Virus record (IMG/VR): IMGVR_UViG_3300042731_006804
Span: 39,119-103,118 of that record
DNA: 64,000 bases
DNA from: a virus
Strand: one strand, 5' to 3'
The position numbers and the translations under genes were made by a program. A model generated the notes under the pieces. It was given only the letters and a program-made list of their open reading frames with translations, did no database searches and was not told where the DNA came from. The stretch's first letter is position 1. Every line of letters starts with the position of its first letter. Shown piece by piece: positions 1-64,000 of this stretch.

Positions 1-395
1 TAAATAGTACACGAAGTAGTTCTAGGCATATGTATTGTAGACAATAATATACCAAATTCTTCTCCGTACTTATTAAATTCACAAGCCATTTTATTAATAT
101 ATTTTATCTTTTCTTCTATATCTAATGATATTCCAGCCATTAAAGCTTTAACTGCTAACTTTTTAGTTCTGCACAATGTAAAGGCATGATCCAATGAATC
201 AATTATTCTATACTGCACACCCTTTTTTTCTGTAATGCAGTATTCATAGTAAAAACGAACAGACGTCTCTCCTATATATTCACTAGGTACTATCCTTTTA
301 ACTACGCCTAATGAAATACTCCTTGAATTTAAATCTACTAAATACACAATGACATTATCCTCTATTAATTTTACTACTGCATCCTTCGACAACAT
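1..395 (-). CDS. Small protein of a tandem paralogous family, 3' end cut by window edge
   Basis: The frame is open from ATG at 395 for about 131 codons to base 1, so the stop lies at or beyond the edge. The start follows the stop of the gene to its right by one base, and an AAGGAAGGT ribosome site lies inside the last codons of that gene. The product is charged, without signal or membrane segment, and I recognise no family. It shares with the genes at 397-759 and 1133-1522 an early strand ending in YLV, a central aromatic strand (YEY here) and a C-terminal helix. I read the three as diverged tandem paralogues, this one the most distant. Function unknown; the setting is the accessory left arm. 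Confidence 0.7.
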   Translation of the reverse strand, partial: MLSKDAVVKLIEDNVIVYLVDLNSRSISLGVVKRIVPSEYIGETSVRFYYEYCITEKKGVQYRIIDSLDHAFTLCRTKKLAVKALMAGISLDIEEKIKYINKMACEFNKYGEEFGILLSTIHMPRTTSCTI

Positions 396-396
396 C

Positions 397-759
397 TCAT
401 TTACCTTCCTTTCTTAAAATTGATATATACATCAATTTATCAGATAATTCACATATCTTTCTATCGACGTTAATCATAATACTTTTCAAACTACTTATCA
501 TATATTGTAAAGCTTCTTCCTCTGATTCACATAAAGCAATGTATTTAGAATCATATGAATGCATAGTATAGAAATATTTATTTTCTATATAAGACATCCA
601 CCAAATATTATTATCATGTTCATTTACCGTAAAAGATTTAATAAGTATTACTTTGTATTCAACATCTATTCCTTTTTGTATTACTAAATACAAAGGTACC
701 TTTTCTTTAATGTAGTACTTAATGCTTTGCCTATCACTATTTGTTTCTAATAAATTCAT
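397..759 (-). CDS. Small protein, tandem paralogue (KEKVxLYLV family)
   Basis: This 120-residue protein starts at an ATG preceded by a strong GGAGGTAATAA ribosome site. It contains 'IKEKVPLYLV' near residues 17-26 and 'ESEEEALQYM' near residues 78-87. The gene at 1133-1522 has matching 'MKEKVSLYLV' and 'ETEKEALSYM', so the two are paralogues separated by one unrelated gene. The C-terminal third is predicted helical from its composition. It is the first gene downstream of the operator-like repeats at 821-850, so it may be regulated separately from its neighbours. No known domain is recognised and no function is proposed. Confidence 0.8.
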   Translation of the reverse strand: MNLLETNSDRQSIKYYIKEKVPLYLVIQKGIDVEYKVILIKSFTVNEHDNNIWWMSYIENKYFYTMHSYDSKYIALCESEEEALQYMISSLKSIMINVDRKICELSDKLMYISILRKEGK

Positions 760-807
760 TTATTACCTCCATATTATTTAAAATAAATTTATTAAGGACA
801 GTCATTT

Positions 808-850
808 ATTATATAGCTAATACCTAAATGTATTTAGGTATTTAAGTACC
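808..850 (-). promoter_or_regulatory. Putative promoter -10 with two overlapping TATTTAGGTA operator-like repeats
   Basis: On the minus strand a perfect TATAAT hexamer lies at 813-808. Just upstream, 821-840 is a near-perfect inverted repeat (TACCTAAATg/TATTTAGGTA). Bases 831-850 match the first 20 bases of the palindrome at 4553-4578 with one difference. No good -35 is found at the right distance, which fits an activator-dependent or repressor-blocked promoter. It would drive the gene starting at 759. The 114-bp gap holds no open frame of note. Confidence 0.5.
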
Positions 851-873
851 AAATTTATACGTTTTTTCTGGAA

Positions 874-1149
874 TTATATTTTTTCTATAGAAGTAATCTC
901 TATTTTTACTTTATAAAGTCTTGGATTATGCTTTAATTCATCACTTACTTCTTCAAAATTATACTCTATTAATGGAACTGGATCCATATCAGTAATAAAT
1001 GAATCAAAAGAACAAAGACTACCTAACTTGTTATGCCACCCTTTTACCATTCTTGGTTTTTGTCTATATAAATAAATGCCAAAAGAATCTACACCTATCC
1101 ATCGAAAATTTTGTAATACTAATTTTTTAAATTTATTCTCCACTTTCAT
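874..1149 (-). CDS. Unrecognised 91-residue protein with W-x-D-x-G-Y motif
   Basis: This small protein has no signal or membrane segment. Around residues 17-35 it carries the pattern W-x-x-V-D-S-F-G-x-x-x-Y followed by a KP and a W. That pattern resembles the one in the gene at 1574-1795 (AIDESGDVYYYEKKP then W), so the two may share a small beta fold common in phage accessory genes. Its start overlaps the end of the gene to its right by 17 bases, implying one mRNA. Its end is followed by a 114-bp gap with operator-like repeats. Function unknown. Confidence 0.75.
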   Translation of the reverse strand: MKVENKFKKLVLQNFRWIGVDSFGIYLYRQKPRMVKGWHNKLGSLCSFDSFITDMDPVPLIEYNFEEVSDELKHNPRLYKVKIEITSIEKI

Positions 1150-1522
1150 TTCCTACATTACGAGTAATTAAAGATAACTGCTTACCTGATTTAACAATTT
1201 TCTTATTAAAATCACTAATCGCTGAATTTAAATAAAATACTTTACTATCTATGTATTGTTTCATTTCTTTATACATATAGCTAAGAGCTTCTTTTTCTGT
1301 TTCAAACAAAAATTCATCTTTTGACCATGGATAACTTTCTCCTGTTTTAGAAAAATGCATATATTCAAAATTAACACGCATTTCATCATGGGAACCTTCA
1401 ACTGAAGTAATAAGAATAGGCGTACAATACATGCCACATTTATTAGAAGTATTTACTAAATACAAAGACACCTTTTCTTTCATCGCAGTCAATACTTTTT
1501 CTTTCTTCATACAAAATTTCAT
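1133..1522 (-). CDS. Small protein, tandem paralogue (KEKVxLYLV family)
   Basis: A longer frame begins at 1558, but the ATG at 1522 has GGAGG five bases upstream, so I choose the 129-residue form starting MKFCMKKEK. The protein contains 'MKEKVSLYLV' and later 'ETEKEALSYM', the two blocks that define the family shared with the gene at 397-759 and, more weakly, the one at the left edge. Between them is a Cys-containing beta-rich segment. The C-terminal half looks helical. Function unknown; a local gene-family expansion is the main observation. Confidence 0.8.
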   Translation of the reverse strand: MKFCMKKEKVLTAMKEKVSLYLVNTSNKCGMYCTPILITSVEGSHDEMRVNFEYMHFSKTGESYPWSKDEFLFETEKEALSYMYKEMKQYIDSKVFYLNSAISDFNKKIVKSGKQLSLITRNVGNESGE

Positions 1523-1573
1523 TTTGTCCTCCATAAAAATACCGGTCATTAAACCCAATTTTCATTAATAAAC

Positions 1574-1795
1574 CTATAAAATTTCGTGCAAAGTTTGGCG
1601 CCAATCACCAAATAAATGCTGGTAAAGTGTTATACCTGAGAATTCCATTCTACCCTTTGAGATCCACATTCCGCCGTCTTCTTCATCCTCTGCAACTGGT
1701 TTCTTTTCATAATAATATACGTCACCACTCTCATCAATTGCGTAACATGTTGCCCAATTAGGCACTTTAACTTTGATTAAAAATTCTCTTTTCAT
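1574..1795 (-). CDS. Unrecognised 73-residue acidic protein
   Basis: The start has an AAAGGTGA ribosome site. The protein begins MKREFLIKVKVP and has a strand pair W-A-T-C-Y-A-I-D-E-S-G-D followed by YYYEKKP, an acidic loop (EDEEDGG) and a tryptophan. The same general layout is seen in the gene at 874-1149. No catalytic motif is visible. It lies in a row of small leftward genes with short gaps and is likely co-transcribed with them. Function unknown. Confidence 0.75.
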   Translation of the reverse strand: MKREFLIKVKVPNWATCYAIDESGDVYYYEKKPVAEDEEDGGMWISKGRMEFSGITLYQHLFGDWRQTLHEIL

Positions 1796-1839
1796 TTTTC
1801 ACCTTTCTGTAGCTCCTATAAATCCAACGATTCATTTAT

Positions 1840-2100
1840 TTAATCATTATCGTTTAACGTTTTAAAAATTGATACACAACTTTCTATAAACGATAACTCT
1901 ACCTGCATTGCTTCTTTAAAAGCATTACTCACCATCTCTTGGTAACGAATTGCACTTTGACTTTGAACATAAGCTTTATCTAAATTATCTAAGTCACTAT
2001 ATTTACTTTCCCTAGATGCCTTAAAATCTTCAGCTATTTGTAATAATTGCCTATACAGATAATTAGCTTGAACAGATTTAAATTTAAAACTATTATCCAT
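1840..2100 (-). CDS. Small helical protein
   Basis: This 86-residue protein has a clear AAAGGAG ribosome site. The sequence is dominated by charged and polar residues with regularly spaced hydrophobics (for example YRQLLQIAEDF and EMVSNAFKEAMQVEL), which suggests an all-helical, possibly coiled-coil fold. It has one cysteine and no signal peptide. It sits 4 bases after the stop of the gene to its left in a tightly packed series. No family is recognised. Confidence 0.7.
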   Translation of the reverse strand: MDNSFKFKSVQANYLYRQLLQIAEDFKASRESKYSDLDNLDKAYVQSQSAIRYQEMVSNAFKEAMQVELSFIESCVSIFKTLNDND

Positions 2101-2104
2101 AAAA

Positions 2105-2389
2105 TTACTCCTTTAAAAACGTAATAACGGATGGAAGTAGGCTATCTCTCCACATAGAAATTGCTCCACCCCATTGATCTTTATCCGTTAATAATAAATT
2201 TCGATAATCAGAATCCCCCCAAACTTTATACATTAGAATATCTATCACTACAAAAGTTGGAAAATAAACTTTTTTATTACTTCTAAATCTAAACCAATAC
2301 CACCCAGTTTTATTTGGCATTTCTTTTTCTATTTTTTCATCTAATTGTTCTATTGGTGCCCTAAACAAATTAATAATTTTATTATACAT
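2105..2389 (-). CDS. Unrecognised 94-residue protein with GWYWFR motif
   Basis: The frame can be opened by a GTG at 2404, but the ATG at 2389 has GGAGA at good spacing and clears the upstream stop at 2392, so I choose it. The centre carries 'TGWYWFRFR', then PTFVV, and later W-G-D and QWGG. This aromatic pattern resembles small phage accessory proteins with a compact beta fold, but I cannot name a family. Function unknown. Confidence 0.75.
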   Translation of the reverse strand: MYNKIINLFRAPIEQLDEKIEKEMPNKTGWYWFRFRSNKKVYFPTFVVIDILMYKVWGDSDYRNLLLTDKDQWGGAISMWRDSLLPSVITFLKE

Positions 2390-2391
2390 TT

Positions 2392-2895
2392 CTATTCTCC
2401 ACACAATAATTGGTGCAATGAAGCAGTTTTTATATTTTTAGCCATAGCCAATATTTCATCTATCTCTTCATCAGTAAGTACCTCTTTCACTTCTTTATTC
2501 TTTTTATCAGAATAAAGATTATTGGCCTGAATAAACGCTGAATGAAAACTTTTTACTTGGCTACGCCATAGAGGTATCATTGTTTCTGCAGCACTTACAA
2601 TTTTTTGAGCAGTACTTCTAGGTGTAATAAATCCTATTCGTCTAGTACCATATTGCCTATAGCGCACAGTAGACGTATTATTTATACAAGCATATATTTG
2701 ACAAAGAATATCTCGTTCAAAAGTATTCTTGTACTTCAATTGAACAATAATTTCTTCATCTATATCATCTCTTAAAATATCTTCTACCGTTTTACCAACC
2801 TTATCTAAAATTCGTTGAGCACTTTCTCTTTCACCCCGAGTAGCGCCCCACATCGCTAATCGAGCAACCTTTCGCAATGTATTAGTATTCAACAT
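2392..2895 (-). CDS. DUF2786-like protein
   Basis: The 167-residue product begins with a helical segment, TLRKVARLAMWGATRGERE then SAQRILDKVG, that resembles the DUF2786 N-terminal helical motif (an N/TPNE-x-x-x-A-like repeat). A middle region follows with DILCQIYACINN and a basic RYRQYGTRRIGF stretch. Proteins of this family occur in bacteria and phages; their biochemical role is not established. The start has GGAATTT upstream of ATG at 2895. The DUF assignment is from pattern memory only and could be wrong. Confidence 0.7.
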   Translation of the reverse strand: MLNTNTLRKVARLAMWGATRGERESAQRILDKVGKTVEDILRDDIDEEIIVQLKYKNTFERDILCQIYACINNTSTVRYRQYGTRRIGFITPRSTAQKIVSAAETMIPLWRSQVKSFHSAFIQANNLYSDKKNKEVKEVLTDEEIDEILAMAKNIKTASLHQLLCGE

Positions 2896-2933
2896 AATAA
2901 ATTCCTTTCACAAAATAACCCCCCCCATAAAAA

Positions 2934-3410
2934 TCAAATATCGGGATAACCCGTACAAGACCCATTATCACTAAGCAAATATCCAGATGGTAATGGTATT
3001 AATTTATACCCAGTACTCGCAATAAGCATCCTAGGAACAAAATAATCTGCACATAAACGTGGATTGCTAATAATGAATACCCCATCCCGTACGTATCGAA
3101 GCCTATCAAAACGTAAATCTTGTAAATCATAATTATTTACAACGACTAATCGTCCATAAATCTTTACAAGACTAGGCATCCGTACAGAATACGCAGAAGC
3201 GTTAACAACCGTCAAATCACCCTGAATACAATAAGTGGGTTTTTCCTCCCAATAATCGGCATCGTCTTGATTATCGATATCAATGGCATTCCTACATTTA
3301 TGCCGAGTAACTACGGTAAGTCCTGCTTGATCTTCTATAGTATCAATTTCAAAATCTTGGTTTTCACAAGCAAAAGAACAAAACAAAATCAATAATAGAA
3401 GGTACTTCAT
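2934..3410 (-). CDS. Predicted lipoprotein with receptor L-domain-like repeats
   Basis: The first 15 residues form a short charged start plus a hydrophobic core ending in the lipobox-like S-F-A-C, so I predict signal peptidase II processing and lipid attachment at Cys15. The mature part has cysteines plus a ladder of strands: 'GDLTVVNASAYSVRMPSL', then 'GRLVVVNNYDLQDLRF', then 'DGVFIISNPRLCADYF'. This is the pattern of receptor L domains (insulin/EGF receptor type), which bacteria also use in secreted proteins. A GGAGACACTAA ribosome site supports the start. Its last codons overlap nothing; its start overlaps the stop of the next gene by 4 bases. A role at the host envelope, such as superinfection exclusion, is inference. 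Confidence 0.8.
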   Translation of the reverse strand: MKYLLLLILFCSFACENQDFEIDTIEDQAGLTVVTRHKCRNAIDIDNQDDADYWEEKPTYCIQGDLTVVNASAYSVRMPSLVKIYGRLVVVNNYDLQDLRFDRLRYVRDGVFIISNPRLCADYFVPRMLIASTGYKLIPLPSGYLLSDNGSCTGYPDI

Positions 3411-3856
3411 TTAGTGTCTCCTTTTCGTAAATAGTTCAACAACTTTTCTCGATAATACCGTTCACCTTTTTCAAAAAAATCATAACCTATCCATAACAAT
3501 TTTTCATCTGCTTCCTCCTTTCTTTCAAACACCCAACTAATTGGTATATAGATAATATGGCCCCTATAATGTAGTATTACTTCCTGTTCCCCTGTACTCT
3601 TTAAAAAACTATCTGAAATTTCAAAACTATTAGATCTAATAATTTTAAGAAATTTATAAGGATCAAATTCACCACCCATAAGTGCTATATTAACAATGTA
3701 TTGGTAATCATCTAAAGCTTCTTCATTATCATTATTATCACTAAAATCTAAATAAGGTACTACAAAATACAAATGAACCCCTCTATACAAATGAACCCCT
3801 CTAGCCTTAAGTTCATCATTAAATTTAACTAATTCTTCTAATCGTTCTATTTTCAT
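3407..3856 (-). CDS. Unrecognised protein with N-terminus duplicated in the neighbouring gene
   Basis: This 149-residue protein begins MKIERLEELVK, the same 11 residues that begin the next gene at 4301. The rest of the two proteins is not alike, so only the 5' end was copied. Residues 20-31 also hold a short perfect repeat (RGVHLYRGVHLY) made by an 18-bp tandem duplication around 3778-3815. The middle is acidic (DNNDNEEALDD) and the C-terminal part is rich in W, Y and K. No domain is recognised. Confidence 0.75.
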   Translation of the reverse strand: MKIERLEELVKFNDELKARGVHLYRGVHLYFVVPYLDFSDNNDNEEALDDYQYIVNIALMGGEFDPYKFLKIIRSNSFEISDSFLKSTGEQEVILHYRGHIIYIPISWVFERKEEADEKLLWIGYDFFEKGERYYREKLLNYLRKGDTK

Positions 3857-3857
3857 T

Positions 3858-4301
3858 TTATCTTCCTTTTAAAGTAAATCCAAAACCACTAAGTAACGTG
3901 ATTAAGACAAAATCCCAATCTACCCCATGTTTAATATTAAAAGCCTTTATAGCGGATCTAATGCTCTCAAGTAAAGCTATAGATCCTTCAGCACTAGCCC
4001 AAATTGCGGCACTAGAAGCATAATAAAATAAATCATCTCTATAAAACATAATATTAAAGTCATAAGATATTTGCCAAGATAATTCCTTAATACAATTATC
4101 TCCAGTCATTAAATATTGATACACCGTATCATGACAATCCCATAAATCTGAAACTAATAAAGCAAATAATCGAGATATCCGCATTGCAGTATAAGGAGAA
4201 ATAGTCCATAAAAGCTCTGACAGTATCCACAACTTGTCATCCATAGGCATTCTACTCTTAATAATAGATTTAACTAATTCTTCAAGTCGTTCTATTTTCA
4301 T
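3858..4301 (-). CDS. Unrecognised helical protein sharing the MKIERLEELVK start
   Basis: The 147-residue protein has the same first 11 residues as its left neighbour, then diverges completely. The body is helical and moderately hydrophobic (WILSELLWTISPY, ISRLFALLVSDLWD, ASSAAIWASAEGSIALL), but the hydrophobic runs are broken by charges, so I do not call membrane spans with confidence. AAGGTAAGAAAAATG gives the ribosome site. It ends one base before the next gene starts. Function unknown. Confidence 0.75.
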   Translation of the reverse strand: MKIERLEELVKSIIKSRMPMDDKLWILSELLWTISPYTAMRISRLFALLVSDLWDCHDTVYQYLMTGDNCIKELSWQISYDFNIMFYRDDLFYYASSAAIWASAEGSIALLESIRSAIKAFNIKHGVDWDFVLITLLSGFGFTLKGR

Positions 4302-4306
4302 TTTTC

Positions 4307-4537
4307 TTACCTTGTATCAACACTATTCATATCTAATAATGTATTCATTGTTATTGGCATAATGCCAATATAACCAACTACAATTTCCCCGTTACGAACC
4401 TTTCTAAAATTTCCTTCAGTCAAAACCGAACCGTTAGCAAAGTTTAGGTGGACATAGTATTTTTTAGAGGTCTTCTTGATGTAAATAGTTTCACCTACAC
4501 TATTTGTATATGTCGCAACCAATATTTTCTTTTCCAT
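4307..4537 (-). CDS. Unrecognised 76-residue protein, first gene after a regulated promoter
   Basis: This small beta-rich protein (ETIYIKKTSKKYYVHLNF and EIVVGYIGIMPI) has no signal peptide. It is the first gene after the 86-bp gap that holds a sigma70-like promoter with a palindromic spacer (4599-4627) and a perfect 26-bp palindrome (4553-4578). The palindrome ends 16 bases before its start codon and the AAAGGAAA ribosome site lies between. It therefore heads a separately controlled leftward unit. Function unknown. Confidence 0.75.
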   Translation of the reverse strand: MEKKILVATYTNSVGETIYIKKTSKKYYVHLNFANGSVLTEGNFRKVRNGEIVVGYIGIMPITMNTLLDMNSVDTR

Positions 4538-4552
4538 AATATTTCCTTTCTT

Positions 4553-4578
4553 TATTTAGGTATTTAAATACCTAAATA
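4553..4578. promoter_or_regulatory. Perfect 26-bp palindrome, likely operator
   Basis: The arms TATTTAGGTA and TACCTAAATA flank a symmetric TTTAAA centre; all 26 bases are self-complementary. On the minus strand it lies directly downstream of a TATAAT at 4583-4578 and about 14 bases downstream of the start expected from the promoter at 4599-4627. That is a classic position for a repressor site. Related sites occur at 821-850 and 9813-9840. No T-run follows, so it is not a terminator. Confidence 0.65.
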
Positions 4579-4598
4579 TTATAAACCACCTCATTTAC

Positions 4599-4627
4599 AG
4601 TATACGGCATTTTGCCGGTATATTCAA
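4599..4627 (-). promoter_or_regulatory. Sigma70-like promoter with palindromic spacer
   Basis: On the minus strand TTGAAT (4627-4622) and TATACT (4604-4599) are separated by exactly 17 bases. The spacer contains CGGCA AAA TGCCG, an inverted repeat. The promoter at 36361-36389 has the same layout and 15 of 17 identical spacer bases. The -35 overlaps the stop codon of the gene at 4624-4905. A protein binding the spacer could block or help RNA polymerase. Confidence 0.65.
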
Positions 4628-4905
4628 GCACTACTAAGAATTAAGGCTTCACAATGCTTAGCCACTCTATACGTAAAATCCGGATTGCCTCTAGCTCTTT
4701 GCATAATACTAATAATTTTATAAATAGAAATACTAGATGTTCTGCCTAATTTTTTGTGTTCTAATTTTACAGCTTCGTAAACACGAATAGTTTCTAACAA
4801 TTTCCATTCATCGGAAATTCTATTTTTCCGATACCTCATTTCGTCTGTTAAAACTAATTGAATACGTCTTGCAATACCCTCCTCAGTAATTTGAAATGAT
4901 TGCAT
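4624..4905 (-). CDS. Unrecognised 93-residue basic helical protein
   Basis: The protein starts MQSFQITEEGIARRIQ and is helix-rich with many Arg and Lys residues (DEMRYRKNRISDEW, IMQRARGNPDFTYRVAK), which would suit nucleic-acid binding, though no named motif is visible. A GAGGTTTTC ribosome site precedes the ATG. Its stop codon lies within the -35 box of the downstream promoter at 4599-4627. Function unknown. Confidence 0.7.
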   Translation of the reverse strand: MQSFQITEEGIARRIQLVLTDEMRYRKNRISDEWKLLETIRVYEAVKLEHKKLGRTSSISIYKIISIMQRARGNPDFTYRVAKHCEALILSSA

Positions 4906-4915
4906 GAAAACCTCA

Positions 4916-5236
4916 CTAGGTTATAGTAAGTTTCCGTAAATATTTAATTTCTCGCATATATTCCTTATTTTTATAATTAAATACAACACATTTAAATTGC
5001 CCGCGTACCCAAAAAGCTTTAGCCGTTATTATTGTACCAATTGGTATAATAGTATCTTCATAGATAACAAATTTTTCTCCCCCCACCATGTCCCGTACAC
5101 TAATATATTCTAATTCAATATGTTGTCTAATATAAGAGATAATTCCCCATTCTAAGTCAGTACACCAAAAAGATTTTCTCTTTTTCCCTTCTTTTTTTCT
5201 ATTTTGAATAAATCTTTGTTGTCTATCATTCATCAT
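4916..5236 (-). CDS. Unrecognised 106-residue protein with basic N-terminus
   Basis: Residues 4-24 are strongly basic (RQQRFIQNRKKEGKKRKSFW), followed by a mixed domain with CTDLEWGIISYIRQHI and a C-terminal beta-rich part (VVFNYKNKEYMREIKYLRK). No metal or catalytic motif is visible. The start lies 3 bases after the stop of the DnaJ-like gene to its right, so the two are likely translated from one mRNA. Function unknown; nucleic-acid binding is only suggested by charge. Confidence 0.7.
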   Translation of the reverse strand: MMNDRQQRFIQNRKKEGKKRKSFWCTDLEWGIISYIRQHIELEYISVRDMVGGEKFVIYEDTIIPIGTIITAKAFWVRGQFKCVVFNYKNKEYMREIKYLRKLTIT

Positions 5237-5239
5237 TTC

Positions 5240-6064
5240 TTACCTATTTCCTTTCATAACCCCCCTTCTCAAAACTGGATTCCACAAATTCAATTTAACC
5301 TCCCCTAATCCTTTGCAATTATAACACGTACTATAGTACGGTTTATCATCAGACCTAATTTCCACTTGGCCAGATCCTTGACAATTTTTGCATACTACCC
5401 CTATTTTGTTCTTTCCAGGGATTATACGCATCCTATACAATTTTTTAATACGTAATTTATTATGAGATAAAAGCTCTGTAAAGGACATCCATTTCGTTTT
5501 ATCTCTGCTCATTATATAAGATTCAATATCTTGCATAGTGACATTTTCTTTAAAATTAATATCACAAAATTTATTAATAGGATAAAACCTCCCTGACCCA
5601 TTGCAAACTTTACATTCAATTTCAGTATGATGCTCTGATTTACGATATTTTCCCGTGCCGTTACAATACCGACAAGCATAGGAAAATAACCCTACACCAT
5701 TACAAGTAGGACATTCTCCAGTACCCAATACTTGCCCTCTATCATGATATATATGATATCCTTTTCCTGAACAGACATCACAAGACCCGACATCTATCTC
5801 TGTAGTGGGGAAACCTTTCCCTAATGACACAACTAAATCCCCCTCAATAGTCCTATCCGAGATAGATGTATTAATTCCCAATTCTTTTATTTTCTCAAAC
5901 AAAAATTCATATGCCGATGTTAGCTCAATAAAAGCTGTTTCACTCCCCCCACAATCCGGATGCCTTTGCATAGACAATTTGCGAAATACAGATTTCAATT
6001 CCGCATTATCCTGAAAAAAACCTTCTTTCTTTTCAAAAACCCTTAACGCGTGTGTTAGATCCAT
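5240..6064 (-). CDS. DnaJ-like co-chaperone with six zinc motifs
   Basis: Residues 1-60 form a J domain: the HPD motif is at about 35-37, between helices ELKSVFRKLSMQR and AFIELTSAYEFL. The rest is a long cysteine-rich part with six CxxCxGxG units (CDVCSGKG, CPTCNGVG, CRYCNGTG, CKVCNGSG, then CKNCQGSG and CYNCKGLG near the C-terminus). Host DnaJ has four units in one block; here four are followed by a roughly 60-residue insert and two more. The HPD would stimulate host DnaK ATPase. There is no C-terminal substrate domain of normal DnaJ size. It could recruit DnaK to phage assembly or replication. GGAGACTAATT precedes the start. Confidence 0.88.
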   Translation of the reverse strand: MDLTHALRVFEKKEGFFQDNAELKSVFRKLSMQRHPDCGGSETAFIELTSAYEFLFEKIKELGINTSISDRTIEGDLVVSLGKGFPTTEIDVGSCDVCSGKGYHIYHDRGQVLGTGECPTCNGVGLFSYACRYCNGTGKYRKSEHHTEIECKVCNGSGRFYPINKFCDINFKENVTMQDIESYIMSRDKTKWMSFTELLSHNKLRIKKLYRMRIIPGKNKIGVVCKNCQGSGQVEIRSDDKPYYSTCYNCKGLGEVKLNLWNPVLRRGVMKGNR

Positions 6065-6078
6065 AATTAGTCTCCTTT

Positions 6079-6375
6079 CTATTTTCTTTCCGCTCTATAC
6101 CTCGGAACAACATGTCGACCAATCTCTGCTATAGCGCGCTCTTTACGACGTTGAATGGTATGCCTTCTTTGCCTTGATATTTTACGAACAACTACATAAC
6201 CTATTGCTTTTTTATCTTTCTTTTTTCGCTGCTCCTCCTGAAAGGCAAAATACTTTTTTGCAACTCTAGCAGTATTCGCCTTTCTATTAATCATAATTCC
6301 ACAGTTCTCCAATTCTCGAATCATCTCCATCCTAGTCATTTTCTTTTCTTCTTGTTTTCGTTGATACCTATCCAT
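6079..6375 (-). CDS. Very basic 98-residue protein
   Basis: The product is dominated by Arg and Lys, with runs such as RQRRHTIQRRKERAIAEIGR, and has no acidic counter-region, so DNA or RNA binding is plausible. The start is at ATG 6375 with AAAGGAACAACATCA upstream; a second ATG (MTRMEMIRELE) could also be used. It overlaps the start region of the gene at 6368-6568 by 8 bases. No family is recognised. Confidence 0.65.
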   Translation of the reverse strand: MDRYQRKQEEKKMTRMEMIRELENCGIMINRKANTARVAKKYFAFQEEQRKKKDKKAIGYVVVRKISRQRRHTIQRRKERAIAEIGRHVVPRYRAERK

Positions 6376-6568
6376 TGATGTTGTTCCTTTCCATATGTTC
6401 TTTGATTATGTAAATCGCATCAGAGATACCACTAGCTACTCCCTGTGCATGAGCTTTATGCGGCACCGCCCAACTATAAATACCCTCCTCGCGCTCCAAC
6501 CATTCTTTTTTACAGTGTTCTAATTCTGTAATAATTTCCATAATAATTTGTTGTGTCTTTTTACTCAT
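6368..6568 (-). CDS. Small helical protein, 66 residues
   Basis: A short helix-rich protein (TQQIIMEIITELEHCKKEWLE and later GVASGISDAIYIIKEHME). It overlaps both neighbours by 8 bases each, which supports its being a real, translationally coupled gene. No motif is recognised. Confidence 0.65.
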   Translation of the reverse strand: MSKKTQQIIMEIITELEHCKKEWLEREEGIYSWAVPHKAHAQGVASGISDAIYIIKEHMERNNING

Positions 6569-7313
6569 TCATAATTCCTCTACTTTCTTTTAATGAATAA
6601 TCACTAGCACCCGAAGGATGGTAGTAACTATTTTCAATGGTAGCTAGGGCACTAGCATATTCGCTTTCACTATGCCATTGGCCTGATAAACCTAGACGTT
6701 TCTGTTGTCTTTTGGTTAATTTACGAAAACCACGCACCTTGGCATGGTTATATAAAATCCGAGACGCGGCACGATTAATACTAGCCAATGTGCACTTATT
6801 TTCAGAGATGTACTCCTCCAATTGATACGTAGCACTTTTTATATCGTCATTATCTAAAAAACGATAGTAGCGATCAAAATGCCAACGTACAATTCCCTCA
6901 ATATGATCAGGATTTTTTAACTCAAAATCTTTAAAACGAAAATAAGCGTACGACGTATTACCGATATGTACTATAGTTGTCTCCCCCTCAATTGTAAAGT
7001 ACACATACGCACACTGAGTAGGTGCTTGATCTGGGGGTACAAATCGAATGCATAGGTGGTCTCTTTTTTGATGATCGTATTTCCCTATTTTTTTAGATAC
7101 TTCGACAACCATCAAATGATTATTTGGAATTGTTGCGTTGTATAACCTATCCACAATATACAAATCAATTGCGCTAGTAGGCACTCCTTTCAATGCCCAT
7201 CGCTGTGCTTTTTGCGTCTTTGAAATCCAATGCCACTCCTCTAGTGGCTCTAGATTTTCTGTATCTAAATCTAAACAACGAAATATTTGTTTAACTTCAA
7301 TGGGCTTTTTCAT
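6561..7313 (-). CDS. Unrecognised 250-residue protein
   Basis: This is the largest unknown gene of the left arm after the DnaJ-like one. The sequence reads as a soluble mixed alpha/beta protein. Residues 1-110 are beta-rich and include VEVSKKIGKYDHQKRDHLCI and AYVYFTIEGETTIVHIGN; the C-terminal 100 residues are helical and basic (KVRGFRKLTKRQQKRLGL). No nuclease, kinase or zinc signature is visible. It has a good AGGAAAAAAATAAG ribosome site. It is followed by a small overlapping gene and preceded closely by a cysteine-rich gene. Base composition here is somewhat richer in G and C than in the replication module. Confidence 0.75.
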   Translation of the reverse strand: MKKPIEVKQIFRCLDLDTENLEPLEEWHWISKTQKAQRWALKGVPTSAIDLYIVDRLYNATIPNNHLMVVEVSKKIGKYDHQKRDHLCIRFVPPDQAPTQCAYVYFTIEGETTIVHIGNTSYAYFRFKDFELKNPDHIEGIVRWHFDRYYRFLDNDDIKSATYQLEEYISENKCTLASINRAASRILYNHAKVRGFRKLTKRQQKRLGLSGQWHSESEYASALATIENSYYHPSGASDYSLKESRGIMNE

Positions 7314-7314
7314 C

Positions 7315-7635
7315 TTATTTTTTTCCTTTTCTACTCTCCCCTAATCTTCGACCTCGTTCCTTCAACGAGGCTATTTGCTCCTCAGTCATCTCTCGCTTAC
7401 AATCCTCCCACGTAACTTTGCCTTTATGTTTAGGATTAAATTGACGCCACCAAAAATTAGGCTCCAATTTTCGGTAAGGCTGATACTGATAAAACGGACA
7501 TTTTCTTGACCCACAATCTACCTTTCCGTCCGTCCAATGTCCCATACATTCCCAACACAAGGCTTCTCCGCATTCTTTCCTCGAAGGAGGTGTTTCGTAA
7601 ATTACCTCTACTGATTTAATTGGTGTCCGTTTCAT
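7315..7635 (-). CDS. Cysteine-rich conserved phage-type protein with N-terminal R-x-P-I tag
   Basis: The 106-residue protein starts MKRTPIKSVEV, the same short tag found on RuvC, the small-terminase-like protein, DnaB and terminase here. Residues 20-50 carry CGEALCWECMGHW, then VDCGSRKCPFYQYQPYRK, a set of five or six cysteines that likely bind zinc. The C-terminal half is W- and K-rich (NFWWRQFNPKHKGKVTWEDC). I believe similar proteins occur in other phages but cannot name a function. AAAGGATAAACAGT precedes the start. Confidence 0.75.
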   Translation of the reverse strand: MKRTPIKSVEVIYETPPSRKECGEALCWECMGHWTDGKVDCGSRKCPFYQYQPYRKLEPNFWWRQFNPKHKGKVTWEDCKREMTEEQIASLKERGRRLGESRKGKK

Positions 7636-7649
7636 ACTGTTTATCCTTT

Positions 7650-7916
7650 CTATTTTATAGGAATTCTTCTAATAGATTTCCTAATCATTTCTATTGGCCT
7701 ACTAAAATTCCATCTATAACAAAGCCATTCATCAAACAAATTATTCTGATCAACGGTCCATCGACCATTTTGTACTTGTCCAGTTTGAGCGCACCATACA
7801 ATGCGCTCATCCTTTATCCACCGATTATAAGACTCATTATATAACTGTAAAATTAATTCAGGCGCTAAATTAACCAATTTTGCATATAAGACTAATCGAA
7901 TATGGTATTCAGTCAT
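7650..7916 (-). CDS. Unrecognised 88-residue protein ending in RRIPIK
   Basis: A small soluble protein with several tryptophans (NRWIKDERIVWC, NGRWTVDQNNLFDEWLCYRW). Its last residues are SIRRIPIK, a C-terminal copy of the R-x-P-I-K peptide that begins the neighbouring gene and several replication proteins. Its start overlaps the stop of the metalloprotease gene by 8 bases. Function unknown, but the tail links it to the tag-bearing set. Confidence 0.7.
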   Translation of the reverse strand: MTEYHIRLVLYAKLVNLAPELILQLYNESYNRWIKDERIVWCAQTGQVQNGRWTVDQNNLFDEWLCYRWNFSRPIEMIRKSIRRIPIK

Positions 7917-8421
7917 GACAACTCACATCCGAACAAAATTCTATTTTGTCCGCTTCAGTAAAAGTATTTCCGGTATTAATTGCATCCATAACCGCTCCAG
8001 GAGATACTATGTCATCCATACCAATATAATGGCCTAATTCATGCAATACCGTAAGTGTAAATAATTCATCCGATAATAAATATCTAAATAGCCATACATC
8101 CCCATTTTGGTATGCGTGACCTAATAAACCCGCCCATTCATCCATATGTGGATCGTCGTAAAAACATACAACAAAATCCCTTCCCCATTCTGGATCAGAC
8201 CCAACAGTAAGCGCTTTTTTATGATCTACTTTATCAGTACCCTCTATACTGATAAAGACTTTTCCGCTTAATTTTTTTGTCCATGAGTTCAAGTAATTAA
8301 TAGATTGCTTAATAACTATTTGATCTGCATCAGAGCATGTATCATCGATCCACAATTCATAAGGCGTTGCTTCGCAACCTACGCAATAACACTCTAATAG
8401 TATAAGAATCCCAATTTTCAT
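7909..8421 (-). CDS. Exported metzincin-type zinc metalloprotease, probable lipoprotein
   Basis: I choose ATG at 8421 (AAGGGATACTAAA upstream, 12 bases after the previous stop). The longer frame to 8466 would place a charged extension before the signal. Residues 1-16 are a hydrophobic signal ending V-G-C, a possible lipobox. The protease core has HELGHYIGMDD, the HExxHxxGxxD zinc-binding helix, and 13 residues later a Met-turn candidate, AVMDAI. The Asp as third ligand recalls snapalysin-like metzincins rather than the usual His. Length (170 residues) suits a minimal catalytic domain. The likely substrate is a periplasmic or cell-surface protein. Its place among accessory genes rather than lysis genes suggests a role in altering the infected host surface. 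Confidence 0.85.
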   Translation of the reverse strand: MKIGILILLECYCVGCEATPYELWIDDTCSDADQIVIKQSINYLNSWTKKLSGKVFISIEGTDKVDHKKALTVGSDPEWGRDFVVCFYDDPHMDEWAGLLGHAYQNGDVWLFRYLLSDELFTLTVLHELGHYIGMDDIVSPGAVMDAINTGNTFTEADKIEFCSDVSCHD

Positions 8422-8432
8422 TTTAGTATCCC

Positions 8433-8960
8433 TTATAATGCGCTTTGCGGACAAGATGCCCCACAAGGCTTTCCATCTATGTGTACGCCTCCTCCTCGGG
8501 TATAGTATCTTCCACGCGGAAAGGATTCTAGCGCATCATGATCTGACTCGTTCACTCTTTCTGTGTCAGTCATTCTTAGATGTGTAATAGCATCATTAAT
8601 GATTTCTATTGGTATATTCATCACGGACGCAATATTTCGAATCTCTATTACATCTAGTGCGGAAATATTCCAATTTCCGTCACTTAATACGTAATGAGAT
8701 CCAGAACTAGAACGTGCTTGAGGCCCCACGTAATCTTTTACGAGATCACATGCTACGTAGAACATGCGATCGTCGTCTATATTTAAATATACAAACCATC
8801 CCCCCTGTTCACGAGTTACAGAGTGACCAAATTGGTCAATCCATTTTTCGTCAATTTTTTCAGGAAGAATATCTCCCCATGTCGAATCTATTATGCAATC
8901 TTCGATGAAGATTGGCAGGGGACCAATTTTAATTTCGTGGGAGTTAACTTCTTTACACAT
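8433..8960 (-). CDS. Unrecognised 175-residue protein
   Basis: The start at 8960 has an excellent GAGGAGAT ribosome site, although it lies 70 bases inside the 3' end of the coiled-coil gene in another frame. The N-terminal two thirds is acidic and beta-rich (QGGWFVYLNIDDDRMFYVAC). The C-terminus is Gly- and Cys-rich (TRGGGVHIDGKPCGASCPQ). There is no signal peptide. No domain is recognised. Confidence 0.75.
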   Translation of the reverse strand: MCKEVNSHEIKIGPLPIFIEDCIIDSTWGDILPEKIDEKWIDQFGHSVTREQGGWFVYLNIDDDRMFYVACDLVKDYVGPQARSSSGSHYVLSDGNWNISALDVIEIRNIASVMNIPIEIINDAITHLRMTDTERVNESDHDALESFPRGRYYTRGGGVHIDGKPCGASCPQSAL

Positions 8961-9403
8961 GACATCTCCTCTTTGAGTTGTTTATTCTCGTATGCTATGT
9001 TTGATAGCAAACATTCCCGCTCATATGAGAGGCGTACCGAATTACGAGCTAGTTGTTCTTCTTTATACGCAGCATGCCAATATGAACGAGCTTGGCTTAA
9101 TTCTTTTTCAGCACGATCTTTACAGACCATATACTCTCGTCTTACCCGAGAGTTTTCCTTTTTAAGTAATCTAATTTCATCTTCATTTTGTTGCTTGTTG
9201 TGAGATAATCGCGACAACGTCTCAGATAGTTTTTCTACATTCTCCTGAGAGGTCAAGAGATTGTCGTTAATGCTTTTAATGTCAATCACAAGATCATCTA
9301 CGATTGACATTGCATCCTCAAGATGTTTTGATGCTTTATTTGTGGCGCCCAACTCAAGAAATTCTATTGCTAGAGCAAGAGAATTATGTAATTTGTTAAT
9401 CAT
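8891..9403 (-). CDS. Coiled-coil protein
   Basis: This 170-residue protein is almost entirely helical. Heptad-like spacing runs from about residue 30 to 150 (NDNLLTSQENVEKLSETLSR, then DEIRLLKKENSRVRREY), with no proline in that stretch. The C-terminal 15 residues are basic and leave the helix. It has an AAAGGAAATAGAG ribosome site. It overlaps the following gene by 70 bases. A structural, scaffolding or nucleoid-associated role is possible; nothing specific is recognised. Confidence 0.75.
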   Translation of the reverse strand: MINKLHNSLALAIEFLELGATNKASKHLEDAMSIVDDLVIDIKSINDNLLTSQENVEKLSETLSRLSHNKQQNEDEIRLLKKENSRVRREYMVCKDRAEKELSQARSYWHAAYKEEQLARNSVRLSYERECLLSNIAYENKQLKEEMSCVKKLTPTKLKLVPCQSSSKIA

Positions 9404-9472
9404 CTCTATTTCCTTTACCTTCCGGCACCCTTCACCGCCCGCCTCAAGGGAGACAAGCGGGATGTGGGTCAG

Positions 9473-9694
9473 CTAGTCCGCCCACCCATCAAGCTCTCGC
9501 TGGATAGCCCCCTCGGACATCCCACCCATGGTGAGAGCTAGTTCAGTTGCGTACCGCGCGGTGCAGGCATCATTGGTCATCCCGTCAACCGCTTCGAGAC
9601 TGCCGACGTACCATGTGCCCTCGCAATAATTCATCGCGCCGCCAAGTATCCGAAAATCTTCCAGTGCCTTGTCAAAGTCTTTGTACGCTTTCAT
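9473..9694 (-). CDS. Small GC-rich gene, likely recent import
   Basis: The frame opens at 9727, but AAGGAGAAGGAAA directly precedes the ATG at 9694, giving a 73-residue protein starting MKAYKDFDKALEDF. It has a G- and A-rich middle (LGGAMNYCEGTWYVGSLEAV) and an acidic end. The coding sequence from about 9420 to 9700 is conspicuously richer in G and C than its surroundings and uses codons (GCG, GCC, CTC) that are rare elsewhere here. It is preceded by a 227-bp gap with an operator-like palindrome and so forms its own unit. Function unknown. Confidence 0.7.
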   Translation of the reverse strand: MKAYKDFDKALEDFRILGGAMNYCEGTWYVGSLEAVDGMTNDACTARYATELALTMGGMSEGAIQRELDGWAD

Positions 9695-9812
9695 TTTCCT
9701 TCTCCTTTGTTGTGTTTCAGTGTTCATACCCTTATGTTAGTGCAAACGGGATACCAAAACAAGTAAATAAGGTTAAAAAATAAAAACTAATGATTTAAGG
9801 TACTTAAAAATA

Positions 9813-9840
9813 GTATTTAGGTAAGTATATACCTAAATAC
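9813..9840. promoter_or_regulatory. Operator-like palindrome, third TATTTAGGTA site
   Basis: Perfect 11-bp arms GTATTTAGGTA and TACCTAAATAC are separated by 6 bases (agtata). Arm sequence and 6-base spacing equal those of the 26-bp palindrome at 4553-4578. It lies in the 227-bp intergenic region between the winged-helix gene and the GC-rich gene. A possible promoter TTGTTT-17-TAACAT lies nearer to the gene. The rest of this gap is AT-rich with scattered AGGTA half-sites and no convincing open frame. Confidence 0.6.
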
Positions 9841-9954
9841 ACTACTTTTTACATAGTTAAGGTATGCAAAAAATACACAACTTATAAAAAAGTAATGATT
9901 TAGATATTTTACTAAATAGGTAAAAAGGTAATAGGTTATGAAAAATTTGCGTAC

Positions 9955-10401
9955 CTACCAAATATAGCCAACCCCTTTATAAATATAATCCTCTAATCTA
10001 AGATCTTCTTCGGAATCATCCCCTTGTCGCAGACATTTTCCACAATAATATTGAGACTTATATAGGTATAACGTAGTTTTTACATTACAATTATAGCAAT
10101 AATCTATTTTATTCTTAGGTTTATATACTGGAGTCATTATTCCATTATTAATAAACTGACAACCTTTTTGCGTCAGAACATAATGATGACTTTTATTTGA
10201 TTTTTCTGATTTTTTTAAACGGTCTAGCAATCCTTCATTTACGAGTATACGTAGCCAATTACCCATTTGTTTTTTAGGTATACCTAATATGACAGATGCT
10301 TTATGATATAAAAAAGGAGTAGGTATAGGTTTATCTCTTACTTCTCTATAGATATATTTAAGGATATATAATTTTACACTTTTTTCTTTTACATTATTCA
10401 T
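9955..10401 (-). CDS. Winged-helix plus zinc-ribbon DNA-binding protein
   Basis: Residues 10-90 read as a winged helix: helices around VKLYILKYIYREV, a recognition-type segment KKQMGNWLRILVNEGLLDRL and a basic wing with HHYVLTQKG. Residues about 105-130 hold CYNC and CGKC, a zinc ribbon. The protein is likely a transcriptional regulator. It ends in the acidic tail DDSEEDLRLEDY. Its ATG overlaps the TGA of the upstream mini-gene (ATGA). The gap that follows carries a palindromic operator, so it is one candidate to bind that site, which is inference. The gene itself contains a small TTAGGTATACCTAA palindrome at 10274-10287. Confidence 0.75.
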   Translation of the reverse strand: MNNVKEKSVKLYILKYIYREVRDKPIPTPFLYHKASVILGIPKKQMGNWLRILVNEGLLDRLKKSEKSNKSHHYVLTQKGCQFINNGIMTPVYKPKNKIDYCYNCNVKTTLYLYKSQYYCGKCLRQGDDSEEDLRLEDYIYKGVGYIW

Positions 10402-10571
10402 TTATTCCGCCGTTTTCTAAAAATGAATAATTGACGATCTTCTTCAATACAATTAATAACCTTTCTCCTATTATGGTCACAACACAACACTTCCTTATCA
10501 TCCTTTATAAACTTATACCTACATAAACCATCTAATTCCCGTTTTTTACAATCGCATTTCTCATCAAACAT
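10398..10571 (-). CDS. 57-residue cysteine-rich mini-protein
   Basis: This gene is too short for many gene callers. It starts at ATG 10571, sharing its first base with the last base of the terminase stop (TAATG), and stops with TGA overlapping the next ATG. The sequence begins MFDEKCDCKKREL, has CRYKFIKDDKEVLCCDHN in the middle and ends in a basic tail. The six cysteines and a histidine suggest a small zinc-binding fold. The double overlap on both sides strongly supports translation. Confidence 0.75.
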   Translation of the reverse strand: MFDEKCDCKKRELDGLCRYKFIKDDKEVLCCDHNRRKVINCIEEDRQLFIFRKRRNK

Positions 10572-12499
10572 TAAAAACCTCCTATTCCAAAATTATATTG
10601 ATCATCCAATCGCTTCATTTCTTGTAAAGCAATAATGCTATGTATCTCAGAACATCCATCAATACCTTCTCCAGCTATTTCTTGTAAAATATCTCTGTAT
10701 ATAGGATAATCGTATTCATTGCAAATAATACCATTTCCTTTCTTAATATTATTAATAACATATTTTTTCTTTTCTTCTAAGTCTGTATTAGATATCTTAG
10801 AATCAGTTACTATGGTATCATCAACTAAATTATGTCTACGAGGTTCAATCTCAACATCATCTCCAAAACTAAAGCCAAAAGCACCTCGTTTAATTGCTTG
10901 ATTACACAACCAAGTGGACATTACGGTGTCATCATGCTGACCTACTGATTGAACTTTACCGTCTAAAAAAGTCATTGATCTAAATTCATCAATCAATATA
11001 TCCGTTAATTCAATACTATGGGCATCTCCTCTAGGAATTCTAAATTTACCATTTTCAAACAATACACGTAATTCAGGAACACCAAATTCTAATGAATTTT
11101 TATTCTGTGCAGTAGTTACAAATTTATAAATAGGTAAATCAGTTTCTCTTATTAATTCATCTCCAAAAATTCGTTGCATTTGATTTGCTTCTAAAGTCAT
11201 TAATCCGGGATCATATATACGTCCCATTCTATTAATTTCAGATTGCTGTTCTCTATAAGGTAATCCTTTCTTTCGAAACATATCAATCAACCACCTATTC
11301 CCAAAGTTATCTAAACCTAAAATAATAATAACTGTATAATCTGCCTGAACAGTAGACGAAATGGCAAAGTCAACCCCGGCATAGGGAACAATCCCTTTAT
11401 CTAACCAAAATTGTAAAGGCATACCTAATTTTAAATTAAATTGTTCAACTGGACTACCTTTAAATAGACTAATTGGGAATAAACTCATTTCGTCGCTAAT
11501 CGGTGAAACTAAAAATTCCCTACCATATCTAATAAGTCCTATTTCGTCCTTTTTAGTAAGTAAACGCTCCAATGGATATCTATCTGACCAAAGAACATTA
11601 TTAATAATTTCTCCTGGATTAGATTCAGCTGGATAATGTTTAAATATATATTGTTTATTTTTTCGTAATTCTCCATACAAATCATTTATATGAAATGGAG
11701 TACCTACTACAATTATTTGCCCTGAAGGAGTGACCATGTTTGAAATAGCATTGAAGAAATAATCATTTTGTTTATTTCTAACTGTCTCACTCCAAGCAGT
11801 TTCGTCATTAAGCCCGTCATCTACTACAATCCATCTAGGATGAGCACCTCGAACACGAACACCAAAACCCCTAGCATATATTCTATGTCCATTTGCTAAT
11901 GTAATTTTTTTAGAACCCCATGAAGATTTCTTTTTAGGAACTAAGTATTGTAATTGAGGATTAGTCTCAATCTCAATCTTAATCATTTCTAAAAATTCAG
12001 ATGCCTGAGATTGTGTAGCTGAAAAAATAAACCCGCATTCCCCAGGATATTTAATTGCTTGTCTAATTGGGTAAGCAAAATCAAAAAAATAAGATTTGCC
12101 ATGATCTCGCGCGCTCAATATACAAATTCGATTATTATACGCTATTAACTCATCCCATTCAAGGTGATGGTCTCCAATTAAAAATTTACCGTTATAAGGA
12201 GGTTCAATAGGTCCAGTTAAAATAGAATCTGCAAAATAAGCAACAGATTCAAGGATCATTTGTTTATCTAATTCATTTAATCTTATCTCACATTCAGGAT
12301 TAATATCTTCTAAATCAAAATTAGATTCTTCCTCAGTTAAATCTTCTTCAACTATTTCATAATCAAAATTAGATTCAAGTGAGGCTAATAGTAATTCATA
12401 TGAATTAGCAATAGTGGTATTTCTATCTATAAAGGGAATAGCTGTCCGTTTAAAAGGACTAATTAAAGGAGTAGAATTTATTATAGGAATACGCTGCAT
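10571..12499 (-). CDS. terL: Terminase large subunit (packaging ATPase/nuclease)
   Basis: This motor pumps DNA into the prohead and cuts concatemers. At 642 residues it is of full length. The N-terminal ATPase has a Walker A-like SARDHGKS near residue 130 and Walker B IVVDDGLND near 226. The C-terminal RNase H-like nuclease has acidic residues in GVDFA (about 377), LEANQ (about 436) and QHDDTV (about 523). The start is ATG at 12499 in a TAATG overlap with the mini-gene upstream. Its N-terminus is MQRIPIINS, another R-x-P-I tag. It lies far from the head genes, next to small phage proteins, while a small-terminase-like gene is 2.5 kb upstream. Confidence 0.93.
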   Translation of the reverse strand: MQRIPIINSTPLISPFKRTAIPFIDRNTTIANSYELLLASLESNFDYEIVEEDLTEEESNFDLEDINPECEIRLNELDKQMILESVAYFADSILTGPIEPPYNGKFLIGDHHLEWDELIAYNNRICILSARDHGKSYFFDFAYPIRQAIKYPGECGFIFSATQSQASEFLEMIKIEIETNPQLQYLVPKKKSSWGSKKITLANGHRIYARGFGVRVRGAHPRWIVVDDGLNDETAWSETVRNKQNDYFFNAISNMVTPSGQIIVVGTPFHINDLYGELRKNKQYIFKHYPAESNPGEIINNVLWSDRYPLERLLTKKDEIGLIRYGREFLVSPISDEMSLFPISLFKGSPVEQFNLKLGMPLQFWLDKGIVPYAGVDFAISSTVQADYTVIIILGLDNFGNRWLIDMFRKKGLPYREQQSEINRMGRIYDPGLMTLEANQMQRIFGDELIRETDLPIYKFVTTAQNKNSLEFGVPELRVLFENGKFRIPRGDAHSIELTDILIDEFRSMTFLDGKVQSVGQHDDTVMSTWLCNQAIKRGAFGFSFGDDVEIEPRRHNLVDDTIVTDSKISNTDLEEKKKYVINNIKKGNGIICNEYDYPIYRDILQEIAGEGIDGCSEIHSIIALQEMKRLDDQYNFGIGGF

Positions 12500-12675
12500 T
12501 ATTTTTCATGAAAAGTAACCTTTTCATAATTATTGATAATCTTAGTAATATAAATAGGTTTATCCGATAAATCTATTCCTACAAATACACTAGTTACCAA
12601 CCTATTTCTAAAGGCTACCGAATCATCTACAAAATGAAAATAGTCAGTATACAATATACCAGTAGAAATTTTCAT
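12499..12675 (-). CDS. 58-residue mini-protein upstream of terminase
   Basis: The start is ATG at 12675, 3 bases after the upstream stop, and the stop is TAA overlapping the terminase ATG as TAATG. The sequence is beta-rich (ILYTDYFHFVDDSVAFRN, then SVFVGIDLSDKPIYI) with no cysteines or membrane segment. Tight coupling to terminase suggests co-translation. No family is recognised. Confidence 0.7.
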   Translation of the reverse strand: MKISTGILYTDYFHFVDDSVAFRNRLVTSVFVGIDLSDKPIYITKIINNYEKVTFHEK

Positions 12676-12678
12676 AAT

Positions 12679-12963
12679 TTATTTTAATTGTACGTTTCTG
12701 TTATTGATAGCATCATTAATATGCTCAAAAACATAATCCGTTGCATCAGTACACTGAATCATACAATTAGAAAAACGCACCCCTGCTTCCGTCAATAACT
12801 TTCTATCCATTACCTCATTTAGCGCATCAATGTTTTTTAGATAAGATAGAGTACAATCTTCGGCACACTGATTCACTTTTTCACGGTCAATACCTTGAAA
12901 AAATGCACAAGCATTCACTACACAAAGTACAATTACTAAGCAAATAATGACATTTCGTTTCAT
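12679..12963 (-). CDS. Small predicted lipoprotein with twin CX3C motif
   Basis: Residues 1-19 are a basic start plus a hydrophobic segment ending V-N-A-C, a lipobox-like site, so export and lipidation are likely. The 75-residue mature part is helical. It carries two CX3C pairs, NQCAEDC near residue 32-38 and SNCMIQC near 67-73, about 30 residues apart. Such twin CX3C helical hairpins are normally held by two disulphides, which suits the periplasm. An outer-membrane spanin (Rz1-type) was considered, but those are usually proline-rich. Superinfection exclusion is another possibility. The function is not established. Confidence 0.75.
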   Translation of the reverse strand: MKRNVIICLVIVLCVVNACAFFQGIDREKVNQCAEDCTLSYLKNIDALNEVMDRKLLTEAGVRFSNCMIQCTDATDYVFEHINDAINNRNVQLK

Positions 12964-12975
12964 TGGCTTACCTCC

Positions 12976-13176
12976 TTATAGTTTTGAAAGCCATGATTCT
13001 TTTATTTTTAACTCACCTTCAAATCCTAACATACATTTTTCATGTAAATCAGAATCATCATGAATAACCTGATTTGGAACCCATTTATAACCAAAATCAG
13101 GAGTATCTACATAAACCGCTTTACCTGATTTTTTAAGCAAAGTACAGTTACCCATTGAAACAGCTGATTCTTTCAT
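12976..13176 (-). CDS. Unrecognised 66-residue protein
   Basis: The gene begins right after the stop of the mini-gene at 13177-13344 (TAG then ATG) and ends 12 bases before the lipoprotein gene. The sequence includes KSGKAVYVDTPDFGYKWVPN and CMLGFEGELKIKE, which look like a small beta barrel. It has two cysteines and no signal. Unknown function. Confidence 0.65.
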   Translation of the reverse strand: MKESAVSMGNCTLLKKSGKAVYVDTPDFGYKWVPNQVIHDDSDLHEKCMLGFEGELKIKESWLSKL

Positions 13177-13344
13177 CTATTTGCCTAAACCCTTTCCAAA
13201 TAAAAAAACTGAAAAATCCTCTTTTATTGGAACCCTATTTGTCTTTTTTCCGCAATTGCATTTCCATGCATGTATTTCATATACATGAATTACTATACCA
13301 CGTTTTTCGTCAAAATAACAATCCTTTTTAGGTTTCTTGTCCAT
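13177..13344 (-). CDS. 55-residue mini-protein coupled to the clamp gene
   Basis: The ATG at 13344 overlaps the clamp stop (TAATG). The sequence begins MDKKPKKDCYFDEKRG, contains WKCNCGKKTNRVPI with two cysteines in a CxC, and ends in FGKGLGK. The segment TNRVPIK is one more R-x-P-I-K match. Overlap on one side and adjacency on the other support a real gene. Its small size and position suggest an accessory of the clamp or of the terminase module, which is inference. Confidence 0.7.
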   Translation of the reverse strand: MDKKPKKDCYFDEKRGIVIHVYEIHAWKCNCGKKTNRVPIKEDFSVFLFGKGLGK

Positions 13345-14360
13345 TATTCATTAATTAATGGCCAAATATACATAGTAACATTATCACCTTTAATTACTAA
13401 AGGAGATGGATATTTATTATATACTAAGTCAACTACATCAGATTTAATATGCGATAGACATTGGTATATCATTACCCCATTAATTCCTACATTAAATGGA
13501 ACATCAGTAGATCCATCAATAATACCTACATTACCAATATAAGAATCTGAAATAGTATCAATTCCCAAAGCTTTTATTTCTATTTTTCTATCAATAATAT
13601 TAAAAGAAATCCCATTTATATCTGAAACATTAGAAGCTTGCTTAACTACATCTAATAATTGCTTTCTATTTATAATAGTATGGTAATCATATTTATATTT
13701 TATAGCTATATCTGTATTAGGATATTTCCTGTCACCTAAAGCAACTATACGAATAATACTATCTAACATAAAATATAAAAAGTAATCATCTTTGTATACT
13801 GCGCTACATTTCACTTTTTTAGGCCATTTATTAAACAATTCAATAGGAATAACTATGTCTCCATAAGGAAAATTCATTTCCTCTAACCTAACTAATCTGT
13901 TGCCATCAGTTGCTTCAATATAGTCTTTAGTAAAATGCAAATAAGGAAACCCATTTGCTTTAGAAGATTTAGAAGCACTAAAAATAACACTATTCAACTT
14001 ACATATATCCATACTAATAAATTGATAATCACTTTTAGGATAAATAGGCAATGGGTATACATCTGACAAGCAATCTAAATAGTAATAATTGGCTTTACCT
14101 ATAAGGCATACACGATTAGTTCCATCAAATGTTGTATTAAATTCTAAAGCCCCTTTATCCTTTACTGCTTCAGACACTATTGAAGCATCTACTAAACAAT
14201 CTAATAAAGGAGAATCTACGTAAGCAAAAGAAGAACATATTCCATCAGTAACAAATACCCCAGATGGATTTGATACAAACCTAATTTTATTAAAGACAGA
14301 TTTATTACTATCCTTCGTTAAAAGCGATAGCATGCCTTTCAAAGCAGGCTTTAATTCCAT
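13344..14360 (-). CDS. dnaN: DNA polymerase sliding clamp (DnaN-like)
   Basis: This ring protein holds the phage polymerase on DNA. The 338 residues read as a bacterial beta-clamp type. The middle domain has FSASKSSKANGFPYLHFTKD then IEATDGNRLVRLEEMNFPYG, with the IVIPIELF strand typical of the DnaN inter-domain region. The end VTMYIWPLINE corresponds to the C-terminal strand of DnaN. A GAGGGA ribosome site lies inside the overlapping upstream gene. T4 uses a PCNA-type clamp, so a DnaN-type clamp with a Pol I-type polymerase is notable. The upstream zinc DNA-binding protein overlaps it by 53 bases, suggesting linked function. Confidence 0.82.
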   Translation of the reverse strand: MELKPALKGMLSLLTKDSNKSVFNKIRFVSNPSGVFVTDGICSSFAYVDSPLLDCLVDASIVSEAVKDKGALEFNTTFDGTNRVCLIGKANYYYLDCLSDVYPLPIYPKSDYQFISMDICKLNSVIFSASKSSKANGFPYLHFTKDYIEATDGNRLVRLEEMNFPYGDIVIPIELFNKWPKKVKCSAVYKDDYFLYFMLDSIIRIVALGDRKYPNTDIAIKYKYDYHTIINRKQLLDVVKQASNVSDINGISFNIIDRKIEIKALGIDTISDSYIGNVGIIDGSTDVPFNVGINGVMIYQCLSHIKSDVVDLVYNKYPSPLVIKGDNVTMYIWPLINE

Positions 14361-14973
14361 GACATTCCCTCAATTGTTTTAGCCCAATACACTTCAATAA
14401 TAATTCTTTCGGTATCGCCCTACCTTTATCTAGAAATCCAGTAACAATATCTATATCTTGTAAAGGAAAATATAAAGAAACCATACAATATCTAAGGTGT
14501 TCAAAATTATATTTACGTAACCCTAACATATATAATAATCTATGATATTCATTATAACAATCCATACACAAACCCAAACCATAATGATTATTTTTTTGTG
14601 TATTACACCACATACATCTATATAATTTATGGCGTTTACTCCAAAAATCTTTACCAAGCCAAGTACATAATTCATCCATTTGATCTTCAGTAATTACAAA
14701 ACTTCCTTTAGTAGAAGTCCTACGCCATTTTTGAAGAAGAGCTTTAGCGGCTCGCCTTAACTGCGATTCACTATATCCAGTTAATTCCATCAATTGCCTT
14801 AGAGTATAAGAACCCCTAGTAAATCCCCCATTATACCCAATTCTAGATAATTTACGATATAAAGAAGAAATACTCCTATTACCGCTTTTTCTACAAAGCC
14901 ATTTAATACTGTTTGCTCCAATACCTTGAAGCAAATTCAATTCTTCTTTTTTAGTCCAAGGTCTCTTTTTCAT
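14308..14973 (-). CDS. Zinc-finger, SANT/Myb-like DNA-binding protein
   Basis: The N-terminus RPWTKKEELNLLQGIGANSI resembles a SANT/Myb-type helix set. It is followed by a second helix-turn-helix region, SYTLRQLMELTGYSESQLRR. Residues about 118-142 hold CMWCNTQK and CMDCYNEY, a zinc finger. The remainder is helical with many Leu and Cys. I read it as a sequence-specific DNA-binding protein. The overlap with the clamp gene and nearness to terminase genes leave several roles open: late transcription, replication initiation or packaging-site recognition. Confidence 0.72.
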   Translation of the reverse strand: MKKRPWTKKEELNLLQGIGANSIKWLCRKSGNRSISSLYRKLSRIGYNGGFTRGSYTLRQLMELTGYSESQLRRAAKALLQKWRRTSTKGSFVITEDQMDELCTWLGKDFWSKRHKLYRCMWCNTQKNNHYGLGLCMDCYNEYHRLLYMLGLRKYNFEHLRYCMVSLYFPLQDIDIVTGFLDKGRAIPKELLLKCIGLKQLRECHGIKACFERHAIAFNEG

Positions 14974-15625
14974 TTTTCTTTTTATTTAATTCCCTATTCG
15001 CTTTTATAATAGCAAAAGCCGCTTGCCTTAGAGCTTCCTTAGAATGAGTTATTTTAGGAACAGAAACCCCCTGCCTACTGTCAACTTTTTCAGATTCTTT
15101 ATCAGTTAATACTCCTCTAGTTATATCAGCAATTTCTTTCCTAGCATCAAATCTAAATTTCTCTAATCGCATTAAAGCATTTAATAAACCTTCATAAGAA
15201 TTAACAGTAGCTATGCTCATGTCTTCGAGCATTAAAAACACTTTTTCTGATATAGCGTCAGCGTTTTTTAATTGCTTAGTAATGGCTTGAACATGGGCCT
15301 GCCCAAGCTTCTCTAATACTTTTGTTTCTAATGCAATCCTATAATTTTCACGTTCTTCTACCCAATTATCCACCTTACTCCATTTAGTCAATGTAGAAAA
15401 CGCTACTTTATCAAATGGATAAACTTTAGATAAATCATTCAAAGAGATACCAGTTTGAGAAGTTACATATTTTATTTTTGCAAGACTTCTCAAACTTTTA
15501 TTGTTTAATTCTTCTATTGGAGATCCAAATTCAATAGAAGAAACTTTAGAACCAGGTAAAACCTTTATATTTACACCTGGATCATCAAAAGAAATCCTTG
15601 AATCTTTAATTGGCACCCTTTTCAA
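14951..15625 (-). CDS. Probable terminase small subunit
   Basis: It starts with TTG at 15625; this choice makes the N-terminus MKRVPIKDSR, matching the tag of other genes here, and no ATG is available before the conserved part. Residues 55-95 contain a helix-turn-helix-like region (YVTSQTGISLNDLSKVYPFD) followed by STLTKWSKVDNWVEERENYR, the pattern common in small terminase subunits. A long helical segment and basic C-terminus (NRELNKKKNEKE) follow. Such proteins bind the packaging start site and stimulate the large subunit. The assignment is by pattern; a replication regulator remains possible. Confidence 0.65.
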   Translation of the reverse strand: MKRVPIKDSRISFDDPGVNIKVLPGSKVSSIEFGSPIEELNNKSLRSLAKIKYVTSQTGISLNDLSKVYPFDKVAFSTLTKWSKVDNWVEERENYRIALETKVLEKLGQAHVQAITKQLKNADAISEKVFLMLEDMSIATVNSYEGLLNALMRLEKFRFDARKEIADITRGVLTDKESEKVDSRQGVSVPKITHSKEALRQAAFAIIKANRELNKKKNEKETLD

Positions 15626-15884
15626 AACTACCCAACCTGTCTTTAATAACTACTAAAGTTTGACTCCATGCATCCTTCACAATCATTTCTAAATCATCCA
15701 ATTTAGACAAAGGAACTTTCTGCTTATCTATAGTAAAATTAGGAACTAGTTCTCCGTCATCAATCTTAAAATCCCCTTCTACAATATTTTCAGATAAACC
15801 CAACCGTTTAGAAATTCGTAATTTAGCTAATTGTAATCCTTCCATTACAATTCGCTCTCTATTATAAAGAAATATAGTAATCAT
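15606..15884 (-). CDS. Unrecognised 92-residue protein
   Basis: The start ATG at 15884 has GAGGAT upstream and overlaps the preceding stop. A later ATG (MEGLQLAKLRIS) would also work. The sequence has GLSENIVEGDFKIDDGE and DDLEMIVKDAWSQTLVV, looking like a small alpha/beta domain. It overlaps the small-terminase-like gene by 20 bases. No family is recognised. Confidence 0.65.
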   Translation of the reverse strand: MITIFLYNRERIVMEGLQLAKLRISKRLGLSENIVEGDFKIDDGELVPNFTIDKQKVPLSKLDDLEMIVKDAWSQTLVVIKDRLGSFEKGAN

Positions 15885-16207
15885 AAATTCAAATCCTCAA
15901 TAGCTTGTTTAAATCTACAATTAGGTAATACTGCGTACATTCCATCCACTATAGATTTAAATGTATTAGATGCAAGATCTTCTAATACACCGATTATACG
16001 CATATTTTCAATCTCTATCGGAACCACAAATCGTGAATGATGTATAATATCATCCTCCGCAATACATACCTCAATAGAAAAAGCATCCCAATCCCCGCAA
16101 TATTTAAAAAAGATAGCATTTAGACAACATATTTTATCATTATTACTATAATTAAAAACCGTTAATAATTTACTAAATAATAATTCTTGAAATTTAATTA
16201 AATTCAT
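15881..16207 (-). CDS. Unrecognised 108-residue protein
   Basis: The start has AGGAGTTGAATAGCT upstream. The protein is mixed alpha/beta with two cysteines near CCLNAIFFKYCGDWDAF and an acidic EVCIAEDDIIHH segment. Its stop overlaps the next ATG by 4 bases. There is no signal or membrane segment. Function unknown. Confidence 0.7.
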   Translation of the reverse strand: MNLIKFQELLFSKLLTVFNYSNNDKICCLNAIFFKYCGDWDAFSIEVCIAEDDIIHHSRFVVPIEIENMRIIGVLEDLASNTFKSIVDGMYAVLPNCRFKQAIEDLNL

Positions 16208-16209
16208 AG

Positions 16210-16830
16210 CTATTCAACTCCTATATGACATTGATTCGCTAATTTTTTCACTTGTTTGATACGATGCTTTGCTAATCTGCGACCTTTAGGTGTTCCCCGG
16301 CAGCTACCTCCTTTAGAAGTATATGCTCGGATAGCTCCCTCTAATCCACCACATTTTTTAGATAAATAATTTATCCAATAAGAAAAACAAACTATTTGAT
16401 CATATCGTTCATTTAAATTAAGTTGTAATTGCCTACGACAAACCATTCTAATGGTACTATGAAACTGCATTATACCATGAGCCTTTGCTTTACCATTAGA
16501 AATATCCCCTCTAGCAAATTCATTAAAAGAAGATTCTTTATAGGCAAAAAATACAGCTAAAAAAGGCATAAAAGGTCTTTTATCATATATTGTAGATCCA
16601 TTTATAAGATCTTGTACTAATTGCTTACGAATAATTGAATTCTTTCTAAACTTACTATTAGGGGTATCCTCTGTTTTATGTAAAATCCAATCATTTAAAA
16701 CAATAAAAACACAAGCATTATTTAATTCTTCAGATCTAACAATTCTAATAAAACAAAGCAGCAAAATCAATGCTATAAAAAAACCACCTATTATAATTAA
16801 GAAATCTCTATAGTTATTATGTAGTCTCAT
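16210..16830 (-). CDS. Membrane-anchored lytic transglycosylase (SLT domain)
   Basis: I choose ATG at 16830 because GGAGGAATCA precedes it; a TTG at 16842 gives a four-residue longer form. Residues about 10-33 are a single membrane segment (FLIIIGGFFIALILLLCFI), so the enzyme is held in the inner membrane facing the periplasm. The SLT domain has the catalytic Glu in KESSFNEFARGD (about residue 98), then AHGIMQF and AIRAYTSKGG. These enzymes cleave the glycan strands of peptidoglycan with 1,6-anhydro formation. It could serve lysis as a signal-anchor endolysin. No holin is obvious beside it. It overlaps the RuvC gene by 14 bases. Confidence 0.85.
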   Translation of the reverse strand: MRLHNNYRDFLIIIGGFFIALILLLCFIRIVRSEELNNACVFIVLNDWILHKTEDTPNSKFRKNSIIRKQLVQDLINGSTIYDKRPFMPFLAVFFAYKESSFNEFARGDISNGKAKAHGIMQFHSTIRMVCRRQLQLNLNERYDQIVCFSYWINYLSKKCGGLEGAIRAYTSKGGSCRGTPKGRRLAKHRIKQVKKLANQCHIGVE

Positions 16831-17464
16831 TGATTCCTCCAATAAATACTCTATTTTTTTGTATTTCCTCTATTAATAAAACTGCATGTGCAGTAGCATC
16901 TGATACATGCTCACGTTTTGTTTTAGAATACTTATGAATTTCTTCATAAAAATTTGATACCTCACTCTCAACCGCTAATTGAATACCTTCTTTACTTTTA
17001 TCTTTTTTACCAAATCGTTTTTTAATGTCATTTGGAAAAAAAGGAGCAACATATAATTGGCGAGAAAGTGCCCAAAACAAAACACCACCATAAACTACAG
17101 CAGATTTCCAAGCATTATTCCCAATAATAATTTCACTTTTTTGATTTTTATAACGCATAACAGTATAAGATTCTATAGCAACCGCTGAAATAATCTGGCC
17201 TAATCTAGCATTATGAGAAAGGTATAAATGTTCTAATTCTTCATACACCTCTCTATACCTTCTAAAATCATCTATATTAGTTCTTAATTGATTAATAGAT
17301 TTTTTATCTTGCTTTTTAGTTTCAATATATTGACTACCTAAACAACAATATTGACCAGCATTATCTAAACCCACTATAGATAATCCAGTAGTTCTAATTC
17401 CTGGATCTACACCAAGCACTACTAAAGAATAATTCCTACCATATTTAATAGGTGTCCTAATCAT
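16817..17464 (-). CDS. ruvC: RuvC-like Holliday junction resolvase
   Basis: The 215-residue protein has the RuvC/RNase H fold signature: GVDPGIRTTG near residue 18 (first Asp), IESY near 95 (Glu) and HVSDATAHAV near 188 (third acidic residue). It would cut four-way junctions and branched replication intermediates, which is needed before packaging, as T4 gp49 does with an unrelated fold. The N-terminus is MIRTPIKYG, another tag copy preceding the catalytic strand. It overlaps both neighbours slightly and sits between SbcC and the transglycosylase. Confidence 0.88.
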   Translation of the reverse strand: MIRTPIKYGRNYSLVVLGVDPGIRTTGLSIVGLDNAGQYCCLGSQYIETKKQDKKSINQLRTNIDDFRRYREVYEELEHLYLSHNARLGQIISAVAIESYTVMRYKNQKSEIIIGNNAWKSAVVYGGVLFWALSRQLYVAPFFPNDIKKRFGKKDKSKEGIQLAVESEVSNFYEEIHKYSKTKREHVSDATAHAVLLIEEIQKNRVFIGGINETT

Positions 17465-17765
17465 TTTTATACAACTTTACATAGTCTTTTGTACGAATTC
17501 TTTTACATCTAAAAAACTTTATATTATCAGTTATAATCATAACCGGCCTATCTTTCCATTCTATGGGAAATTTTGATATTAATTCTTGTACACTATTGTG
17601 TGTCATACTAGAAGAAACACTAACAACAATAACATTGTCTAATTCTTGTTTAACTATTTGATGCTTTATATTTGTATCAAATGGTATTTCTAATTGCCCT
17701 TCGCTTGAAATAGGCTCTACTTGATATAAGACTGTTTGTTTCTTCTGTATATCTTTTGTCTTCAT
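17457..17765 (-). CDS. Unrecognised 102-residue protein overlapping sbcC
   Basis: The frame is open to 17798, but GGAGGA eight bases before ATG 17765 marks a better start (MKTKDIQKKQ). The first 89 bases overlap the 3' end of sbcC in another frame. The sequence is beta-rich (QELDNVIVVSVSSSMTHNS, RPVMIITDNIKFF) with a basic end. No family is recognised. Translational coupling to sbcC is likely. Confidence 0.65.
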   Translation of the reverse strand: MKTKDIQKKQTVLYQVEPISSEGQLEIPFDTNIKHQIVKQELDNVIVVSVSSSMTHNSVQELISKFPIEWKDRPVMIITDNIKFFRCKRIRTKDYVKLYKND

Positions 17766-19683
17766 TGAAAGTATCCTCCACAAGATTACTTTGTCCATTT
17801 TCTTTTATAACAGTAATTCTATTCTCAAACAAGGATTGAAAATCTGGATCATGATCTATTACGAATACAGAATCCTTATCCTTAGCCAATAACTGAAGCA
17901 TATCCATTACTGCATGCTTGCCATCGCTGTCTAAGTGTCTAAATATTTCATCTAAAATAAGTAAGTTATACTGCTTAGTAGAACGTCTAGAGATTATAGA
18001 CGAAAGTCCTAAGTCAATGGCTATTGAAATACGTTGTTTTTCTCCGCCACTCCAACTTCTATAATTTCTAGAAATTATGGAACCATCAGGTGCCCATCTA
18101 CAAATATTAACCTCGGGACTATTTATTATTTTTTTACCTCTACCTTTTTTATAAGAACCCAATTCTACCCAAATAGTGCCGTCTGTAAGAAGTTTTACCC
18201 AATAATTAATTGATGCATTAAGCTCACTCAATTTTGTATCAAGTATATAAGATTTTAGTCCTTTCGGTCCTAGTGCTTTAATCCAAAAAACATAGCACTC
18301 TTTTAAAGTCGTAATACTATCCAATTGTTGGTTTATCTGTAATAAATCATTATTGCATCTAGTTAATTTAAGGTTATCTTCTTGCTGTATAGATATCCAC
18401 GGATTTATCTTATCGGATTCTTCTTTAATACGATTTTGAATAAAAATAATATCATCCTGAATAGAATTTTTTAGCTTATTATTTTTGTCTATATCCGATA
18501 TAGCATTTAATTGTTCTTGTATTTCTGCCTTTAACTTAACAGAATTATCTAAAAACAAAGCTTTTTCTCTCTCTATTTTACTTAACTCTGTTCGAATAGA
18601 TCCATCGATTGTATCCAACCTATTTTTTATATTATGAAATTCTAACGTTTTTACAGAAAATAAATCCTCTAATTTACTATATTCCTTTTGTAAATGCTCT
18701 ATAGTAACTAACTGTCCACAACTATCACAATGATAATTACCATTATTCATAGTATAGTTCAAATACTGTTGTTTATTAATAATATCAGACAATTCTTTAT
18801 CTACAACAGCTAACTGTTTATTAATATCTAACTGCTGCGCTAAATAAGATTTATATATAGATTCATCTGGTTTACTTAAATTGGATACTTGAGTCTGTAA
18901 TTCTTGTATCCTGATTTCGCATCCAACCTTATCTAATAGTTGAATTGCATCATTTTTAATTTGTAATTCATTTTCCTTAATACGCAAAGATTCAATAGAC
19001 CTACTCTTACTATTTTCCCAATCTTGTATATTAACAATATAATTTTTACCTTTTAAACTTGTTATAATTTGATCAATGGTTTGTTTATTTCCTAATATAC
19101 GTTGCTCTGATAACAATAATTCATTTTGTTTGCACTTAACTTTCTCTAAAAGATTATCTATGAATTCAAGTTGAGATAATTTAGTTAATATTTCCATGCG
19201 CTTAGCATCAGTACTATCCGCATAATGCACTAAATTTGTTTGAGCAAATAAAATAGTAGAATGAAAAATTTCTCCATCAATACCTAATAAATCATAAATG
19301 ACTTTCTGTGTTTCTTTTATATCTAATTTAGTTAATTGATTATCGTCATTTATTAATAATTGTAAAACAGTGTTTCCTTTTCTAGACCTCTCCCTTCGAA
19401 TCAAAATCATATCACCAGTATCTGACTCTACCTGCACCTCTACATAACAATTTGTACAATTATCATTGATAATACTGTCTATATGATCTCCTCGAGGTAT
19501 TTTTCCATTAATACACCAGTCTAAACTATCAGGAATACAAGATTTACCTGCTCCATTAGAATCCATTTTAGGTTCATCTTTATTTATTCCTTGAATTAAT
19601 ACTAATCCTCTATCAATTAATGAAATAAAATGTTCACCTACATAAGAACCATAATTACACAATTTGATATTGAGTATCTTCAT
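17677..19683 (-). CDS. sbcC: SbcC/Rad50/gp46-like SMC-type ATPase
   Basis: This is the ATPase subunit of a recombination exonuclease complex with the SbcD-like product. Walker A is in DSNGAGKS near residue 42, two coiled-coil arms surround a zinc hook CDSC near 317, the ABC signature is WSGGEKQR near 546, and Walker B is LLILDEIF near 574. At 668 residues it is short-armed compared with bacterial SbcC (about 1000) and closer to T4 gp46. It overlaps the SbcD stop by 4 bases. It probably processes DNA ends for recombination-dependent replication and host DNA breakdown. Confidence 0.92.
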   Translation of the reverse strand: MKILNIKLCNYGSYVGEHFISLIDRGLVLIQGINKDEPKMDSNGAGKSCIPDSLDWCINGKIPRGDHIDSIINDNCTNCYVEVQVESDTGDMILIRRERSRKGNTVLQLLINDDNQLTKLDIKETQKVIYDLLGIDGEIFHSTILFAQTNLVHYADSTDAKRMEILTKLSQLEFIDNLLEKVKCKQNELLLSEQRILGNKQTIDQIITSLKGKNYIVNIQDWENSKSRSIESLRIKENELQIKNDAIQLLDKVGCEIRIQELQTQVSNLSKPDESIYKSYLAQQLDINKQLAVVDKELSDIINKQQYLNYTMNNGNYHCDSCGQLVTIEHLQKEYSKLEDLFSVKTLEFHNIKNRLDTIDGSIRTELSKIEREKALFLDNSVKLKAEIQEQLNAISDIDKNNKLKNSIQDDIIFIQNRIKEESDKINPWISIQQEDNLKLTRCNNDLLQINQQLDSITTLKECYVFWIKALGPKGLKSYILDTKLSELNASINYWVKLLTDGTIWVELGSYKKGRGKKIINSPEVNICRWAPDGSIISRNYRSWSGGEKQRISIAIDLGLSSIISRRSTKQYNLLILDEIFRHLDSDGKHAVMDMLQLLAKDKDSVFVIDHDPDFQSLFENRITVIKENGQSNLVEDTFNEDKRYTEETNSLISSRAYFKRRAIRNTI

Positions 19684-20651
19684 AGTTCATTCACTAATTG
19701 ATTAAATACTTGTAATAATAATTCTTTATCAATTTCACCTGCAAAATTATCAATATAAGATTTTACGTAGTCCATTGAATCGTTACTACATACATTCAAT
19801 CTATTATTTAACGAACTGTCATTTGAGGATTCTACAATACATCTGACTCCTTCAGGAACAACAATGCTTTTCCTAAATTTTTCTAAATCCACTCCTTGAG
19901 GAGCTTTCAATTTAACGATATCTCCTTTTTCAACACCATTAATACAAGTACCTTGTGGTACTACATCAAATATGTAATGTTTAGTTCCCCAATTCATGGT
20001 CTCGTAAATAGGAACAAAATGTTCTTGAATATTTTTAGTAAAAACCATATAACCTTTTTCTTGATTTGCTTCACTTACATCAATTTGATAAGGAGACCCT
20101 ACATAAAATATATTACGTATATTCTGCCTTTTATGGTAATGCCCAGAAATGATAATAAAATATCTAGATAATTCATTAGTAGACATACCATCATTGTCTA
20201 ATACATTGTTAGAAATCTCAAAACCCTGAACACCTTGATGCATAAAAACAATTCCAGAAGGAATTTTGCTTAAATAATCCAATAATATTTGTTTATTTTT
20301 TCTATAAGGTAACCAAATAAAATTTTTATAAATACAAGGCTGTTCAATCACTTCTACATTATTTAATTCCGAAAAAGGTTTTAACGCATTATCTCCTTTT
20401 TCATTTATTTGATCATGATTGCCCACTAATAAAATAACTTCAATTCCGCAATCATTTAGATCATGAAAATAATCAAGCACCTTATTCTGTATCTCTACAT
20501 CTACTTTATACCTTAAATGATAAAAATCGCCTAAACAAACAAGTAATTTATCCGCTTGCTGAAGTACTGCGTTTTTTAAACCAGGAAGTACTTCATTGAA
20601 TACTATTTCCGAAGTACGTTCATGTAGATGTAAATCAGAAAAAATAATCAT
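19680..20651 (-). CDS. sbcD: SbcD/Mre11/gp47-like nuclease
   Basis: A metallophosphoesterase nuclease. The frame opens at 20672, but GGAGGA and a TAATG overlap with the preceding stop point to ATG 20651 (323 residues). Metal-binding motifs appear in order: IFSDLHLH near residue 3, LGDFYH near 40, VGNHDQ near 76, MHQG near 140 and SGHYHKR near 172. It should pair with the downstream SbcC-like ATPase to trim double-strand ends. The C-terminal 120 residues are probably the partner-binding cap. Confidence 0.92.
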   Translation of the reverse strand: MIIFSDLHLHERTSEIVFNEVLPGLKNAVLQQADKLLVCLGDFYHLRYKVDVEIQNKVLDYFHDLNDCGIEVILLVGNHDQINEKGDNALKPFSELNNVEVIEQPCIYKNFIWLPYRKNKQILLDYLSKIPSGIVFMHQGVQGFEISNNVLDNDGMSTNELSRYFIIISGHYHKRQNIRNIFYVGSPYQIDVSEANQEKGYMVFTKNIQEHFVPIYETMNWGTKHYIFDVVPQGTCINGVEKGDIVKLKAPQGVDLEKFRKSIVVPEGVRCIVESSNDSSLNNRLNVCSNDSMDYVKSYIDNFAGEIDKELLLQVFNQLVNEL

Positions 20652-21268
20652 TACGAACGTTCCTCCATACAATTAACAGAATTCCAAGTAATAGAACATA
20701 GAATGTTATCCTCAATAATTATTTCTTTGGGCTTTTCACAAATAATAACTGGAGTATGCGGGCATACCCATACTGAAAAACAGGATTGTATGAGTTTATC
20801 GTACAACGATATTATTTCTTTAGATCTATTTCCGCAAGGAACATCTAGTACTTCAATTAAATACATATACAAAGCTACAAATTTATAATCTAAAAAAGAA
20901 TCAAAAAGAGTCTCCTCTGTATACTTACAAATACTAGGGGGATAATTCAAATTAAGAAAATGAGTATCAAGATATCTTTTAACATCCTCACTTAAATAAG
21001 CATTAAACACGTAATTAAATAAAAAATCTTTAAGGACATAACTAACCGACGCAAAAGAAAAATAAAACATACGTTGTAAATATCCTTCGCGCAAAGTATT
21101 TACCCAATTAAAACCTTTAATAGTCACTCCATTTAATTGAGATATTTTACTAATAGATTTTTCTGCCTGTAATTTATCTGTACAATTTACATCCGTTGCA
21201 TATTCTAAATATTTAGTTTTATATTTATCTATCATCATCCTTTGATCACTATTTAATATATTTATCAT
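20651..21268 (-). CDS. Unrecognised 205-residue protein with DUF6745-like C-terminus
   Basis: The protein is aromatic- and Tyr-rich, helical through the middle (EGYLQRMFYFSFASVSYVL). The end, VWVCPHTPVIICEKPKEI then a short strand pair, is reminiscent of the DUF6745 pattern (VVICERP followed by D-x-x-x-x-L-H), but the final histidine region is replaced by a short tail, so it may be a truncated relative. It is coupled to FmdB-like and SbcD-like genes by overlaps. Function unknown. Confidence 0.6.
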   Translation of the reverse strand: MINILNSDQRMMIDKYKTKYLEYATDVNCTDKLQAEKSISKISQLNGVTIKGFNWVNTLREGYLQRMFYFSFASVSYVLKDFLFNYVFNAYLSEDVKRYLDTHFLNLNYPPSICKYTEETLFDSFLDYKFVALYMYLIEVLDVPCGNRSKEIISLYDKLIQSCFSVWVCPHTPVIICEKPKEIIIEDNILCSITWNSVNCMEERS

Positions 21269-21480
21269 TTTTCAAATTTTCCTTTTATAATAGCCCCATC
21301 ATCTGCAACTAAACAAGTTTGATGCTTAGGCTTTCCTAAAAAGGGGGAACTATACATACGAATTAATTGCCCACCACATTCACAAATAGAACCATCAAAA
21401 TTATAAGCTTCTTCAAAAGTATCTAGTAATTGCTCAGTGATATTATCACATTTGTTACATTTAAATTCGTAAATAGGCAT
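21265..21480 (-). CDS. FmdB-type zinc-ribbon protein
   Basis: The 71-residue product starts MPIYEFKCNKC, the classic FmdB/CxxC_CXXC_SSSS start, followed by ICECGGQLIRMYSSP. Four cysteines form a single zinc ribbon. Proteins of this group are small regulators or RNA/DNA-associated factors in bacteria and phages; a specific role is not known. It overlaps the following gene by 4 bases. Confidence 0.85.
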   Translation of the reverse strand: MPIYEFKCNKCDNITEQLLDTFEEAYNFDGSICECGGQLIRMYSSPFLGKPKHQTCLVADDGAIIKGKFEK

Positions 21481-21485
21481 ATTTT

Positions 21486-21722
21486 TTACTCTTTTCTAAA
21501 TTTACACGGAAATATTATCCAACTATCCTTATCCACTACATGCTTTTTACCAGGGAAACAATGCGCCATTGTACATCTATCACACCAACATCCTAAATTA
21601 TCTAAGTCACAACAACAATCCATTTCACAAGGTTCTACTACATTACTTAACCCATCTAAATTATTTTCTTTTAAAAACAATAAAACCAATTCATATAAAT
21701 TTTTATGATATAGATCATCCAT
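21486..21722 (-). CDS. Cysteine-rich 78-residue protein
   Basis: The N-terminal 30 residues are helical, then a dense cluster of cysteines follows: PCEMDCCCDLDNLGCWCDRC and AHCFPG, then a final Cys. The nine or so cysteines, three of them adjacent, suggest binding of two or more zinc ions or a metal cluster. AAGGAGTATTTTT is the ribosome site. It sits beside the FmdB-like zinc protein and RecA. Function unknown. Confidence 0.75.
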   Translation of the reverse strand: MDDLYHKNLYELVLLFLKENNLDGLSNVVEPCEMDCCCDLDNLGCWCDRCTMAHCFPGKKHVVDKDSWIIFPCKFRKE

Positions 21723-21733
21723 AAAAATACTCC

Positions 21734-22819
21734 TTATTTATTGTTAGACATTACTGTATAATAAACCGATAGCAACTTATTAAACAATAAAGGATTTTCT
21801 CTACATTTATCTGCCAAACCATTCCAACCTTGAAATTTTATCACTTCACCATCGATATTAATCGCGCCCCAACTACCATCCACTACAATAATTTTTGCAT
21901 TTTTTAATGTTTCATAAATAGACCAAGTATTATCTATACCAATTCCAGAAATAAGTGCAAAATCAGTTTTTTTATAAGGATTTCCTAATCTATTTTTATC
22001 CAAAAATGCACCAACTTGTCTACCAATGTGTTCCCCTTTATAATTAATATATCCAAGATTAAATAAATTAATTCTAATAGTGGCTAAATGCCTAACTGCT
22101 GAACCTCCATACGTTTCTTTTTTTGTCACGTTCCCAAAGCCACCTTTGTTCTTACCAAACGCCTCATATTGGTGATTTGCAATTACAATAGCTACATTAG
22201 TTCTTCCTAATTTAGAAGGTAGTAAACGACAAGCTTCCTTTAATACCTTCGCCGCTCCCGCAGGTTTACCTTCAGCTTCTAATCGCTTTTTTACTTCATC
22301 CCTAGTTGCAGTCCCGCCTAACGCATCCCATCCAATTACTACAGGAACATCTGGAGCATTAATTGCCCACCATTCTACAGTATTATACATTTGAATCATT
22401 ACATTTTCTATATGTAATTCATCTCTTTTAAATTCTACACATTGCAGTTTATTAATATCCACCCCTATCTTACTCGTGTATCTAAAATCCCTTGCGGATT
22501 CCGAATCAAATAAAATAGGTACTCCACCTATAGATTGAACAGAAGCAAATAGATGATCTATAATGGTAGATTTTCCGATATGTTGTGGCCCGTAAATTTC
22601 CGTCACTCTACCTGTTGGAATACCTACACCATTTAATAAAGAATCTAAAGCAATACTTTGTGTAGATATGTATTGCTTAACATTAGCTAAGCAATCATCA
22701 TTAGAAAAATCTAATACCTCAACAATCCCATTACCTTTTTTCTTTATATAAGTCTGGTATTCAGCAATTGGATCTTTTTTAATAGGTTTAGGTTTCTTTC
22801 CAATCGAAATCCGCTTCAT
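21734..22819 (-). CDS. recA: RecA/UvsX-like recombinase
   Basis: The 361-residue protein has the RecA ATPase core: a Walker A variant GPQHIGKST near residue 76, the downstream region with PILFDSES, Walker B-like VVIGWDALGG, and loop 2-like residues near YGGSAVRHLATIRI. It forms the strand-exchange filament for recombination and recombination-primed replication. The N-terminus MKRISIGKKPKPIKK carries the tag in a weakened form. It starts TAATG-coupled to the single-strand-binding gene, next to UvsY-like and polymerase genes, a compact T4-like recombination set. Confidence 0.9.
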   Translation of the reverse strand: MKRISIGKKPKPIKKDPIAEYQTYIKKKGNGIVEVLDFSNDDCLANVKQYISTQSIALDSLLNGVGIPTGRVTEIYGPQHIGKSTIIDHLFASVQSIGGVPILFDSESARDFRYTSKIGVDINKLQCVEFKRDELHIENVMIQMYNTVEWWAINAPDVPVVIGWDALGGTATRDEVKKRLEAEGKPAGAAKVLKEACRLLPSKLGRTNVAIVIANHQYEAFGKNKGGFGNVTKKETYGGSAVRHLATIRINLFNLGYINYKGEHIGRQVGAFLDKNRLGNPYKKTDFALISGIGIDNTWSIYETLKNAKIIVVDGSWGAINIDGEVIKFQGWNGLADKCRENPLLFNKLLSVYYTVMSNNK

Positions 22820-24177
22820 TACTGATTACCATTATTTCCTCGAATAGAATCCTGAAGTTGCTGTAAAGTCACAGGTTGTTGTTGTACTAAAGGTGCCCGC
22901 GTATTCATTTGGTTCGCATTTTGAGCTTCATTTTTAATAGGACTACGATTAAATGGTACGTTAGGAGTAATAGGTTGCTGTGGTAAAGTATTCTGCTGAG
23001 AAGGCTGTGGGTAGTACGGAGGTCCATTATAATTTCCACTTGAGACAGGAGGAGGATTAATATTCTGTTGGGGTTGTGTTACTAAATTAGGAGTATTAGG
23101 TTGAGGAATAGGATTAGGCATCATTGGAGGAATTGTATTTTGCATTGAATAAGGCTGCTGTACTCCAGCATTAGGATATTGCATCGATGAAGATCCACCA
23201 ATATTTCCAAGTCCCATATCTATAATTGCATTTTGCATTTCTTCTTCACTTGGATGCTTAAATACAGATTCAAGGTCTATCAAATTAGACAATAATCCCC
23301 AAAATTGTTGCGGTAAAGGCTGTGGATCTTCATCAATGCAGCTATACTCTACATCAAACTTCCCTGGGCCAGTTTTTGTTTTCTTTATTCTAATAGGTCT
23401 ACCTAATTGTGGATCACAAATATTAACAGATCTTTCCTCTAATAAATTACCAATTGCTTTATGCAATGTAGCACCTGCTCGTAAAACAGCCGGTTGGGCT
23501 TGCCCATTATTAAGATGAATTTGTGGTGTATCTAATAACGCTACTTGATATAGAAAATTAGTATTAACGCTCCCCCAATCTTTCGCCCTTTTCTGTGTAC
23601 TAGGGTCAGAGCTTTCAATAGCTAATCTAGCTACTTGGCATATTTTACAACTATCAGCTCCCGGACAGCCTAATGACGCACCTTGAGGTTTACTGACTGA
23701 TTTCCAAAAATGGCTTAAAGCAATCGCAAATATATATTTACCAGGCGCCCATGGAGGTAAAATAAAAACCCTAATAACTGATTGATGTCCGATAGGGACA
23801 GATGCACTTTCCCATTTAGACTCATTATTTGGGCCTAAAAATTTAACAAAAGTATATTGAGATCCACCACGCCCCATAGACATTTTATGCTCTTGATATG
23901 CGCTCATCATCTGATGGGCATCAGGCATATTATAAACAGGCATTTGTCCAGTAAATTGCTGTGGCATATTTTGTGAGGGCATTTGTCCTTGCATAGGATA
24001 CGGCGATTGGATGGGATATCCTTGCTGTGGAAATCCTTGTGGCTGCTGATACACATTATTAGGGTACTGAGGAGCATTATTAGGGTACTGGGGCTGATTA
24101 TAACTTTGTTGATTATTAGGTTGGGCCTGTAAAGGATAATATTGAGGGGGCATATTTACGTTTGATGAATTACTCAT
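22819..24177 (-). CDS. gp32-like single-strand DNA-binding protein with long Q/P/N-rich tails
   Basis: I choose ATG at 24177 (AAGGAGAAAAAA upstream). The core, about residues 90-330, has VIRVFILPPWAPGKYIFAIA and a zinc-type CPGADSCKICQVARL near residue 171, then KDWGSVNTNFLYQVALLD and FDVEYSCIDEDPQPLP, matching phage gp32-type SSBs. It is flanked by two low-complexity arms very rich in Q, P, N, Y and M (for example NMPQQFTGQMPVYNMPDAH), together roughly 210 residues. The C-terminal arm includes NRSPIKNEA, a tag copy. gp32 normally has a short acidic tail; these long prion-like arms are unusual. It would coat single-stranded DNA and recruit the RecA and helicase machinery. Confidence 0.82.
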   Translation of the reverse strand: MSNSSNVNMPPQYYPLQAQPNNQQSYNQPQYPNNAPQYPNNVYQQPQGFPQQGYPIQSPYPMQGQMPSQNMPQQFTGQMPVYNMPDAHQMMSAYQEHKMSMGRGGSQYTFVKFLGPNNESKWESASVPIGHQSVIRVFILPPWAPGKYIFAIALSHFWKSVSKPQGASLGCPGADSCKICQVARLAIESSDPSTQKRAKDWGSVNTNFLYQVALLDTPQIHLNNGQAQPAVLRAGATLHKAIGNLLEERSVNICDPQLGRPIRIKKTKTGPGKFDVEYSCIDEDPQPLPQQFWGLLSNLIDLESVFKHPSEEEMQNAIIDMGLGNIGGSSSMQYPNAGVQQPYSMQNTIPPMMPNPIPQPNTPNLVTQPQQNINPPPVSSGNYNGPPYYPQPSQQNTLPQQPITPNVPFNRSPIKNEAQNANQMNTRAPLVQQQPVTLQQLQDSIRGNNGNQ

Positions 24178-24187
24178 TTTTTTCTCC

Positions 24188-24679
24188 TTAGATGGATAAA
24201 GGGGCACCATCTTCTGTATTGCGCCTATAAACCATAGACTTAATTATTTCTTTTTTAGATAACAATGCCTGTACAATGTACATTACGGTATTGTATGCTT
24301 CTTCAGCTCTTTCTACCTCTAGATAATAATTAGAATAAAAAGGATCTACTCTAATAAGTGAATCTATTTCTTTTTCAGTATGCTTTTCCCCAGTATTTCT
24401 ATACTTTAAATATTGTTGTGCTTTCCATATACGGTATTCTCTCGCCTTTATATCCCATACTCTTTTACATTGTGCACAGTACCTCCCCCAATGTCCAATT
24501 TTTGCCGATATTGTCTGGACTTCTTCTTGTAAGTTGCTTTCATCTATAAAAACTTCTTTAATGATATGCGCACCAGTTACTTCCCACCATGGGGAAGTAG
24601 TTCCATCCGGATTGATAGTATATATATTAAAATTAGATATATTTTGTAAACGTTGAACAAGGGCATTGTACATAGACAT
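24188..24679 (-). CDS. UvsY-like recombination mediator (tentative)
   Basis: The 163-residue protein is helical and charged: VQTISAKIGHWGRYCAQCKR, WDIKAREYRIWKAQQYLKY, then EVERAEEAYNTVMYIVQALL. The pattern and its position between the polymerase and gp32-like genes, next to RecA, resemble the UvsY family, which loads recombinase onto SSB-coated DNA. The single CAQC is not typical of UvsY. The call rests on pattern plus context. Confidence 0.6.
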   Translation of the reverse strand: MSMYNALVQRLQNISNFNIYTINPDGTTSPWWEVTGAHIIKEVFIDESNLQEEVQTISAKIGHWGRYCAQCKRVWDIKAREYRIWKAQQYLKYRNTGEKHTEKEIDSLIRVDPFYSNYYLEVERAEEAYNTVMYIVQALLSKKEIIKSMVYRRNTEDGAPLSI

Positions 24680-24691
24680 TGTTTATTCCTT

Positions 24692-26662
24692 TCATGCAGC
24701 TAATCGCAATCCACGTTTTTCAGACCAATTGGTTAATGTATATTCCGAGTCTACTATTATAGGAATAGGTTTAAATTCTTCATAGTCTTCCATTACTGTT
24801 TTAACTATTTTACAAAATTTAGGCAACACATCTATACAACAATCGTATTGTACTTCATCATGAATCGTACAAACTGGAAAAACTAAACCTTGTAATCCTT
24901 CAGCTATAATTGCTTTATGAATCCGAACAAGAGATTCTTTTGTTAGTTCTCCCGCACTACCTTGTATAATTGTAGCAATAGATTGCCGTTCAGCCCTACT
25001 TCGATCTTTTATATTATAACTATTAATATTAGGAATTCTTCTTGGTCGCCCAAATACATTAGTAAAATAACCGCTATTATTTCGAATGTATTCCCAAAGA
25101 TTCTCTCTAAATAATTTGACACCATGATATCTTTCAAAAAATTTATTAAGAAATTCCCTGGCTTCCTCAACTGTTATATTTGCTGCTGAAGCGAAATGAA
25201 ATTCGGTCATTCCATAAGATAAACCAAAGTTAATTACTTTGGCTAATCTGCGAAAAGCCTTATCCTTATTTCCAAATACTTCTAAAGAAGTCCTGGAATG
25301 AATATCCTCACCATTTAAATAAGCTTGCACCATTACTGGGTCTTGTGAATAGTACGCTAATATACGCAATTCTATTTGCGAATAATCCCAATATATACGT
25401 GGCCAAGACTTATCTCTTACTATATAAGACCTTCTAATAGACCAAGGATCTATTCCATTATGCTCTAAGTCAACACCACTGTGCTCAATTGCTCTGTCAT
25501 CGTCATCAGTAGGTTGATTTTGTAAATTAGGATTTCTGCAACTCAATCTAGACGCAATTGTTCCTATTTGCTGAAAATCACAATGCACTAGATTTTTAGA
25601 ATCCATACAATGAACAATAGAATCAGTATATGTATTGGATAATTTATCAGCTTCTTTCCATTTAGATATAAGGGGTAAAGCAGGATGGTAACTTGAAAAT
25701 GTTTTTAAAACGTCATTATCCACCGATAATTGAAATTTTTTTGTTTGTTTAGTTAAAGGTAAAGCTAAATCATTTAATAAAAAATTACGTAATTCATCAT
25801 CAGAAGCTATATTAAAATTACGTATTCGCATATTATGGAATAAATTTTCTTCTATTTGCGACTTAACTATTTGTAGTTTACTCTTTAAATCAAAAAGATA
25901 ATCCGTATCAATAGGCATGCCATTTTCTTCCATATCACAAAGCACGCCTAATAAATCCATTTCAGTATTAAATACTCTAGAGTAATCAATTGATATATGA
26001 TTCCTTTCATAAAACCAATAAAGCTGCGTAGTAAAATCAACGTCATAACAAGCATAAATTCCACAAAGATCAATTGGTAAATGAGAATAACCGAATTGGT
26101 ATTTATATTCAGTTATCTTCATATTATTAAGCTTAGCTAATTCTTTTAATTTAATGTCAACTGCTTGCTCATATAATTGAGCATCTTTTATATTTAAATC
26201 TGAAACCGCTCTATTTTTTAAAGCCGCAGATATATTTTCATTATAAATATGCGCCGCAATCATTGTATCGTATCGAGATCCATTGATGCTAATACCTTCT
26301 TTACGGAACATATGTTCGTCAAACTTAAAATTATGTGCAATTTTTAAACGATCATTTTCTAATAATTTTTTTAAACCACTTTTACACTTACTAAAAGATA
26401 ATTGAGTTTCTCCTGTTTTATGTCTAAAAGGAATATAGAAACATTTAAAAGCATTATCCAAAATACCTGAAAAAGAAACACCGCAAATAGAAGCATGTCT
26501 ATACCAAGCAGTTCCAGAAGTTTCAGTATCAAAGGTAATAAAAGGAGATAGTTCTAAAAAATGAACCATTCTTTCAAATGAATCATAATTTCGAACTATC
26601 TCCTTATTACCTTGAAAAGGAGGAAGATTTAAGAATTCAGTAGGGGTATATTGGAAAACCAT
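24692..26662 (-). CDS. polA: Family A DNA polymerase with 3'-5' proofreading
   Basis: This is the replicative polymerase (656 residues). The N-terminal exonuclease domain shows FDTETSG near residue 44, HNFKFDEHMF near 108 and a later YACYDVDFT motif. The polymerase domain has SCRNPNLQNQP, motif A DYSQIELRILA near 429, motif B RRLAKVINFGLSYG near 477 and motif C HDEVQYD near 600. There is no 5'-3' nuclease domain, as in other phage Pol A enzymes such as T7 gp5. It is expected to work with the DnaN-type clamp encoded 10 kb downstream. Confidence 0.95.
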   Translation of the reverse strand: MVFQYTPTEFLNLPPFQGNKEIVRNYDSFERMVHFLELSPFITFDTETSGTAWYRHASICGVSFSGILDNAFKCFYIPFRHKTGETQLSFSKCKSGLKKLLENDRLKIAHNFKFDEHMFRKEGISINGSRYDTMIAAHIYNENISAALKNRAVSDLNIKDAQLYEQAVDIKLKELAKLNNMKITEYKYQFGYSHLPIDLCGIYACYDVDFTTQLYWFYERNHISIDYSRVFNTEMDLLGVLCDMEENGMPIDTDYLFDLKSKLQIVKSQIEENLFHNMRIRNFNIASDDELRNFLLNDLALPLTKQTKKFQLSVDNDVLKTFSSYHPALPLISKWKEADKLSNTYTDSIVHCMDSKNLVHCDFQQIGTIASRLSCRNPNLQNQPTDDDDRAIEHSGVDLEHNGIDPWSIRRSYIVRDKSWPRIYWDYSQIELRILAYYSQDPVMVQAYLNGEDIHSRTSLEVFGNKDKAFRRLAKVINFGLSYGMTEFHFASAANITVEEAREFLNKFFERYHGVKLFRENLWEYIRNNSGYFTNVFGRPRRIPNINSYNIKDRSRAERQSIATIIQGSAGELTKESLVRIHKAIIAEGLQGLVFPVCTIHDEVQYDCCIDVLPKFCKIVKTVMEDYEEFKPIPIIVDSEYTLTNWSEKRGLRLAA

Positions 26663-26677
26663 TCACTAGAATGGGAA

Positions 26678-27613
26678 CTATTTGAGACGCATAGTTAATG
26701 TAACCGTTCCAAGCGCATTACTAAACTCAGAAGAAAGAACTTCACCAGTAGTCAAAGGAAGAATCGATTCAACCGAAAAAACCGCACCCCGCTCCAATCC
26801 GGACACTGCTTTGCTCCTTTTGGACGTTTGCCCTGGCGAAGTTGCTTGGGGCGGATTCGTTGGCCCACTATTCGTTGCACTAGGCTGTACAGCGTTGGGG
26901 ACCGATGTCCTTTGTAGAGGTAATACCCCCGGCACACCACTACCCGATGGATTTCCCCCTGCCATTCCCGCAGCAAAACCATTCCCGGTAACAGGTTGCG
27001 TATTAATCTGTTCCGACGTTCCCGTTGCCACCGACGACGATTGACTTTGTTGGTATGCCTGAAGCTTTTTAGCCGAGATATTGCCGTAACCTCCACATAC
27101 GGCACAGGGATTCCCATCTGGACCAAATCCATTATTGCAATAAGGACAATCCATCAAATCTTTTGGCCGCTTTCCCTTTCGCTTTTTGCAAGGATCTGAT
27201 GCCTGCTGCGGTACTTGAGGAGTAGGCATTTGATGCGTAGGCATTTGAGGAGCTTGAGGGGGAACAGGGGGAGTAGGCGTTTGAACAGGAGGAGTAGACA
27301 TTTGCGGAACTTGAGGAGGAATAGGAGGAGTAGACATTTGAGGTGTTTGAACAGGAGGAATAGGTGCGGCTCCCCCCATAAACTCGTCATATTCCTGTTT
27401 TAACACCTGAATAGACTCAACAGGGATAGTTAATGCTTGAGAGAGCTGCTCATTCGTAATGCCAGGATTCATGGATACCACTTCGTGAAAAACCCCATGT
27501 AGTAATCCATCTTTGCATTTAGTAGCGGCCGAACACTCTTTACAAACTGGATCGACATTAGCCGCCCAGCCCTTGGTGTAACATTCAGAAAGTTGCATTT
27601 GATCTACTGTCAT
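26678..27613 (-). CDS. Low-complexity protein with two cysteine clusters
   Basis: The 311-residue protein has an N-terminal CKECSAATKC cluster with a small helical domain. Next comes about 70 residues of P/Q/T/M repeats built on units like TPPIPPQVPQM. A zinc motif CPYCNNGFG...CAVCGGYG follows (DnaJ-like CxxCxGxG pair), then a Ser/Gly/Thr/Asn-rich spacer and a short C-terminal beta segment. The DNA is richer in G and C than neighbours and has visible repeats near 27230-27360. Position next to the polymerase suggests a replication-associated role. The disorder parallels that of the gp32-like protein. Confidence 0.78.
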   Translation of the reverse strand: MTVDQMQLSECYTKGWAANVDPVCKECSAATKCKDGLLHGVFHEVVSMNPGITNEQLSQALTIPVESIQVLKQEYDEFMGGAAPIPPVQTPQMSTPPIPPQVPQMSTPPVQTPTPPVPPQAPQMPTHQMPTPQVPQQASDPCKKRKGKRPKDLMDCPYCNNGFGPDGNPCAVCGGYGNISAKKLQAYQQSQSSSVATGTSEQINTQPVTGNGFAAGMAGGNPSGSGVPGVLPLQRTSVPNAVQPSATNSGPTNPPQATSPGQTSKRSKAVSGLERGAVFSVESILPLTTGEVLSSEFSNALGTVTLTMRLK

Positions 27614-28041
27614 CTTAAAACTCCTTTTGCTTTTTTCAAAACGTTTTGGACTTTGTAATAAAAGCCCGATTCAAGTTCTAAATAGTTATAAGACTTAAAC
27701 ACCCATTTTAGCAACAAATAATATTCACATTGTGTTAATTTTTCTTGCAAAATATGTATTGCCTCAATAGCTTCTATATATTCATCGTACGTAATACTTT
27801 CATTACTAGTTAAAATATAATTTAATTTAGATTTTCTAAGTAAATCAATTTTAATATTTTTAGCTACCTGGAATAAATAAGAACGTTTATTTTGTAATAA
27901 AACATTATCTTTTATATTTTCTAAATATTTAATACATAATATAGATTTATAGTCCTCTAAAGAATAGCCAAACTTATCCACACTGTTTTGTGGTACAAAA
28001 AATGTATGACGTACTACTGATTCTATAATCCGCATGTCCAA
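27610..28041 (-). CDS. ECF-like sigma factor
   Basis: The start is probably TTG at 28041, with GAGGTG seven bases upstream; ATG at 28035 is an alternative. Residues about 50-67 read YLFQVAKNIKIDLLRKSK, the region 2 pattern of small sigma factors (YLYRIARN-like, then IDxLR). The C-terminal 55 residues, LTQCEYYLLLKWVF... and a final basic helix KVQNVLKKAKGVLR, look like region 4. It is diverged but has the right length and order. It would direct host RNA polymerase to phage promoters, possibly late ones. Confidence 0.7.
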   Translation of the reverse strand: MDMRIIESVVRHTFFVPQNSVDKFGYSLEDYKSILCIKYLENIKDNVLLQNKRSYLFQVAKNIKIDLLRKSKLNYILTSNESITYDEYIEAIEAIHILQEKLTQCEYYLLLKWVFKSYNYLELESGFYYKVQNVLKKAKGVLR

Positions 28042-28150
28042 CTAAAGCACCTCTAATATAGAGTAAAACAAAAAATAAAAACTTTGCAGGAGTTTTACTA
28101 CAAAAATGTCATATTTTGATGTACATTTTTTATATAATAAAATCAAGTAC
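28042..28150 (-). promoter_or_regulatory. Intergenic region with possible weak terminator upstream of the sigma-like gene
   Basis: In this 109-bp gap the minus strand holds a 6-bp stem AAAACT/AGTTTT followed by TATTTTTT, a weak rho-independent terminator candidate. It also has TTGATT with a poorly placed -10, and an inverted CTCTA-ATA-TAGAG just before the ribosome site. It could reduce or separate expression of the sigma-like gene. Nothing is certain here. Confidence 0.35.
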
Positions 28151-28369
28151 TTATACAATGTACTTTAATAATTTTTGAAAAATATCAGAAGAAATTTTAT
28201 ACCACGATGACTTTTCCCCCATAAGAAAGGTTTTTGCAGCACCTAACCCCATTGCAATAGATATCGCATAAAATGCATTTTTAGATATTCCAAGTCGATC
28301 AACAACTTGGCTAACCTCGTCTAAAACAACTTGCGTTAATCTAATATCTGTTTTTATCCTATTATCCAT
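28151..28369 (-). CDS. Ribbon-helix-helix (Arc/CopG-like) regulator
   Basis: The 72-residue protein has a strand IKTDIRLTQ followed by helices VLDEVSQVVDRLGISKNAFY and AISIAMGLGAAK, the Arc/CopG ribbon-helix-helix plan of a dimeric DNA-binding repressor. AGGAGTACTATA precedes the ATG. It lies between the primase and sigma-like genes, so regulation of nearby promoters or of the palindromic sites in the left arm is a reasonable idea, but unproved. Confidence 0.75.
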   Translation of the reverse strand: MDNRIKTDIRLTQVVLDEVSQVVDRLGISKNAFYAISIAMGLGAAKTFLMGEKSSWYKISSDIFQKLLKYIV

Positions 28370-29346
28370 TATAGTACTCCTAAAGTAGAAATATTATTAG
28401 CTAACCTAGAACAATTTGCCCTTATTATGTTTAAATCATTTCTAGAATAGTCGCCTGGATCTCCTTGTGGAAGAAAAACTACCCTTGTATTGAATATACC
28501 ACTCAATAAAGGAAGTACTTCGAACATTTCTTTTACGGCGCCAAAAGGCTCTTTATCAGAAGGACCATCCCACATTAAATCAATATTACGAACATTATGT
28601 TGACAAAGTTTCAATATTTGCTTTTCCGAAACATGCTTTCCAAAAGTACAAACTGCATCATACCCTGTATGAATTGCATCAATAGGACCTTCTGTAATTA
28701 CTACTCTATTCCAACGAGTAGCGTTTTCCAAATTAAATAAAACATCTTCTGTTCCAGCAACCCCAGAATCTTTTGGAGGATTAAGAGATTTCAAATATAT
28801 TTCTCCAGGTTGTGCATCCCACATAGCGCGTCCTTGATAAAAAATTAACTTGCCTTCCTCGTAAACTGGAAACATAAGTCTATTCCTATACCGCCCTCCA
28901 TCACAATAAAATAATCCAAAATAATAAACATCTTCTAAAGTTATACCCCTTTTGTAGCAATAAGGCAATATGCCGGTAATACTTTTAGAAAAAGGAGGAA
29001 ATGGTATTTCTTTTTCCTTAACAATACCTTCATCTAAATCAGTATAAGTAAACCCCTTTGTATTAATTCCTATATTTTCTTTAACAAATTGTTGAGCCAC
29101 TTGATAAGTAACTCTATCTAAAAGCATTACTAATTGAACTATATTGCCAGCACCTTTAATAGGTACGCGTTTACCGAATTCATTTCTTTTATACTCTTGA
29201 CATATCCAACAATGCCAAAGCTTTTTTGAAATATTTACTACCAATTTATCTCTATGACAAATAGGACAATTGAGTATCCATTCATCCGTTTTACAAGATA
29301 CAGGATTAAACCGCATAAGGTATTTTTCTAAATTAAACAATAGCAA
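28369..29346 (-). CDS. dnaG: DnaG-type primase
   Basis: It makes RNA primers for lagging-strand synthesis. The N-terminal CHC2-type zinc site has CPICHRD near residue 27 and CWICQEY near 45. A TOPRIM domain follows with VITEGPIDAI near 215 (catalytic Glu) and DLMWDGPSD near 255. The start could be TTG at 29346 or ATG at 29316; the TTG form keeps a helix before the zinc site. At 325 residues it lacks a helicase-binding C-terminal domain of bacterial size. Directly after the zinc site is GKRVPIKGAG, an internal tag match. It works with the DnaB-like helicase two genes upstream. Confidence 0.9.
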   Translation of the reverse strand: MLLFNLEKYLMRFNPVSCKTDEWILNCPICHRDKLVVNISKKLWHCWICQEYKRNEFGKRVPIKGAGNIVQLVMLLDRVTYQVAQQFVKENIGINTKGFTYTDLDEGIVKEKEIPFPPFSKSITGILPYCYKRGITLEDVYYFGLFYCDGGRYRNRLMFPVYEEGKLIFYQGRAMWDAQPGEIYLKSLNPPKDSGVAGTEDVLFNLENATRWNRVVITEGPIDAIHTGYDAVCTFGKHVSEKQILKLCQHNVRNIDLMWDGPSDKEPFGAVKEMFEVLPLLSGIFNTRVVFLPQGDPGDYSRNDLNIIRANCSRLANNISTLGVL

Positions 29347-30079
29347 CCCGTTTTATAACATTAGTCCAAATAACTTCTTTACTACCCGTATTTTTTGTAT
29401 TCCTAAACACTCCAAATTCTTTAAATGGTAACCAATTGGCACCATAATTTTCACATACTATTACTTGTCCACTTCTATTCAAACACCAATTACGTAAATC
29501 AATATAATCTATTTGCTTTCTTCCAAATTTATAATATTCACCTGGTTTATTATTATAAGGTGGGTCTATAAACCAAGTCACTTTTCCATCAAAATCTATA
29601 TCTTTATAAGATATATTATATACTTTCCAATGCCTTATAAAATTAACTTGATAAGCAATTCTACACCTAATATGTACACCCCAATGACTATTAGGACGAT
29701 CTCCCCGTTTAAACCAAGTAGTTGGAGATTTAGCAGGACGACTATCCCCTTTTTTAAGTAAAAAACCAATTAACCATTTAGCTTCTTGTGGAATACTAAA
29801 ATCATCAATATGATCTTCCTTCCCTAATATAGGGAGACTAAGTATTTCTTCACTAGAAACATGTATCAAATAATCCCATATACTATATATAATTGGATTT
29901 ATATCACACAAAATAACATTTTTCCAATAATACCTTACGCCATATCCAGCACTACCGGCAAATGGTTCAATTATAGTATCATATATAGGACTTGGATATT
30001 TAGGAGCCATCCTATACTTACCACCATAATAAGATATAAATGGTTTAAGGTTAATAGGCTTAATGCTTTTACAAATCAT
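29333..30079 (-). CDS. DNA adenine-N6 methyltransferase, D12 (Dam-like) class
   Basis: The order of motifs is that of the D12 class: ISYYGGKYRMAPKY near residue 15, the S-adenosylmethionine site EPFAGSAG near 38, and the catalytic DPPYNNKPGEYY near 171. Length 248 fits. It transfers a methyl group to adenine in a specific site. No paired restriction enzyme is present, so protection of phage DNA against host restriction, or marking of new strands, is likely. It overlaps DnaB and primase genes by a few bases. Confidence 0.9.
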   Translation of the reverse strand: MICKSIKPINLKPFISYYGGKYRMAPKYPSPIYDTIIEPFAGSAGYGVRYYWKNVILCDINPIIYSIWDYLIHVSSEEILSLPILGKEDHIDDFSIPQEAKWLIGFLLKKGDSRPAKSPTTWFKRGDRPNSHWGVHIRCRIAYQVNFIRHWKVYNISYKDIDFDGKVTWFIDPPYNNKPGEYYKFGRKQIDYIDLRNWCLNRSGQVIVCENYGANWLPFKEFGVFRNTKNTGSKEVIWTNVIKRVAIV

Positions 30080-31491
30080 TGTATAGGTGCCCTTACTTGT
30101 TGAATACCATGTTGGTAATTAGTTACAATTTTCCCAGTATTAATGGGCTTTCCTCTAAGGTCTCGTATAGTCATTGTATGAAAATCAGCATATACAGGAA
30201 TAACGATACCTGCCTCATTATCTCTATATAATTCGGCATACAAACGAGCTTGTTTCGCGTCTCTTTCTTCTTTAGTTTGATTAATACTGCCAATAAAATC
30301 TACTTTTTGAATCTTAGCTTGACAGTCCGCTATATTCTTAAAACTCAATAAACCAGCATCTGTTTCAATATCCCCTTTAGGTCTTTGGGGCTGAGAAGCT
30401 GTCCAAATAGAATATCCTCTATTTGCTAAAGATTTTATGTCTTGGTATGCTGCCCGTTGTTTAGCTTCCTCTGAATTGAATTTGCCTCTTGCGCTTAATA
30501 AATCACCGTAATCAATAATCACTAATGAAGGAATCCAATTATGTAATCTTTTTAAATCATTTATTTCTCTATGAATATCTTCTATATTGTAATCCCATCG
30601 TTCAGTAAATGATCTAATTACTAAACGCTTTTGTAGCATTTGATATTCTGAACAAAGGGCTTTATATACATCAGCATTGAACTGTCCACGCTTAACTAAT
30701 CCATAATTTTCATTTGCAAAAATAGCGTCATATCGATTAGCAACTAATGATCCAGAACCCTCGAGTGGAATGTGTAATACGTTTTTTAAAGACCTACGAA
30801 CAGCTTGCACTCCGTGATTCACTAATAAAGTAGTTTTTCCACGTTTAGAATATCCAATCCATAGCCCTACCTCGCCTAAGCTCAAACCTCCATCTAACAC
30901 CTTGTCTAACAATACTATACCAGTAGAAGTAGAATCCATTAATGGATCAAATGACAAGCGCTCCATAGTTCTTTGTTGAAAACTCTCAAAGAACCATTGC
31001 CTATCTTCTGTCTCCCAACTAGTTTTAGAAATACTATCCATAGCTTTGGACATATGGTCGTAAACCTCATTCATTTTACTAGTATTCCAAAGCTCAACAC
31101 TTTCCTGAAAAGCCCTATGAAATATATTCCTTTTAATAAATTCTAATGTTTGATCTTTTAACCACTCAATTGAAGAAACATCCGCTTCCTGAACTCCTTC
31201 TAAAGTTATCCTATATAACTCCCTACTAATTCCTTGAATATTCTTTGTCTCTTCTAATAATATTCTCAAATTAGGAATAGCGTTATACTTATTTCGGTAT
31301 TCAAGGATATAATTATAAGCCCACATCAATACTTCATTCTCAAAGTATTCTACCTTTAAATGCGGGATTACCACTGAAGCAAAGCTATAGTCTTGTGTAA
31401 TTACCAATAAAAGGCTTTTTTGGTAATCTACTCCAAATGGAAAAGTTACTATATTAGAATTTGGTCCAAATGAAATTGGAGATCTATTCAT
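30076..31491 (-). CDS. dnaB: DnaB-like replicative helicase
   Basis: The N-terminal 150 residues are helical (primase-interaction type). The RecA-like motor has Walker A GYSKRGKTT near residue 214 and Walker B LVIIDYGDLL near 324, with TASQPQRPKGD further on as the DnaB-type motif. It unwinds the fork as a hexamer. The first residues are MNRSPISFG and the last are QVRAPIQ, so the R-x-P-I peptide is present at both ends, which is striking. Genes for a loader-like protein and methyltransferase overlap it. Confidence 0.92.
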   Translation of the reverse strand: MNRSPISFGPNSNIVTFPFGVDYQKSLLLVITQDYSFASVVIPHLKVEYFENEVLMWAYNYILEYRNKYNAIPNLRILLEETKNIQGISRELYRITLEGVQEADVSSIEWLKDQTLEFIKRNIFHRAFQESVELWNTSKMNEVYDHMSKAMDSISKTSWETEDRQWFFESFQQRTMERLSFDPLMDSTSTGIVLLDKVLDGGLSLGEVGLWIGYSKRGKTTLLVNHGVQAVRRSLKNVLHIPLEGSGSLVANRYDAIFANENYGLVKRGQFNADVYKALCSEYQMLQKRLVIRSFTERWDYNIEDIHREINDLKRLHNWIPSLVIIDYGDLLSARGKFNSEEAKQRAAYQDIKSLANRGYSIWTASQPQRPKGDIETDAGLLSFKNIADCQAKIQKVDFIGSINQTKEERDAKQARLYAELYRDNEAGIVIPVYADFHTMTIRDLRGKPINTGKIVTNYQHGIQQVRAPIQ

Positions 31492-32050
31492 TAACAGAAT
31501 TCCGTAATTCTATTATTTTTTGCCCAACTAATTTAGTTAATTCAGCATAACAAATATGCCTGCCATCACAATGATTGCAAATAATACTTTTTGGATGAAA
31601 ACCGAAAGTTTCTTCTTTCATATACTGCATGCATAATTGAGCACCACCTTTTAACAGCAATTCCCTTTTACGTTGCTCCACTGACGAAACTATATCTTTA
31701 TTAGCGTCAAATTGAATAATAGATGGATTAGTTACGCCTGTATACTCATTAAAAAATGAGTAATCCGTTACTTTATAAAATCTAGGTATATGCTTTTCTG
31801 AACATAAATGACTTATTTCTAACTTAGGAGCAAATTTCCAATATCTCATTACAAATAACGTGTAAAGCCACTGCCTCACAGGTATATTCCTATAAGCGCA
31901 CCAATGAACCAATTCATCAAACAATTGTAATCTTTCTCTTGTCTGTTTTAAGGGCTTTAAATAAGGTACTCTTGTTTTTAATAAACGCACATTATCCGTT
32001 TTATCACGGTAATAGCAATAATCTCTAAATAATTGTTCGGATAAAGGCAT
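31484..32050 (-). CDS. Possible helicase-associated protein with zinc site
   Basis: The 188-residue protein is helical and basic in its first half (LKPLKQTRERLQLFDELVHW, LYTLFVMRYWKFAPK). The C-terminus has CNHCDGRHICYAEL, a likely zinc-binding turn. Its stop overlaps the helicase start. Position just before dnaB suggests a helicase loader or accessory like T4 gp59, but no sequence signature of those families is visible. Function otherwise unknown. Confidence 0.65.
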   Translation of the reverse strand: MPLSEQLFRDYCYYRDKTDNVRLLKTRVPYLKPLKQTRERLQLFDELVHWCAYRNIPVRQWLYTLFVMRYWKFAPKLEISHLCSEKHIPRFYKVTDYSFFNEYTGVTNPSIIQFDANKDIVSSVEQRKRELLLKGGAQLCMQYMKEETFGFHPKSIICNHCDGRHICYAELTKLVGQKIIELRNSVNE

Positions 32051-32445
32051 TATGAATCCTTCCTTAGATATCTACCATTACCAGTTAATCTATACAGTAT
32101 AGGAAATTTTTTCCCATGATTATACAACATAAAATTCAATAATTTATTATAATTAGCAATATCAACCATTCCACCCACTGAAATAGTAATATTATTAGAA
32201 CAAGGATCATCATAAACCGTAAAAGTATTATAAAATGTAATAAAATCAATTGGAATATCTATTGGAAAGCTGTTAATAATAATTTCCTTAATATTGAAAT
32301 TAGTATAAAATGTAAAAAATACCCCATCTTTTATATGTTCAACAAACTTTAATTTACTAAGTTTCCAATAAATAAGAAAATTATCAATATCAAGCTTTAT
32401 ATGATAATCTATACCTTTATTTGTGTAAATGTCTTTATAAGTCAT
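32050..32445 (-). CDS. Unrecognised 131-residue protein
   Basis: Beta-rich and hydrophobic in patches (IDNFLIYWKLSKLKF, GVFFTFYTNFNIKEI, IPIDFITFYNTF) but without a membrane span. It ends basic. The stop shares its last base with the start of the next gene (TAATG). AGGATTTAAA gives a ribosome site. No family is recognised. Confidence 0.7.
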   Translation of the reverse strand: MTYKDIYTNKGIDYHIKLDIDNFLIYWKLSKLKFVEHIKDGVFFTFYTNFNIKEIIINSFPIDIPIDFITFYNTFTVYDDPCSNNITISVGGMVDIANYNKLLNFMLYNHGKKFPILYRLTGNGRYLRKDS

Positions 32446-32478
32446 TTTAAATCCTAGACATCCTTATTTTATACAAAA

Positions 32479-32796
32479 CTACACTACCTGATAAATCAAC
32501 TTTCCTATACTAATAAATACTTCTTCTAATTCATTTTCATTCAATAATGACGTGTGCATCTCTTCTACATCATAATTAGCTCCAATAAATTTATTATTAC
32601 GACCAGTAGGAATAGTTTTACGATACTCCCCATATTTGACTAATAACTGCTGAAATAACTCCAATTCCTCTATAGACAAAGCATCTACAAAATGACTAGA
32701 GTTAATAAGCATATATTTTCTACCAGATTCTATCAACCATCTTTTCAACTGTTCCTTGTCCATTACTTGTATTTCACTATCATTATTTATTAACAT
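32479..32796 (-). CDS. Unrecognised 105-residue helical protein
   Basis: Starts with AAAGGAGTAAACC upstream of ATG 32796. The sequence is acidic and helical (MDKEQLKRWLIESGRKYML, SIEELELFQQLLVKYGEY, NENELEEVFISIGKLIYQ). It lies between the SF2 helicase and loader-like genes. A protein-protein interaction role in the replisome is possible. Nothing is recognised. Confidence 0.7.
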   Translation of the reverse strand: MLINNDSEIQVMDKEQLKRWLIESGRKYMLINSSHFVDALSIEELELFQQLLVKYGEYRKTIPTGRNNKFIGANYDVEEMHTSLLNENELEEVFISIGKLIYQVV

Positions 32797-32811
32797 GGTT
32801 TACTCCTTTAC

Positions 32812-34293
32812 TCAATATTCCTTATAAGGAAATTGATCTAACCAATTACTAAAATCTTCAGCTCTATCTAATACAGACACATCAAACGTAGGTTCATCAT
32901 AATAGGTATTAGCCCTTTCTAAAGAATGTTGCAATAATTTACTATGCTGTCTATCTGAAAAATCTACCAATATTGAATGAGTTTTCCCTTTAACCGCTGT
33001 ACCTATTCTATAAGCATTTTGCGTTAAAGTTACCTCCGCTTTTTGACCATATGCATACACTAATGAATCCGCTGTAGGTAAATCCACTCCTTCTCCCAAA
33101 ACTGACGTACCTATCAATATTTTAACTTCTTGCTTATCAATAAAAGATTGCAGTATTTCTTCCAATAAATTAGTTGGGGTTTTGCTATTTACAAATTCGA
33201 TATTATGCAAATGCTTAGAAGCACCATTTACAGGAAAATAACTAGACAAAATGTCTTTAATCAATTGGCCCTGTACTTTCGTATTGACTAATATCAATAC
33301 ACTTCGACCAGTTCTATTTAAAAGTACAGATAATTGAGCTACCAATTGATTTCGATATCTATTCTCTGAAATTCCAAACTTACCGTGACTAGTATTATAA
33401 TTACCTGTCTTACATTTTAAATTACCTAATACTGGAACAAAGACTACATGTGTAGGTACTAAAAATTTATTATCCAATAAATATTTGCTATCTACTTTGT
33501 ACAATACATTAGACAATACGGAATGGAGAGCTAATAGGTCATCTCCACTACGAGTAAATGTTCCGGTCATTCCGAATCTATAGTAAATATGGTCACATTT
33601 TTTAATTATATCATGATACATAGTAGCAGCTGCTCTATGGAATTCGTCAATAATTAAACATTGCCTACTTTTATATAATTCATCCGGTAAAGTAACAGCT
33701 GTATTAGGTGTAGTTAGGATAATAGGATATTTAGATGCTTCATTTAAAGTTTTTTTACCAGATAATTTAATTGAATAGTTTTTATAAAAAAACGAATCCA
33801 ATGCTCGCTTAGTTTGTTCAATAATAGCAATAGTTGGGGCAATCCAAATAGTATTATGATTTAATCTTCTTTGTAAATCACAAGCAATCCTAGTCTTGCC
33901 TGAACGAGGGGGCATATCTATGACCCCTCTACCCCACCTATAAGCCTGTTTAACCGCCTCTTTTTGATAATCCCTTAACGGTATATTCACCATTTCAGGT
34001 AAATTGTCTCTAGGTCTGATTCTTTTATCTACTACGTTAACTGGAATAGAATGTTGCGCTAATATATTGTATACGTAACCAATTAAACCAGTAAGAAACC
34101 ATGGAAGCATGGTTTTAGGTCTATTCAATAGCCTTACCCAACCATCCCAAGTCCTCATTTCATTAATCAATTGAACGGTAGAATCTACTACCAAATTTGA
34201 CGGATAACGAATTACTTGATCAATTACATCAAGTATAGCACTACTCGCACCTTCGATATAGGTACGATTATTCTCTACATACAAAGTAATCAT
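32812..34293 (-). CDS. UvsW-like SF2 DNA helicase
   Basis: A 493-residue superfamily 2 helicase. Motifs in order: LRDYQKEAV, Walker A MPPRSGKT near residue 126, DEFH near 216, GMTGTFTR near 240, GEGVDLPTADSLVY near 408, and a motif VI region QNAYRIGTAVKG near 428. T4 UvsW has the same plan and rewinds stalled forks and R-loops. Motif VI normally ends in an arginine finger (QRxGRxxR); here the second Arg position is replaced by Thr, so activity should not be assumed. The mini-gene for a membrane peptide ends two bases upstream of its start. Confidence 0.85.
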   Translation of the reverse strand: MITLYVENNRTYIEGASSAILDVIDQVIRYPSNLVVDSTVQLINEMRTWDGWVRLLNRPKTMLPWFLTGLIGYVYNILAQHSIPVNVVDKRIRPRDNLPEMVNIPLRDYQKEAVKQAYRWGRGVIDMPPRSGKTRIACDLQRRLNHNTIWIAPTIAIIEQTKRALDSFFYKNYSIKLSGKKTLNEASKYPIILTTPNTAVTLPDELYKSRQCLIIDEFHRAAATMYHDIIKKCDHIYYRFGMTGTFTRSGDDLLALHSVLSNVLYKVDSKYLLDNKFLVPTHVVFVPVLGNLKCKTGNYNTSHGKFGISENRYRNQLVAQLSVLLNRTGRSVLILVNTKVQGQLIKDILSSYFPVNGASKHLHNIEFVNSKTPTNLLEEILQSFIDKQEVKILIGTSVLGEGVDLPTADSLVYAYGQKAEVTLTQNAYRIGTAVKGKTHSILVDFSDRQHSKLLQHSLERANTYYDEPTFDVSVLDRAEDFSNWLDQFPYKEY

Positions 34294-34294
34294 T

Positions 34295-34387
34295 TCACAA
34301 ATTAATTAGGTATTGTAATACATGACAAAGTATCCATGTACCCAAAATAGTAAGGCAAATAACTAATGAATTATTTTCTATAATCAT
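34295..34387 (-). CDS. 30-residue single-span membrane peptide
   Basis: In the 107-bp gap between helicase and P-loop gene, ATG at 34387 has an AGGTG ribosome site and the frame ends in TGA at 34295, one base before the helicase ATG. The peptide is MIIENNSLVICL followed by TILGTWILCHVLQYLINL, one hydrophobic helix. It is too short for most gene finders. Its tight fit between two genes supports it, but it may be a leader peptide rather than a functional protein. Confidence 0.5.
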   Translation of the reverse strand: MIIENNSLVICLTILGTWILCHVLQYLINL

Positions 34388-34400
34388 AATCACCTATTAA

Positions 34401-34751
34401 TTAAAAATCTTTATCAATTGTACTTGTATAAGCAATTAACTTTAAATCAATATGAACACCCCTAGTTTTATTTACAAAATAGTTTAAAAAATCATCAAAT
34501 TGACATAACGGCAATTCATCAAATACAATATTAATTTCCCGTAACCCATTTTCTCTAAAATGTCTTTTAACTATTTTACAAATATCATTATAGGCACAAA
34601 CATAAGGATAAGAATAATGTAATTCACTATTATCACAATCTAATGGAGGCATACCTCTATAAGGCACCACTAGTATTGCCTTAAACGCTTTTGCAACTGC
34701 AAAAGCCGCTATAGTTCTACCGGTACCTCTTTCACCAATTATTCTCAACAT
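34401..34751 (-). CDS. Truncated P-loop ATPase-like protein
   Basis: The N-terminus IIGERGTGRTIAAF resembles a Walker A loop (GxxGxGRT, with Arg in place of the usual Lys). NIVFDELPLCQFDD near residue 77 resembles Walker B. At 116 residues it lacks the sensor parts of AAA or SF proteins. It may be a regulatory nucleotide-binding subunit, or a remnant. AGGAGTAATGAA precedes the start. Position before the UvsW-like helicase suggests a link to replication. Confidence 0.65.
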   Translation of the reverse strand: MLRIIGERGTGRTIAAFAVAKAFKAILVVPYRGMPPLDCDNSELHYSYPYVCAYNDICKIVKRHFRENGLREINIVFDELPLCQFDDFLNYFVNKTRGVHIDLKLIAYTSTIDKDF

Positions 34752-34755
34752 TTCA

Positions 34756-34995
34756 TTACTCCTCTTTACCTAATAAGGCAAAACGTCTAGCACTCCATGT
34801 AAAAATTCCCCCTTTTTTATTTTTACATTGAATATAATAAAAATCATCTAATTCAGATTTATAAGTATCTATATAGGTCACAATATCATTATCCCTAGCA
34901 TAAACTAGACAATAACTACGTAAAACTTTTAATTTATCCCCTTCATTCAAAGATTCAATTTCTTTTTCTGTAAGCATGTGTGTGTTATTACTCAT
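34756..34995 (-). CDS. Unrecognised 79-residue protein
   Basis: Helix at the start (HMLTEKEIESLNEGDKLK) then a small beta domain with SYCLVYARDNDIVTYIDTYK and YIQCKNKKGGIFTWSARR, reminiscent of small SH3-like barrels. It begins just 18 bases after the tRNA gene. Unknown function. Confidence 0.65.
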   Translation of the reverse strand: MSNNTHMLTEKEIESLNEGDKLKVLRSYCLVYARDNDIVTYIDTYKSELDDFYYIQCKNKKGGIFTWSARRFALLGKEE

Positions 34996-35013
34996 TTATT
35001 ACTACTTTCGTAG

Positions 35014-35097
35014 TGCCGAGGACGAGAATCGAACTCGTACGAGGTTTCCCCCGAGGGATTTTAAGTCCCTTGCGTCTACCTATTCCGCCACCCCGGC
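35014..35097 (-). tRNA. tRNA-Leu (anticodon UAA)
   Basis: The 84-nt RNA folds as a class II tRNA. The acceptor stem GCCGGGG pairs with CCTCGGC (one G-U) and the discriminator is A. The D stem is GCG/CGC, anticodon stem AGGGA/TCCCT with loop CTTAAAA (anticodon TAA), long variable arm CGGGG-GAAA-CCTCG, and T arm ACGAG-TTCGATT-CTCGT. CCA is not encoded (CTA follows), so it depends on the host CCA-adding enzyme. It reads UUA, which is very common in this AT-rich genome, so it likely supplements the host pool. It lies inside the replication operon. Confidence 0.97.
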
Positions 35098-35100
35098 AAA

Positions 35101-35168
35101 GCCTCCTTTGTATCTATCTACGCAATTAACGGCGCCACGTAGAAAACATATTTCAACACAAAGGAGGC
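35101..35168 (-). ncRNA. 68-nt stem-loop directly upstream of the tRNA
   Basis: Perfect 11-bp outer arms GCCTCCTTTGT (35101-35111) and ACAAAGGAGGC (35158-35168) enclose a second 6-bp stem TCTACG/CGTAGA (35117-35122 with 35138-35143) and a small GGCGCC palindrome in its loop. Only three bases separate it from the first base of the tRNA. It is not a terminator, because no T-run follows. It may guide processing of the tRNA 5' end (RNase III or RNase P) or be a small structured RNA. No T-loop or anticodon makes a second tRNA. Confidence 0.55.
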
Positions 35169-35216
35169 AACCAAAACAAACAAAAACCGGTTATAGCAAT
35201 CAAATTATTTAATGTG

Positions 35217-35438
35217 TTAAGGTGGTTCATCTAATTTAGGCGCGAATTGGTGTTTATTATATACCAGAATGTACATTACTAAAACAACATAATCCGCAGC
35301 GTAATGCACATTTGATATAAAAATATTATTTAAACATTTTCTATAATTAAAATATTTTATTGAACACGTATTAATCAATACTCTATCATTGACTAATACC
35401 TTAAGCATACAAACTACTATAATTAAATTAAATTTCAT
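35217..35438 (-). CDS. Unrecognised 73-residue hydrophobic protein
   Basis: Starts at ATG 35438, one base after the stop of the DUF262 gene, with only a weak ribosome site. It has a hydrophobic N-terminus (KFNLIIVVCMLKVLV) and a second hydrophobic stretch (HYAADYVVLVMYILVYNK), so two short membrane segments are possible. Three cysteines are present. The weak start makes it less certain than its neighbours. Confidence 0.5.
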   Translation of the reverse strand: MKFNLIIVVCMLKVLVNDRVLINTCSIKYFNYRKCLNNIFISNVHYAADYVVLVMYILVYNKHQFAPKLDEPP

Positions 35439-35439
35439 A

Positions 35440-36057
35440 TTATTTAGTTTTAATGGCTTTTCGTTTTATCCCTTTATCAGAATACGCAGCTAAAAGTCTT
35501 GCTTCTACCTGAGAATAATCTAAATCAATCCTGTTTATTTCCTTTGATAATAATTTACGAACGTGGTTCAATTCTTCTTCAGTATGAACTACTCCACCAC
35601 TATTAAGATCTAAATACCATTGTAGCACTTCTTTTCTAGTAGGTAAACTATTAACATGAAATATAAAATCCACAGTAGTGTGTAAAGAATCCTCAAATTC
35701 GTTACAATAGCATCCAAATACTTTTATTTCGTTATTAAGAAATAATCTAGCAGCATTTAAACGTTGTTTTCCATCTACTAATACTAAAGGATTTTTTAAA
35801 TCATCATCCCTTTTCCAATGCATCCAATTAGGTTGATTAAAATAAATATCACGAGAAGATTTTCCGCCTCGTAAAATAAATTCAATATAACGTTCTTGTT
35901 TTTCCAAAGTCCATACATGTGGTCTTTGGAAATCAGGATCTAGTTGTAAATTAAAATCTTTTTTGTAATGATTTAATTGTTCTTCTAAATATCTCCAAGA
36001 TACATTTACTACGTAATTTCCGTCACAAGTAAACTGGGGTATATCCTTAAATTTCAT
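35440..36057 (-). CDS. DUF262 (ParB/GmrS-like fold) protein
   Basis: Residues 35-95 carry the DUF262 signature: LDPDFQRPHVWTLEKQERYI, then ILRGGKSSRDIYFN and LVLVDGKQRLNAARLFL. DUF262 domains share a fold with ParB and occur in GmrSD restriction enzymes and phage proteins, where they may hydrolyse nucleotides. There is no GmrD-type HNH nuclease part. It is the second gene from the promoter at 36361-36389, so it is likely expressed early. It could act against host DNA or defence, which is inference. Confidence 0.82.
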   Translation of the reverse strand: MKFKDIPQFTCDGNYVVNVSWRYLEEQLNHYKKDFNLQLDPDFQRPHVWTLEKQERYIEFILRGGKSSRDIYFNQPNWMHWKRDDDLKNPLVLVDGKQRLNAARLFLNNEIKVFGCYCNEFEDSLHTTVDFIFHVNSLPTRKEVLQWYLDLNSGGVVHTEEELNHVRKLLSKEINRIDLDYSQVEARLLAAYSDKGIKRKAIKTK

Positions 36058-36062
36058 TGTAA

Positions 36063-36332
36063 TTACTTTACTACTTTTTTAAGGAAAATAACTACCCCTG
36101 GAATAATTTTTTCAATCCATTCTTTAAGACAGGTCATATCCGTAAAGGGTTTATTCGTATGTATACTACCTTTTTGATATATTTGATAACAAAATTCATC
36201 CTTACGAGAACAAGAAGATGTGACCATTAAACATAAAGTATTTTTAGAATCAGGATGTACTTTTGTATACCAAAATAAAGTAATTTCTTTATAAATAGAT
36301 ACGTCATAGTCATTTGTAAAAATTAAAGGCAT
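36063..36332 (-). CDS. Unrecognised 89-residue protein, first gene of the replication unit
   Basis: The frame can be opened at 36389, but that would read through the promoter; AAGGAAAATTTT places the start at ATG 36332 (MPLIFTNDYD). The product has CLMVTSSCSRKDEFCYQIYQ and a hydrophobic basic end (IIPGVVIFLKKVVK). It is the first gene after the promoter, with a leader of only about 20 bases, suggesting early expression. Function unknown. Confidence 0.7.
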   Translation of the reverse strand: MPLIFTNDYDVSIYKEITLFWYTKVHPDSKNTLCLMVTSSCSRKDEFCYQIYQKGSIHTNKPFTDMTCLKEWIEKIIPGVVIFLKKVVK

Positions 36333-36360
36333 AAAATTTTCCTTTCTATCTCCCCTCAGA

Positions 36361-36389
36361 TTTATAAGGCATTTTGCCGGTAAAGTCAA
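36361..36389 (-). promoter_or_regulatory. Strong sigma70-like promoter with palindromic spacer
   Basis: On the minus strand TTGACT (36389-36384) and TATAAA (36366-36361) are separated by 17 bases. The spacer TTACCGGCAAAATGCCT matches that of the promoter at 4599-4627 in 15 of 17 positions and holds a CGGCA/TGCC inverted repeat. It lies between the terminator of the tail operon and the first replication gene, so it should start the leftward replication transcript with host RNA polymerase. Confidence 0.8.
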
Positions 36390-36398
36390 TTACTTTTT

Positions 36399-36447
36399 CC
36401 CCCCTTCGGGGGATGCAGGATATTCAATAATAAATTCTTGAATATCC
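36399..36447. repeat. Two inverted repeats between terminator and promoter
   Basis: CCCCC-TTC-GGGGG lies near 36400-36412. Next to it, GGATATTCAA (36418-36427) and TTGAATATCC (36438-36447) form 10-bp perfect arms with a 10-base loop. Neither is followed by a T-run on the minus strand, so they are not simple terminators. They lie about 15-60 bases upstream of the -35 box, where an activator or an origin-binding protein might bind. The rest of the 258-bp gap shows no gene. Confidence 0.5.
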
Positions 36448-36490
36448 ATGCATGTACTTCTATACCTAATATCTTTAAATCTTTAAATCT

Positions 36491-36521
36491 TAAAAGAAAA
36501 AACGTACTGCGTAAGCAGTAC
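36491..36521 (-). terminator. Rho-independent terminator after the tail operon
   Basis: On the minus strand GTACTGC-TTAC-GCAGTAC forms a 7-bp stem with a four-base loop, followed by GTTTTTTC. It lies about 70 bases past the stop of the last tail-region gene (36591) and before the replication promoter, so it separates late and early units. Confidence 0.8.
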
Positions 36522-36590
36522 CTTTAAAGACGAATGAAACCTAAAAACTTTTAAAATTTTTTTGAAAAAAAATGTAAAGGATTGAAATTA

Positions 36591-36896
36591 TTAGGAATTA
36601 ATCTTCGAAACCCGATGTTCTTCCGTAGAGGGGATAGAATTTAAAGGCCATATATTTCTTAAATCAGTTTGCAAAGTTTTAAAACGATAATCCATGAATT
36701 CAATCTCTTTAGCCAAAGCACTAGCTTGATTTTTTAATTCCTGTAATTTAGGAAGATTCTGAGTAACAAATTCTTTTGCTTTAATTAGTTCAGAAACTAG
36801 ATATTTTGTTTCATCATTTACTGCATTAATATTTCCCTCAATTAAATCTTTCAATGATTCTTGCGTTAATGGATAAATACTAGCACTTTCAGACAT
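36591..36896 (-). CDS. Small coiled-coil protein at the end of the tail operon
   Basis: The 101-residue protein has a clean AAAAGGAG ribosome site. The middle is helical with heptad-like spacing (TKYLVSELIKAKEFVTQNLP, LQELKNQASALAKEIEFMD). It follows the tail fibre gene, where fibre chaperones, lysis genes or small baseplate parts are often found, but nothing specific is seen. There is no signal or membrane segment, so a holin is unlikely. Confidence 0.75.
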   Translation of the reverse strand: MSESASIYPLTQESLKDLIEGNINAVNDETKYLVSELIKAKEFVTQNLPKLQELKNQASALAKEIEFMDYRFKTLQTDLRNIWPLNSIPSTEEHRVSKINS

Positions 36897-36925
36897 TACA
36901 AAACTCCTTTTGTAGTTCCTATCAA

Positions 36926-39109
36926 TTAGGAAACAGTTTCAATTGACCTAGACAATATATTAACATCTTTTCTATTCCAAAAAAACCCAATTAAGCGTAA
37001 AGATAAGCTAATAGTAAAAGTTCCACTACCTCCTAAAAAGGTAATTAATTTATTTCTAATTCTACCTCCTCCACTCACAGTATCATCAATATAAGGACTT
37101 GTTTCTATATCCGCTATACCTTTAAAAGGTATATTAATACTACTTCCAAAATTATTCTCTTCACTTACACAAAAACCACATCCTTGATCAATAGAATCAC
37201 AATTTAAGGAACTTCCTGATATATATTTACCCATTCCTATATATAAATTAATATACGCACCAGGATCTAATTGAACAGTTCCAACTATTGCTATTCTTGC
37301 CCTTCTACTAAGCGCTCCAGGTATACCTGGAGATCTTTTTTGATAAGCACCTCCTGTATCGACATAATCTAAATCAATGTAGTGATACCCAGAAGATAAA
37401 TCACTTGTATAAAAAATAGTCCCATCTACTTCAGTACTTAGATAATTAGCTACTTCAAAAGGACGATAATCTCCACCCGTATAAAGGGCTCCAGATAGAT
37501 TAATAATATCACTAGAAGAACCTGTTGCTGCTTTTCCATGTACTAACCAACAAACATCAATTAATAAGTATTCATCAGATCTAAAACCAGATTGAGGTAA
37601 ACCAGATTGAGATCTAGGCTTAACCCTTGGTCCTCCATATTTCCAAGGCATCCTTGAATCAATATCTGGACCAAATGGTTCAAGCCAAAAAGTACCATCT
37701 TTTCTCAACCAAACATAAAGACAAAAACAGTTTTCATATCCATTAGTAGCACTTCCTATATAAGTCTTTGCTTCAGTAGTTAATCCACCATTAGAATCAC
37801 CATTCCATAAATCAGACAAAATAATTGATTGACCACTACTATCTTTCACAAACATAGTAGCACCATTTATGTATGCTACACCAGGTTCAATTCTAATTGA
37901 ATTAACCAAATTATTTATACTAAAAGATCCACTAGCATAGTGATCAATACCCGTTACAACATTCAATCCTTCCAGTAATTGCGCTCTAGGAAATATATTA
38001 GTACCATCCTCCTTATACCATTGATTAGACCTACTAATAAAAGAATTTAGATTTCCTCCTGTATAAATATTAGTGGTTTCCAAAATTTTAAATTCATCTA
38101 TTTTATAAGTAGCCAAAGTTGGGGCATTATCGTCTAAGCAACAACTAATAAGCCTTTCACCATTTACTGAAATGTCATCCCCATTTCGTAATTTAAGTAA
38201 CGTTTTATTTGATAAAGAAAACGTTAATGAATCTTCTACCCTACCATATTTTAAATAGGAATCTGTATCAAAATTAATAGTACAAACACCATTAGTGAGA
38301 CTTCCATCTAATTTTAAAAAGAAATTAGGATCTCCTACACCTAGAACATTTTCGATAGGGTCATCATCAAACCCAATATTCATTCCACCAATATCTTTAT
38401 CCCACCAATTGCGTAAACCACGACCTTTTATATCAATAATACATTGTTGCATAGCTTTAACAAATGTATGTAAATCAGCTACGCCATACAAACTTCTATT
38501 ATCATGTCTATCTATACTACTTCCTCCTCCATCACTACTCCAACCAGTTTGATAATTATTTGCAACAGGACCTTCAAAATAAAAATCACGTTTATCAATG
38601 ATAGACATTCCCGGTTTGACAACTGTACCAATTAAAAACCATTCTTCACCAGGAATACTAGTTTCTATACGAATAGACCAATTAGCAGAATAACGAGTCT
38701 CTATTGCTTGTGTATATTCTGACCCATTGCCAGATGGGTTCCAAAATATACGACCTTCATTGTCACTTGGTATTAAGTCAAATCTAATATAAATATTGTA
38801 GGAATTATCAGGATAAGTAGATATGTCTACTATCCTATAATCTTCTCCTTCAGTAGCCAATATTGAATAAATAACTGAACCGTCAACTCTTTGGTGTAAG
38901 ATAGCCTTCCCTTTGTCCACCCTTACTTGATTTCCAGATGGATTAGACATTGCAAATCCTGAAATAATACTTTGATTGTATTCATCCGGATTACATATAA
39001 ATTGATTTACTAATTCCCTAATTTGAGCAGTAACACTGTCTCCTGCTAAGAATTTAAAATCATTAAAATCTACTCGTTCATTAGATTGCACTCTTAATAA
39101 TTTCTTCAT
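36926..39109 (-). CDS. Tail fibre or baseplate appendage protein
   Basis: The 727-residue protein has an N-terminal attachment-like part beginning KKLLRVQSNERVDFNDFKFL, with ISGFAMSNPSGNQVRVDKGK as often found in phage fibre/baseplate proteins that carry 'GFxV..s' elements. A long beta-rich, Gly/Ser/Asn-rich body and a C-terminal domain with ISLSLRLIGFFWNRKDVN follow. It probably forms part of the host-contact apparatus together with the 1384-residue fibre. No enzyme motif is evident. Confidence 0.75.
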   Translation of the reverse strand: MKKLLRVQSNERVDFNDFKFLAGDSVTAQIRELVNQFICNPDEYNQSIISGFAMSNPSGNQVRVDKGKAILHQRVDGSVIYSILATEGEDYRIVDISTYPDNSYNIYIRFDLIPSDNEGRIFWNPSGNGSEYTQAIETRYSANWSIRIETSIPGEEWFLIGTVVKPGMSIIDKRDFYFEGPVANNYQTGWSSDGGGSSIDRHDNRSLYGVADLHTFVKAMQQCIIDIKGRGLRNWWDKDIGGMNIGFDDDPIENVLGVGDPNFFLKLDGSLTNGVCTINFDTDSYLKYGRVEDSLTFSLSNKTLLKLRNGDDISVNGERLISCCLDDNAPTLATYKIDEFKILETTNIYTGGNLNSFISRSNQWYKEDGTNIFPRAQLLEGLNVVTGIDHYASGSFSINNLVNSIRIEPGVAYINGATMFVKDSSGQSIILSDLWNGDSNGGLTTEAKTYIGSATNGYENCFCLYVWLRKDGTFWLEPFGPDIDSRMPWKYGGPRVKPRSQSGLPQSGFRSDEYLLIDVCWLVHGKAATGSSSDIINLSGALYTGGDYRPFEVANYLSTEVDGTIFYTSDLSSGYHYIDLDYVDTGGAYQKRSPGIPGALSRRARIAIVGTVQLDPGAYINLYIGMGKYISGSSLNCDSIDQGCGFCVSEENNFGSSINIPFKGIADIETSPYIDDTVSGGGRIRNKLITFLGGSGTFTISLSLRLIGFFWNRKDVNILSRSIETVS

Positions 39110-39115
39110 TATTCC

Positions 39116-41374
39116 TCACTTTCCTAATAATTTAGGAATTACTCCCGCGATAGTAAGATCTTCTAAAAATTCTTCTAATTCCCCAAAAACATCTGATAAA
39201 TAAAATGGATAGTATTCATAAAGTAATGGAGAAGTGCTTATAATGTTATTATGTACAAGATGATCTTGTAATAATTGAGCGGATAGTACATTACTCACCC
39301 CTATATCCATAACTAAATCACTATTCCATAGACCAGACCTTAATGTCAATGTATCACTAATTTTAGACCCAGTATCTGAATGAATAAAATCTAGATTAGA
39401 TTCTGTTTCAAAAGATATCAATATTTGTGCATCCAAGTTTTCTTCAGGAATTAATGTAGCGTTTAGTACTGCTATATTTGTATATTCTTTATTATTGGTA
39501 AGGTATGACCCAATAGACTTAATTACTCCATAATTTTCCAAAAAACCTTCAACTAGTAAATCAATAATAGTATAGGTACCATTATTGCCTAAATTAGAAT
39601 TATTGATTTCTATCTTTTTTCCTAAATCATCAGGATATGTAAATTTAGTATGATTATCTCCTAATTTTAAAATATTATTATTACTTAATACACCAATTAT
39701 ACATCTACTATATTCTACAGGCTCTAATACTATACTAGTTGTAGATAATACATTTTTTATTTTACCAATTACATTGTTATTTCCACCATATAAATTAGAA
39801 ATAGATGATCCCTTGACTTGAAAATATTTACCGACATCACTGCTAGTAAAAGAATGACTGCCCGTTATGTTAAAAACTGTTGGTGATAAACTATCAACAC
39901 TACCTACATTACCGTATTCAGAGAACCAATAATCTTTATAATTTTTAATGTGTATGCCTAATTGTTTAATATCAAAAGATCCACCAATAGTAGGAGGTGC
40001 TCCTAAAATTCCAAAAAGTATTTTATGTAAAACAGTTGATGTAGTAAATGAAGTATATGCTATATTAGAAACAATGATACTGTTTACATATAAAGAAACA
40101 CTATTATTTTTTAATTTAACGATTTTAACATTATAAAATACATCTGGAAGCAAAGTATAGGATCCACCAATGAATCCTCCTGCTTCAGTATTAAATAAAC
40201 CTATGCTATAATCATCATTAAGACCAAAATTAACAATTTTATTTCCATCATAAATAGCAAAATAAACTTGTTTTAATACGCCATTGGTTAATGAAGAAGT
40301 ACTCGGTATACGAATTACAAAATTTAATTCTACATCAGAATCAACCGTAATACGAGATCCTTGAACATCAGACATTTCATAATACAAGGATCCAGAAGAT
40401 GATAAATCAAAATTAGTATAATCACCATTAAAAGTTACATCAGATTCACTAGCAGAACCATAATAAGTAAAAGCATGGTCTAATCCATTTCCTTCAAAAT
40501 ATTCATACGTACTATCTGAAGGAATTTCATTTCTAAAATTAAAGGTTTCTCCTAAATCTTTTAGTTTTACATAAGAAACTTTTAATGGATTATATGGTAA
40601 TACAATTGTGTTATATGATCCACCACTAATGGACCCAAATAAATTTTCAGATATATAAGTTTCCCCATATGGTGTATCATTTAAAAAATAAGATTCATTT
40701 ATCTTAATAAACACAACATTAGGATATTGAATTAAATCCTCATATATTTCATAATTACCAACACCTAATAAAGCATTTAATGCTAATTCTATTCCATAAA
40801 TAGTACCTCTAGGTGCAAATGCTATAGCTTTAATTATTTCTCTATAGGTATCATTACCCCCATATAAAGGTTTTCGTGGTACACCATATTTTCGCCCAAT
40901 AGCATCTAAATATTCATCATCAGCATAACTAACCAATAAACTTTTTTTTGCCAATTGAATTGCATTAAGATTTTCATTTAAATTAACTACTTCAGAATCT
41001 ACATTATGTATTTTTGCTAATCCAAATTCAATAATACTTTCATTTATATAGTATAAGCCTCCTATTGTATTTCCTACAATACTAACATAATAATACAAGA
41101 TACCATCTATTACCAATTTACCAGGATAGGACCAATTTAATGTAGATTCTACTTCTATTTCCGTGTCCCCAATATTTCCTACACCAATCAATCTAGTAGA
41201 ATATAAACCGCCTATTTCATTGTCAGATTCACCTATTATTCCAGAAACAGCTTGAAGTATTCCCATAAAATCGGTATTAGTGGAATCACGTAAACCTGTA
41301 GCAATGGGATATTCTACAGAGCCCCAAGGTTCTATTGTACCATATTCTCCTAAACCATAACCTTTAACAGTCAT
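39116..41374 (-). CDS. gpI/wedge-like tail protein with inserted lectin-like domain
   Basis: I choose ATG at 41374 over a TTG two codons earlier (AAGGAAATTGGAA). Residues about 145-215 have the gpI/DUF2313-type pattern: YADDEYLDAIGRKYGVPRK, YREIIKAIAFAPRGT and IELALNALLGVGNYEI. Residues about 330-470 look like a LamG/concanavalin-like beta sandwich (VELNFVIRIPSTSSL ... NNSVSLYVNSIIVSN). The protein (752 residues) thus seems to combine a baseplate wedge part with a carbohydrate-binding-like insert. It is followed by a fibre gene and preceded by the glycosyltransferase. Confidence 0.75.
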   Translation of the reverse strand: MTVKGYGLGEYGTIEPWGSVEYPIATGLRDSTNTDFMGILQAVSGIIGESDNEIGGLYSTRLIGVGNIGDTEIEVESTLNWSYPGKLVIDGILYYYVSIVGNTIGGLYYINESIIEFGLAKIHNVDSEVVNLNENLNAIQLAKKSLLVSYADDEYLDAIGRKYGVPRKPLYGGNDTYREIIKAIAFAPRGTIYGIELALNALLGVGNYEIYEDLIQYPNVVFIKINESYFLNDTPYGETYISENLFGSISGGSYNTIVLPYNPLKVSYVKLKDLGETFNFRNEIPSDSTYEYFEGNGLDHAFTYYGSASESDVTFNGDYTNFDLSSSGSLYYEMSDVQGSRITVDSDVELNFVIRIPSTSSLTNGVLKQVYFAIYDGNKIVNFGLNDDYSIGLFNTEAGGFIGGSYTLLPDVFYNVKIVKLKNNSVSLYVNSIIVSNIAYTSFTTSTVLHKILFGILGAPPTIGGSFDIKQLGIHIKNYKDYWFSEYGNVGSVDSLSPTVFNITGSHSFTSSDVGKYFQVKGSSISNLYGGNNNVIGKIKNVLSTTSIVLEPVEYSRCIIGVLSNNNILKLGDNHTKFTYPDDLGKKIEINNSNLGNNGTYTIIDLLVEGFLENYGVIKSIGSYLTNNKEYTNIAVLNATLIPEENLDAQILISFETESNLDFIHSDTGSKISDTLTLRSGLWNSDLVMDIGVSNVLSAQLLQDHLVHNNIISTSPLLYEYYPFYLSDVFGELEEFLEDLTIAGVIPKLLGK

Positions 41375-41386
41375 TTCCAATTTCCT

Positions 41387-42091
41387 TTAAAGCAAACTAT
41401 TTGGTATCCAGGATTTATTACCATCCTTTGTAAAGGTAGACACCTTTGCAAATTGTGAATGTTTTATAATAGATTTTATTTGTCCATATGCCTTTATTGT
41501 AGGTAATTTATTACTCCAATTAGGCTGGGGTATTTTGCAATTTTTCATAGATTCAAAAATTCTAAAAGGAACTTGCCAATCTGCTTGAAAATAATGAATA
41601 GGTCCCATGGCTTCTAACGCAAGTACAGCAGCCTTTTTAGATAACAAATAAGCTCCTAAAGTTCTACTAAACTTGACTTGCCCATCATCATATAAAAATA
41701 ATCTTTTTCCGGGATGATCTACCCCTATTAAATAATAAAAATCACAACTATCTGGTATAGATATATTAGATAGATCCATAACAGGTTCAGTATCGTCTTC
41801 AACTATTATAGACCATTCGTCTTTACTATCTATAAAATCTATCCAAGCTTTCATATGTGATAAATTACAAGCATATGTAGTAGGAAACATATAAAAATAT
41901 TTTGAATCTATAGGATATTTCCTATTATCCCAATTAGGTCTTTTATATTCATCAAAAGTATTATTAGAAAATTGCATACCATCAATAGCATTAATACATT
42001 TAACTTCGTTAAACGTCGATAAAACATGAAACATCCTATCAGTGGATTTACTCATGTTTATACAACGAATTGGGGCATTACTAATAATCAT
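41387..42091 (-). CDS. Family 25 glycosyltransferase
   Basis: The 234-residue protein fits the LPS-type GT25 family: APIRCINMSKSTDRM at the start, TTYACNLSHMKAW near residue 70 and WSIIVEDDTEP near 97, the EDD motif of the nucleotide-sugar site. It then continues with GAYLLSKKAAVLALEAM. These enzymes add hexoses to LPS or proteins. It sits TAATG-coupled to the large fibre gene and between tail genes. It may glycosylate a tail protein or the host surface. Confidence 0.85.
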   Translation of the reverse strand: MIISNAPIRCINMSKSTDRMFHVLSTFNEVKCINAIDGMQFSNNTFDEYKRPNWDNRKYPIDSKYFYMFPTTYACNLSHMKAWIDFIDSKDEWSIIVEDDTEPVMDLSNISIPDSCDFYYLIGVDHPGKRLFLYDDGQVKFSRTLGAYLLSKKAAVLALEAMGPIHYFQADWQVPFRIFESMKNCKIPQPNWSNKLPTIKAYGQIKSIIKHSQFAKVSTFTKDGNKSWIPNSLL

Positions 42092-45000
42092 TAGCTTGAC
42101 GCTACATAAGCTGTTTCTGCAACTGTAAATTCAGTGATATGACAGACATGTAAAACAGTATCACCCACTGACGCACCAGAAACTGTAACATCTAAATTGA
42201 ACCATCCATCTGTAGCAATGGGATCTATCGTAATAGTAGGTAACCAACTAGCTCTATCTAATACAACTAAAGCACCTTCTCCGGGTTCATCCGCATGGTA
42301 TGTAGAATTCCATAAAACCCAATTAAATTTCTGAACATAAATTGCATCAATATGCGCCCCTGTACAAGAAGACACCACTGTACCACTAATACAAATAATT
42401 CTATTTTCGGGTATCTTAAAAGGAGTATAAGAGTCATCTTGAGAATCTGATAATTTATATCTAAAGTGCGCTGTTTCATTTCCACTAGTTGCTACTGTAA
42501 GTACTAATCCATTTCCTCCCATTACGCTACCACTATTAGTATCCTTTCTATCTAAACTAAAATGACTTGCTCCTTCAAACACAGTAGATACATATTCACC
42601 ATATGCTCTAGCATAATTACCATGATTCATGGTGCAATTTACGCCTACTACAAATTTAGGGGATTCTATTCTAGTAATAGGGGAATCAATTGTAAGTAAG
42701 CTTCCAAAAGTAAAATTGCCTGAAGAAGAATCTATCGATATTTTACCTGTGGATTCTATTTCTATAAATCCTCCGTCAAGACCATAATCTCCTGCTATTG
42801 TTTTAAATCTAGCGTATACGGAATCATCTGCCAATGCAGTTGATTCTAGTATTGAAACAGCCGAATCTACTGCATTGGGATTATCGTATTGAAAACGAAC
42901 TGCTGATTTTCTAGTTCCGTCTCCACTTCCAGCTTGTGAAACAATATCTATGTCGGCATTTGCATTTGATCCTGTAGTAGTAGCAGCTATTTGAATATAA
43001 GAGTCTACACTGTCTTCAGTTGATTCACAAATAAATCCCAAGCCTGCTTCAGTACTACCAGAATCTGTAGCAATAGATTTATTTATAATTGATGTATAAG
43101 CCGACCCATTAGTTTGCAAATTACGTATATATAAAGTTCTATCTCCAGTGCCCCCTGGAATAGACAATTCAGTTTCATCATTAGGATCTATAAAATCAGA
43201 TATTTTAAATACAACAACATCGTCTATTTTAAAATAGACATCAGTATCTAATTGTAAAGTGGATGATCCACTATTTCCATTAGCCTTTACTGTAACTACA
43301 GAACTTCCTCCCGAAGTATTAGAACTATCTGATAATATATCAATACTGGCTGCTCCATCAGGTAGTAACGATTTTATAGAAGTACTAACTGAACCACTAG
43401 GATTAGTAGCACTATTCTCAATGGTAATATTAGCGGTATCATAGGCAGTATTAGTAATCAATATAGTAGAATCTTCATCAGTTGTTGGCGTAGTATGAAT
43501 ATTATAAATATCTAAATATTTTTGTTTACAAGTTAATCTTGAATGCTCTGAAGATACAAAATTTAAATATAAAAGAGGTTCCCCATCTATTTCCCATCTA
43601 TGCTCTCCTTGTGGATTAGTATAAATACCGTAACTTCCTGTACCATCATTACCTTTAGATTCCATAGAAATAACTGATGCACCACCTGATGTCCCTACAC
43701 TAGTAGAAACTATACCTAAAGAAGTACTCCCATCTATAGCTGAAGAAACAATAGAACCTGCTGCTGTAGAAGATCCAGCAATTGTAAAATTCAAATAGCC
43801 CGTAGTTCCTCCAGGACTATATTTCAAATTTGCATGCGTAGCTAATTGATTAGATCCATCAGTAAATATAACACTAATAGGATCTAAAGGCATATTTGCG
43901 GTTAAATCATTATGTTGTGTTTCTGTCAAATGGTAACGTTGATTAGACGTTCCTCCTTGAATAAGGCTTAAAAGATTATGGGCACTAACAGTTCCACCAG
44001 CAATTTCGTCAATAAATATAGAAGTAACGTCAAGTATGTCCGTTCCTTGTTGAGTAATTACTCTTCCTATTAAATAAGAAAATTCATTAACTTGCCAAGG
44101 TACTAAAGAAGGAGCAGGAACTTCTTTTGCTGCATCTAATGTTGCATAAGATGCAATTCCATAAACGACATATACATCTGTATTAGAGTAATTACGATAT
44201 ATCCAAAATAAACCATACTCACTCGCACCTAAAGCACTTAATCCACTAGCAATATTATTATAATTAGCATTATCTATTTGGGTTTGGCTAGTAACTTTTG
44301 TCCAAGTAGTTCCACTATCTGTTGTGTAAAAATTAGACCAGGTATCTGATGAACTAGAATCAAAAACAGAAGACGCTACCTTAGATAAACCCCAATACAT
44401 CCATCCAGAAGTTATAGCTAAATTACGAGTACCAGTTCCACTAATAATTATACCCGTCCCATATTCAGGCTTATAATTATTTTTAATAATAGATTTTTCA
44501 TTAATACCATAGCCTAAATCAGAACCTTGTGCGTCTATGTTGAGATATTCGATAGAAGTGCTTTCTCTTTTTACTAAAGAAAGTAAAATTTTGTTTAAAG
44601 CAAATGAACCAGATAAATCAGTACTAGCAGTAATAGTAGGAGTGGTTGCATAATTGGCCACAATACTACTTACATCATTATCAGTAATACTCAAAGCAGT
44701 AACAGAGGTCCAATTAGCAAAAACAGTATTTGCATTTTCTGTATTAGAGGACTTTACTAAACCATTTAATGCACTAATGTTTACTGTACCGCTACCTCCA
44801 TCTGAAGTAAGTCCATCAGCAGAACTTAGTTTAGTTGGTCCTTGTACAAAATTAAGATATGTTTGCAATGCATAATCAGTAGGTGCATGTCCAGATAATA
44901 CATTGAAATCAATTTCTGTTGAAGGAGCATCGTGTACTGATATAGTATATACGCCCCCCGCTAATGGAGCGTTTATACCTGTTCCGGCAGAAATAGTTAA

Positions 45001-46245
45001 AGCTATTGAATCATGTAAAGTATTAAGTATCTCTACTAAAGTTTGTGTACCATAATTACTATTTAAATCATCCCAATTAGTTGCTATAGAGGATATTGCC
45101 CAATAAGCATTGGGATAAGAAGAGTCATCTAAATTTTTATCAGATAATCGAATTTGCTTTGTATTAGCATTGCCTATAGCAATATAACTATTTCCTATAG
45201 GAGCATGTGCTCCTATAGTTATAGAAGAATCCCCAACTAAGGAAGTACTACTTAAGCTAATTAAACTATCGACGTCATTAACAGAAGCACTTGCGACTAA
45301 TGTCAAACTAGTAGGTCCTTGTCCTTCTGATCTAATGGCTACAATAGAAGGACTACTAATAGATGATCCACTATTTGACGTTACATTTATTGTCGAACTA
45401 CCCCCAATATTAGTAGATAATAAATCTAATTCACTAATTTTTCCAGTAGGAGCAGTTGCTTGTATAGTAGCCTTCCCTCCTGAATTGTTAGCATGCCCTA
45501 CTCCCTCTATTACTACTTGAGAGTATCCGCCAGAAGTAGTTTTATAATTTCCAATTTTTAAATATTGATGATTATCCGCTGCTTTTATATAGGGGCCACT
45601 ATCATTTCCAAATAATAATTGATCTATACCACCTACGGTAAAAGCCTCTATTCCTGTATTATATAAACGCCTACCGGTATCTATATCAGATTCATAGCTA
45701 TAAGAAGGAGAAGACACACTTCCACTTCCTACTTGAATAGTATCTCCATTTGTGGCTGGAGATAGAATAGTGCTTACTCTTTCCCAATAGCTACCACCCC
45801 CTCCTCCTCCAAGAGAAAGATTATCAACATATTGCCAAAAATAAAACTCAGCTAATGCCCATCCATCATCTGTATCAAATTCAACTTTTTCCCCTGCTGC
45901 GGGAAATCGTAAATCTTGATTGGGTGTCCTAAAACTTAATCCTATTTCATCTATTTCTTGAACACCATTTCTTGTAATAGTGCACCTAATTAAATAAGTA
46001 CCCCATCTAGTAGCTGTAGGAGTGAATGTTGGATTACTAGCACTTTGACTAGATAACACAGCAGTAGCAAAGGGGGGTTGATTAAGTAATTCCCAAAAAT
46101 AACTAGTTACCCCCGTTGTATCGGATAAACTTAGAGTAACTAAAGGTGTAGGATCTGACATTATCAAAGAATACGGAAACGATCTAGATTCTCCACCACT
46201 ACCCGATCCTTGTCCCGCTACTGCTATAATAATATTGACAGCCAT
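42091..46245 (-). CDS. Large tail fibre with Ig-like N-terminus and beta repeats
   Basis: At 1384 residues this is the longest gene. Residues about 30-120 resemble a PKD/Ig-like domain (VTSYFWELLNQPPFATAVLS, GTYLIRCTITRNG). A Gly-rich linker (LGGGGGGSYW) follows. The body contains several copies of a loose unit of the form S-x-S-x-x-D/S-x-x-G-x-S-x-x-x-I near residues 270-350, 825-880, 930-1000 and 1070-1120. The C-terminal 200 residues form a separate head. It is likely the main receptor-contact fibre. AGGAGATAATT supports the start. Confidence 0.8.
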   Translation of the reverse strand: MAVNIIIAVAGQGSGSGGESRSFPYSLIMSDPTPLVTLSLSDTTGVTSYFWELLNQPPFATAVLSSQSASNPTFTPTATRWGTYLIRCTITRNGVQEIDEIGLSFRTPNQDLRFPAAGEKVEFDTDDGWALAEFYFWQYVDNLSLGGGGGGSYWERVSTILSPATNGDTIQVGSGSVSSPSYSYESDIDTGRRLYNTGIEAFTVGGIDQLLFGNDSGPYIKAADNHQYLKIGNYKTTSGGYSQVVIEGVGHANNSGGKATIQATAPTGKISELDLLSTNIGGSSTINVTSNSGSSISSPSIVAIRSEGQGPTSLTLVASASVNDVDSLISLSSTSLVGDSSITIGAHAPIGNSYIAIGNANTKQIRLSDKNLDDSSYPNAYWAISSIATNWDDLNSNYGTQTLVEILNTLHDSIALTISAGTGINAPLAGGVYTISVHDAPSTEIDFNVLSGHAPTDYALQTYLNFVQGPTKLSSADGLTSDGGSGTVNISALNGLVKSSNTENANTVFANWTSVTALSITDNDVSSIVANYATTPTITASTDLSGSFALNKILLSLVKRESTSIEYLNIDAQGSDLGYGINEKSIIKNNYKPEYGTGIIISGTGTRNLAITSGWMYWGLSKVASSVFDSSSSDTWSNFYTTDSGTTWTKVTSQTQIDNANYNNIASGLSALGASEYGLFWIYRNYSNTDVYVVYGIASYATLDAAKEVPAPSLVPWQVNEFSYLIGRVITQQGTDILDVTSIFIDEIAGGTVSAHNLLSLIQGGTSNQRYHLTETQHNDLTANMPLDPISVIFTDGSNQLATHANLKYSPGGTTGYLNFTIAGSSTAAGSIVSSAIDGSTSLGIVSTSVGTSGGASVISMESKGNDGTGSYGIYTNPQGEHRWEIDGEPLLYLNFVSSEHSRLTCKQKYLDIYNIHTTPTTDEDSTILITNTAYDTANITIENSATNPSGSVSTSIKSLLPDGAASIDILSDSSNTSGGSSVVTVKANGNSGSSTLQLDTDVYFKIDDVVVFKISDFIDPNDETELSIPGGTGDRTLYIRNLQTNGSAYTSIINKSIATDSGSTEAGLGFICESTEDSVDSYIQIAATTTGSNANADIDIVSQAGSGDGTRKSAVRFQYDNPNAVDSAVSILESTALADDSVYARFKTIAGDYGLDGGFIEIESTGKISIDSSSGNFTFGSLLTIDSPITRIESPKFVVGVNCTMNHGNYARAYGEYVSTVFEGASHFSLDRKDTNSGSVMGGNGLVLTVATSGNETAHFRYKLSDSQDDSYTPFKIPENRIICISGTVVSSCTGAHIDAIYVQKFNWVLWNSTYHADEPGEGALVVLDRASWLPTITIDPIATDGWFNLDVTVSGASVGDTVLHVCHITEFTVAETAYVASS

Positions 46246-46254
46246 AATTATCTC

Positions 46255-46659
46255 CTAATTCTCTTCAGTTATGTTCATAGGACCTAATTCATAATTACTA
46301 AATAAATTATTTCTATAGGTATATACCTTAGAACAAAATTGCTTATTTCTAACATAAAGACAATTTAATATACTTCTTGTTTCTAAAGTATCTATGTTAA
46401 CGACAGTAATTGAATAAGGACTACTGTCTGTTATATTTAATAAAGGAGTATACACATACAAAGTATTATCTAATTCAGGATAAATAATATTACCTTGTTC
46501 AGGTATGCCTGAATAACATTTAGCGTCGTCATCATTTAAAAAATCACCAATAAATACATTATAGGACGATCCTTGCTCAAATACTCCAGAAATAATTAGT
46601 TCATATCCTCCATCATTAGATATTTCTGATTTATCTATAGAATTTATTGAAAAAGTCAT
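46255..46659 (-). CDS. Small TIG/Ig-like baseplate protein
   Basis: The 134-residue protein shows an IPT/TIG-type beta sandwich pattern: SINSIDKSEISNDGGYELII, FEQGSSYNVFIGD, TLYVYTPLL and SPYSITVVNIDT, with two late cysteines. The start overlaps the baseplate J-like stop by 4 bases. Such small Ig-like proteins decorate baseplates or fibres in phages. Partner unknown. Confidence 0.7.
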   Translation of the reverse strand: MTFSINSIDKSEISNDGGYELIISGVFEQGSSYNVFIGDFLNDDDAKCYSGIPEQGNIIYPELDNTLYVYTPLLNITDSSPYSITVVNIDTLETRSILNCLYVRNKQFCSKVYTYRNNLFSNYELGPMNITEEN

Positions 46660-48083
46660 CTTATACTCACATTGTTAATGGTGGTCCTAGCTAATTGATC
46701 ATCTAATATAGGAATATTATTAGACGGGGTAATAATGGCTACGTCATATACACCTTCTACATTTTTAATTACTGTTATTAAGGATGATACAATTACATCA
46801 CCAGATATATCTAAAGTATTTATATAACGTAAGATAGCACTTTCAGCGTTATCATACACAATGTCAGTATCGTAACCTTCTTGAACTACGATACTTCCTT
46901 CAATATTTACAATTAATACTTGTGGAGCTTTAACTTTTACTCGTACCCCCCCTCCTCTATAACCAGGATAATTAAGTCTATCGGAAGGAACACCGTTTAT
47001 TACTTTTTGTGCTAATTCTATTATTCCTGTATATTTTGTATAATCACCAGTAATAACTTCACCAGCGCTTAATGCTGTTATAAAATTGATTTGCCCCCTA
47101 GATGAATCATAATAAAAATCAACATCTTTTATTAATACCCCCCTAATTGAACTAGTAAGCGTAAAAGGTGCATCTTCATTGATAGCAATATTATCCAAAA
47201 ATAAATAAGTTTCGCCCCCTACGGCAGAATTAGCAGGAGGCCCAGCCAAACCATATGTTACGTTCTCTCCTAATATCTCTTCAGTACTTTGGGCATAACC
47301 TGTGCCATCATCTATATATAAAATGCAATTTCCTAAATTAACAATGTCCTCAATTAATTTAGAAAATAATATAACTGACCCAGTAATGGAATCATATAAT
47401 CCTAATACCGCATTTTCCATCGCATTTGGGGTAGATCTAACTAAAGAATTAATATAACCTTTAATACGTTTTCTATATTGATCATCACTTTCTTTATCTT
47501 TTCCTAATAAAGTATCTGATAAATTAATTACTGAATCAATTCCAATAGGTTTATTAGCAAACTTAATTATAGTATTTGCTGATACATTATTAGTTTCTCC
47601 TAATAATAAGGATTGTATAGGAATAGGAGAAGAATCTTGACCCGTTGTATGTCCTGTCAAAACTGAAGGATCTCCTGAATTAATAGTGAACCCTGATGTT
47701 GTTCTAAAAGATACTCCCGAATTAGTCTTTACAATAATTCCTGCTTCTTTAGTTATAGAGCCACTAACTATATTCCTAGAAAACACTACAGTGCCTACTG
47801 ACCTACTACTTTGTCTACGTAAAAGTGTTTCTCCATCGTTCGTCATATTAGATAATATTTGAGCAAAATCATCTAAATCATCCCTTTCAACATTATCAAT
47901 ATCATTCAATAATAAAATTAAAGATATTTGATAATATTGCTCGTCGTCACTCATTGCAGCAGCAGATAATAAATGTTTAACTGCAGAAGAATCAAATAAA
48001 TCATTCAATTCTGTTCTAGCAACTAATTTAGCAATCATGCCTGCTAATATTTGTTCATAACGCTTTAATACAAATCTAGCCAT
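46656..48083 (-). CDS. Baseplate J-like protein (Mu gp47 / T4 gp6 type)
   Basis: The 475-residue protein has the baseplate J pattern: an early helical part, then VGTVVFSRNIVSGSITKEAG, GVSFRTTSGFTI, ETNNVSANTIIKF and the KESDDQYRKRIKGYI motif near residue 205. The C-terminal part includes the repeated gp47-type domain (VLIVNIEGSIVVQEGY). It forms the wedge ring that links the tail tube to the fibres. The gene follows the LysM protein, the normal order in phages of this type. Confidence 0.9.
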   Translation of the reverse strand: MARFVLKRYEQILAGMIAKLVARTELNDLFDSSAVKHLLSAAAMSDDEQYYQISLILLLNDIDNVERDDLDDFAQILSNMTNDGETLLRRQSSRSVGTVVFSRNIVSGSITKEAGIIVKTNSGVSFRTTSGFTINSGDPSVLTGHTTGQDSSPIPIQSLLLGETNNVSANTIIKFANKPIGIDSVINLSDTLLGKDKESDDQYRKRIKGYINSLVRSTPNAMENAVLGLYDSITGSVILFSKLIEDIVNLGNCILYIDDGTGYAQSTEEILGENVTYGLAGPPANSAVGGETYLFLDNIAINEDAPFTLTSSIRGVLIKDVDFYYDSSRGQINFITALSAGEVITGDYTKYTGIIELAQKVINGVPSDRLNYPGYRGGGVRVKVKAPQVLIVNIEGSIVVQEGYDTDIVYDNAESAILRYINTLDISGDVIVSSLITVIKNVEGVYDVAIITPSNNIPILDDQLARTTINNVSIR

Positions 48084-48092
48084 TCTTACACC

Positions 48093-50096
48093 TTATACAG
48101 TAAAACGTAAAGGAACTGACGTATTGAATCCCTTTACCGAAATAGATAAATCGCATTTTAAACCATCTTCTTCTTGTACTAAAGTTAATTGTTCAATACT
48201 ATCAATTCTAGCGTCTGATAATATTGCTTCCCTTATTCTGTATTTAGCATTTTCTAAATCAGATGGAGTAAATCCTAAGCTTACAATCCTATTTAATCCA
48301 AATTTTTTATACAAAATAGCAGATCCTTTTTCTACTATTACACGAAGTATAATTGCTTGCACTAAATTAGGAAGACCCCTAACTAATTTAACATCCATAC
48401 TTCCTTTTTCTTTATTTATAGGTATATCATATCTAATACGATTATTTGTATATATATTCGTATCATTTAATTTATTGTAAATTGGGTCTAAAGCAAAATT
48501 AGTACCAAATAAATGATGCTCTAAAGGTTCTGTAAGGAATGTTCCTAATATTGATGTACCTATATAATCTTGAATAGGAGTATTATTAGATGGAATAAGT
48601 ATGAAATCACCAATACCTAAAGAAGAATTAAATGGATGTTCATCACTTTTTTTAGATAGATCACGAGAAGCTATATCACTTGAAAATGGATAAGTTAAGC
48701 CGTTAATTATTGCGATATATTGCCATAATCGCGCATTCCCCATATGTTTAGCAGCTAAAGAAGTTAAAGTGTCTCCTGAAGAAATTTGAACCTTTTCAAT
48801 GCTAGTATATTGAAATATCTCGTTACCTATTTCCAATTCCCCATTAATTGCTATAGCGTCCCCTTTGGTTAATCCAGTACCTTTACTTCTTAATCCATCA
48901 AAGGTAGTAGGAGAATTACTATTTAAAGCAGTATTAATTCTATCTATAGATAAATTATATCTATTTTGACGCTTTTTAATATTCTCAACTTTAGTAACAG
49001 TATCATTAGCAAATATAGAAGGATTTACAGATATCAATTCCAATCCTTTATTCAAACTTCTAATGGACTGTACGACAGGTTCAGGGATTTGTCTAACATT
49101 ACCAGATCTAGATAATTTGTTATAAGTATATAAAGTTGAATCAATTAAATCCATAGTGCTAAGGACAATTGAATGCGTAGAATCAACTAAGCGTTTATTA
49201 CCTTTTATAAAATCATCTACGGCCGAATTAATAGCCGTAACTGAATCAATAAGAACTGTGATATTACTAATAGAAGATCTAAGTTCTCCTTGTAAACGAA
49301 TTAAATCTTGAATGGCTCCAGTAGTTAAATCCAAGCCTTTTTTAGCGATTCGTAATACATCAGTAAATTGTTCTAATAATGTTTTGTCCTCAATATAATC
49401 AAAATCAACTTCTTTAGCAGGACCAACTACTGTTAATTCGATTGTGTAATAATATAAAAACCTATTTTTGGAAGCATCTCTTTCTAACGTAAATTTTTTA
49501 GGAACTACTTCCCAATGCTCGTCATCCTTCGGATTATGAAATCGTAAGGAAGTACCCATTGCAGAAGCTGGATCTTTTTTTAAATCTGCATATGTCCTAA
49601 ATACGGAATCTTGTAAATATTGAAAATGTCTATGACCTGATATAGCGGCTAATACTTTTATAGGTAATTTTCTAGAATAGGAAACCGTTTCTAGGGATTT
49701 AAGATCTGGTTTACCTATTTCTGAACCAGGAATAAACGATCCTAATGATGCTCTAGTGGCACTTTTTAATGGATTAGTGTTAGAAGACCTTAACAACCTA
49801 GGCTGAAAGCCTGTATGTCCTTTAATAGTTAAATTTCTTTTTATAATACCATTTTCTTCAATAAACAATCCCCCCATTTGCGTTTCAGTCTCTTCTACAG
49901 AAAATGGTTCCTCTAACATTATTGATTCAGGAGGAAGAATTAATGGAAATAGAAAATTTAAAGATTCTTGGTTTTTAACTTTTTCAGATGGAACAATTAA
50001 TTCAAAGAAATATAAAAATCTTTTTAAGAAATTTGTATCCCCTGTTTTTTGCTGTCTTGTTTCCTCTTTTATATATTCAAGTGTACTTACAGTCAT
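48093..50096 (-). CDS. LysM plus gp25-like fused baseplate protein
   Basis: I choose ATG at 50096; a TTG at 50114 is less likely. The first half is helical and may fit the DUF3383-to-gp53 type position. Residues about 430-485 form a LysM domain (ISSGDTLTSLAAKHMGNARL WQY), which in phage tails binds the tube or peptidoglycan. The last about 130 residues (DVKLVRGLPNLVQAIILRVI, then ARIDSIEQLTLVQEEDG) match gp25/GPW-type sheath-initiator proteins such as Mu gp46. These two parts are separate genes in most phages, so this looks like a fusion. Length is 667 residues. Confidence 0.8.
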   Translation of the reverse strand: MTVSTLEYIKEETRQQKTGDTNFLKRFLYFFELIVPSEKVKNQESLNFLFPLILPPESIMLEEPFSVEETETQMGGLFIEENGIIKRNLTIKGHTGFQPRLLRSSNTNPLKSATRASLGSFIPGSEIGKPDLKSLETVSYSRKLPIKVLAAISGHRHFQYLQDSVFRTYADLKKDPASAMGTSLRFHNPKDDEHWEVVPKKFTLERDASKNRFLYYYTIELTVVGPAKEVDFDYIEDKTLLEQFTDVLRIAKKGLDLTTGAIQDLIRLQGELRSSISNITVLIDSVTAINSAVDDFIKGNKRLVDSTHSIVLSTMDLIDSTLYTYNKLSRSGNVRQIPEPVVQSIRSLNKGLELISVNPSIFANDTVTKVENIKKRQNRYNLSIDRINTALNSNSPTTFDGLRSKGTGLTKGDAIAINGELEIGNEIFQYTSIEKVQISSGDTLTSLAAKHMGNARLWQYIAIINGLTYPFSSDIASRDLSKKSDEHPFNSSLGIGDFILIPSNNTPIQDYIGTSILGTFLTEPLEHHLFGTNFALDPIYNKLNDTNIYTNNRIRYDIPINKEKGSMDVKLVRGLPNLVQAIILRVIVEKGSAILYKKFGLNRIVSLGFTPSDLENAKYRIREAILSDARIDSIEQLTLVQEEDGLKCDLSISVKGFNTSVPLRFTV

Positions 50097-50110
50097 GACT
50101 ATAATAATCC

Positions 50111-51127
50111 TCAATTATCAGGAATTGTCAACCTATCACTTTCAATAGATGCATCCCAAATAGGTAAAGGAGAAGAAAAAATAGGTGAACCCGTATTTGG
50201 ACTACCTACAGGGTGAACATGTGAAAAAATTGCATTATATAAATTGTTATACAAAGTTTTTAAATGCGTAGCAATAGCTACGGAGACAACTCCATTTCCT
50301 AATTGCAATATAGAAGATAAACCAGAATCATTTATCGTTATAACGTTTTCTCCATCTTTAAATACTTCTATATTATTGTCAACAGCTTTAATAACTAAAG
50401 CAACTACATTTACTGGATTTATAGGGTCGGATACATTTTTAAATTCTATAGAATATTCACTGTTCTCAGGTAAACTATGTGTTTGATTACCTGTTTCACC
50501 TGTAACTGATGGTAAAGGCTCTTTTCCTAAATCATCCGTAGTGCCGTCATTAGCGTAAACCGTATTTACTACATAATCACCAGAATCTGTTACTCCATGA
50601 AAAACTCCATGATGCTTAACTAAATCTGGATCTCCATCCACTAGCTTAAGGTTAATACGCTTTCCTAATTCATTTTCTTCATTATAAATATCACGTGAAG
50701 GATGGGGTATGCCTCGTATAATAATTGGTTCATTAAAAGAATTATTAATAAAACCTATTAATACGTGATCTCCATCTAATGAACCAGGATTGGCTCCTGT
50801 AGTAGAATTAAAATCTCCTAATATATTTTTACTAACTGCTTTAGGTTTCCAAATATCGTCATTATGTATTCCCCCTCTTTTCTGAGAAACCAATACTTTG
50901 GATAAAGGAAACCATCTACAATAGGGCATATTAGCATAAACAAGTACATCGCAATATACAACACTAGGAGTATTTATTGTGTCATTAATCTTAGGATGCT
51001 CCTCTGAATCAGTTACATAGGTGGCAGTCACCACGGCTTTTAATAACAATCCATTTGGGTTACTGTTTTCTCTTCTAAACCTAACGGGGATTCCATTTTG
51101 TGTACGAACACCTTTACCTAACATCAT
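50111..51127 (-). CDS. gpV/gp5-like baseplate spike protein
   Basis: I choose ATG at 51127 (AGGGTG upstream; a GTG at 51136 is the alternative). The 338-residue protein has an OB-fold signature near residues 120-150: DGDHVLIGFINNSFNEPIII then RGIPHPS, as in gpV and gp5 spikes. A long beta-rich part follows. The end has SHVHPVGSPNTGSPIF, an HxH pattern that can bind iron at the spike tip. It pierces the outer membrane at contraction. Confidence 0.82.
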   Translation of the reverse strand: MMLGKGVRTQNGIPVRFRRENSNPNGLLLKAVVTATYVTDSEEHPKINDTINTPSVVYCDVLVYANMPYCRWFPLSKVLVSQKRGGIHNDDIWKPKAVSKNILGDFNSTTGANPGSLDGDHVLIGFINNSFNEPIIIRGIPHPSRDIYNEENELGKRINLKLVDGDPDLVKHHGVFHGVTDSGDYVVNTVYANDGTTDDLGKEPLPSVTGETGNQTHSLPENSEYSIEFKNVSDPINPVNVVALVIKAVDNNIEVFKDGENVITINDSGLSSILQLGNGVVSVAIATHLKTLYNNLYNAIFSHVHPVGSPNTGSPIFSSPLPIWDASIESDRLTIPDN

Positions 51128-51132
51128 AGTTT

Positions 51133-52692
51133 TCACCCTATATCTAAATCTTTTAATTCAGCTAATTTATACCGTAATACCATTTTATTTAAATTTTCAT
51201 AATAGGTATTCATATTACCTATCCATCCACGCGTAACCCCTAAAGTAGTGCGAACACCTCTACCAAATATCCAATCATTTTTTACTTCTTCAATATAGTA
51301 ATTTTCTTCAGGAATAATGTCTTTATTGCCTATTCTTACCCCCGGAATATGTAATCTACATCCAATCCTTATATCTGGCCTACCATGTGCTAAACTGATA
51401 CTTCCTGATAAAAAATATGGATTTAAACAATACCAATCCCTAATTAATTGTCTTTGATATTCACAAATAGCGGCAATATTATTTCCACCAAAAGCTAATG
51501 GATTATTAGGATCTGGATGAATTTCGGATTGAACGTCAAACCTTCTTAATCCATGCCTTTTAATACTATCTTTATCTAATAAAGGCGCTAATATAGACAA
51601 TGAGTAACTATTCACTTCTTCTTGATACAATCTACTAGACACATAAAAGGCATTGTATCTTTCGTATCCTGATTTAGAGACGTTATGCATTTCTATCTCT
51701 TGAGGAATTATTGTGAAAATAGGCAATTCTTCCCAAGTATCTTCGTAACCTACTGGTACAGAAGTATCTAAAAAGGGAAAAGGTCTATCCCTAATTATTA
51801 CTGTCATATCATTATTTCCAATATCTGATGAATTAATTAATTCTTTACTAAATGGATCTCCTTTAGGAAGATAATCCGTATATACTTCCATGAATAATGG
51901 ATCAGAGTATTGTTTCGCTAAATCCCATAAAGTTCCATCCGGATTAATAGCATTTAGGTTAAACAATAGTCTTTGCGGTATATTTTGAAAATAAGTGGAA
52001 CTCCCATCAGATAAAGCATTAAAATTAACATTCGATAAAAAACTAGTCCCTTTAATACCTGGCATACTCTTAGGAGGCGTCCAATTAGGCCCTTCTACAT
52101 TTTCTAATGCTTCTAAAAAAGATTTCATAAAAGCAATAACAGATTGAGAAGGATTACCTAATAATTCTGGAACACCGTCAAATACTCTAGAACTAACTGC
52201 TTCTGTAATTATATCATTATAATAAGGGCTAAACCAAACGGGAGTAGCTTCCCAAATCTTACCAAAACACCTTCCCGTTATCGTATAAGTTTTTACAGTG
52301 GCGCCTGTGCCACCTATATTTATAGACCTATTAATTTCATCAATTATTCCTCTAAATTGATGATACGGTTCATTGTTTATATAAAATATAATATCTACCC
52401 AATCATCATCTGTAAGACGTTTAAAAAGGTCTATAGTTGTTTGAGAATCTTTTAATACTATAGAAAAATTACCTGCTATATTATTTATACTCTTAGTCGT
52501 ACTAATAGAAATAACTGTAGGTTCTTCACTACTCGCTCTAGTACCTTTTAAATCAAATGCAGTGCCTTTTTTACGATTATATAAGATAATAGGATCATCT
52601 TCATGTTGATATATTATGGCAGCTGCTCTAGAATTTTCAGAACGTTGAAAACCATATTTTATTTTTTTATAATTGTCTGCAATATTTACCAT
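51133..52692 (-). CDS. Baseplate hub (gp27/gpD-like) protein
   Basis: The 519-residue protein shows the hub pattern: ISTTKSINNIAGNFSIVLKD near residue 68, then WVDIIFYINNEPYHQFRGII, then a turn and long beta-rich domain, with INPDGTLWDLAKQYSDPLFM in the centre. Such trimeric hubs connect spike and tube. It overlaps the tape measure stop by 7 bases and precedes the spike gene, as expected. Confidence 0.82.
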   Translation of the reverse strand: MVNIADNYKKIKYGFQRSENSRAAAIIYQHEDDPIILYNRKKGTAFDLKGTRASSEEPTVISISTTKSINNIAGNFSIVLKDSQTTIDLFKRLTDDDWVDIIFYINNEPYHQFRGIIDEINRSINIGGTGATVKTYTITGRCFGKIWEATPVWFSPYYNDIITEAVSSRVFDGVPELLGNPSQSVIAFMKSFLEALENVEGPNWTPPKSMPGIKGTSFLSNVNFNALSDGSSTYFQNIPQRLLFNLNAINPDGTLWDLAKQYSDPLFMEVYTDYLPKGDPFSKELINSSDIGNNDMTVIIRDRPFPFLDTSVPVGYEDTWEELPIFTIIPQEIEMHNVSKSGYERYNAFYVSSRLYQEEVNSYSLSILAPLLDKDSIKRHGLRRFDVQSEIHPDPNNPLAFGGNNIAAICEYQRQLIRDWYCLNPYFLSGSISLAHGRPDIRIGCRLHIPGVRIGNKDIIPEENYYIEEVKNDWIFGRGVRTTLGVTRGWIGNMNTYYENLNKMVLRYKLAELKDLDIG

Positions 52693-54752
52693 GGAACACT
52701 CGCGCCACCTTTAAGGATATTCACAAATTGATTAGCTAATTCAATACTTATATCTGTAAGAGAAGACATTGCCTCATGTACAGTTTTTAATGGGCCATCC
52801 GCTAAATTAATAAATGCACCGGAAACTTTTAATGCATTTTGCTCAAATGCTTGCATAGTAGACACTGCTTTACCACCAATATCAATTTGCTTATTTTGCA
52901 TTTCTGCTTGTGCTCGTAAATTTGGTGCTCTAGCACTTACTACTCTAGCAGCTGCACCACTAATTCCCCCTGCTTTAGAAATGGCTGCTAATTCTTGTTG
53001 CCCTTTTTGCTGTTCTTTAGCAAAATCAGCAATAGCTTTACCTTGGTCTCCTGTCGTAGGCCCCCCCATTAATTGCAGAGCTAACCAATCAAACTGCTGA
53101 ACACTGCCTTTAACTCCCCATCTTTGTAATAATCTTTGAAGTAACTCAGTCTTCGTTGCTTGATCTCCTCCAACATTTTGCATATAACTTCTTAATGCTC
53201 CACTAATAGGAGATCCAGCAATTCCTTCTACACCCATTCCTTTTACTTGAAATTGTAATTCCTCTAGTCTACTTCGTGCTTTCCTATATTCCCCTACACC
53301 TCCTCCTCTAAATCCACCTAGTTCACGAAGCATCATTAAATCTGCACCACTACTAATTCCTTTACTGCCTATTCCTTGAAGATATTGAGTAATACCTTGA
53401 GCCATATTTATAGCTCTAGTAATAGGTAATCCCGCTCTACCAATATCAGTAGCTAATTTAGAAATAGAATCAACATTAATACCGATACCAGTTTGTTGAA
53501 ATTGATAAATACCAGAAGCAATTTGTTGCAGCCATTGATTTATTTCTGAACCAGATAACCCTAAAGAGATACCCTCATTAATGGATTGCTTTAATGCATT
53601 ATCTGCTTTTCCCATACCCCCTACAATACCACCACGCCTACCTGCCTTTAAAAAAGCCCCAGATACTCCTCCCTGAACACCAAATAAAGTCTTTGCTCCA
53701 AAAGCAGTTTGTCTTATACCTTTCGCTTGTTCTCCTGTAGCTACGCCTCCTCCTGCTTGAAGAATAGAACCAAGAAAATTTAAAGTTTCTTCTTTGTTCA
53801 TTCCTAGTAATTTAACTCCTTCTTTTGCAATTATTTCTTCAAAAGATTTCTTTCCTTTTTTTAAATTTTTTTCATTATTACTTTTTTCTTCACTATATTG
53901 CTTTAATATTTCCTTATACTCCTTAGCAGCACCTTTTTTATATTTAATAATTTCTTTATCTGCTTTTTTATTTTCTTCTAAAATTATTCCAATATCTCGT
54001 TTAATACCTTCCCCCGTAACAGTGTCATAGATACGATCTAAAATACCTCCTTTACTTTGATCAATTCTGGACGACGCCCTATCCATAGCTTTTCGTCTCA
54101 ATTGATTAGATTTCATTTCTTTTCTAGCATATAATTGATCTAATGCTTCTTTTCTCGTTAAAACTGCTTTAGAGATAGTTGAAGGTGCTTTCTGACGAGA
54201 TGTTAATTCCTTTTGCAGCTCTGAAAAAGTAGATAAGTACGGAGCCATTTCTAATTTAGTACGTTGATAATTTATATTTTGGTCAGCATATCCAGCTAAT
54301 TTACCTACTTGTCCACTAAGAAATCCACCTACACCTGGAATAGACCCTAAAAATTGTTGAAGTCCTTGTACCCCTGTAAAAGATCCCCCTACTCCAGCCA
54401 TACCAGTTCTAAAAGTTCTCCCAATAGCCATACCAGCCATTTGTTGAGGCATACCAGGGCCTCGTTGCAGAAACATTGCAGGAGTAAAACCTCCTTGCAC
54501 TAATCCTTGAATAAATGCTCCTTGTTTTTGTTGTTTTTCTAAATTCTTAGATATTACATCATTTTGTTTTTCAAGTGCTTTTGAAAGTTTATCTATTTCT
54601 CTAGTGGCTTCCTTATAATTTTGCTTTAAACCGCTTAATTGTACACGCATTTTAGATAATGCATAGATATACCTATTATTATCTCTAGATACTTTGTCAA
54701 ATCCCCGTGTTTTATGTTCAACAGTTACTGTTGTTTTATAATCTTTAGGCAT
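52686..54752 (-). CDS. Tape measure protein
   Basis: I choose ATG at 54752 because GAAGGA precedes it; the frame is open to 54767. The 688-residue protein begins with a coiled coil (LSGLKQNYKEATREIDKLSK), followed by several Gly/Ala-rich hydrophobic segments (GMAIGRTFRTGMAGVGGSF, SGAFLKAGRRGGIVGGMGK) and helical linkers. This is typical of tape measure proteins that set tail length and are ejected into the host. Its modest size implies a tail roughly 100 nm long (about 0.15 nm per residue), which is inference. Confidence 0.88.
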   Translation of the reverse strand: MPKDYKTTVTVEHKTRGFDKVSRDNNRYIYALSKMRVQLSGLKQNYKEATREIDKLSKALEKQNDVISKNLEKQQKQGAFIQGLVQGGFTPAMFLQRGPGMPQQMAGMAIGRTFRTGMAGVGGSFTGVQGLQQFLGSIPGVGGFLSGQVGKLAGYADQNINYQRTKLEMAPYLSTFSELQKELTSRQKAPSTISKAVLTRKEALDQLYARKEMKSNQLRRKAMDRASSRIDQSKGGILDRIYDTVTGEGIKRDIGIILEENKKADKEIIKYKKGAAKEYKEILKQYSEEKSNNEKNLKKGKKSFEEIIAKEGVKLLGMNKEETLNFLGSILQAGGGVATGEQAKGIRQTAFGAKTLFGVQGGVSGAFLKAGRRGGIVGGMGKADNALKQSINEGISLGLSGSEINQWLQQIASGIYQFQQTGIGINVDSISKLATDIGRAGLPITRAINMAQGITQYLQGIGSKGISSGADLMMLRELGGFRGGGVGEYRKARSRLEELQFQVKGMGVEGIAGSPISGALRSYMQNVGGDQATKTELLQRLLQRWGVKGSVQQFDWLALQLMGGPTTGDQGKAIADFAKEQQKGQQELAAISKAGGISGAAARVVSARAPNLRAQAEMQNKQIDIGGKAVSTMQAFEQNALKVSGAFINLADGPLKTVHEAMSSLTDISIELANQFVNILKGGASVPW

Positions 54753-55131
54753 TTTTAAATCCTTCATTTAGATTAGGGGTTATTCCTTCTAATAATTCTT
54801 TTTCCCATTTATCAATTAAAGGATCTTCGCTGAAGTCGCTGTCTACTCTATCATTTAACGCATTATTGATGCTAGTAAGCTGATTAGTTAATTCCGTGAA
54901 TTCTGCACCAGTAGCCTTTTTTAAGTCTTTTTCTAATTGTTCTTTTTTTAGTAATAAATCTTTTAGCATTTCAATATGTAAAGAAGCTACACTTCTATTC
55001 ATAAATAATTCATGATTTGAAGGTAATTTATATTTACTGGTCCACCAATTCTCAATTCTAGCAATACCGTCATCAATTTCACGAAGAGCTATCTTCTTTA
55101 AATTCGACATCTCCGAAAAACATTGCCTCAT
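54745..55131 (-). CDS. Tail assembly chaperone, second of pair
   Basis: The 128-residue helical protein starts at ATG 55131 with a perfect AAGGAGGT eight bases upstream, inside the 3' end of the previous gene. The two genes overlap 53 bases in a +1 (or -2) relation, as for Mu, where a -2 shift makes a G-T type fusion. Here the strong internal ribosome site favours separate initiation. Residues are charged (LLKKEQLEKDLKKATG). Position just before the tape measure fits a chaperone role. Confidence 0.72.
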   Translation of the reverse strand: MRQCFSEMSNLKKIALREIDDGIARIENWWTSKYKLPSNHELFMNRSVASLHIEMLKDLLLKKEQLEKDLKKATGAEFTELTNQLTSINNALNDRVDSDFSEDPLIDKWEKELLEGITPNLNEGFKNA

Positions 55132-55540
55132 GTGAGGCTACCTCCTTATATAAATCCTGTAATAAATCTATATGTACTAATGTTCTTAAATCTTCAGCCC
55201 ATTTAGGTTTACTTTTTAAAGAAATAGATAAATGCGCAATTATTAAATTAAGTTCATTGGTTAATAAATCTAAAGATTCAACTGGAATACCACCACCTAA
55301 TCGAGACCGTAAAATACCAACTGTCTGATGTTCGGCAATGGATAATATTTTATTAGTAAAATGTCCTTCCCATTTACGCCCCCTTTTATCTTTCCAACAA
55401 AAATCAAATTCATATTCCTCATTGAGCTTAGGATCGTCCATTGATGATTCTTTATCTTGTGGCATAGATTCTTCAATTAAATCATCCGTACTGGCATCCA
55501 ATAAATGCTTAACCCCTTTAATCATGTCATCTTCTTTCAT
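55079..55540 (-). CDS. Tail assembly chaperone, first of pair
   Basis: I choose ATG at 55540 (GGGAG six bases before) rather than 55570. The 153-residue product has an acidic helical N-terminus, then YEFDFCWKDKRGRKWEGHF and a helical region ELNLIIAHLSISLKSKPKW, typical in length and order of gpG-type chaperones placed between tail tube and tape measure. It is the first gene after the large terminator and three-hairpin region. Its exact family is not recognised. Confidence 0.72.
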   Translation of the reverse strand: MKEDDMIKGVKHLLDASTDDLIEESMPQDKESSMDDPKLNEEYEFDFCWKDKRGRKWEGHFTNKILSIAEHQTVGILRSRLGGGIPVESLDLLTNELNLIIAHLSISLKSKPKWAEDLRTLVHIDLLQDLYKEVASHEAMFFGDVEFKEDSSS

Positions 55541-55599
55541 TACATACTCCCTTTTTAAATAAAAAAACAATTTCTATTAACTAACATACTGTATCTAGA

Positions 55600-55625
55600 A
55601 ATTAGACACAATGTATCAAAATTTT
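55600..55625 (-). promoter_or_regulatory. Possible promoter before the tail-chaperone genes
   Basis: On the minus strand TTGATA and TAGATA are spaced by 16 bases within about 55618-55591, just past the hairpin at 55625-55656. It would start transcription of the chaperone, tape measure and baseplate genes after the terminator upstream. The -10 match is only moderate, and no other copy of this sequence was found. Confidence 0.4.
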
Positions 55626-55686
55626 CCCCCTATTGACACCATTATCAATAGGGGGAGGCTCATAAACCATCGCTCTATGATTTATG
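55625..55686. repeat. Two inverted repeats in the tail intergenic region
   Basis: TCCCCCTATTGA (55625-55636) and TCAATAGGGGGA (55645-55656) form perfect 12-bp arms with an 8-base loop. CATAAACCAT (55661-55670) and ATGATTTATG (55677-55686) form 10-bp arms with one mismatch. Neither is followed by a T-run on the minus strand. Together with the terminator they make three hairpins in 140 bases. They may protect the 5' end of the downstream mRNA or act in regulation. Confidence 0.55.
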
Positions 55687-55714
55687 CTATTACATATAAC
55701 ACTAAAAATTAAAT

Positions 55715-55765
55715 AGACAATAAAAAGACCCCTAATATAGATGGGAGTAATCTATATTAGAGGTC
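55715..55765 (-). terminator. Rho-independent terminator after the tail tube gene
   Basis: On the minus strand a 16-bp stem (one G-U), made from 55765-55750 and 55742-55727, is followed by TTTTTATTG. It lies about 30 bases past the stop of the tail tube gene. It likely reduces read-through, so tube and sheath can be made in much larger amounts than the baseplate proteins. Confidence 0.85.
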
Positions 55766-55791
55766 AAAGCTAAGGAAAAATAAAATAAGTT

Positions 55792-56256
55792 TTAACTTAA
55801 TTCACTTTCATCCAAAGCCCTAATTCCTACAAAATCTATATCGTTTCCCATTACCCCGCGTGCGTCAACTTGCCAATTATAACTAGATACTTTCACACTA
55901 CTATATTCGTGAATTACCTTTCCTGTTTTTGTATCTTCTATGGTAGCTTTCATAATACCTGAAAGTAACAATACGTTTCGTAAATGCTCTTCTGGATCCT
56001 TTCCCGTAGGAGGAAATAACCCAGCACTTTTCAAGCTATCTCCTACAATACGAAACATAGAAGCAGTAAGACTAACGCTATATCCAACGGGGACATGTTC
56101 TTCAGTCTCAATATTATCCAATACGTCTATTGCCTCATATTGTACCGTTTCTCCACCACTAACATTTCGCGCATATCCAATAACTTGGCCATTTACGCTA
56201 AATCTACATCTTGCCCCAGTAATAAGGCGCCCTGGTTGACCTTTATCTAAAGACAT
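55792..56256 (-). CDS. Tail tube protein
   Basis: The 154-residue protein begins SLDKGQPGRLITGARCRFSV and has the beta-rich pattern of contractile-tail tubes (VPVGYSVSLTASMFRIVGDS, GKVIHEYSSVKVSSYNWQV). It directly follows the sheath gene and ends at the terminator. It stacks in hexameric rings forming the DNA channel. AAAGGAGGCATATT is a strong ribosome site, as suits a high-copy protein. Confidence 0.88.
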   Translation of the reverse strand: MSLDKGQPGRLITGARCRFSVNGQVIGYARNVSGGETVQYEAIDVLDNIETEEHVPVGYSVSLTASMFRIVGDSLKSAGLFPPTGKDPEEHLRNVLLLSGIMKATIEDTKTGKVIHEYSSVKVSSYNWQVDARGVMGNDIDFVGIRALDESELS

Positions 56257-56271
56257 AATATGCCTCCTTTA

Positions 56272-58569
56272 TTACGCAGTTTGCGGAATAGTTATTAAAT
56301 GCACTGTTGTTAAGATAAAGTTAATCGGTAAAACAGGAGCAATTTCAACAGACACCTCCATTACATCAGTAATTAATTCAATATTTAAACTTCTATAAGC
56401 AACTATAATTCCTTCTCTAATAAGTGATTCTAGAATACCCCTAACAACGGCCGCTGCTGCATTTATAGTTCCAGCGAAACCCTTTTTACCTACTGCAAAT
56501 TCTAATTCTGTTCGAAGGTTATATACTGCATAATTCACCGCTTCATTTACGCTACCCTCAATATATGCTAAATTATTGCTACTTAGATGCGTAGTAATAT
56601 TTCTAACCCATCGTCTACCTACCCCTGAAACGTTTTCTAAAAAGCACAATCCGGATTGTATTAATTCCTCTGCATCATCCACAGGATTCCAAGTAGATGA
56701 TTGATTGAACTTCAACACATTTGCATATTTAAAAGTTAAAGAAGTACCAACACTACTACCTGCTTGCATTCCCGCAGCAATACAAGCAGTAAAATAAGGC
56801 AAAAATTCTTCTCGTTCTCCTGCTGTATTATAGTATTCGATGGACTGCGCAAAGGTACGTTCATGTCTACTATTTAGATCTATTATTTGATTTTTAATTT
56901 CTGTTTTAGTAGGAACATCGTCTTGTGCAGTATTTAGTAAACCGATAAAACCATCTCGTTCTTTTCTACCTACTCCACACATATACGCAATATGAGCATC
57001 CTGAATAGCGTGTATAGCTGGATCTCCAGTCAAGGGGACAATAGAATTAACAAAAATTTGCTTAAGCCAATTATACGCTGATTGCCAATCTGACGTAGTG
57101 GCAGTTCCTTCAGATCCACCAGTTAAATAAATAGGAACAGTAAAAGTACTAGGAGCACCTCCAACTGAGGCAGTTACCTTACTTGCTGATATCAATTGAC
57201 TATTATTATTAATCCATTGCTGAACTAAATAAGCATCTGCATAAAATGCCGGATTTGCAGGACTAAGACAACTAACTGCTCCTCCTGCTCCTGTAGTTAT
57301 ATCCAAATTAGAAGGATCCAAAGATAATAAGGCAGTCGAAATTACAAAAACAAATCCATTAGATGATTCCGATTTACTATTAAAATAATCAGAAACTTTT
57401 TGAATGGTATTATGCGTTGTAGTACTCGCGGCCGCTTCGCAAGATAATGTCAAAGTTTGTGCTGCCTCAACATCCCCTAAACCTATATAGGTTAATTCAC
57501 TAAAATTACCAACACTAATAACTGGAGTAGTTGCAGTTAACGTAATTTTCTCAACTTGTAATACTCCCGAAGAATCTTTCCCAATAAGTAAAACATCCTT
57601 CGTTGATGCTCCATCTGATACTAAAGTAACTTTGCTATTAGATACATAATTAGTCGAACAATTGGCAATACCCTTAGACCCATTAGCCCCAGCGGTAATT
57701 GTTAAAATAGTTGTAGGATCAGTATCTGTAAGTGTAACTGTACCGATTGTAGTTCCTACAATTCTAGCACCAATTATTTTAGAAAAAGTCAAAGACCCAT
57801 TTACGCTAGTAGTTCCATTCAACGAAAATGTTTCAGTCTGATAGGCTCCCGAAGCATCTAATCCGTAAACAATGAGACTTTGTGTAGTGTCAGAAGTAGA
57901 AGAACTAGCAACTATTAAAGTGTCATTTCCCCCTAATTGGGTAATGTCGGAATCTAAACCCCCTAGATCTCTAGTAGCATTGCAACTTATTAAGCCACCA
58001 CTTTTTATTTCAGCAGTCATGGTGTCATAGCCATAAGTAGGCTTAACGTATTTTAAATTAAAAATGACATCCCCACCTAAATTGTCAACCGTCTCAATGA
58101 TGTCTTCATAGACAATAGTAAATAAGATTCCTTTAATTGTTCCAGAACTAACTAAAACATTTATCTGGTTCGTAAAATCCCCCCAATCTTTAGATGTTAA
58201 CTCTAAAATAGCATTATACGAATTAGATAATTGCCCGCTTGACTGCGTTGCGGGATTTACTTTCATTGCAATTACTTGCTGTGCCCCTCCTTGAATATCT
58301 GGATCTTTACTCGGGGAAAAAAGCATCGCGATAGCTTCCCTTAAATTCCCACTTTTAAAAGTCTGCAAACCTTGTTCAGGTTTAACTATAGATATAATGT
58401 CATCAATTTCCGAAATAGCGGATACAGGCCTACCTCCAACTGCTGTTCCAATAACCGCCACAATACCAGAAGCACTTAGACCAATTGTTTCTAATCCTGA
58501 AGCATCGATACTTGAATACGAACCAGGAATAGAAATCAGCCTACCATTAAAAAATATTGATGTTGCCAT
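56272..58569 (-). CDS. Tail sheath protein with duplicated beta insert
   Basis: At 765 residues this is longer than many sheaths. The N-terminal arm FNGRLISIPGSYSSID and the C-terminal core (VSGVGRRWVRNITTHLSSNN then ELEFAVGKKGFAGTINAAAA) are typical. Between residues about 225 and 395 is an insert with two similar beta units: LDASGAYQTETFSLNGT then SFSKIIGARIVG-like, and KDSSGVLQVEKITLTATT then NFSELTYIGLGDV. They look like tandem surface domains. The sheath contracts to drive the tube into the cell. AAGGAGTTAAAAAA precedes the ATG. Confidence 0.92.
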   Translation of the reverse strand: MATSIFFNGRLISIPGSYSSIDASGLETIGLSASGIVAVIGTAVGGRPVSAISEIDDIISIVKPEQGLQTFKSGNLREAIAMLFSPSKDPDIQGGAQQVIAMKVNPATQSSGQLSNSYNAILELTSKDWGDFTNQINVLVSSGTIKGILFTIVYEDIIETVDNLGGDVIFNLKYVKPTYGYDTMTAEIKSGGLISCNATRDLGGLDSDITQLGGNDTLIVASSSTSDTTQSLIVYGLDASGAYQTETFSLNGTTSVNGSLTFSKIIGARIVGTTIGTVTLTDTDPTTILTITAGANGSKGIANCSTNYVSNSKVTLVSDGASTKDVLLIGKDSSGVLQVEKITLTATTPVISVGNFSELTYIGLGDVEAAQTLTLSCEAAASTTTHNTIQKVSDYFNSKSESSNGFVFVISTALLSLDPSNLDITTGAGGAVSCLSPANPAFYADAYLVQQWINNNSQLISASKVTASVGGAPSTFTVPIYLTGGSEGTATTSDWQSAYNWLKQIFVNSIVPLTGDPAIHAIQDAHIAYMCGVGRKERDGFIGLLNTAQDDVPTKTEIKNQIIDLNSRHERTFAQSIEYYNTAGEREEFLPYFTACIAAGMQAGSSVGTSLTFKYANVLKFNQSSTWNPVDDAEELIQSGLCFLENVSGVGRRWVRNITTHLSSNNLAYIEGSVNEAVNYAVYNLRTELEFAVGKKGFAGTINAAAAVVRGILESLIREGIIVAYRSLNIELITDVMEVSVEIAPVLPINFILTTVHLITIPQTA

Positions 58570-58573
58570 TTTT

Positions 58574-58825
58574 TTAACTCCTTACAGGCTTACATAAAAA
58601 ATTTTCATATTCCTTTTGCCATTCAGGAATAGTTAATAAAATCATATTGTTTAATTTAGCATAATGCGTAAATCCAGCAATTTGATCACTTTTAATACCA
58701 GATACTAACCTAAACACCGCGATAGTTACTTTAGGTAAATCAGGTTTTCTTTTTTCTTTAACAACATTTTCTAGCCCTATAGTCGTCATAGGCTCTCTAC
58801 GAAATGGTTCTTTCTTTTTAGTCAT
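58574..58825 (-). CDS. Small basic protein before the sheath
   Basis: The 83-residue protein is basic at the start (KKKEPFRREPMTTIGLENVV) and has a short alpha/beta second half (VTIAVFRLVSGIKSDQIAGF). It overlaps the upstream completion-protein gene by 8 bases. Small proteins at this position are usually structural or assembly factors of neck or tail. No family is recognised. Confidence 0.65.
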   Translation of the reverse strand: MTKKKEPFRREPMTTIGLENVVKEKRKPDLPKVTIAVFRLVSGIKSDQIAGFTHYAKLNNMILLTIPEWQKEYENFLCKPVRS

Positions 58826-59486
58826 TTATATCCTCATAAATGTTAACATTGGCTTTCACATCACCAATATCTTGTTTACTAGCTGTTTTGTCAACATATA
58901 TACCGGTAACCTTAAAAGCTTTAGATAATTTACTATTGCGATCAAATCTTGTAAATTCAGAATTACACCTAAATGTTAATTGCCTAGAAAATAAATGTTC
59001 AGGCAAATACCGTAAATCTGGAGCTAATTCTGAACCTGATAGTGATAAATTAAAACACGCTAAATCATTAAAAGTGTCTATATTCTCTAATAAAATAGAT
59101 TTAACTATTTCATAATAGTAGGCAGTTATATCAGGATGTTCTGTATAAATAAATAATTGGTACATATACTCCCAAATAGTAGTTTTTAAGTCCATATTGG
59201 CATATTGTTCAGGTACGTCATCTATAACCCCTGCATCATTATTCAATACGTAATTAGCTTCTCTATCCGATAACAAAGTAATTGCGCACAATGGAAATTT
59301 AGAATCGCTTCTTGGGTAACCATTCACCACAGTAAATCCATTTGTGCCAAAGTACGACTTACATGAAGTAGACTCACTGTCTTCTAGAATAAAATTATAA
59401 CGAAATAATTCATCTAGTATAGTTAAATCGTTTTGTATTGCTGTTATTCCATTTTCTAATATAGTTTTTAGATACCTATTAATCAT
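58818..59486 (-). CDS. Probable tail completion or terminator protein
   Basis: The 222-residue protein starts with a helix (RYLKTILENGITAIQNDLTI) and continues with a mixed beta part (GFTVVNGYPRSDSKFPLCAI) and a C-terminal strand set. Order (connector, gp10-like protein, this gene, sheath) matches the place of tail terminator proteins in contractile phages. The assignment is by position. Confidence 0.65.
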   Translation of the reverse strand: MINRYLKTILENGITAIQNDLTILDELFRYNFILEDSESTSCKSYFGTNGFTVVNGYPRSDSKFPLCAITLLSDREANYVLNNDAGVIDDVPEQYANMDLKTTIWEYMYQLFIYTEHPDITAYYYEIVKSILLENIDTFNDLACFNLSLSGSELAPDLRYLPEHLFSRQLTFRCNSEFTRFDRNSKLSKAFKVTGIYVDKTASKQDIGDVKANVNIYEDIND

Positions 59487-60295
59487 TTTACTTCTTTCAT
59501 AAAGGCATCGATTGCTTTTAGAATTAAATCGTCAACAAAAAGCCTTACTTTTTCAGCATAATGTCTTGCCTCAATTGGTTTCCTAATCCAACCAATTTTT
59601 TTACCAGTAGATATAGTTCTAAACGTCATATATTGACTTTGAGTTGCCTTCTCATATGTTTTTTCCATACGAACCATACCTGCATAAATATCAGTAGTGT
59701 GATGTTCTTTTAATTTAGTAACTCCCCCAACCCCTTTACTCAATCTCCCTCCCCAAGCTGTTTTATAAAAATTAGATATTCTTTCAGTAGTACTAGCTTC
59801 TAATGCTTTAGCTTGTTTAAAAATATCTTTTCCTAATTTCTTTGCTTCTTTTACTCCAAGCATTCCTTGGTAAGCTGATCCCATAGCTTGGCCTACAACA
59901 CTTCCACTATTAGGCCCTGTATGCCTAAAAGGAATTGCTCTATAAAATTCTCCTTTTTTACTAGGGTGCTTACCCCTATTTCCTACTGCAACTACTGGAA
60001 CATTTGGGCCTAGTAAAGTGTCACGCATATCTAACTCTGGATCTCCATCCTCCAATAAATGTGGTAATTCCCCTAAAAGAGAAACAGTCCAAGTTCCTTT
60101 TCTCCCTTTTACATCAATCGGCTGTATCCCTCGTAAATAATCCAATTTTAAATGACTATCATCCTCTTTCGCAATTTTAATCCAATGATTTCTAGCAGAT
60201 TGTACAACATTATCTAAAATAGTAGAAACTACATCTACAGTTAATAAAGCCAATTGTTCAACAGTAAAATTACCTTTTTCTATTCGATAATCCAT
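59483..60295 (-). CDS. HK97 gp10-like neck/tail protein
   Basis: The 270-residue protein has an early helix (VEQLALLTVDVVSTILDNVV), then IKIAKEDDSHLKLDYLRGIQ, LLEDGDPELDMRDTLL and GEFYRAIPFRHTGPNSG, the pattern of HK97 gp10/virion morphogenesis proteins that enlarge the neck. The C-terminal half is basic and helical. It overlaps the downstream gene by 4 bases. Confidence 0.72.
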   Translation of the reverse strand: MDYRIEKGNFTVEQLALLTVDVVSTILDNVVQSARNHWIKIAKEDDSHLKLDYLRGIQPIDVKGRKGTWTVSLLGELPHLLEDGDPELDMRDTLLGPNVPVVAVGNRGKHPSKKGEFYRAIPFRHTGPNSGSVVGQAMGSAYQGMLGVKEAKKLGKDIFKQAKALEASTTERISNFYKTAWGGRLSKGVGGVTKLKEHHTTDIYAGMVRMEKTYEKATQSQYMTFRTISTGKKIGWIRKPIEARHYAEKVRLFVDDLILKAIDAFMKEVK

Positions 60296-60297
60296 AA

Positions 60298-61077
60298 TTA
60301 TACTAAAAACTCATAAAGCACTAAAGCTTGTGTCGGTAAGTCAATTGGGTCTCCTGTAGGAGTTTTAGGGCTAGGGGTTTTTAATAATTTAGAAGTCATT
60401 CTAACACTGTGGGGATGATCTATTACTAGCCACGTAGGATAACATAAATAATGTAAAGTTAGTTTAATTCCTATCGCAGGAGGAGTACTTAGCCAAGAAA
60501 TATTCCCACTAGTAGTTATTTCAAAATCAGTATCCAATACATAGATAGTATCGATAGACCGTAATAAATTAATTTCAATTATTGGATACCTAGGCATAAT
60601 AGAACTAGTTCCATCTGATATTTTTGTTTCAGTATATGGGATATTACAATCTAACCCTACAAATCGATCTAAATACCATATTTTATTTTCAGGACGAACA
60701 GTTAAACGCATTGAACCATCTACCCAATTACTTATTTTATCAAGATTTTCTTTTTTATTAGCAATGTTAGTAATTATTCCACGAATCACCATTGCATTTG
60801 AAGAAGTAATTATATTTTGTTGTAATACAGAAAATATATAAGAAGATAAATCCTGACTACTACCTCCAAAATAAAAAACACCTTTTCCTTTACACAAAGT
60901 ACAATTAGGATCAGGTTGTTCTGAAATATCCGTCTTACACGGACACATCGTTGCCCTTGTCCAAGCTAATAAATAACCTTTAGTTTCTATTGCAAGATCA
61001 AATTGTTTATTTCTAAAATCAACTCTTTGACCATTCTGTTTAACCCCAGAAGGAACACCTATTACAGGAGCAACCAT
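60298..61077 (-). CDS. Neck protein with zinc-knuckle-like cysteines
   Basis: The 259-residue protein carries, near residues 44-70, the sequence TMCPCKTDISEQPDPNCTLC then KGKG, a four-cysteine zinc-type site also seen in some phage structural proteins. The rest is beta-rich (YLLAWTRATM, RYPIIEINLLRSIDTIYVLD). Its start shares its first base with the connector stop (TAATG). Position suggests a head-to-tail or tail-tip link. Confidence 0.68.
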   Translation of the reverse strand: MVAPVIGVPSGVKQNGQRVDFRNKQFDLAIETKGYLLAWTRATMCPCKTDISEQPDPNCTLCKGKGVFYFGGSSQDLSSYIFSVLQQNIITSSNAMVIRGIITNIANKKENLDKISNWVDGSMRLTVRPENKIWYLDRFVGLDCNIPYTETKISDGTSSIMPRYPIIEINLLRSIDTIYVLDTDFEITTSGNISWLSTPPAIGIKLTLHYLCYPTWLVIDHPHSVRMTSKLLKTPSPKTPTGDPIDLPTQALVLYEFLV

Positions 61078-62096
61078 TATACTACCACCATTCTAAAACC
61101 TTTATAATACCTTCTTAATTCCGGTATTACTTCTTTAATCTCTCTTCCGTATTGGAGTAACCTAGCCCCGTATCCTGCATTAGTGGCACTACTTGTAGTA
61201 TTAATCATCTGGGAAAGTCCATCAATGCTTAATGACTGAGAAGCTATGCCTGCTCCCCCAATTAAATCGCCCGCGATGTTTAAAGGGCCAAAACTTGCTA
61301 TTTTACCAATTAAATCTTTAATGTCATCCGGAATAGGATCTAATCCAGCGGTATATGAAACTCTAAAGAAATCAGGTATAGCCCGAGTAAATAATTGATA
61401 GTAAGGTAATACTCCAAAAGATGAATTTGTAAAAATAAATGCATAATTAGAATTCAAATTAGGAACTACTTGTAATTGACCACTCTCTTTTCGCAAATGT
61501 ATATCCGCTAAATCTACAGTCATAATAGTATTATTAGTAGGAAACTCTAAAGTCATTTCTTCTACGGATATCACAGGATATTCATATAAAAATAAATACA
61601 TAAATTGTAAAAATTCTTCTCTTATATAATCATGTGGTTCATTACTGATAGTAATTGGAAGTAATCTTATATCTAAAGTTTTTTCTAAACGAGCAACTGC
61701 ACTTTTTATATAATGTTCATAAACACTATCTGGTATAGGATTACCTGAATCATCGGTTAAATCTAAACCAAATAAATATATTTCTTTCAACTCTTCAACA
61801 GAAATAATAGATAAAGCAAGTGCTGTTCCACCTGATATAGCATTAGACGCAGTGCTTTCATTATCGGTATCCGAATTAAAAAAAGTTACTTTATAATAAT
61901 ATGAAGAATCCCCGCTTATATCATCAAAATAATATTCTGTGGCATCGGCCACAAGATCAATTCTAGTACTTGGAATTGTTATTTCACTATATACCCCTGA
62001 TTCCCCCGTAGTACTTCTATAAACTTTTTGAGTATCAAATTGCTCTAATACATTATCTAATTCTTCAACTCTCCATTTTACTTTTACAGTAGCCAT
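61077..62096 (-). CDS. Head-tail connector with FN3-like N-terminal domain
   Basis: Residues 1-90 look like a fibronectin III-type beta sandwich (KVYRSTTGESGVYSEITIPS, then YYFDDISGDSSYYYKVTFF). The remainder has the gp6/gp15-like helical connector pattern (VEELKEIYLFGLDLTDDSGN then YEHYIKSAVARLEKTLDIRL). An added FN3 domain on a connector is uncommon. The 339-residue protein joins the portal (beyond the edge) to the tail. Confidence 0.75.
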   Translation of the reverse strand: MATVKVKWRVEELDNVLEQFDTQKVYRSTTGESGVYSEITIPSTRIDLVADATEYYFDDISGDSSYYYKVTFFNSDTDNESTASNAISGGTALALSIISVEELKEIYLFGLDLTDDSGNPIPDSVYEHYIKSAVARLEKTLDIRLLPITISNEPHDYIREEFLQFMYLFLYEYPVISVEEMTLEFPTNNTIMTVDLADIHLRKESGQLQVVPNLNSNYAFIFTNSSFGVLPYYQLFTRAIPDFFRVSYTAGLDPIPDDIKDLIGKIASFGPLNIAGDLIGGAGIASQSLSIDGLSQMINTTSSATNAGYGARLLQYGREIKEVIPELRRYYKGFRMVVV

Positions 62097-62097
62097 T

Positions 62098-62256
62098 TTA
62101 TCCTCTAGGTATGGGTTTAAGATCTTTTACAATAGTAATATCAGGTTTTAAATCAATTGCTATTTTTACCTTTGGACCAACCGTAGTAGAAGAAGGATAA
62201 ACAGTTCCCCCTATGGAAATTCTTATTACTTGAAACTTATTACTAAACAATAACAT
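62098..62256 (-). CDS. 52-residue mini-protein in the structural operon
   Basis: ATG at 62256 overlaps the preceding stop (TAATG) and the frame ends at TAA two bases before the connector start. The sequence is beta-rich (NKFQVIRISIGGTVYPSSTT, then VKIAIDLKPDITIVKDLKP) with no cysteines or membrane segment. Overlap and spacing support a real gene. It may be a small head or connector component. Function unknown. Confidence 0.7.
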   Translation of the reverse strand: MLLFSNKFQVIRISIGGTVYPSSTTVGPKVKIAIDLKPDITIVKDLKPIPRG

Positions 62257-62858
62257 TACGCAACCGATAAACCCATATTAGCTTCGTATGATACACTTCC
62301 TCTAGTAACAATAATATTTAAATAATAAGAAGATGCTTCGCTTAATACACTACTAGAAACGGTAAATTTAAAAACACCTTCAGAAGTATCCGATGAAATA
62401 ATTCCTAAATCGCTAATTAAAACTCCATCAATATCATGTATAACAAGAGCGATAGAATCTATATCCTTTAATACTTCTCCATTATCTTCTACCCATAACC
62501 CTAATTCAATATTCGTCCCTTTATCCGATGCAACATATTGAAAATCAATTTTACCTTTATCATTTGAATCAGTAATAATTAAATCCTCTAAAATAGTTAT
62601 ACCAAATCCAGAATTATCTATTAAATTAAATTCAATTAAATATTGACCAATAGTCAAAGATACAGGAGACCATTCATATATCCATTTACCAGTAGACAAT
62701 TCTGATAAAGAAGTTATCGCTAAAATATTATTTTCTACACCTGAATCAATAAAAAATACTCTAACTGTCCCACTTAAAATATCAGATTTGAATGTACCGT
62801 CGTAATTTTGAGCTAAAATCCATAATAAAATAGGATCTTGGTTTATATCTATTTGCAT
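62256..62858 (-). CDS. Ig-like structural protein, 200 residues
   Basis: I choose ATG at 62858 (a GTG three codons earlier overlaps the previous gene). Two beta-sandwich-like halves are visible: VRVFFIDSGVENNILAITSL, GQYLIEFNLIDNSGFGITIL and NIELGLWVEDNGEVLKDIDS. It is probably a minor head or decoration protein because it lies in the connector region. No family is identified. Confidence 0.68.
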   Translation of the reverse strand: MQIDINQDPILLWILAQNYDGTFKSDILSGTVRVFFIDSGVENNILAITSLSELSTGKWIYEWSPVSLTIGQYLIEFNLIDNSGFGITILEDLIITDSNDKGKIDFQYVASDKGTNIELGLWVEDNGEVLKDIDSIALVIHDIDGVLISDLGIISSDTSEGVFKFTVSSSVLSEASSYYLNIIVTRGSVSYEANMGLSVA

Positions 62859-62859
62859 A

Positions 62860-63516
62860 CTAAACACTCATTGAAACCATTACGGGATTACCTATAATAG
62901 GTATAGGGTTAAGAACTAACGCAACGGCATATTTTACATTCCGCGCAACAGATATTGTAGCATCAATATCTCCAGTAGCACCACTTCCTGACCATTGTCT
63001 ATGCGAGAATTCAAACCATACATCGGCTGTTGTATCCCCATCATCAACATCCTCAACAAAGGTCAACGGATTAATGGGAGGGGTATACGTTAACGCAGCT
63101 GTCTGAGCCGAACCACCCCAGAATATTATATTACTATTTGCAGCTGATACTGTAACACCGGCAGCACGCAATATAGTATCAAAATTAGTATAAGGTGTAG
63201 CGGAAATAACATCTATTGGATCAGCAGTGTTAAATCCACCACGATAGCAACAAACCTGTGCACGTATTCTTGAAGGCGATATCTGCCCAAACGTATATGG
63301 ACCAGATTCAGATGATGCAATCTTATAAAATGCTGCAAATACATTATAGTTGCCAACAAGTGTCCATCCTGTAGCATAATTTAATGCCGACGATCCACTA
63401 CCAACAAACGCCACTAATAGATCATCATCTTGTACACCAGCAGGTACACTCACATTGACATACGAGGTTGCAATTGCCGTATTATACGACGTAGAAATGT
63501 AACTAATTGCAGTCAT
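62860..63516 (-). CDS. Beta-sandwich surface protein, 218 residues
   Basis: The sequence starts MTAISYISTSY and reads as a Ser/Ala-rich beta sandwich (VNVSVPAGVQDDDLLVAFVG, YKIASSESGPYTFG, NVKYAVALVLNPI), a pattern often seen in phage surface or fibre-associated proteins. It has two adjacent Cys (VCCYRGG). It follows the fibre-like gene at the edge and may be part of the same appendage or a capsid decoration. Confidence 0.7.
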   Translation of the reverse strand: MTAISYISTSYNTAIATSYVNVSVPAGVQDDDLLVAFVGSGSSALNYATGWTLVGNYNVFAAFYKIASSESGPYTFGQISPSRIRAQVCCYRGGFNTADPIDVISATPYTNFDTILRAAGVTVSAANSNIIFWGGSAQTAALTYTPPINPLTFVEDVDDGDTTADVWFEFSHRQWSGSGATGDIDATISVARNVKYAVALVLNPIPIIGNPVMVSMSV

Positions 63517-63518
63517 AT

Positions 63519-64000
63519 TTAACTCGATAATATTTGCGGCATATCACTTGATAATGCATACCAATCTGTTCCATCATAAAATAGTCCTACAAAAATTCTA
63601 GCACTTAAATCAGTACTAAAATCCAATACTCCGTATAAACCATGAGTTCCCTCAGTTACCCATGTAATAGAAGTAGTAGCAGTACTACTTCCTTGTTTTA
63701 GAACTAAAACAAAATTTCCAGGACCTACAGGTGTATTGAATTGAATAGTTAAAGAAGCATTATCATCTAAATCTGCAATTATTTTCTGATCAACATCAAA
63801 TTCACAAGTAATAGTACCCCCACTAGGAGAAACACTACCTACGCCATTAAAAGTAATAGTTTGTGAATGAGTGATATGGTGATTACCCATATTCATATCA
63901 CCAGTATCATTTATCGTAACATTACTATTCTGTATTAGTTTACCAGTAGTAGAATCAAATCTAACTATTGCATTGTCTGTAGAAGAACTTGGTCCATTTA
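63519..64000 (-). CDS. Fibre-like protein, 5' end beyond the window
   Basis: An internal ATG at 63896 is not the start: the frame stays open to base 64000 and encodes NGPSSSTDNAIVRFDSTTGK before it, followed by LIQNSNVTI. That is a repeated module common in phage tail fibres. The visible part is about 160 residues, ending in a beta-rich domain (VLVLKQGSSTATTSITWVTE, YDGTDWYALSSDMPQIL). The N-terminus is missing. Confidence 0.85.
   Translation of the reverse strand, partial: NGPSSSTDNAIVRFDSTTGKLIQNSNVTINDTGDMNMGNHHITHSQTITFNGVGSVSPSGGTITCEFDVDQKIIADLDDNASLTIQFNTPVGPGNFVLVLKQGSSTATTSITWVTEGTHGLYGVLDFSTDLSARIFVGLFYDGTDWYALSSDMPQILSS

Follow-up and report, generated by a model that had tools for sequence, protein, structure and literature searches.

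A short peptide recurs on DNA-transaction proteins

The window analysed here, a stretch of 64,000 nucleotides from the genome of an uncultured virus (IMG/VR record IMGVR_UViG_3300042731_006804, positions 39,119 to 103,118), encodes proteins of replication, recombination, modification and packaging, many of which carry a short peptide of the form R-x-[PA]-I at a free end or in a linker. The tags and two untagged proteins discussed below are, by position:

7615..7632, minus strand: KRTPIK, N-terminus of a 106-aa Cys-rich protein (7315-7635); conserved in relative G001
7653..7670, minus strand: RRIPIK, C-terminus of an 88-aa protein (7650-7916); RRIPIKQKG in G001
12434..12451, minus strand: KRTAIP, second tag of the large terminase TerL, at residue 18
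12479..12496, minus strand: QRIPII, N-terminus of TerL (10571-12499)
13222..13239, minus strand: NRVPIK, in a 55-aa protein (13177-13344) adjoining the clamp gene; conserved in G001
13344..14360, minus strand: beta-type sliding clamp (PHROG 947, DNA polymerase processivity factor), a candidate hub without the tag
15605..15622, minus strand: KRVPIK, N-terminus of a small-terminase-like protein (14951-15625, TTG start)
17444..17461, minus strand: IRTPIK, N-terminus of a RuvC-like resolvase (16817-17464)
17689..17706, minus strand: KRRAIR, near the C-terminus of an SbcC-like protein (17677-19683)
22799..22816, minus strand: KRISIG, a weak form, N-terminus of a UvsX/RecA-like recombinase (21734-22819)
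22933..22950, minus strand: NRSPIK, C-terminal arm of a gp32-like SSB (22819-24210)
24188..24679, minus strand: UvsY-like protein (PHROG 231, weak, E=9e-5), a candidate hub without the tag
29155..29172, minus strand: KRVPIK, tag-like, zinc-domain loop of the primase (28369-29346)
29336..29353, minus strand: KRVAIV, C-terminus of a D12-class adenine methyltransferase (29333-30079)
30079..30096, minus strand: VRAPIQ, C-terminus of a DnaB-like helicase (30076-31491)
31471..31488, minus strand: NRSPIS, N-terminus of the same helicase
35449..35466, minus strand: KRKAIK, C-terminus of a GmrSD_N-domain protein (35440-36057)

An earlier note on this DNA had reported R-x-P-I peptides, and the ORF translations confirmed every one it named at its place (MIRTPIK, MKRVPIK, MKRTPIK, MNRSPIS, VRAPIQ, MQRIPII, the weak MKRISIG, RRIPIK, NRSPIK, KRVPIK and NRVPIK). 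The tag is broader than first noted. Ala can stand in for Pro at the third position, and the Ala forms (the methyltransferase end KRVAIV, the end KRKAIKTK of the protein at 35440, the SbcC end KRRAIRNTI and TerL KRTAIP) had been missed, as had copies outside the window. The consensus is R-x-[PA]-I, most commonly extended to [KNQ]-R-x-[PA]-I-[KQP].

Terminal tags occur on replication, recombination and packaging proteins and on unknown proteins, and on none of the identified structural proteins. No terminal R-x-[PA]-I tag was found on the family-A DNA polymerase, the clamp, SbcD, the UvsY-like protein or the helicase at 32812. The primase peptide, lying in a zinc-domain loop that reads RKVPV, KRIPV or KKRAV in relatives, may be structural. 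The methyltransferase tag sits on a tail extending beyond the ends of two family members, and the gene itself is missing from G001.

The motif exceeds chance in the window and beyond it

Counts in the 86 ORFs of the window were compared with within-protein shuffles, the kind of control that the earlier note had proposed, and the motif was far more frequent than in the shuffles. R.PI was observed 13 times against 2.6 expected (p~4e-6) and R.PIK 7 times against 0.16 (p~4e-10); at N-termini, 5 copies of R.PI were found where 0.05 were expected. The control motifs showed no excess and stayed at or below chance (R.[PA]V, 1 observed and 4.5 expected; R.[PA]L, 6 and 6.4; K.[PA]I, 10 and 9.0). Both Arg and Ile are required in the tag, and Ile is strictly preferred to Val or Leu. 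R.P[V/L] as an equal form within the tag-bearing clade was rejected on the same controls.

The tag Arg is encoded by AGA, AGG, CGT, CGG or CGC in different copies, which rules out a coding DNA repeat as its source. Together, the absence of excess in the control motifs and the differing Arg codons argue for selection on the peptide. In having a few fixed residues that recur above chance in unrelated proteins, the pattern fits a short linear docking motif.

A further 39 kb of the same genome beyond the window, unused when the motif was first noticed, served as a hold-out region. Here the motif was again enriched (16 observed, 3.9 expected), as were R.[PA]I[KQP] (8 and 0.74) and N-terminal R.[PA]I (3 and 0.08). 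Four copies in this region lie in the linker of an SNF2-topoisomerase IB protein, where three AT-hook cores (RGRP) alternate with them. Of the 41 R.[PA]I copies in the genome, 10 lie no more than 20 residues from an N-terminus and 8 no more than 20 from a C-terminus; the remainder are internal.

When protein ends of the whole genome were scanned for all three-residue gapped patterns, KR..I, R.PI and R..IK took ranks 1-3, with observed values of 9e-8 and 2e-7 and a best value of 1e-6 across 40 shuffles. Since the same scan in other phages also yields some patterns at 1e-7 or lower, it is not decisive by itself; the case for the tag is carried by the hold-out region and by the relatives.

The tag is kept in relatives while its flanks diverge

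Relatives that share about 43-67% identity retain the tag at its place on DnaB, RuvC, SbcC and the two terminase subunits, while the tails around it have diverged. Conservation against diverging flanks was observed at the N-termini of DnaB, RuvC and the small terminase and at the C-terminus of SbcC in L011, the nearest diverged relative, at the DnaB N-terminus in L145 and at the TerL N-terminus in L005. L011 alone has 3 N-terminal copies against 0.05 expected and 2 C-terminal copies against 0.07. The DnaB N-terminal tag is in register in L011 (MNRVPIN) and L145 (MQRNPIV), and four further relatives have a degenerate R-x-[PSQ]-[IV]. RuvC of L011 starts MIKRVPI, with an indel directly after the tag, and the small-terminase-like protein starts MKRKPIK in L011 and LKRVPIK in G001. 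TerL of L005 begins MSDGEVVRTPIPARTPVRE; the second TerL tag reads KRIAIP in G001 and RTPV in L005. SbcC ends in RKRIPIRKPIS in L011 and in RRGILRKGVIRK in G004, and the GmrSD_N-domain protein of G001 ends in KRKAIKN.

Other copies are less stable. The SSB-arm tag is conserved in G001 and lost in L011, whose recombinase has KHHPVS at the tag site. The C-ends of DnaB in relatives read KAPL, KASL, KAAI (RKAAI in L120), LAPI or RAVV and follow linkers of differing length; RAPI is terminal in the window, and L011 has a terminal KAPL with RQPI upstream. The tag is stronger in L011 than in the window on SbcC and on the homologue of the protein at 26678. Both the DnaB tail differences and the stronger L011 copies are signs of motif turnover. 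Val occurs at the aligned ends of DnaB in remote relatives and otherwise in no more than a few weakened copies. Tag position and tail length vary between relatives, in agreement with flexible ends and linkers; a weak single-chain model of DnaB (pLDDT 56 overall) scores under 50 over residues 1-16 and 364-471.

The earlier note had named, as evidence against its proposal, loss of the motif from close relatives that conserve the proteins; in the nearest relatives these proteins mostly keep it. The enrichment is limited to a narrow clade, made up of a pair of near-identical genomes, one contig of 17 kb and isolated genes from two short contigs. Protein ends were not enriched in this way in Bacteroides phage DAC19 (TerL 35%), in two gut contigs, in the GC-rich relatives G002, G004 and G005 or in a pooled set of other contigs. 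The idea that phages of this kind generally carry the motif was rejected, remote relatives and unrelated phages having no excess. The recurrence that the earlier note had described on free ends and linkers of DNA-transaction proteins persists in relatives and is missing from unrelated phages, as would fit a docking motif. Megablast found no close relative among 50,697 annotated phage records, and the bacterial bins containing L145 and L146, searched for TerL, yielded no terminase.

A proposed docking role and its alternatives

We consider it fairly likely that the tag, a short linear motif of this uncultured virus of bacteria, serves as a docking peptide on the client side. Replication, recombination and DNA-packaging proteins probably use it as a shared plug for docking on one common partner; both the binding and the single hub are what we infer. 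The tag would be displayed on disordered ends or linkers of the helicase, RuvC, SbcC, the terminase subunits, the recombinase, SSB, the methyltransferase, the SNF2-topoisomerase IB protein and small unknown proteins. Its charged Arg and hydrophobic Ile would enter a matching acidic and hydrophobic pocket of the partner, which would be one multi-copy protein sitting on phage DNA. Weak repeated contacts, with two tags per DnaB and per TerL subunit and four on the SNF2-topoisomerase protein, could bring the enzymes together at the fork and pass DNA on to packaging.

Among the alternatives, the tags might be signals read by a host AAA+ unfoldase, ClpX for example, and serve timed remodelling or degradation of phage DNA complexes. 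RRKKAI of MuA is listed among the C-terminal degrons of ClpX, which recognises N-terminal signals as well (PMC8138137). This MuA signal resembles the ends KRRAIRNTI, KRKAIKTK and KRVAIV and the RKAAI of L120 DnaB and, like the tag, sets basic residues before Ala-Ile in a phage DNA protein's flexible tail. However, it stands at the extreme C-terminus, whereas the tag is found for the most part at residue 3 from the N-terminus, close to C-termini or within internal linkers, and often has Pro. Exact [RK]-x-[AP]-[IV] endings are absent from the proteins of this genome. No listed ClpX signal resembles the Pro form seen at residue 3 of N-termini, and the four internal copies in the SNF2-topoisomerase linker and the one in the SSB arm also argue against this explanation, which we regard as unlikely.

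Small AT-hook-like DNA contacts that raise DNA affinity with no protein partner are quite unlikely. The tags are basic, short and borne by DNA enzymes, and they alternate with the RGRP cores in the SNF2-topoisomerase linker, but several copies have one basic residue only (MNRSPIS, VRAPIQ, MQRIPII) and DNA contact does not need a strict preference for Ile over Val or Leu. A statistical accident, through post hoc choice of the motif or translation constraints at gene starts (Lys/Arg-rich first codons), appears very unlikely. The motif was indeed picked after looking, and unbiased scans of other phages also give some end patterns with p of 1e-7 or lower, arising from composition or homology. However, the enrichment was replicated in the hold-out 39 kb and at aligned positions of diverged relatives, start-codon effects cannot produce the C-terminal and linker copies, and the control motifs were not in excess. 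Least probable, to the point of being remote, is a signal that sorts proteins into a phage compartment or condensate and docks on no enzyme-like hub, since, although many DNA-transaction proteins and no structural proteins bear the tag and the SSB N-terminal tail is Tyr/Gln/Pro-rich and so presumably of a condensate-forming kind, the polymerase, clamp, SbcD, UvsY-like protein and helicase at 32812 have no terminal tag, and no shell protein was recognised, without a specific search.

Candidate hubs and comparison with known docking systems

If the tag is a docking peptide, our tentative first choice for the hub is another phage protein. The phage beta-type clamp is a possible though rather doubtful candidate, plausible but weakened because the phage polymerase has no tag; it matched DnaN clamp structures by phmmer (E=1.5e-4), and its single-chain model, built from two near-identical rows, had a pLDDT of 31. 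A host protein would be an unlikely hub, and the SSB core a still less likely one. On a bolder and doubtful extension, one peptide code might mark most phage DNA-transaction proteins for a single phage-encoded hub, in a tethered replication-recombination-modification-packaging factory to which the six-residue tag spread by repeated gain, including on the accessory methyltransferase.

If true, a motif common to replication, recombination, modification and the two packaging-motor subunits of one phage would offer a way into the question of how phages link fork and packaging. A search for R-x-[PA]-I at the third residue or within the last ten residues is a simple sequence test for further members, and identifying the hub would provide one place at which the whole replication programme could be studied or blocked. 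In a limited search of the open-licence literature we found no earlier description of the tag, and its exact strings occurred there in unrelated papers only.

For clamps, PCNA, RPA and bacterial SSB, docking motifs that bring replication enzymes together are already known. The beta-clamp binding motif, Q-aliphatic-x-[L/M]-[F/L] or a six-residue form, occurs at N-termini, C-termini and loops of unrelated DNA enzymes that dock on one ring (PMC11139829). The tag shares this distribution, and this phage encodes a beta-type clamp. Unlike that motif, R-x-[PA]-I has no Gln, no aromatic residue and no [L/M][F/L] core, and it matches no known clamp-binding motif. Clients that dock through the clamp motif (CBM) include the replicative polymerase, but the family-A polymerase of this phage has no terminal tag, no CBM-like match was found in it, and the clamp is a candidate partner. 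As with the PIP box of PCNA clients, one motif stands in disordered regions of many replication and repair proteins, but the sequence differs and a PCNA-type clamp was not recognised in this phage.

In T4, terminase is tied to clamp-associated machinery through gp17-gp55-gp45 (PMC9026906). The proposed role resembles this coupling of packaging and replication-dependent late transcription in linking terminase to such machinery, but the T4 link runs via gp55, for which no counterpart was shown in this phage, and the tag sequence is unrelated. The E. coli SSB tip and the T4 gp32 A-domain likewise let one hub gather helicase, recombinase, nuclease and primase. In those systems the peptide or acidic domain belongs to the SSB and the pocket to its clients, whereas in this phage it is the clients that bear the peptide. 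The phage SSB retains its own distinct conserved tip, L..LQ..[IL].G.

A short peptide tag recurs in unrelated proteins of the window

The virus record totals 103,118 bases, of which the window (39119-103118) carries nearly all of its genes on the minus strand. A permuted, near-identical record is available (G001, IMGVR 3300031369_000001, 102,614 bases). Annotated phages include no close one: megablast with a 24 kb query returned no match, and the terminase was at best 35% identical to that of a Bacteroides phage. In content, the replication genes resemble those of T4. They encode DnaB helicase, primase, family-A polymerase, UvsX, a UvsY-like protein and a gp32-like SSB, together with SbcC/SbcD, RuvC and a clamp matching beta clamps. 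The early region also encodes a DnaJ-like protein with a J domain and zinc-finger repeats (5240-6064).

The earlier note had listed peptides of the form R-x-P-I, usually followed by lysine, on otherwise unrelated proteins, and every one of them is present in the window. Across 86 ORFs, called by simple rules (TerS with a TTG start codon), R.PI was observed 13 times versus 2.6 in within-protein shuffles and R.PIK 7 times versus 0.16, so that the claimed recurrence holds. The tag starts at residue 3 in five proteins, the expectation for R.PI starting within the first five residues being 0.05. An alanine form, R.AI, occurs at four C-termini versus 0.11 expected, for example in SbcC (KRRAIRNTI), the methyltransferase (KRVAIV) and the 35440 protein (KRKAIKTK). 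Specificity is sharp when judged by control motifs: R.[PA]V was observed once versus 4.5 expected, R.[PA]L 6 versus 6.4, K.[PA]I 10 versus 9.0 and the reversed I[PA].R 10 versus 6.2. The tag arginine is encoded by AGA, AGG, CGT, CGG or CGC depending on the copy and the remaining codons vary too, which rules out recent DNA duplication as the origin of the copies.

Terminal tags are carried by DnaB, RuvC, SbcC, TerS, TerL (which has a second copy), a D12-class adenine methyltransferase, the GmrSD_N protein and, outside the window, an MmcB-like protein, as well as by small proteins of unknown function. In the methyltransferase (29333-30079), the tag sits on an extension past the ends of two related enzymes; the nearest annotated-phage match of this enzyme is from a 735 kb huge phage (44%). 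Identified structural proteins carry no tag at any end, R.PI matches in the tail module being internal. The ends of the DNA polymerase, clamp, SbcD and UvsY-like protein likewise lack R-x-[PA]-I; MELKPAL in the clamp and EKRGL near the polymerase end fit only a much looser pattern. The primase copy lies in a zinc-domain loop and may have a structural role.

The tag in the remaining 39 kb of the genome

The other 39 kb, unseen by the model behind the earlier note, served as hold-out; the alanine form had already been spotted at window termini before it was scanned for here. R.[PA]I occurred 16 times versus 3.9 expected, R.[PA]I[KQP] 8 versus 0.74, and N-terminal copies 3 versus 0.08:

MKRVAIK, N-terminus, 150 aa protein
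MMKRVAIK, N-terminus, 70 aa protein
MNRIPIQ, N-terminus, 185 aa protein of the MmcB-like DNA repair family

Four copies (REPIK, KRVAIP, TRVAIK, KREAIK) are internal to a 1521-aa protein (L151:597-5162, minus strand) that combines a SNF2 helicase with a topoisomerase I domain of eukaryotic type. They lie in the linker between the two enzymes, with three AT-hook cores scattered among them. The same protein contains the repeat KA.FIGP.GGKWA..EHTIP.K twice; a further copy lies in a protein of 766 aa encoded close to the portal gene (L007:6244-8544). The 150 aa and 70 aa proteins flank sigma factor and response-regulator-like genes (L006:5865-8007).

Conservation in relatives

Few relatives exist for comparison. 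G001 keeps most tags, having lost one of the four SNF2-topoisomerase linker copies (QEPVK) and lacking the methyltransferase gene altogether. In the diverged L011 (IMGVR 3300023198_000884, protein identity about 28-67%), the tag is found at the same protein ends despite differing tails:

DnaB N-terminus, MNRVPIN
RuvC N-terminus, MIKRVPI, with a four-residue indel immediately after
TerS N-terminus, MKRKPIK
SbcC C-terminus, RKRIPIRKPIS, stronger than the window copy

L011 has gained RSPIL at the position of RGAVF in the window's 26678 protein, shows weakened copies in the primase loop (RKVPV), RecA start (KHHPV) and DnaB C-terminus (KAPL at the end, RQPI upstream), and has lost the SSB arm copy. 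Two other diverged relatives have DnaB starting MQRNPIV (L145, 58%) and TerL starting MSDGEVVRTPIPARTPVRE, a double copy as in the window TerL (L005, TerL about 56%). The variable DnaB N-terminal tail holds R-x-[PSQ]-[IV] in 7/7 aligned proteins, and a [RKL]-A-[PASV]-[ILV]-like peptide follows a variable-length linker at the C-terminus in 6/7. No excess at protein ends was found in the remote G002, G004 and G005, in DAC19 or in pooled other contigs. The strict motif is thus confined to one clade, DnaB showing a degenerate ancestor or remnant.

DnaB (56%), a helicase and two adjoining genes of this phage family also occur as a block within a Ca. Latescibacterota MAG 'chromosome' (CP070677.1; L146:7289-11380). 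Neither a terminase nor SbcC was matched in that genome, and for the polymerase the only match was of the host type; the block would be a provirus remnant or an assembly chimera.

Possible function of the tag

A fixed arginine and a fixed isoleucine around proline or alanine, at termini or in a linker of unrelated proteins, would fit the anatomy of a docking peptide. Clients of the beta clamp likewise have binding peptides at N-termini, at C-termini and in loops (PMC11139829). Among other explanations, a ClpX-type signal such as RRKKAI of MuA (PMC8138137) matches some C-terminal copies, but leaves the internal copies and the proline form at N-terminal residue 3 unexplained. An AT-hook-like DNA contact does not account for the fixed isoleucine. 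Chance is disfavoured: the hold-out and the relatives speak against it, even though an unbiased scan turns up individual patterns of three residues with p of 1e-7 in other phages too, from trivial causes.

If the tag is a docking peptide, its partner would probably be contacted through a protein pocket rather than DNA, because isoleucine is strictly needed over valine or leucine. The partner may also be multi-copy and held by avidity, given that each DnaB and each TerL chain has two copies and the SNF2-topoisomerase protein has four. The clamp is an attractive candidate, since it encircles DNA and has a pocket for peptides, and since T4 terminase is tied to clamp-associated late transcription (PMC9026906); the untagged polymerase argues against it. 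The SSB is a less likely candidate, being a tagged protein in its own right whose conserved C-terminal tip is a different peptide. In T4, gp32 is a hub through its acidic A-domain (PMC3016280), a polarity opposite to the client-borne tags of this phage. The SSB tip (TLQQLQDSIRG, with SLVQLQQAISG and ALAALQQKLMG in relatives) is a candidate for a separate interaction peptide. The same protein (22819-24210) has a long N-terminal tail rich in Tyr, Gln, Pro and Asn.
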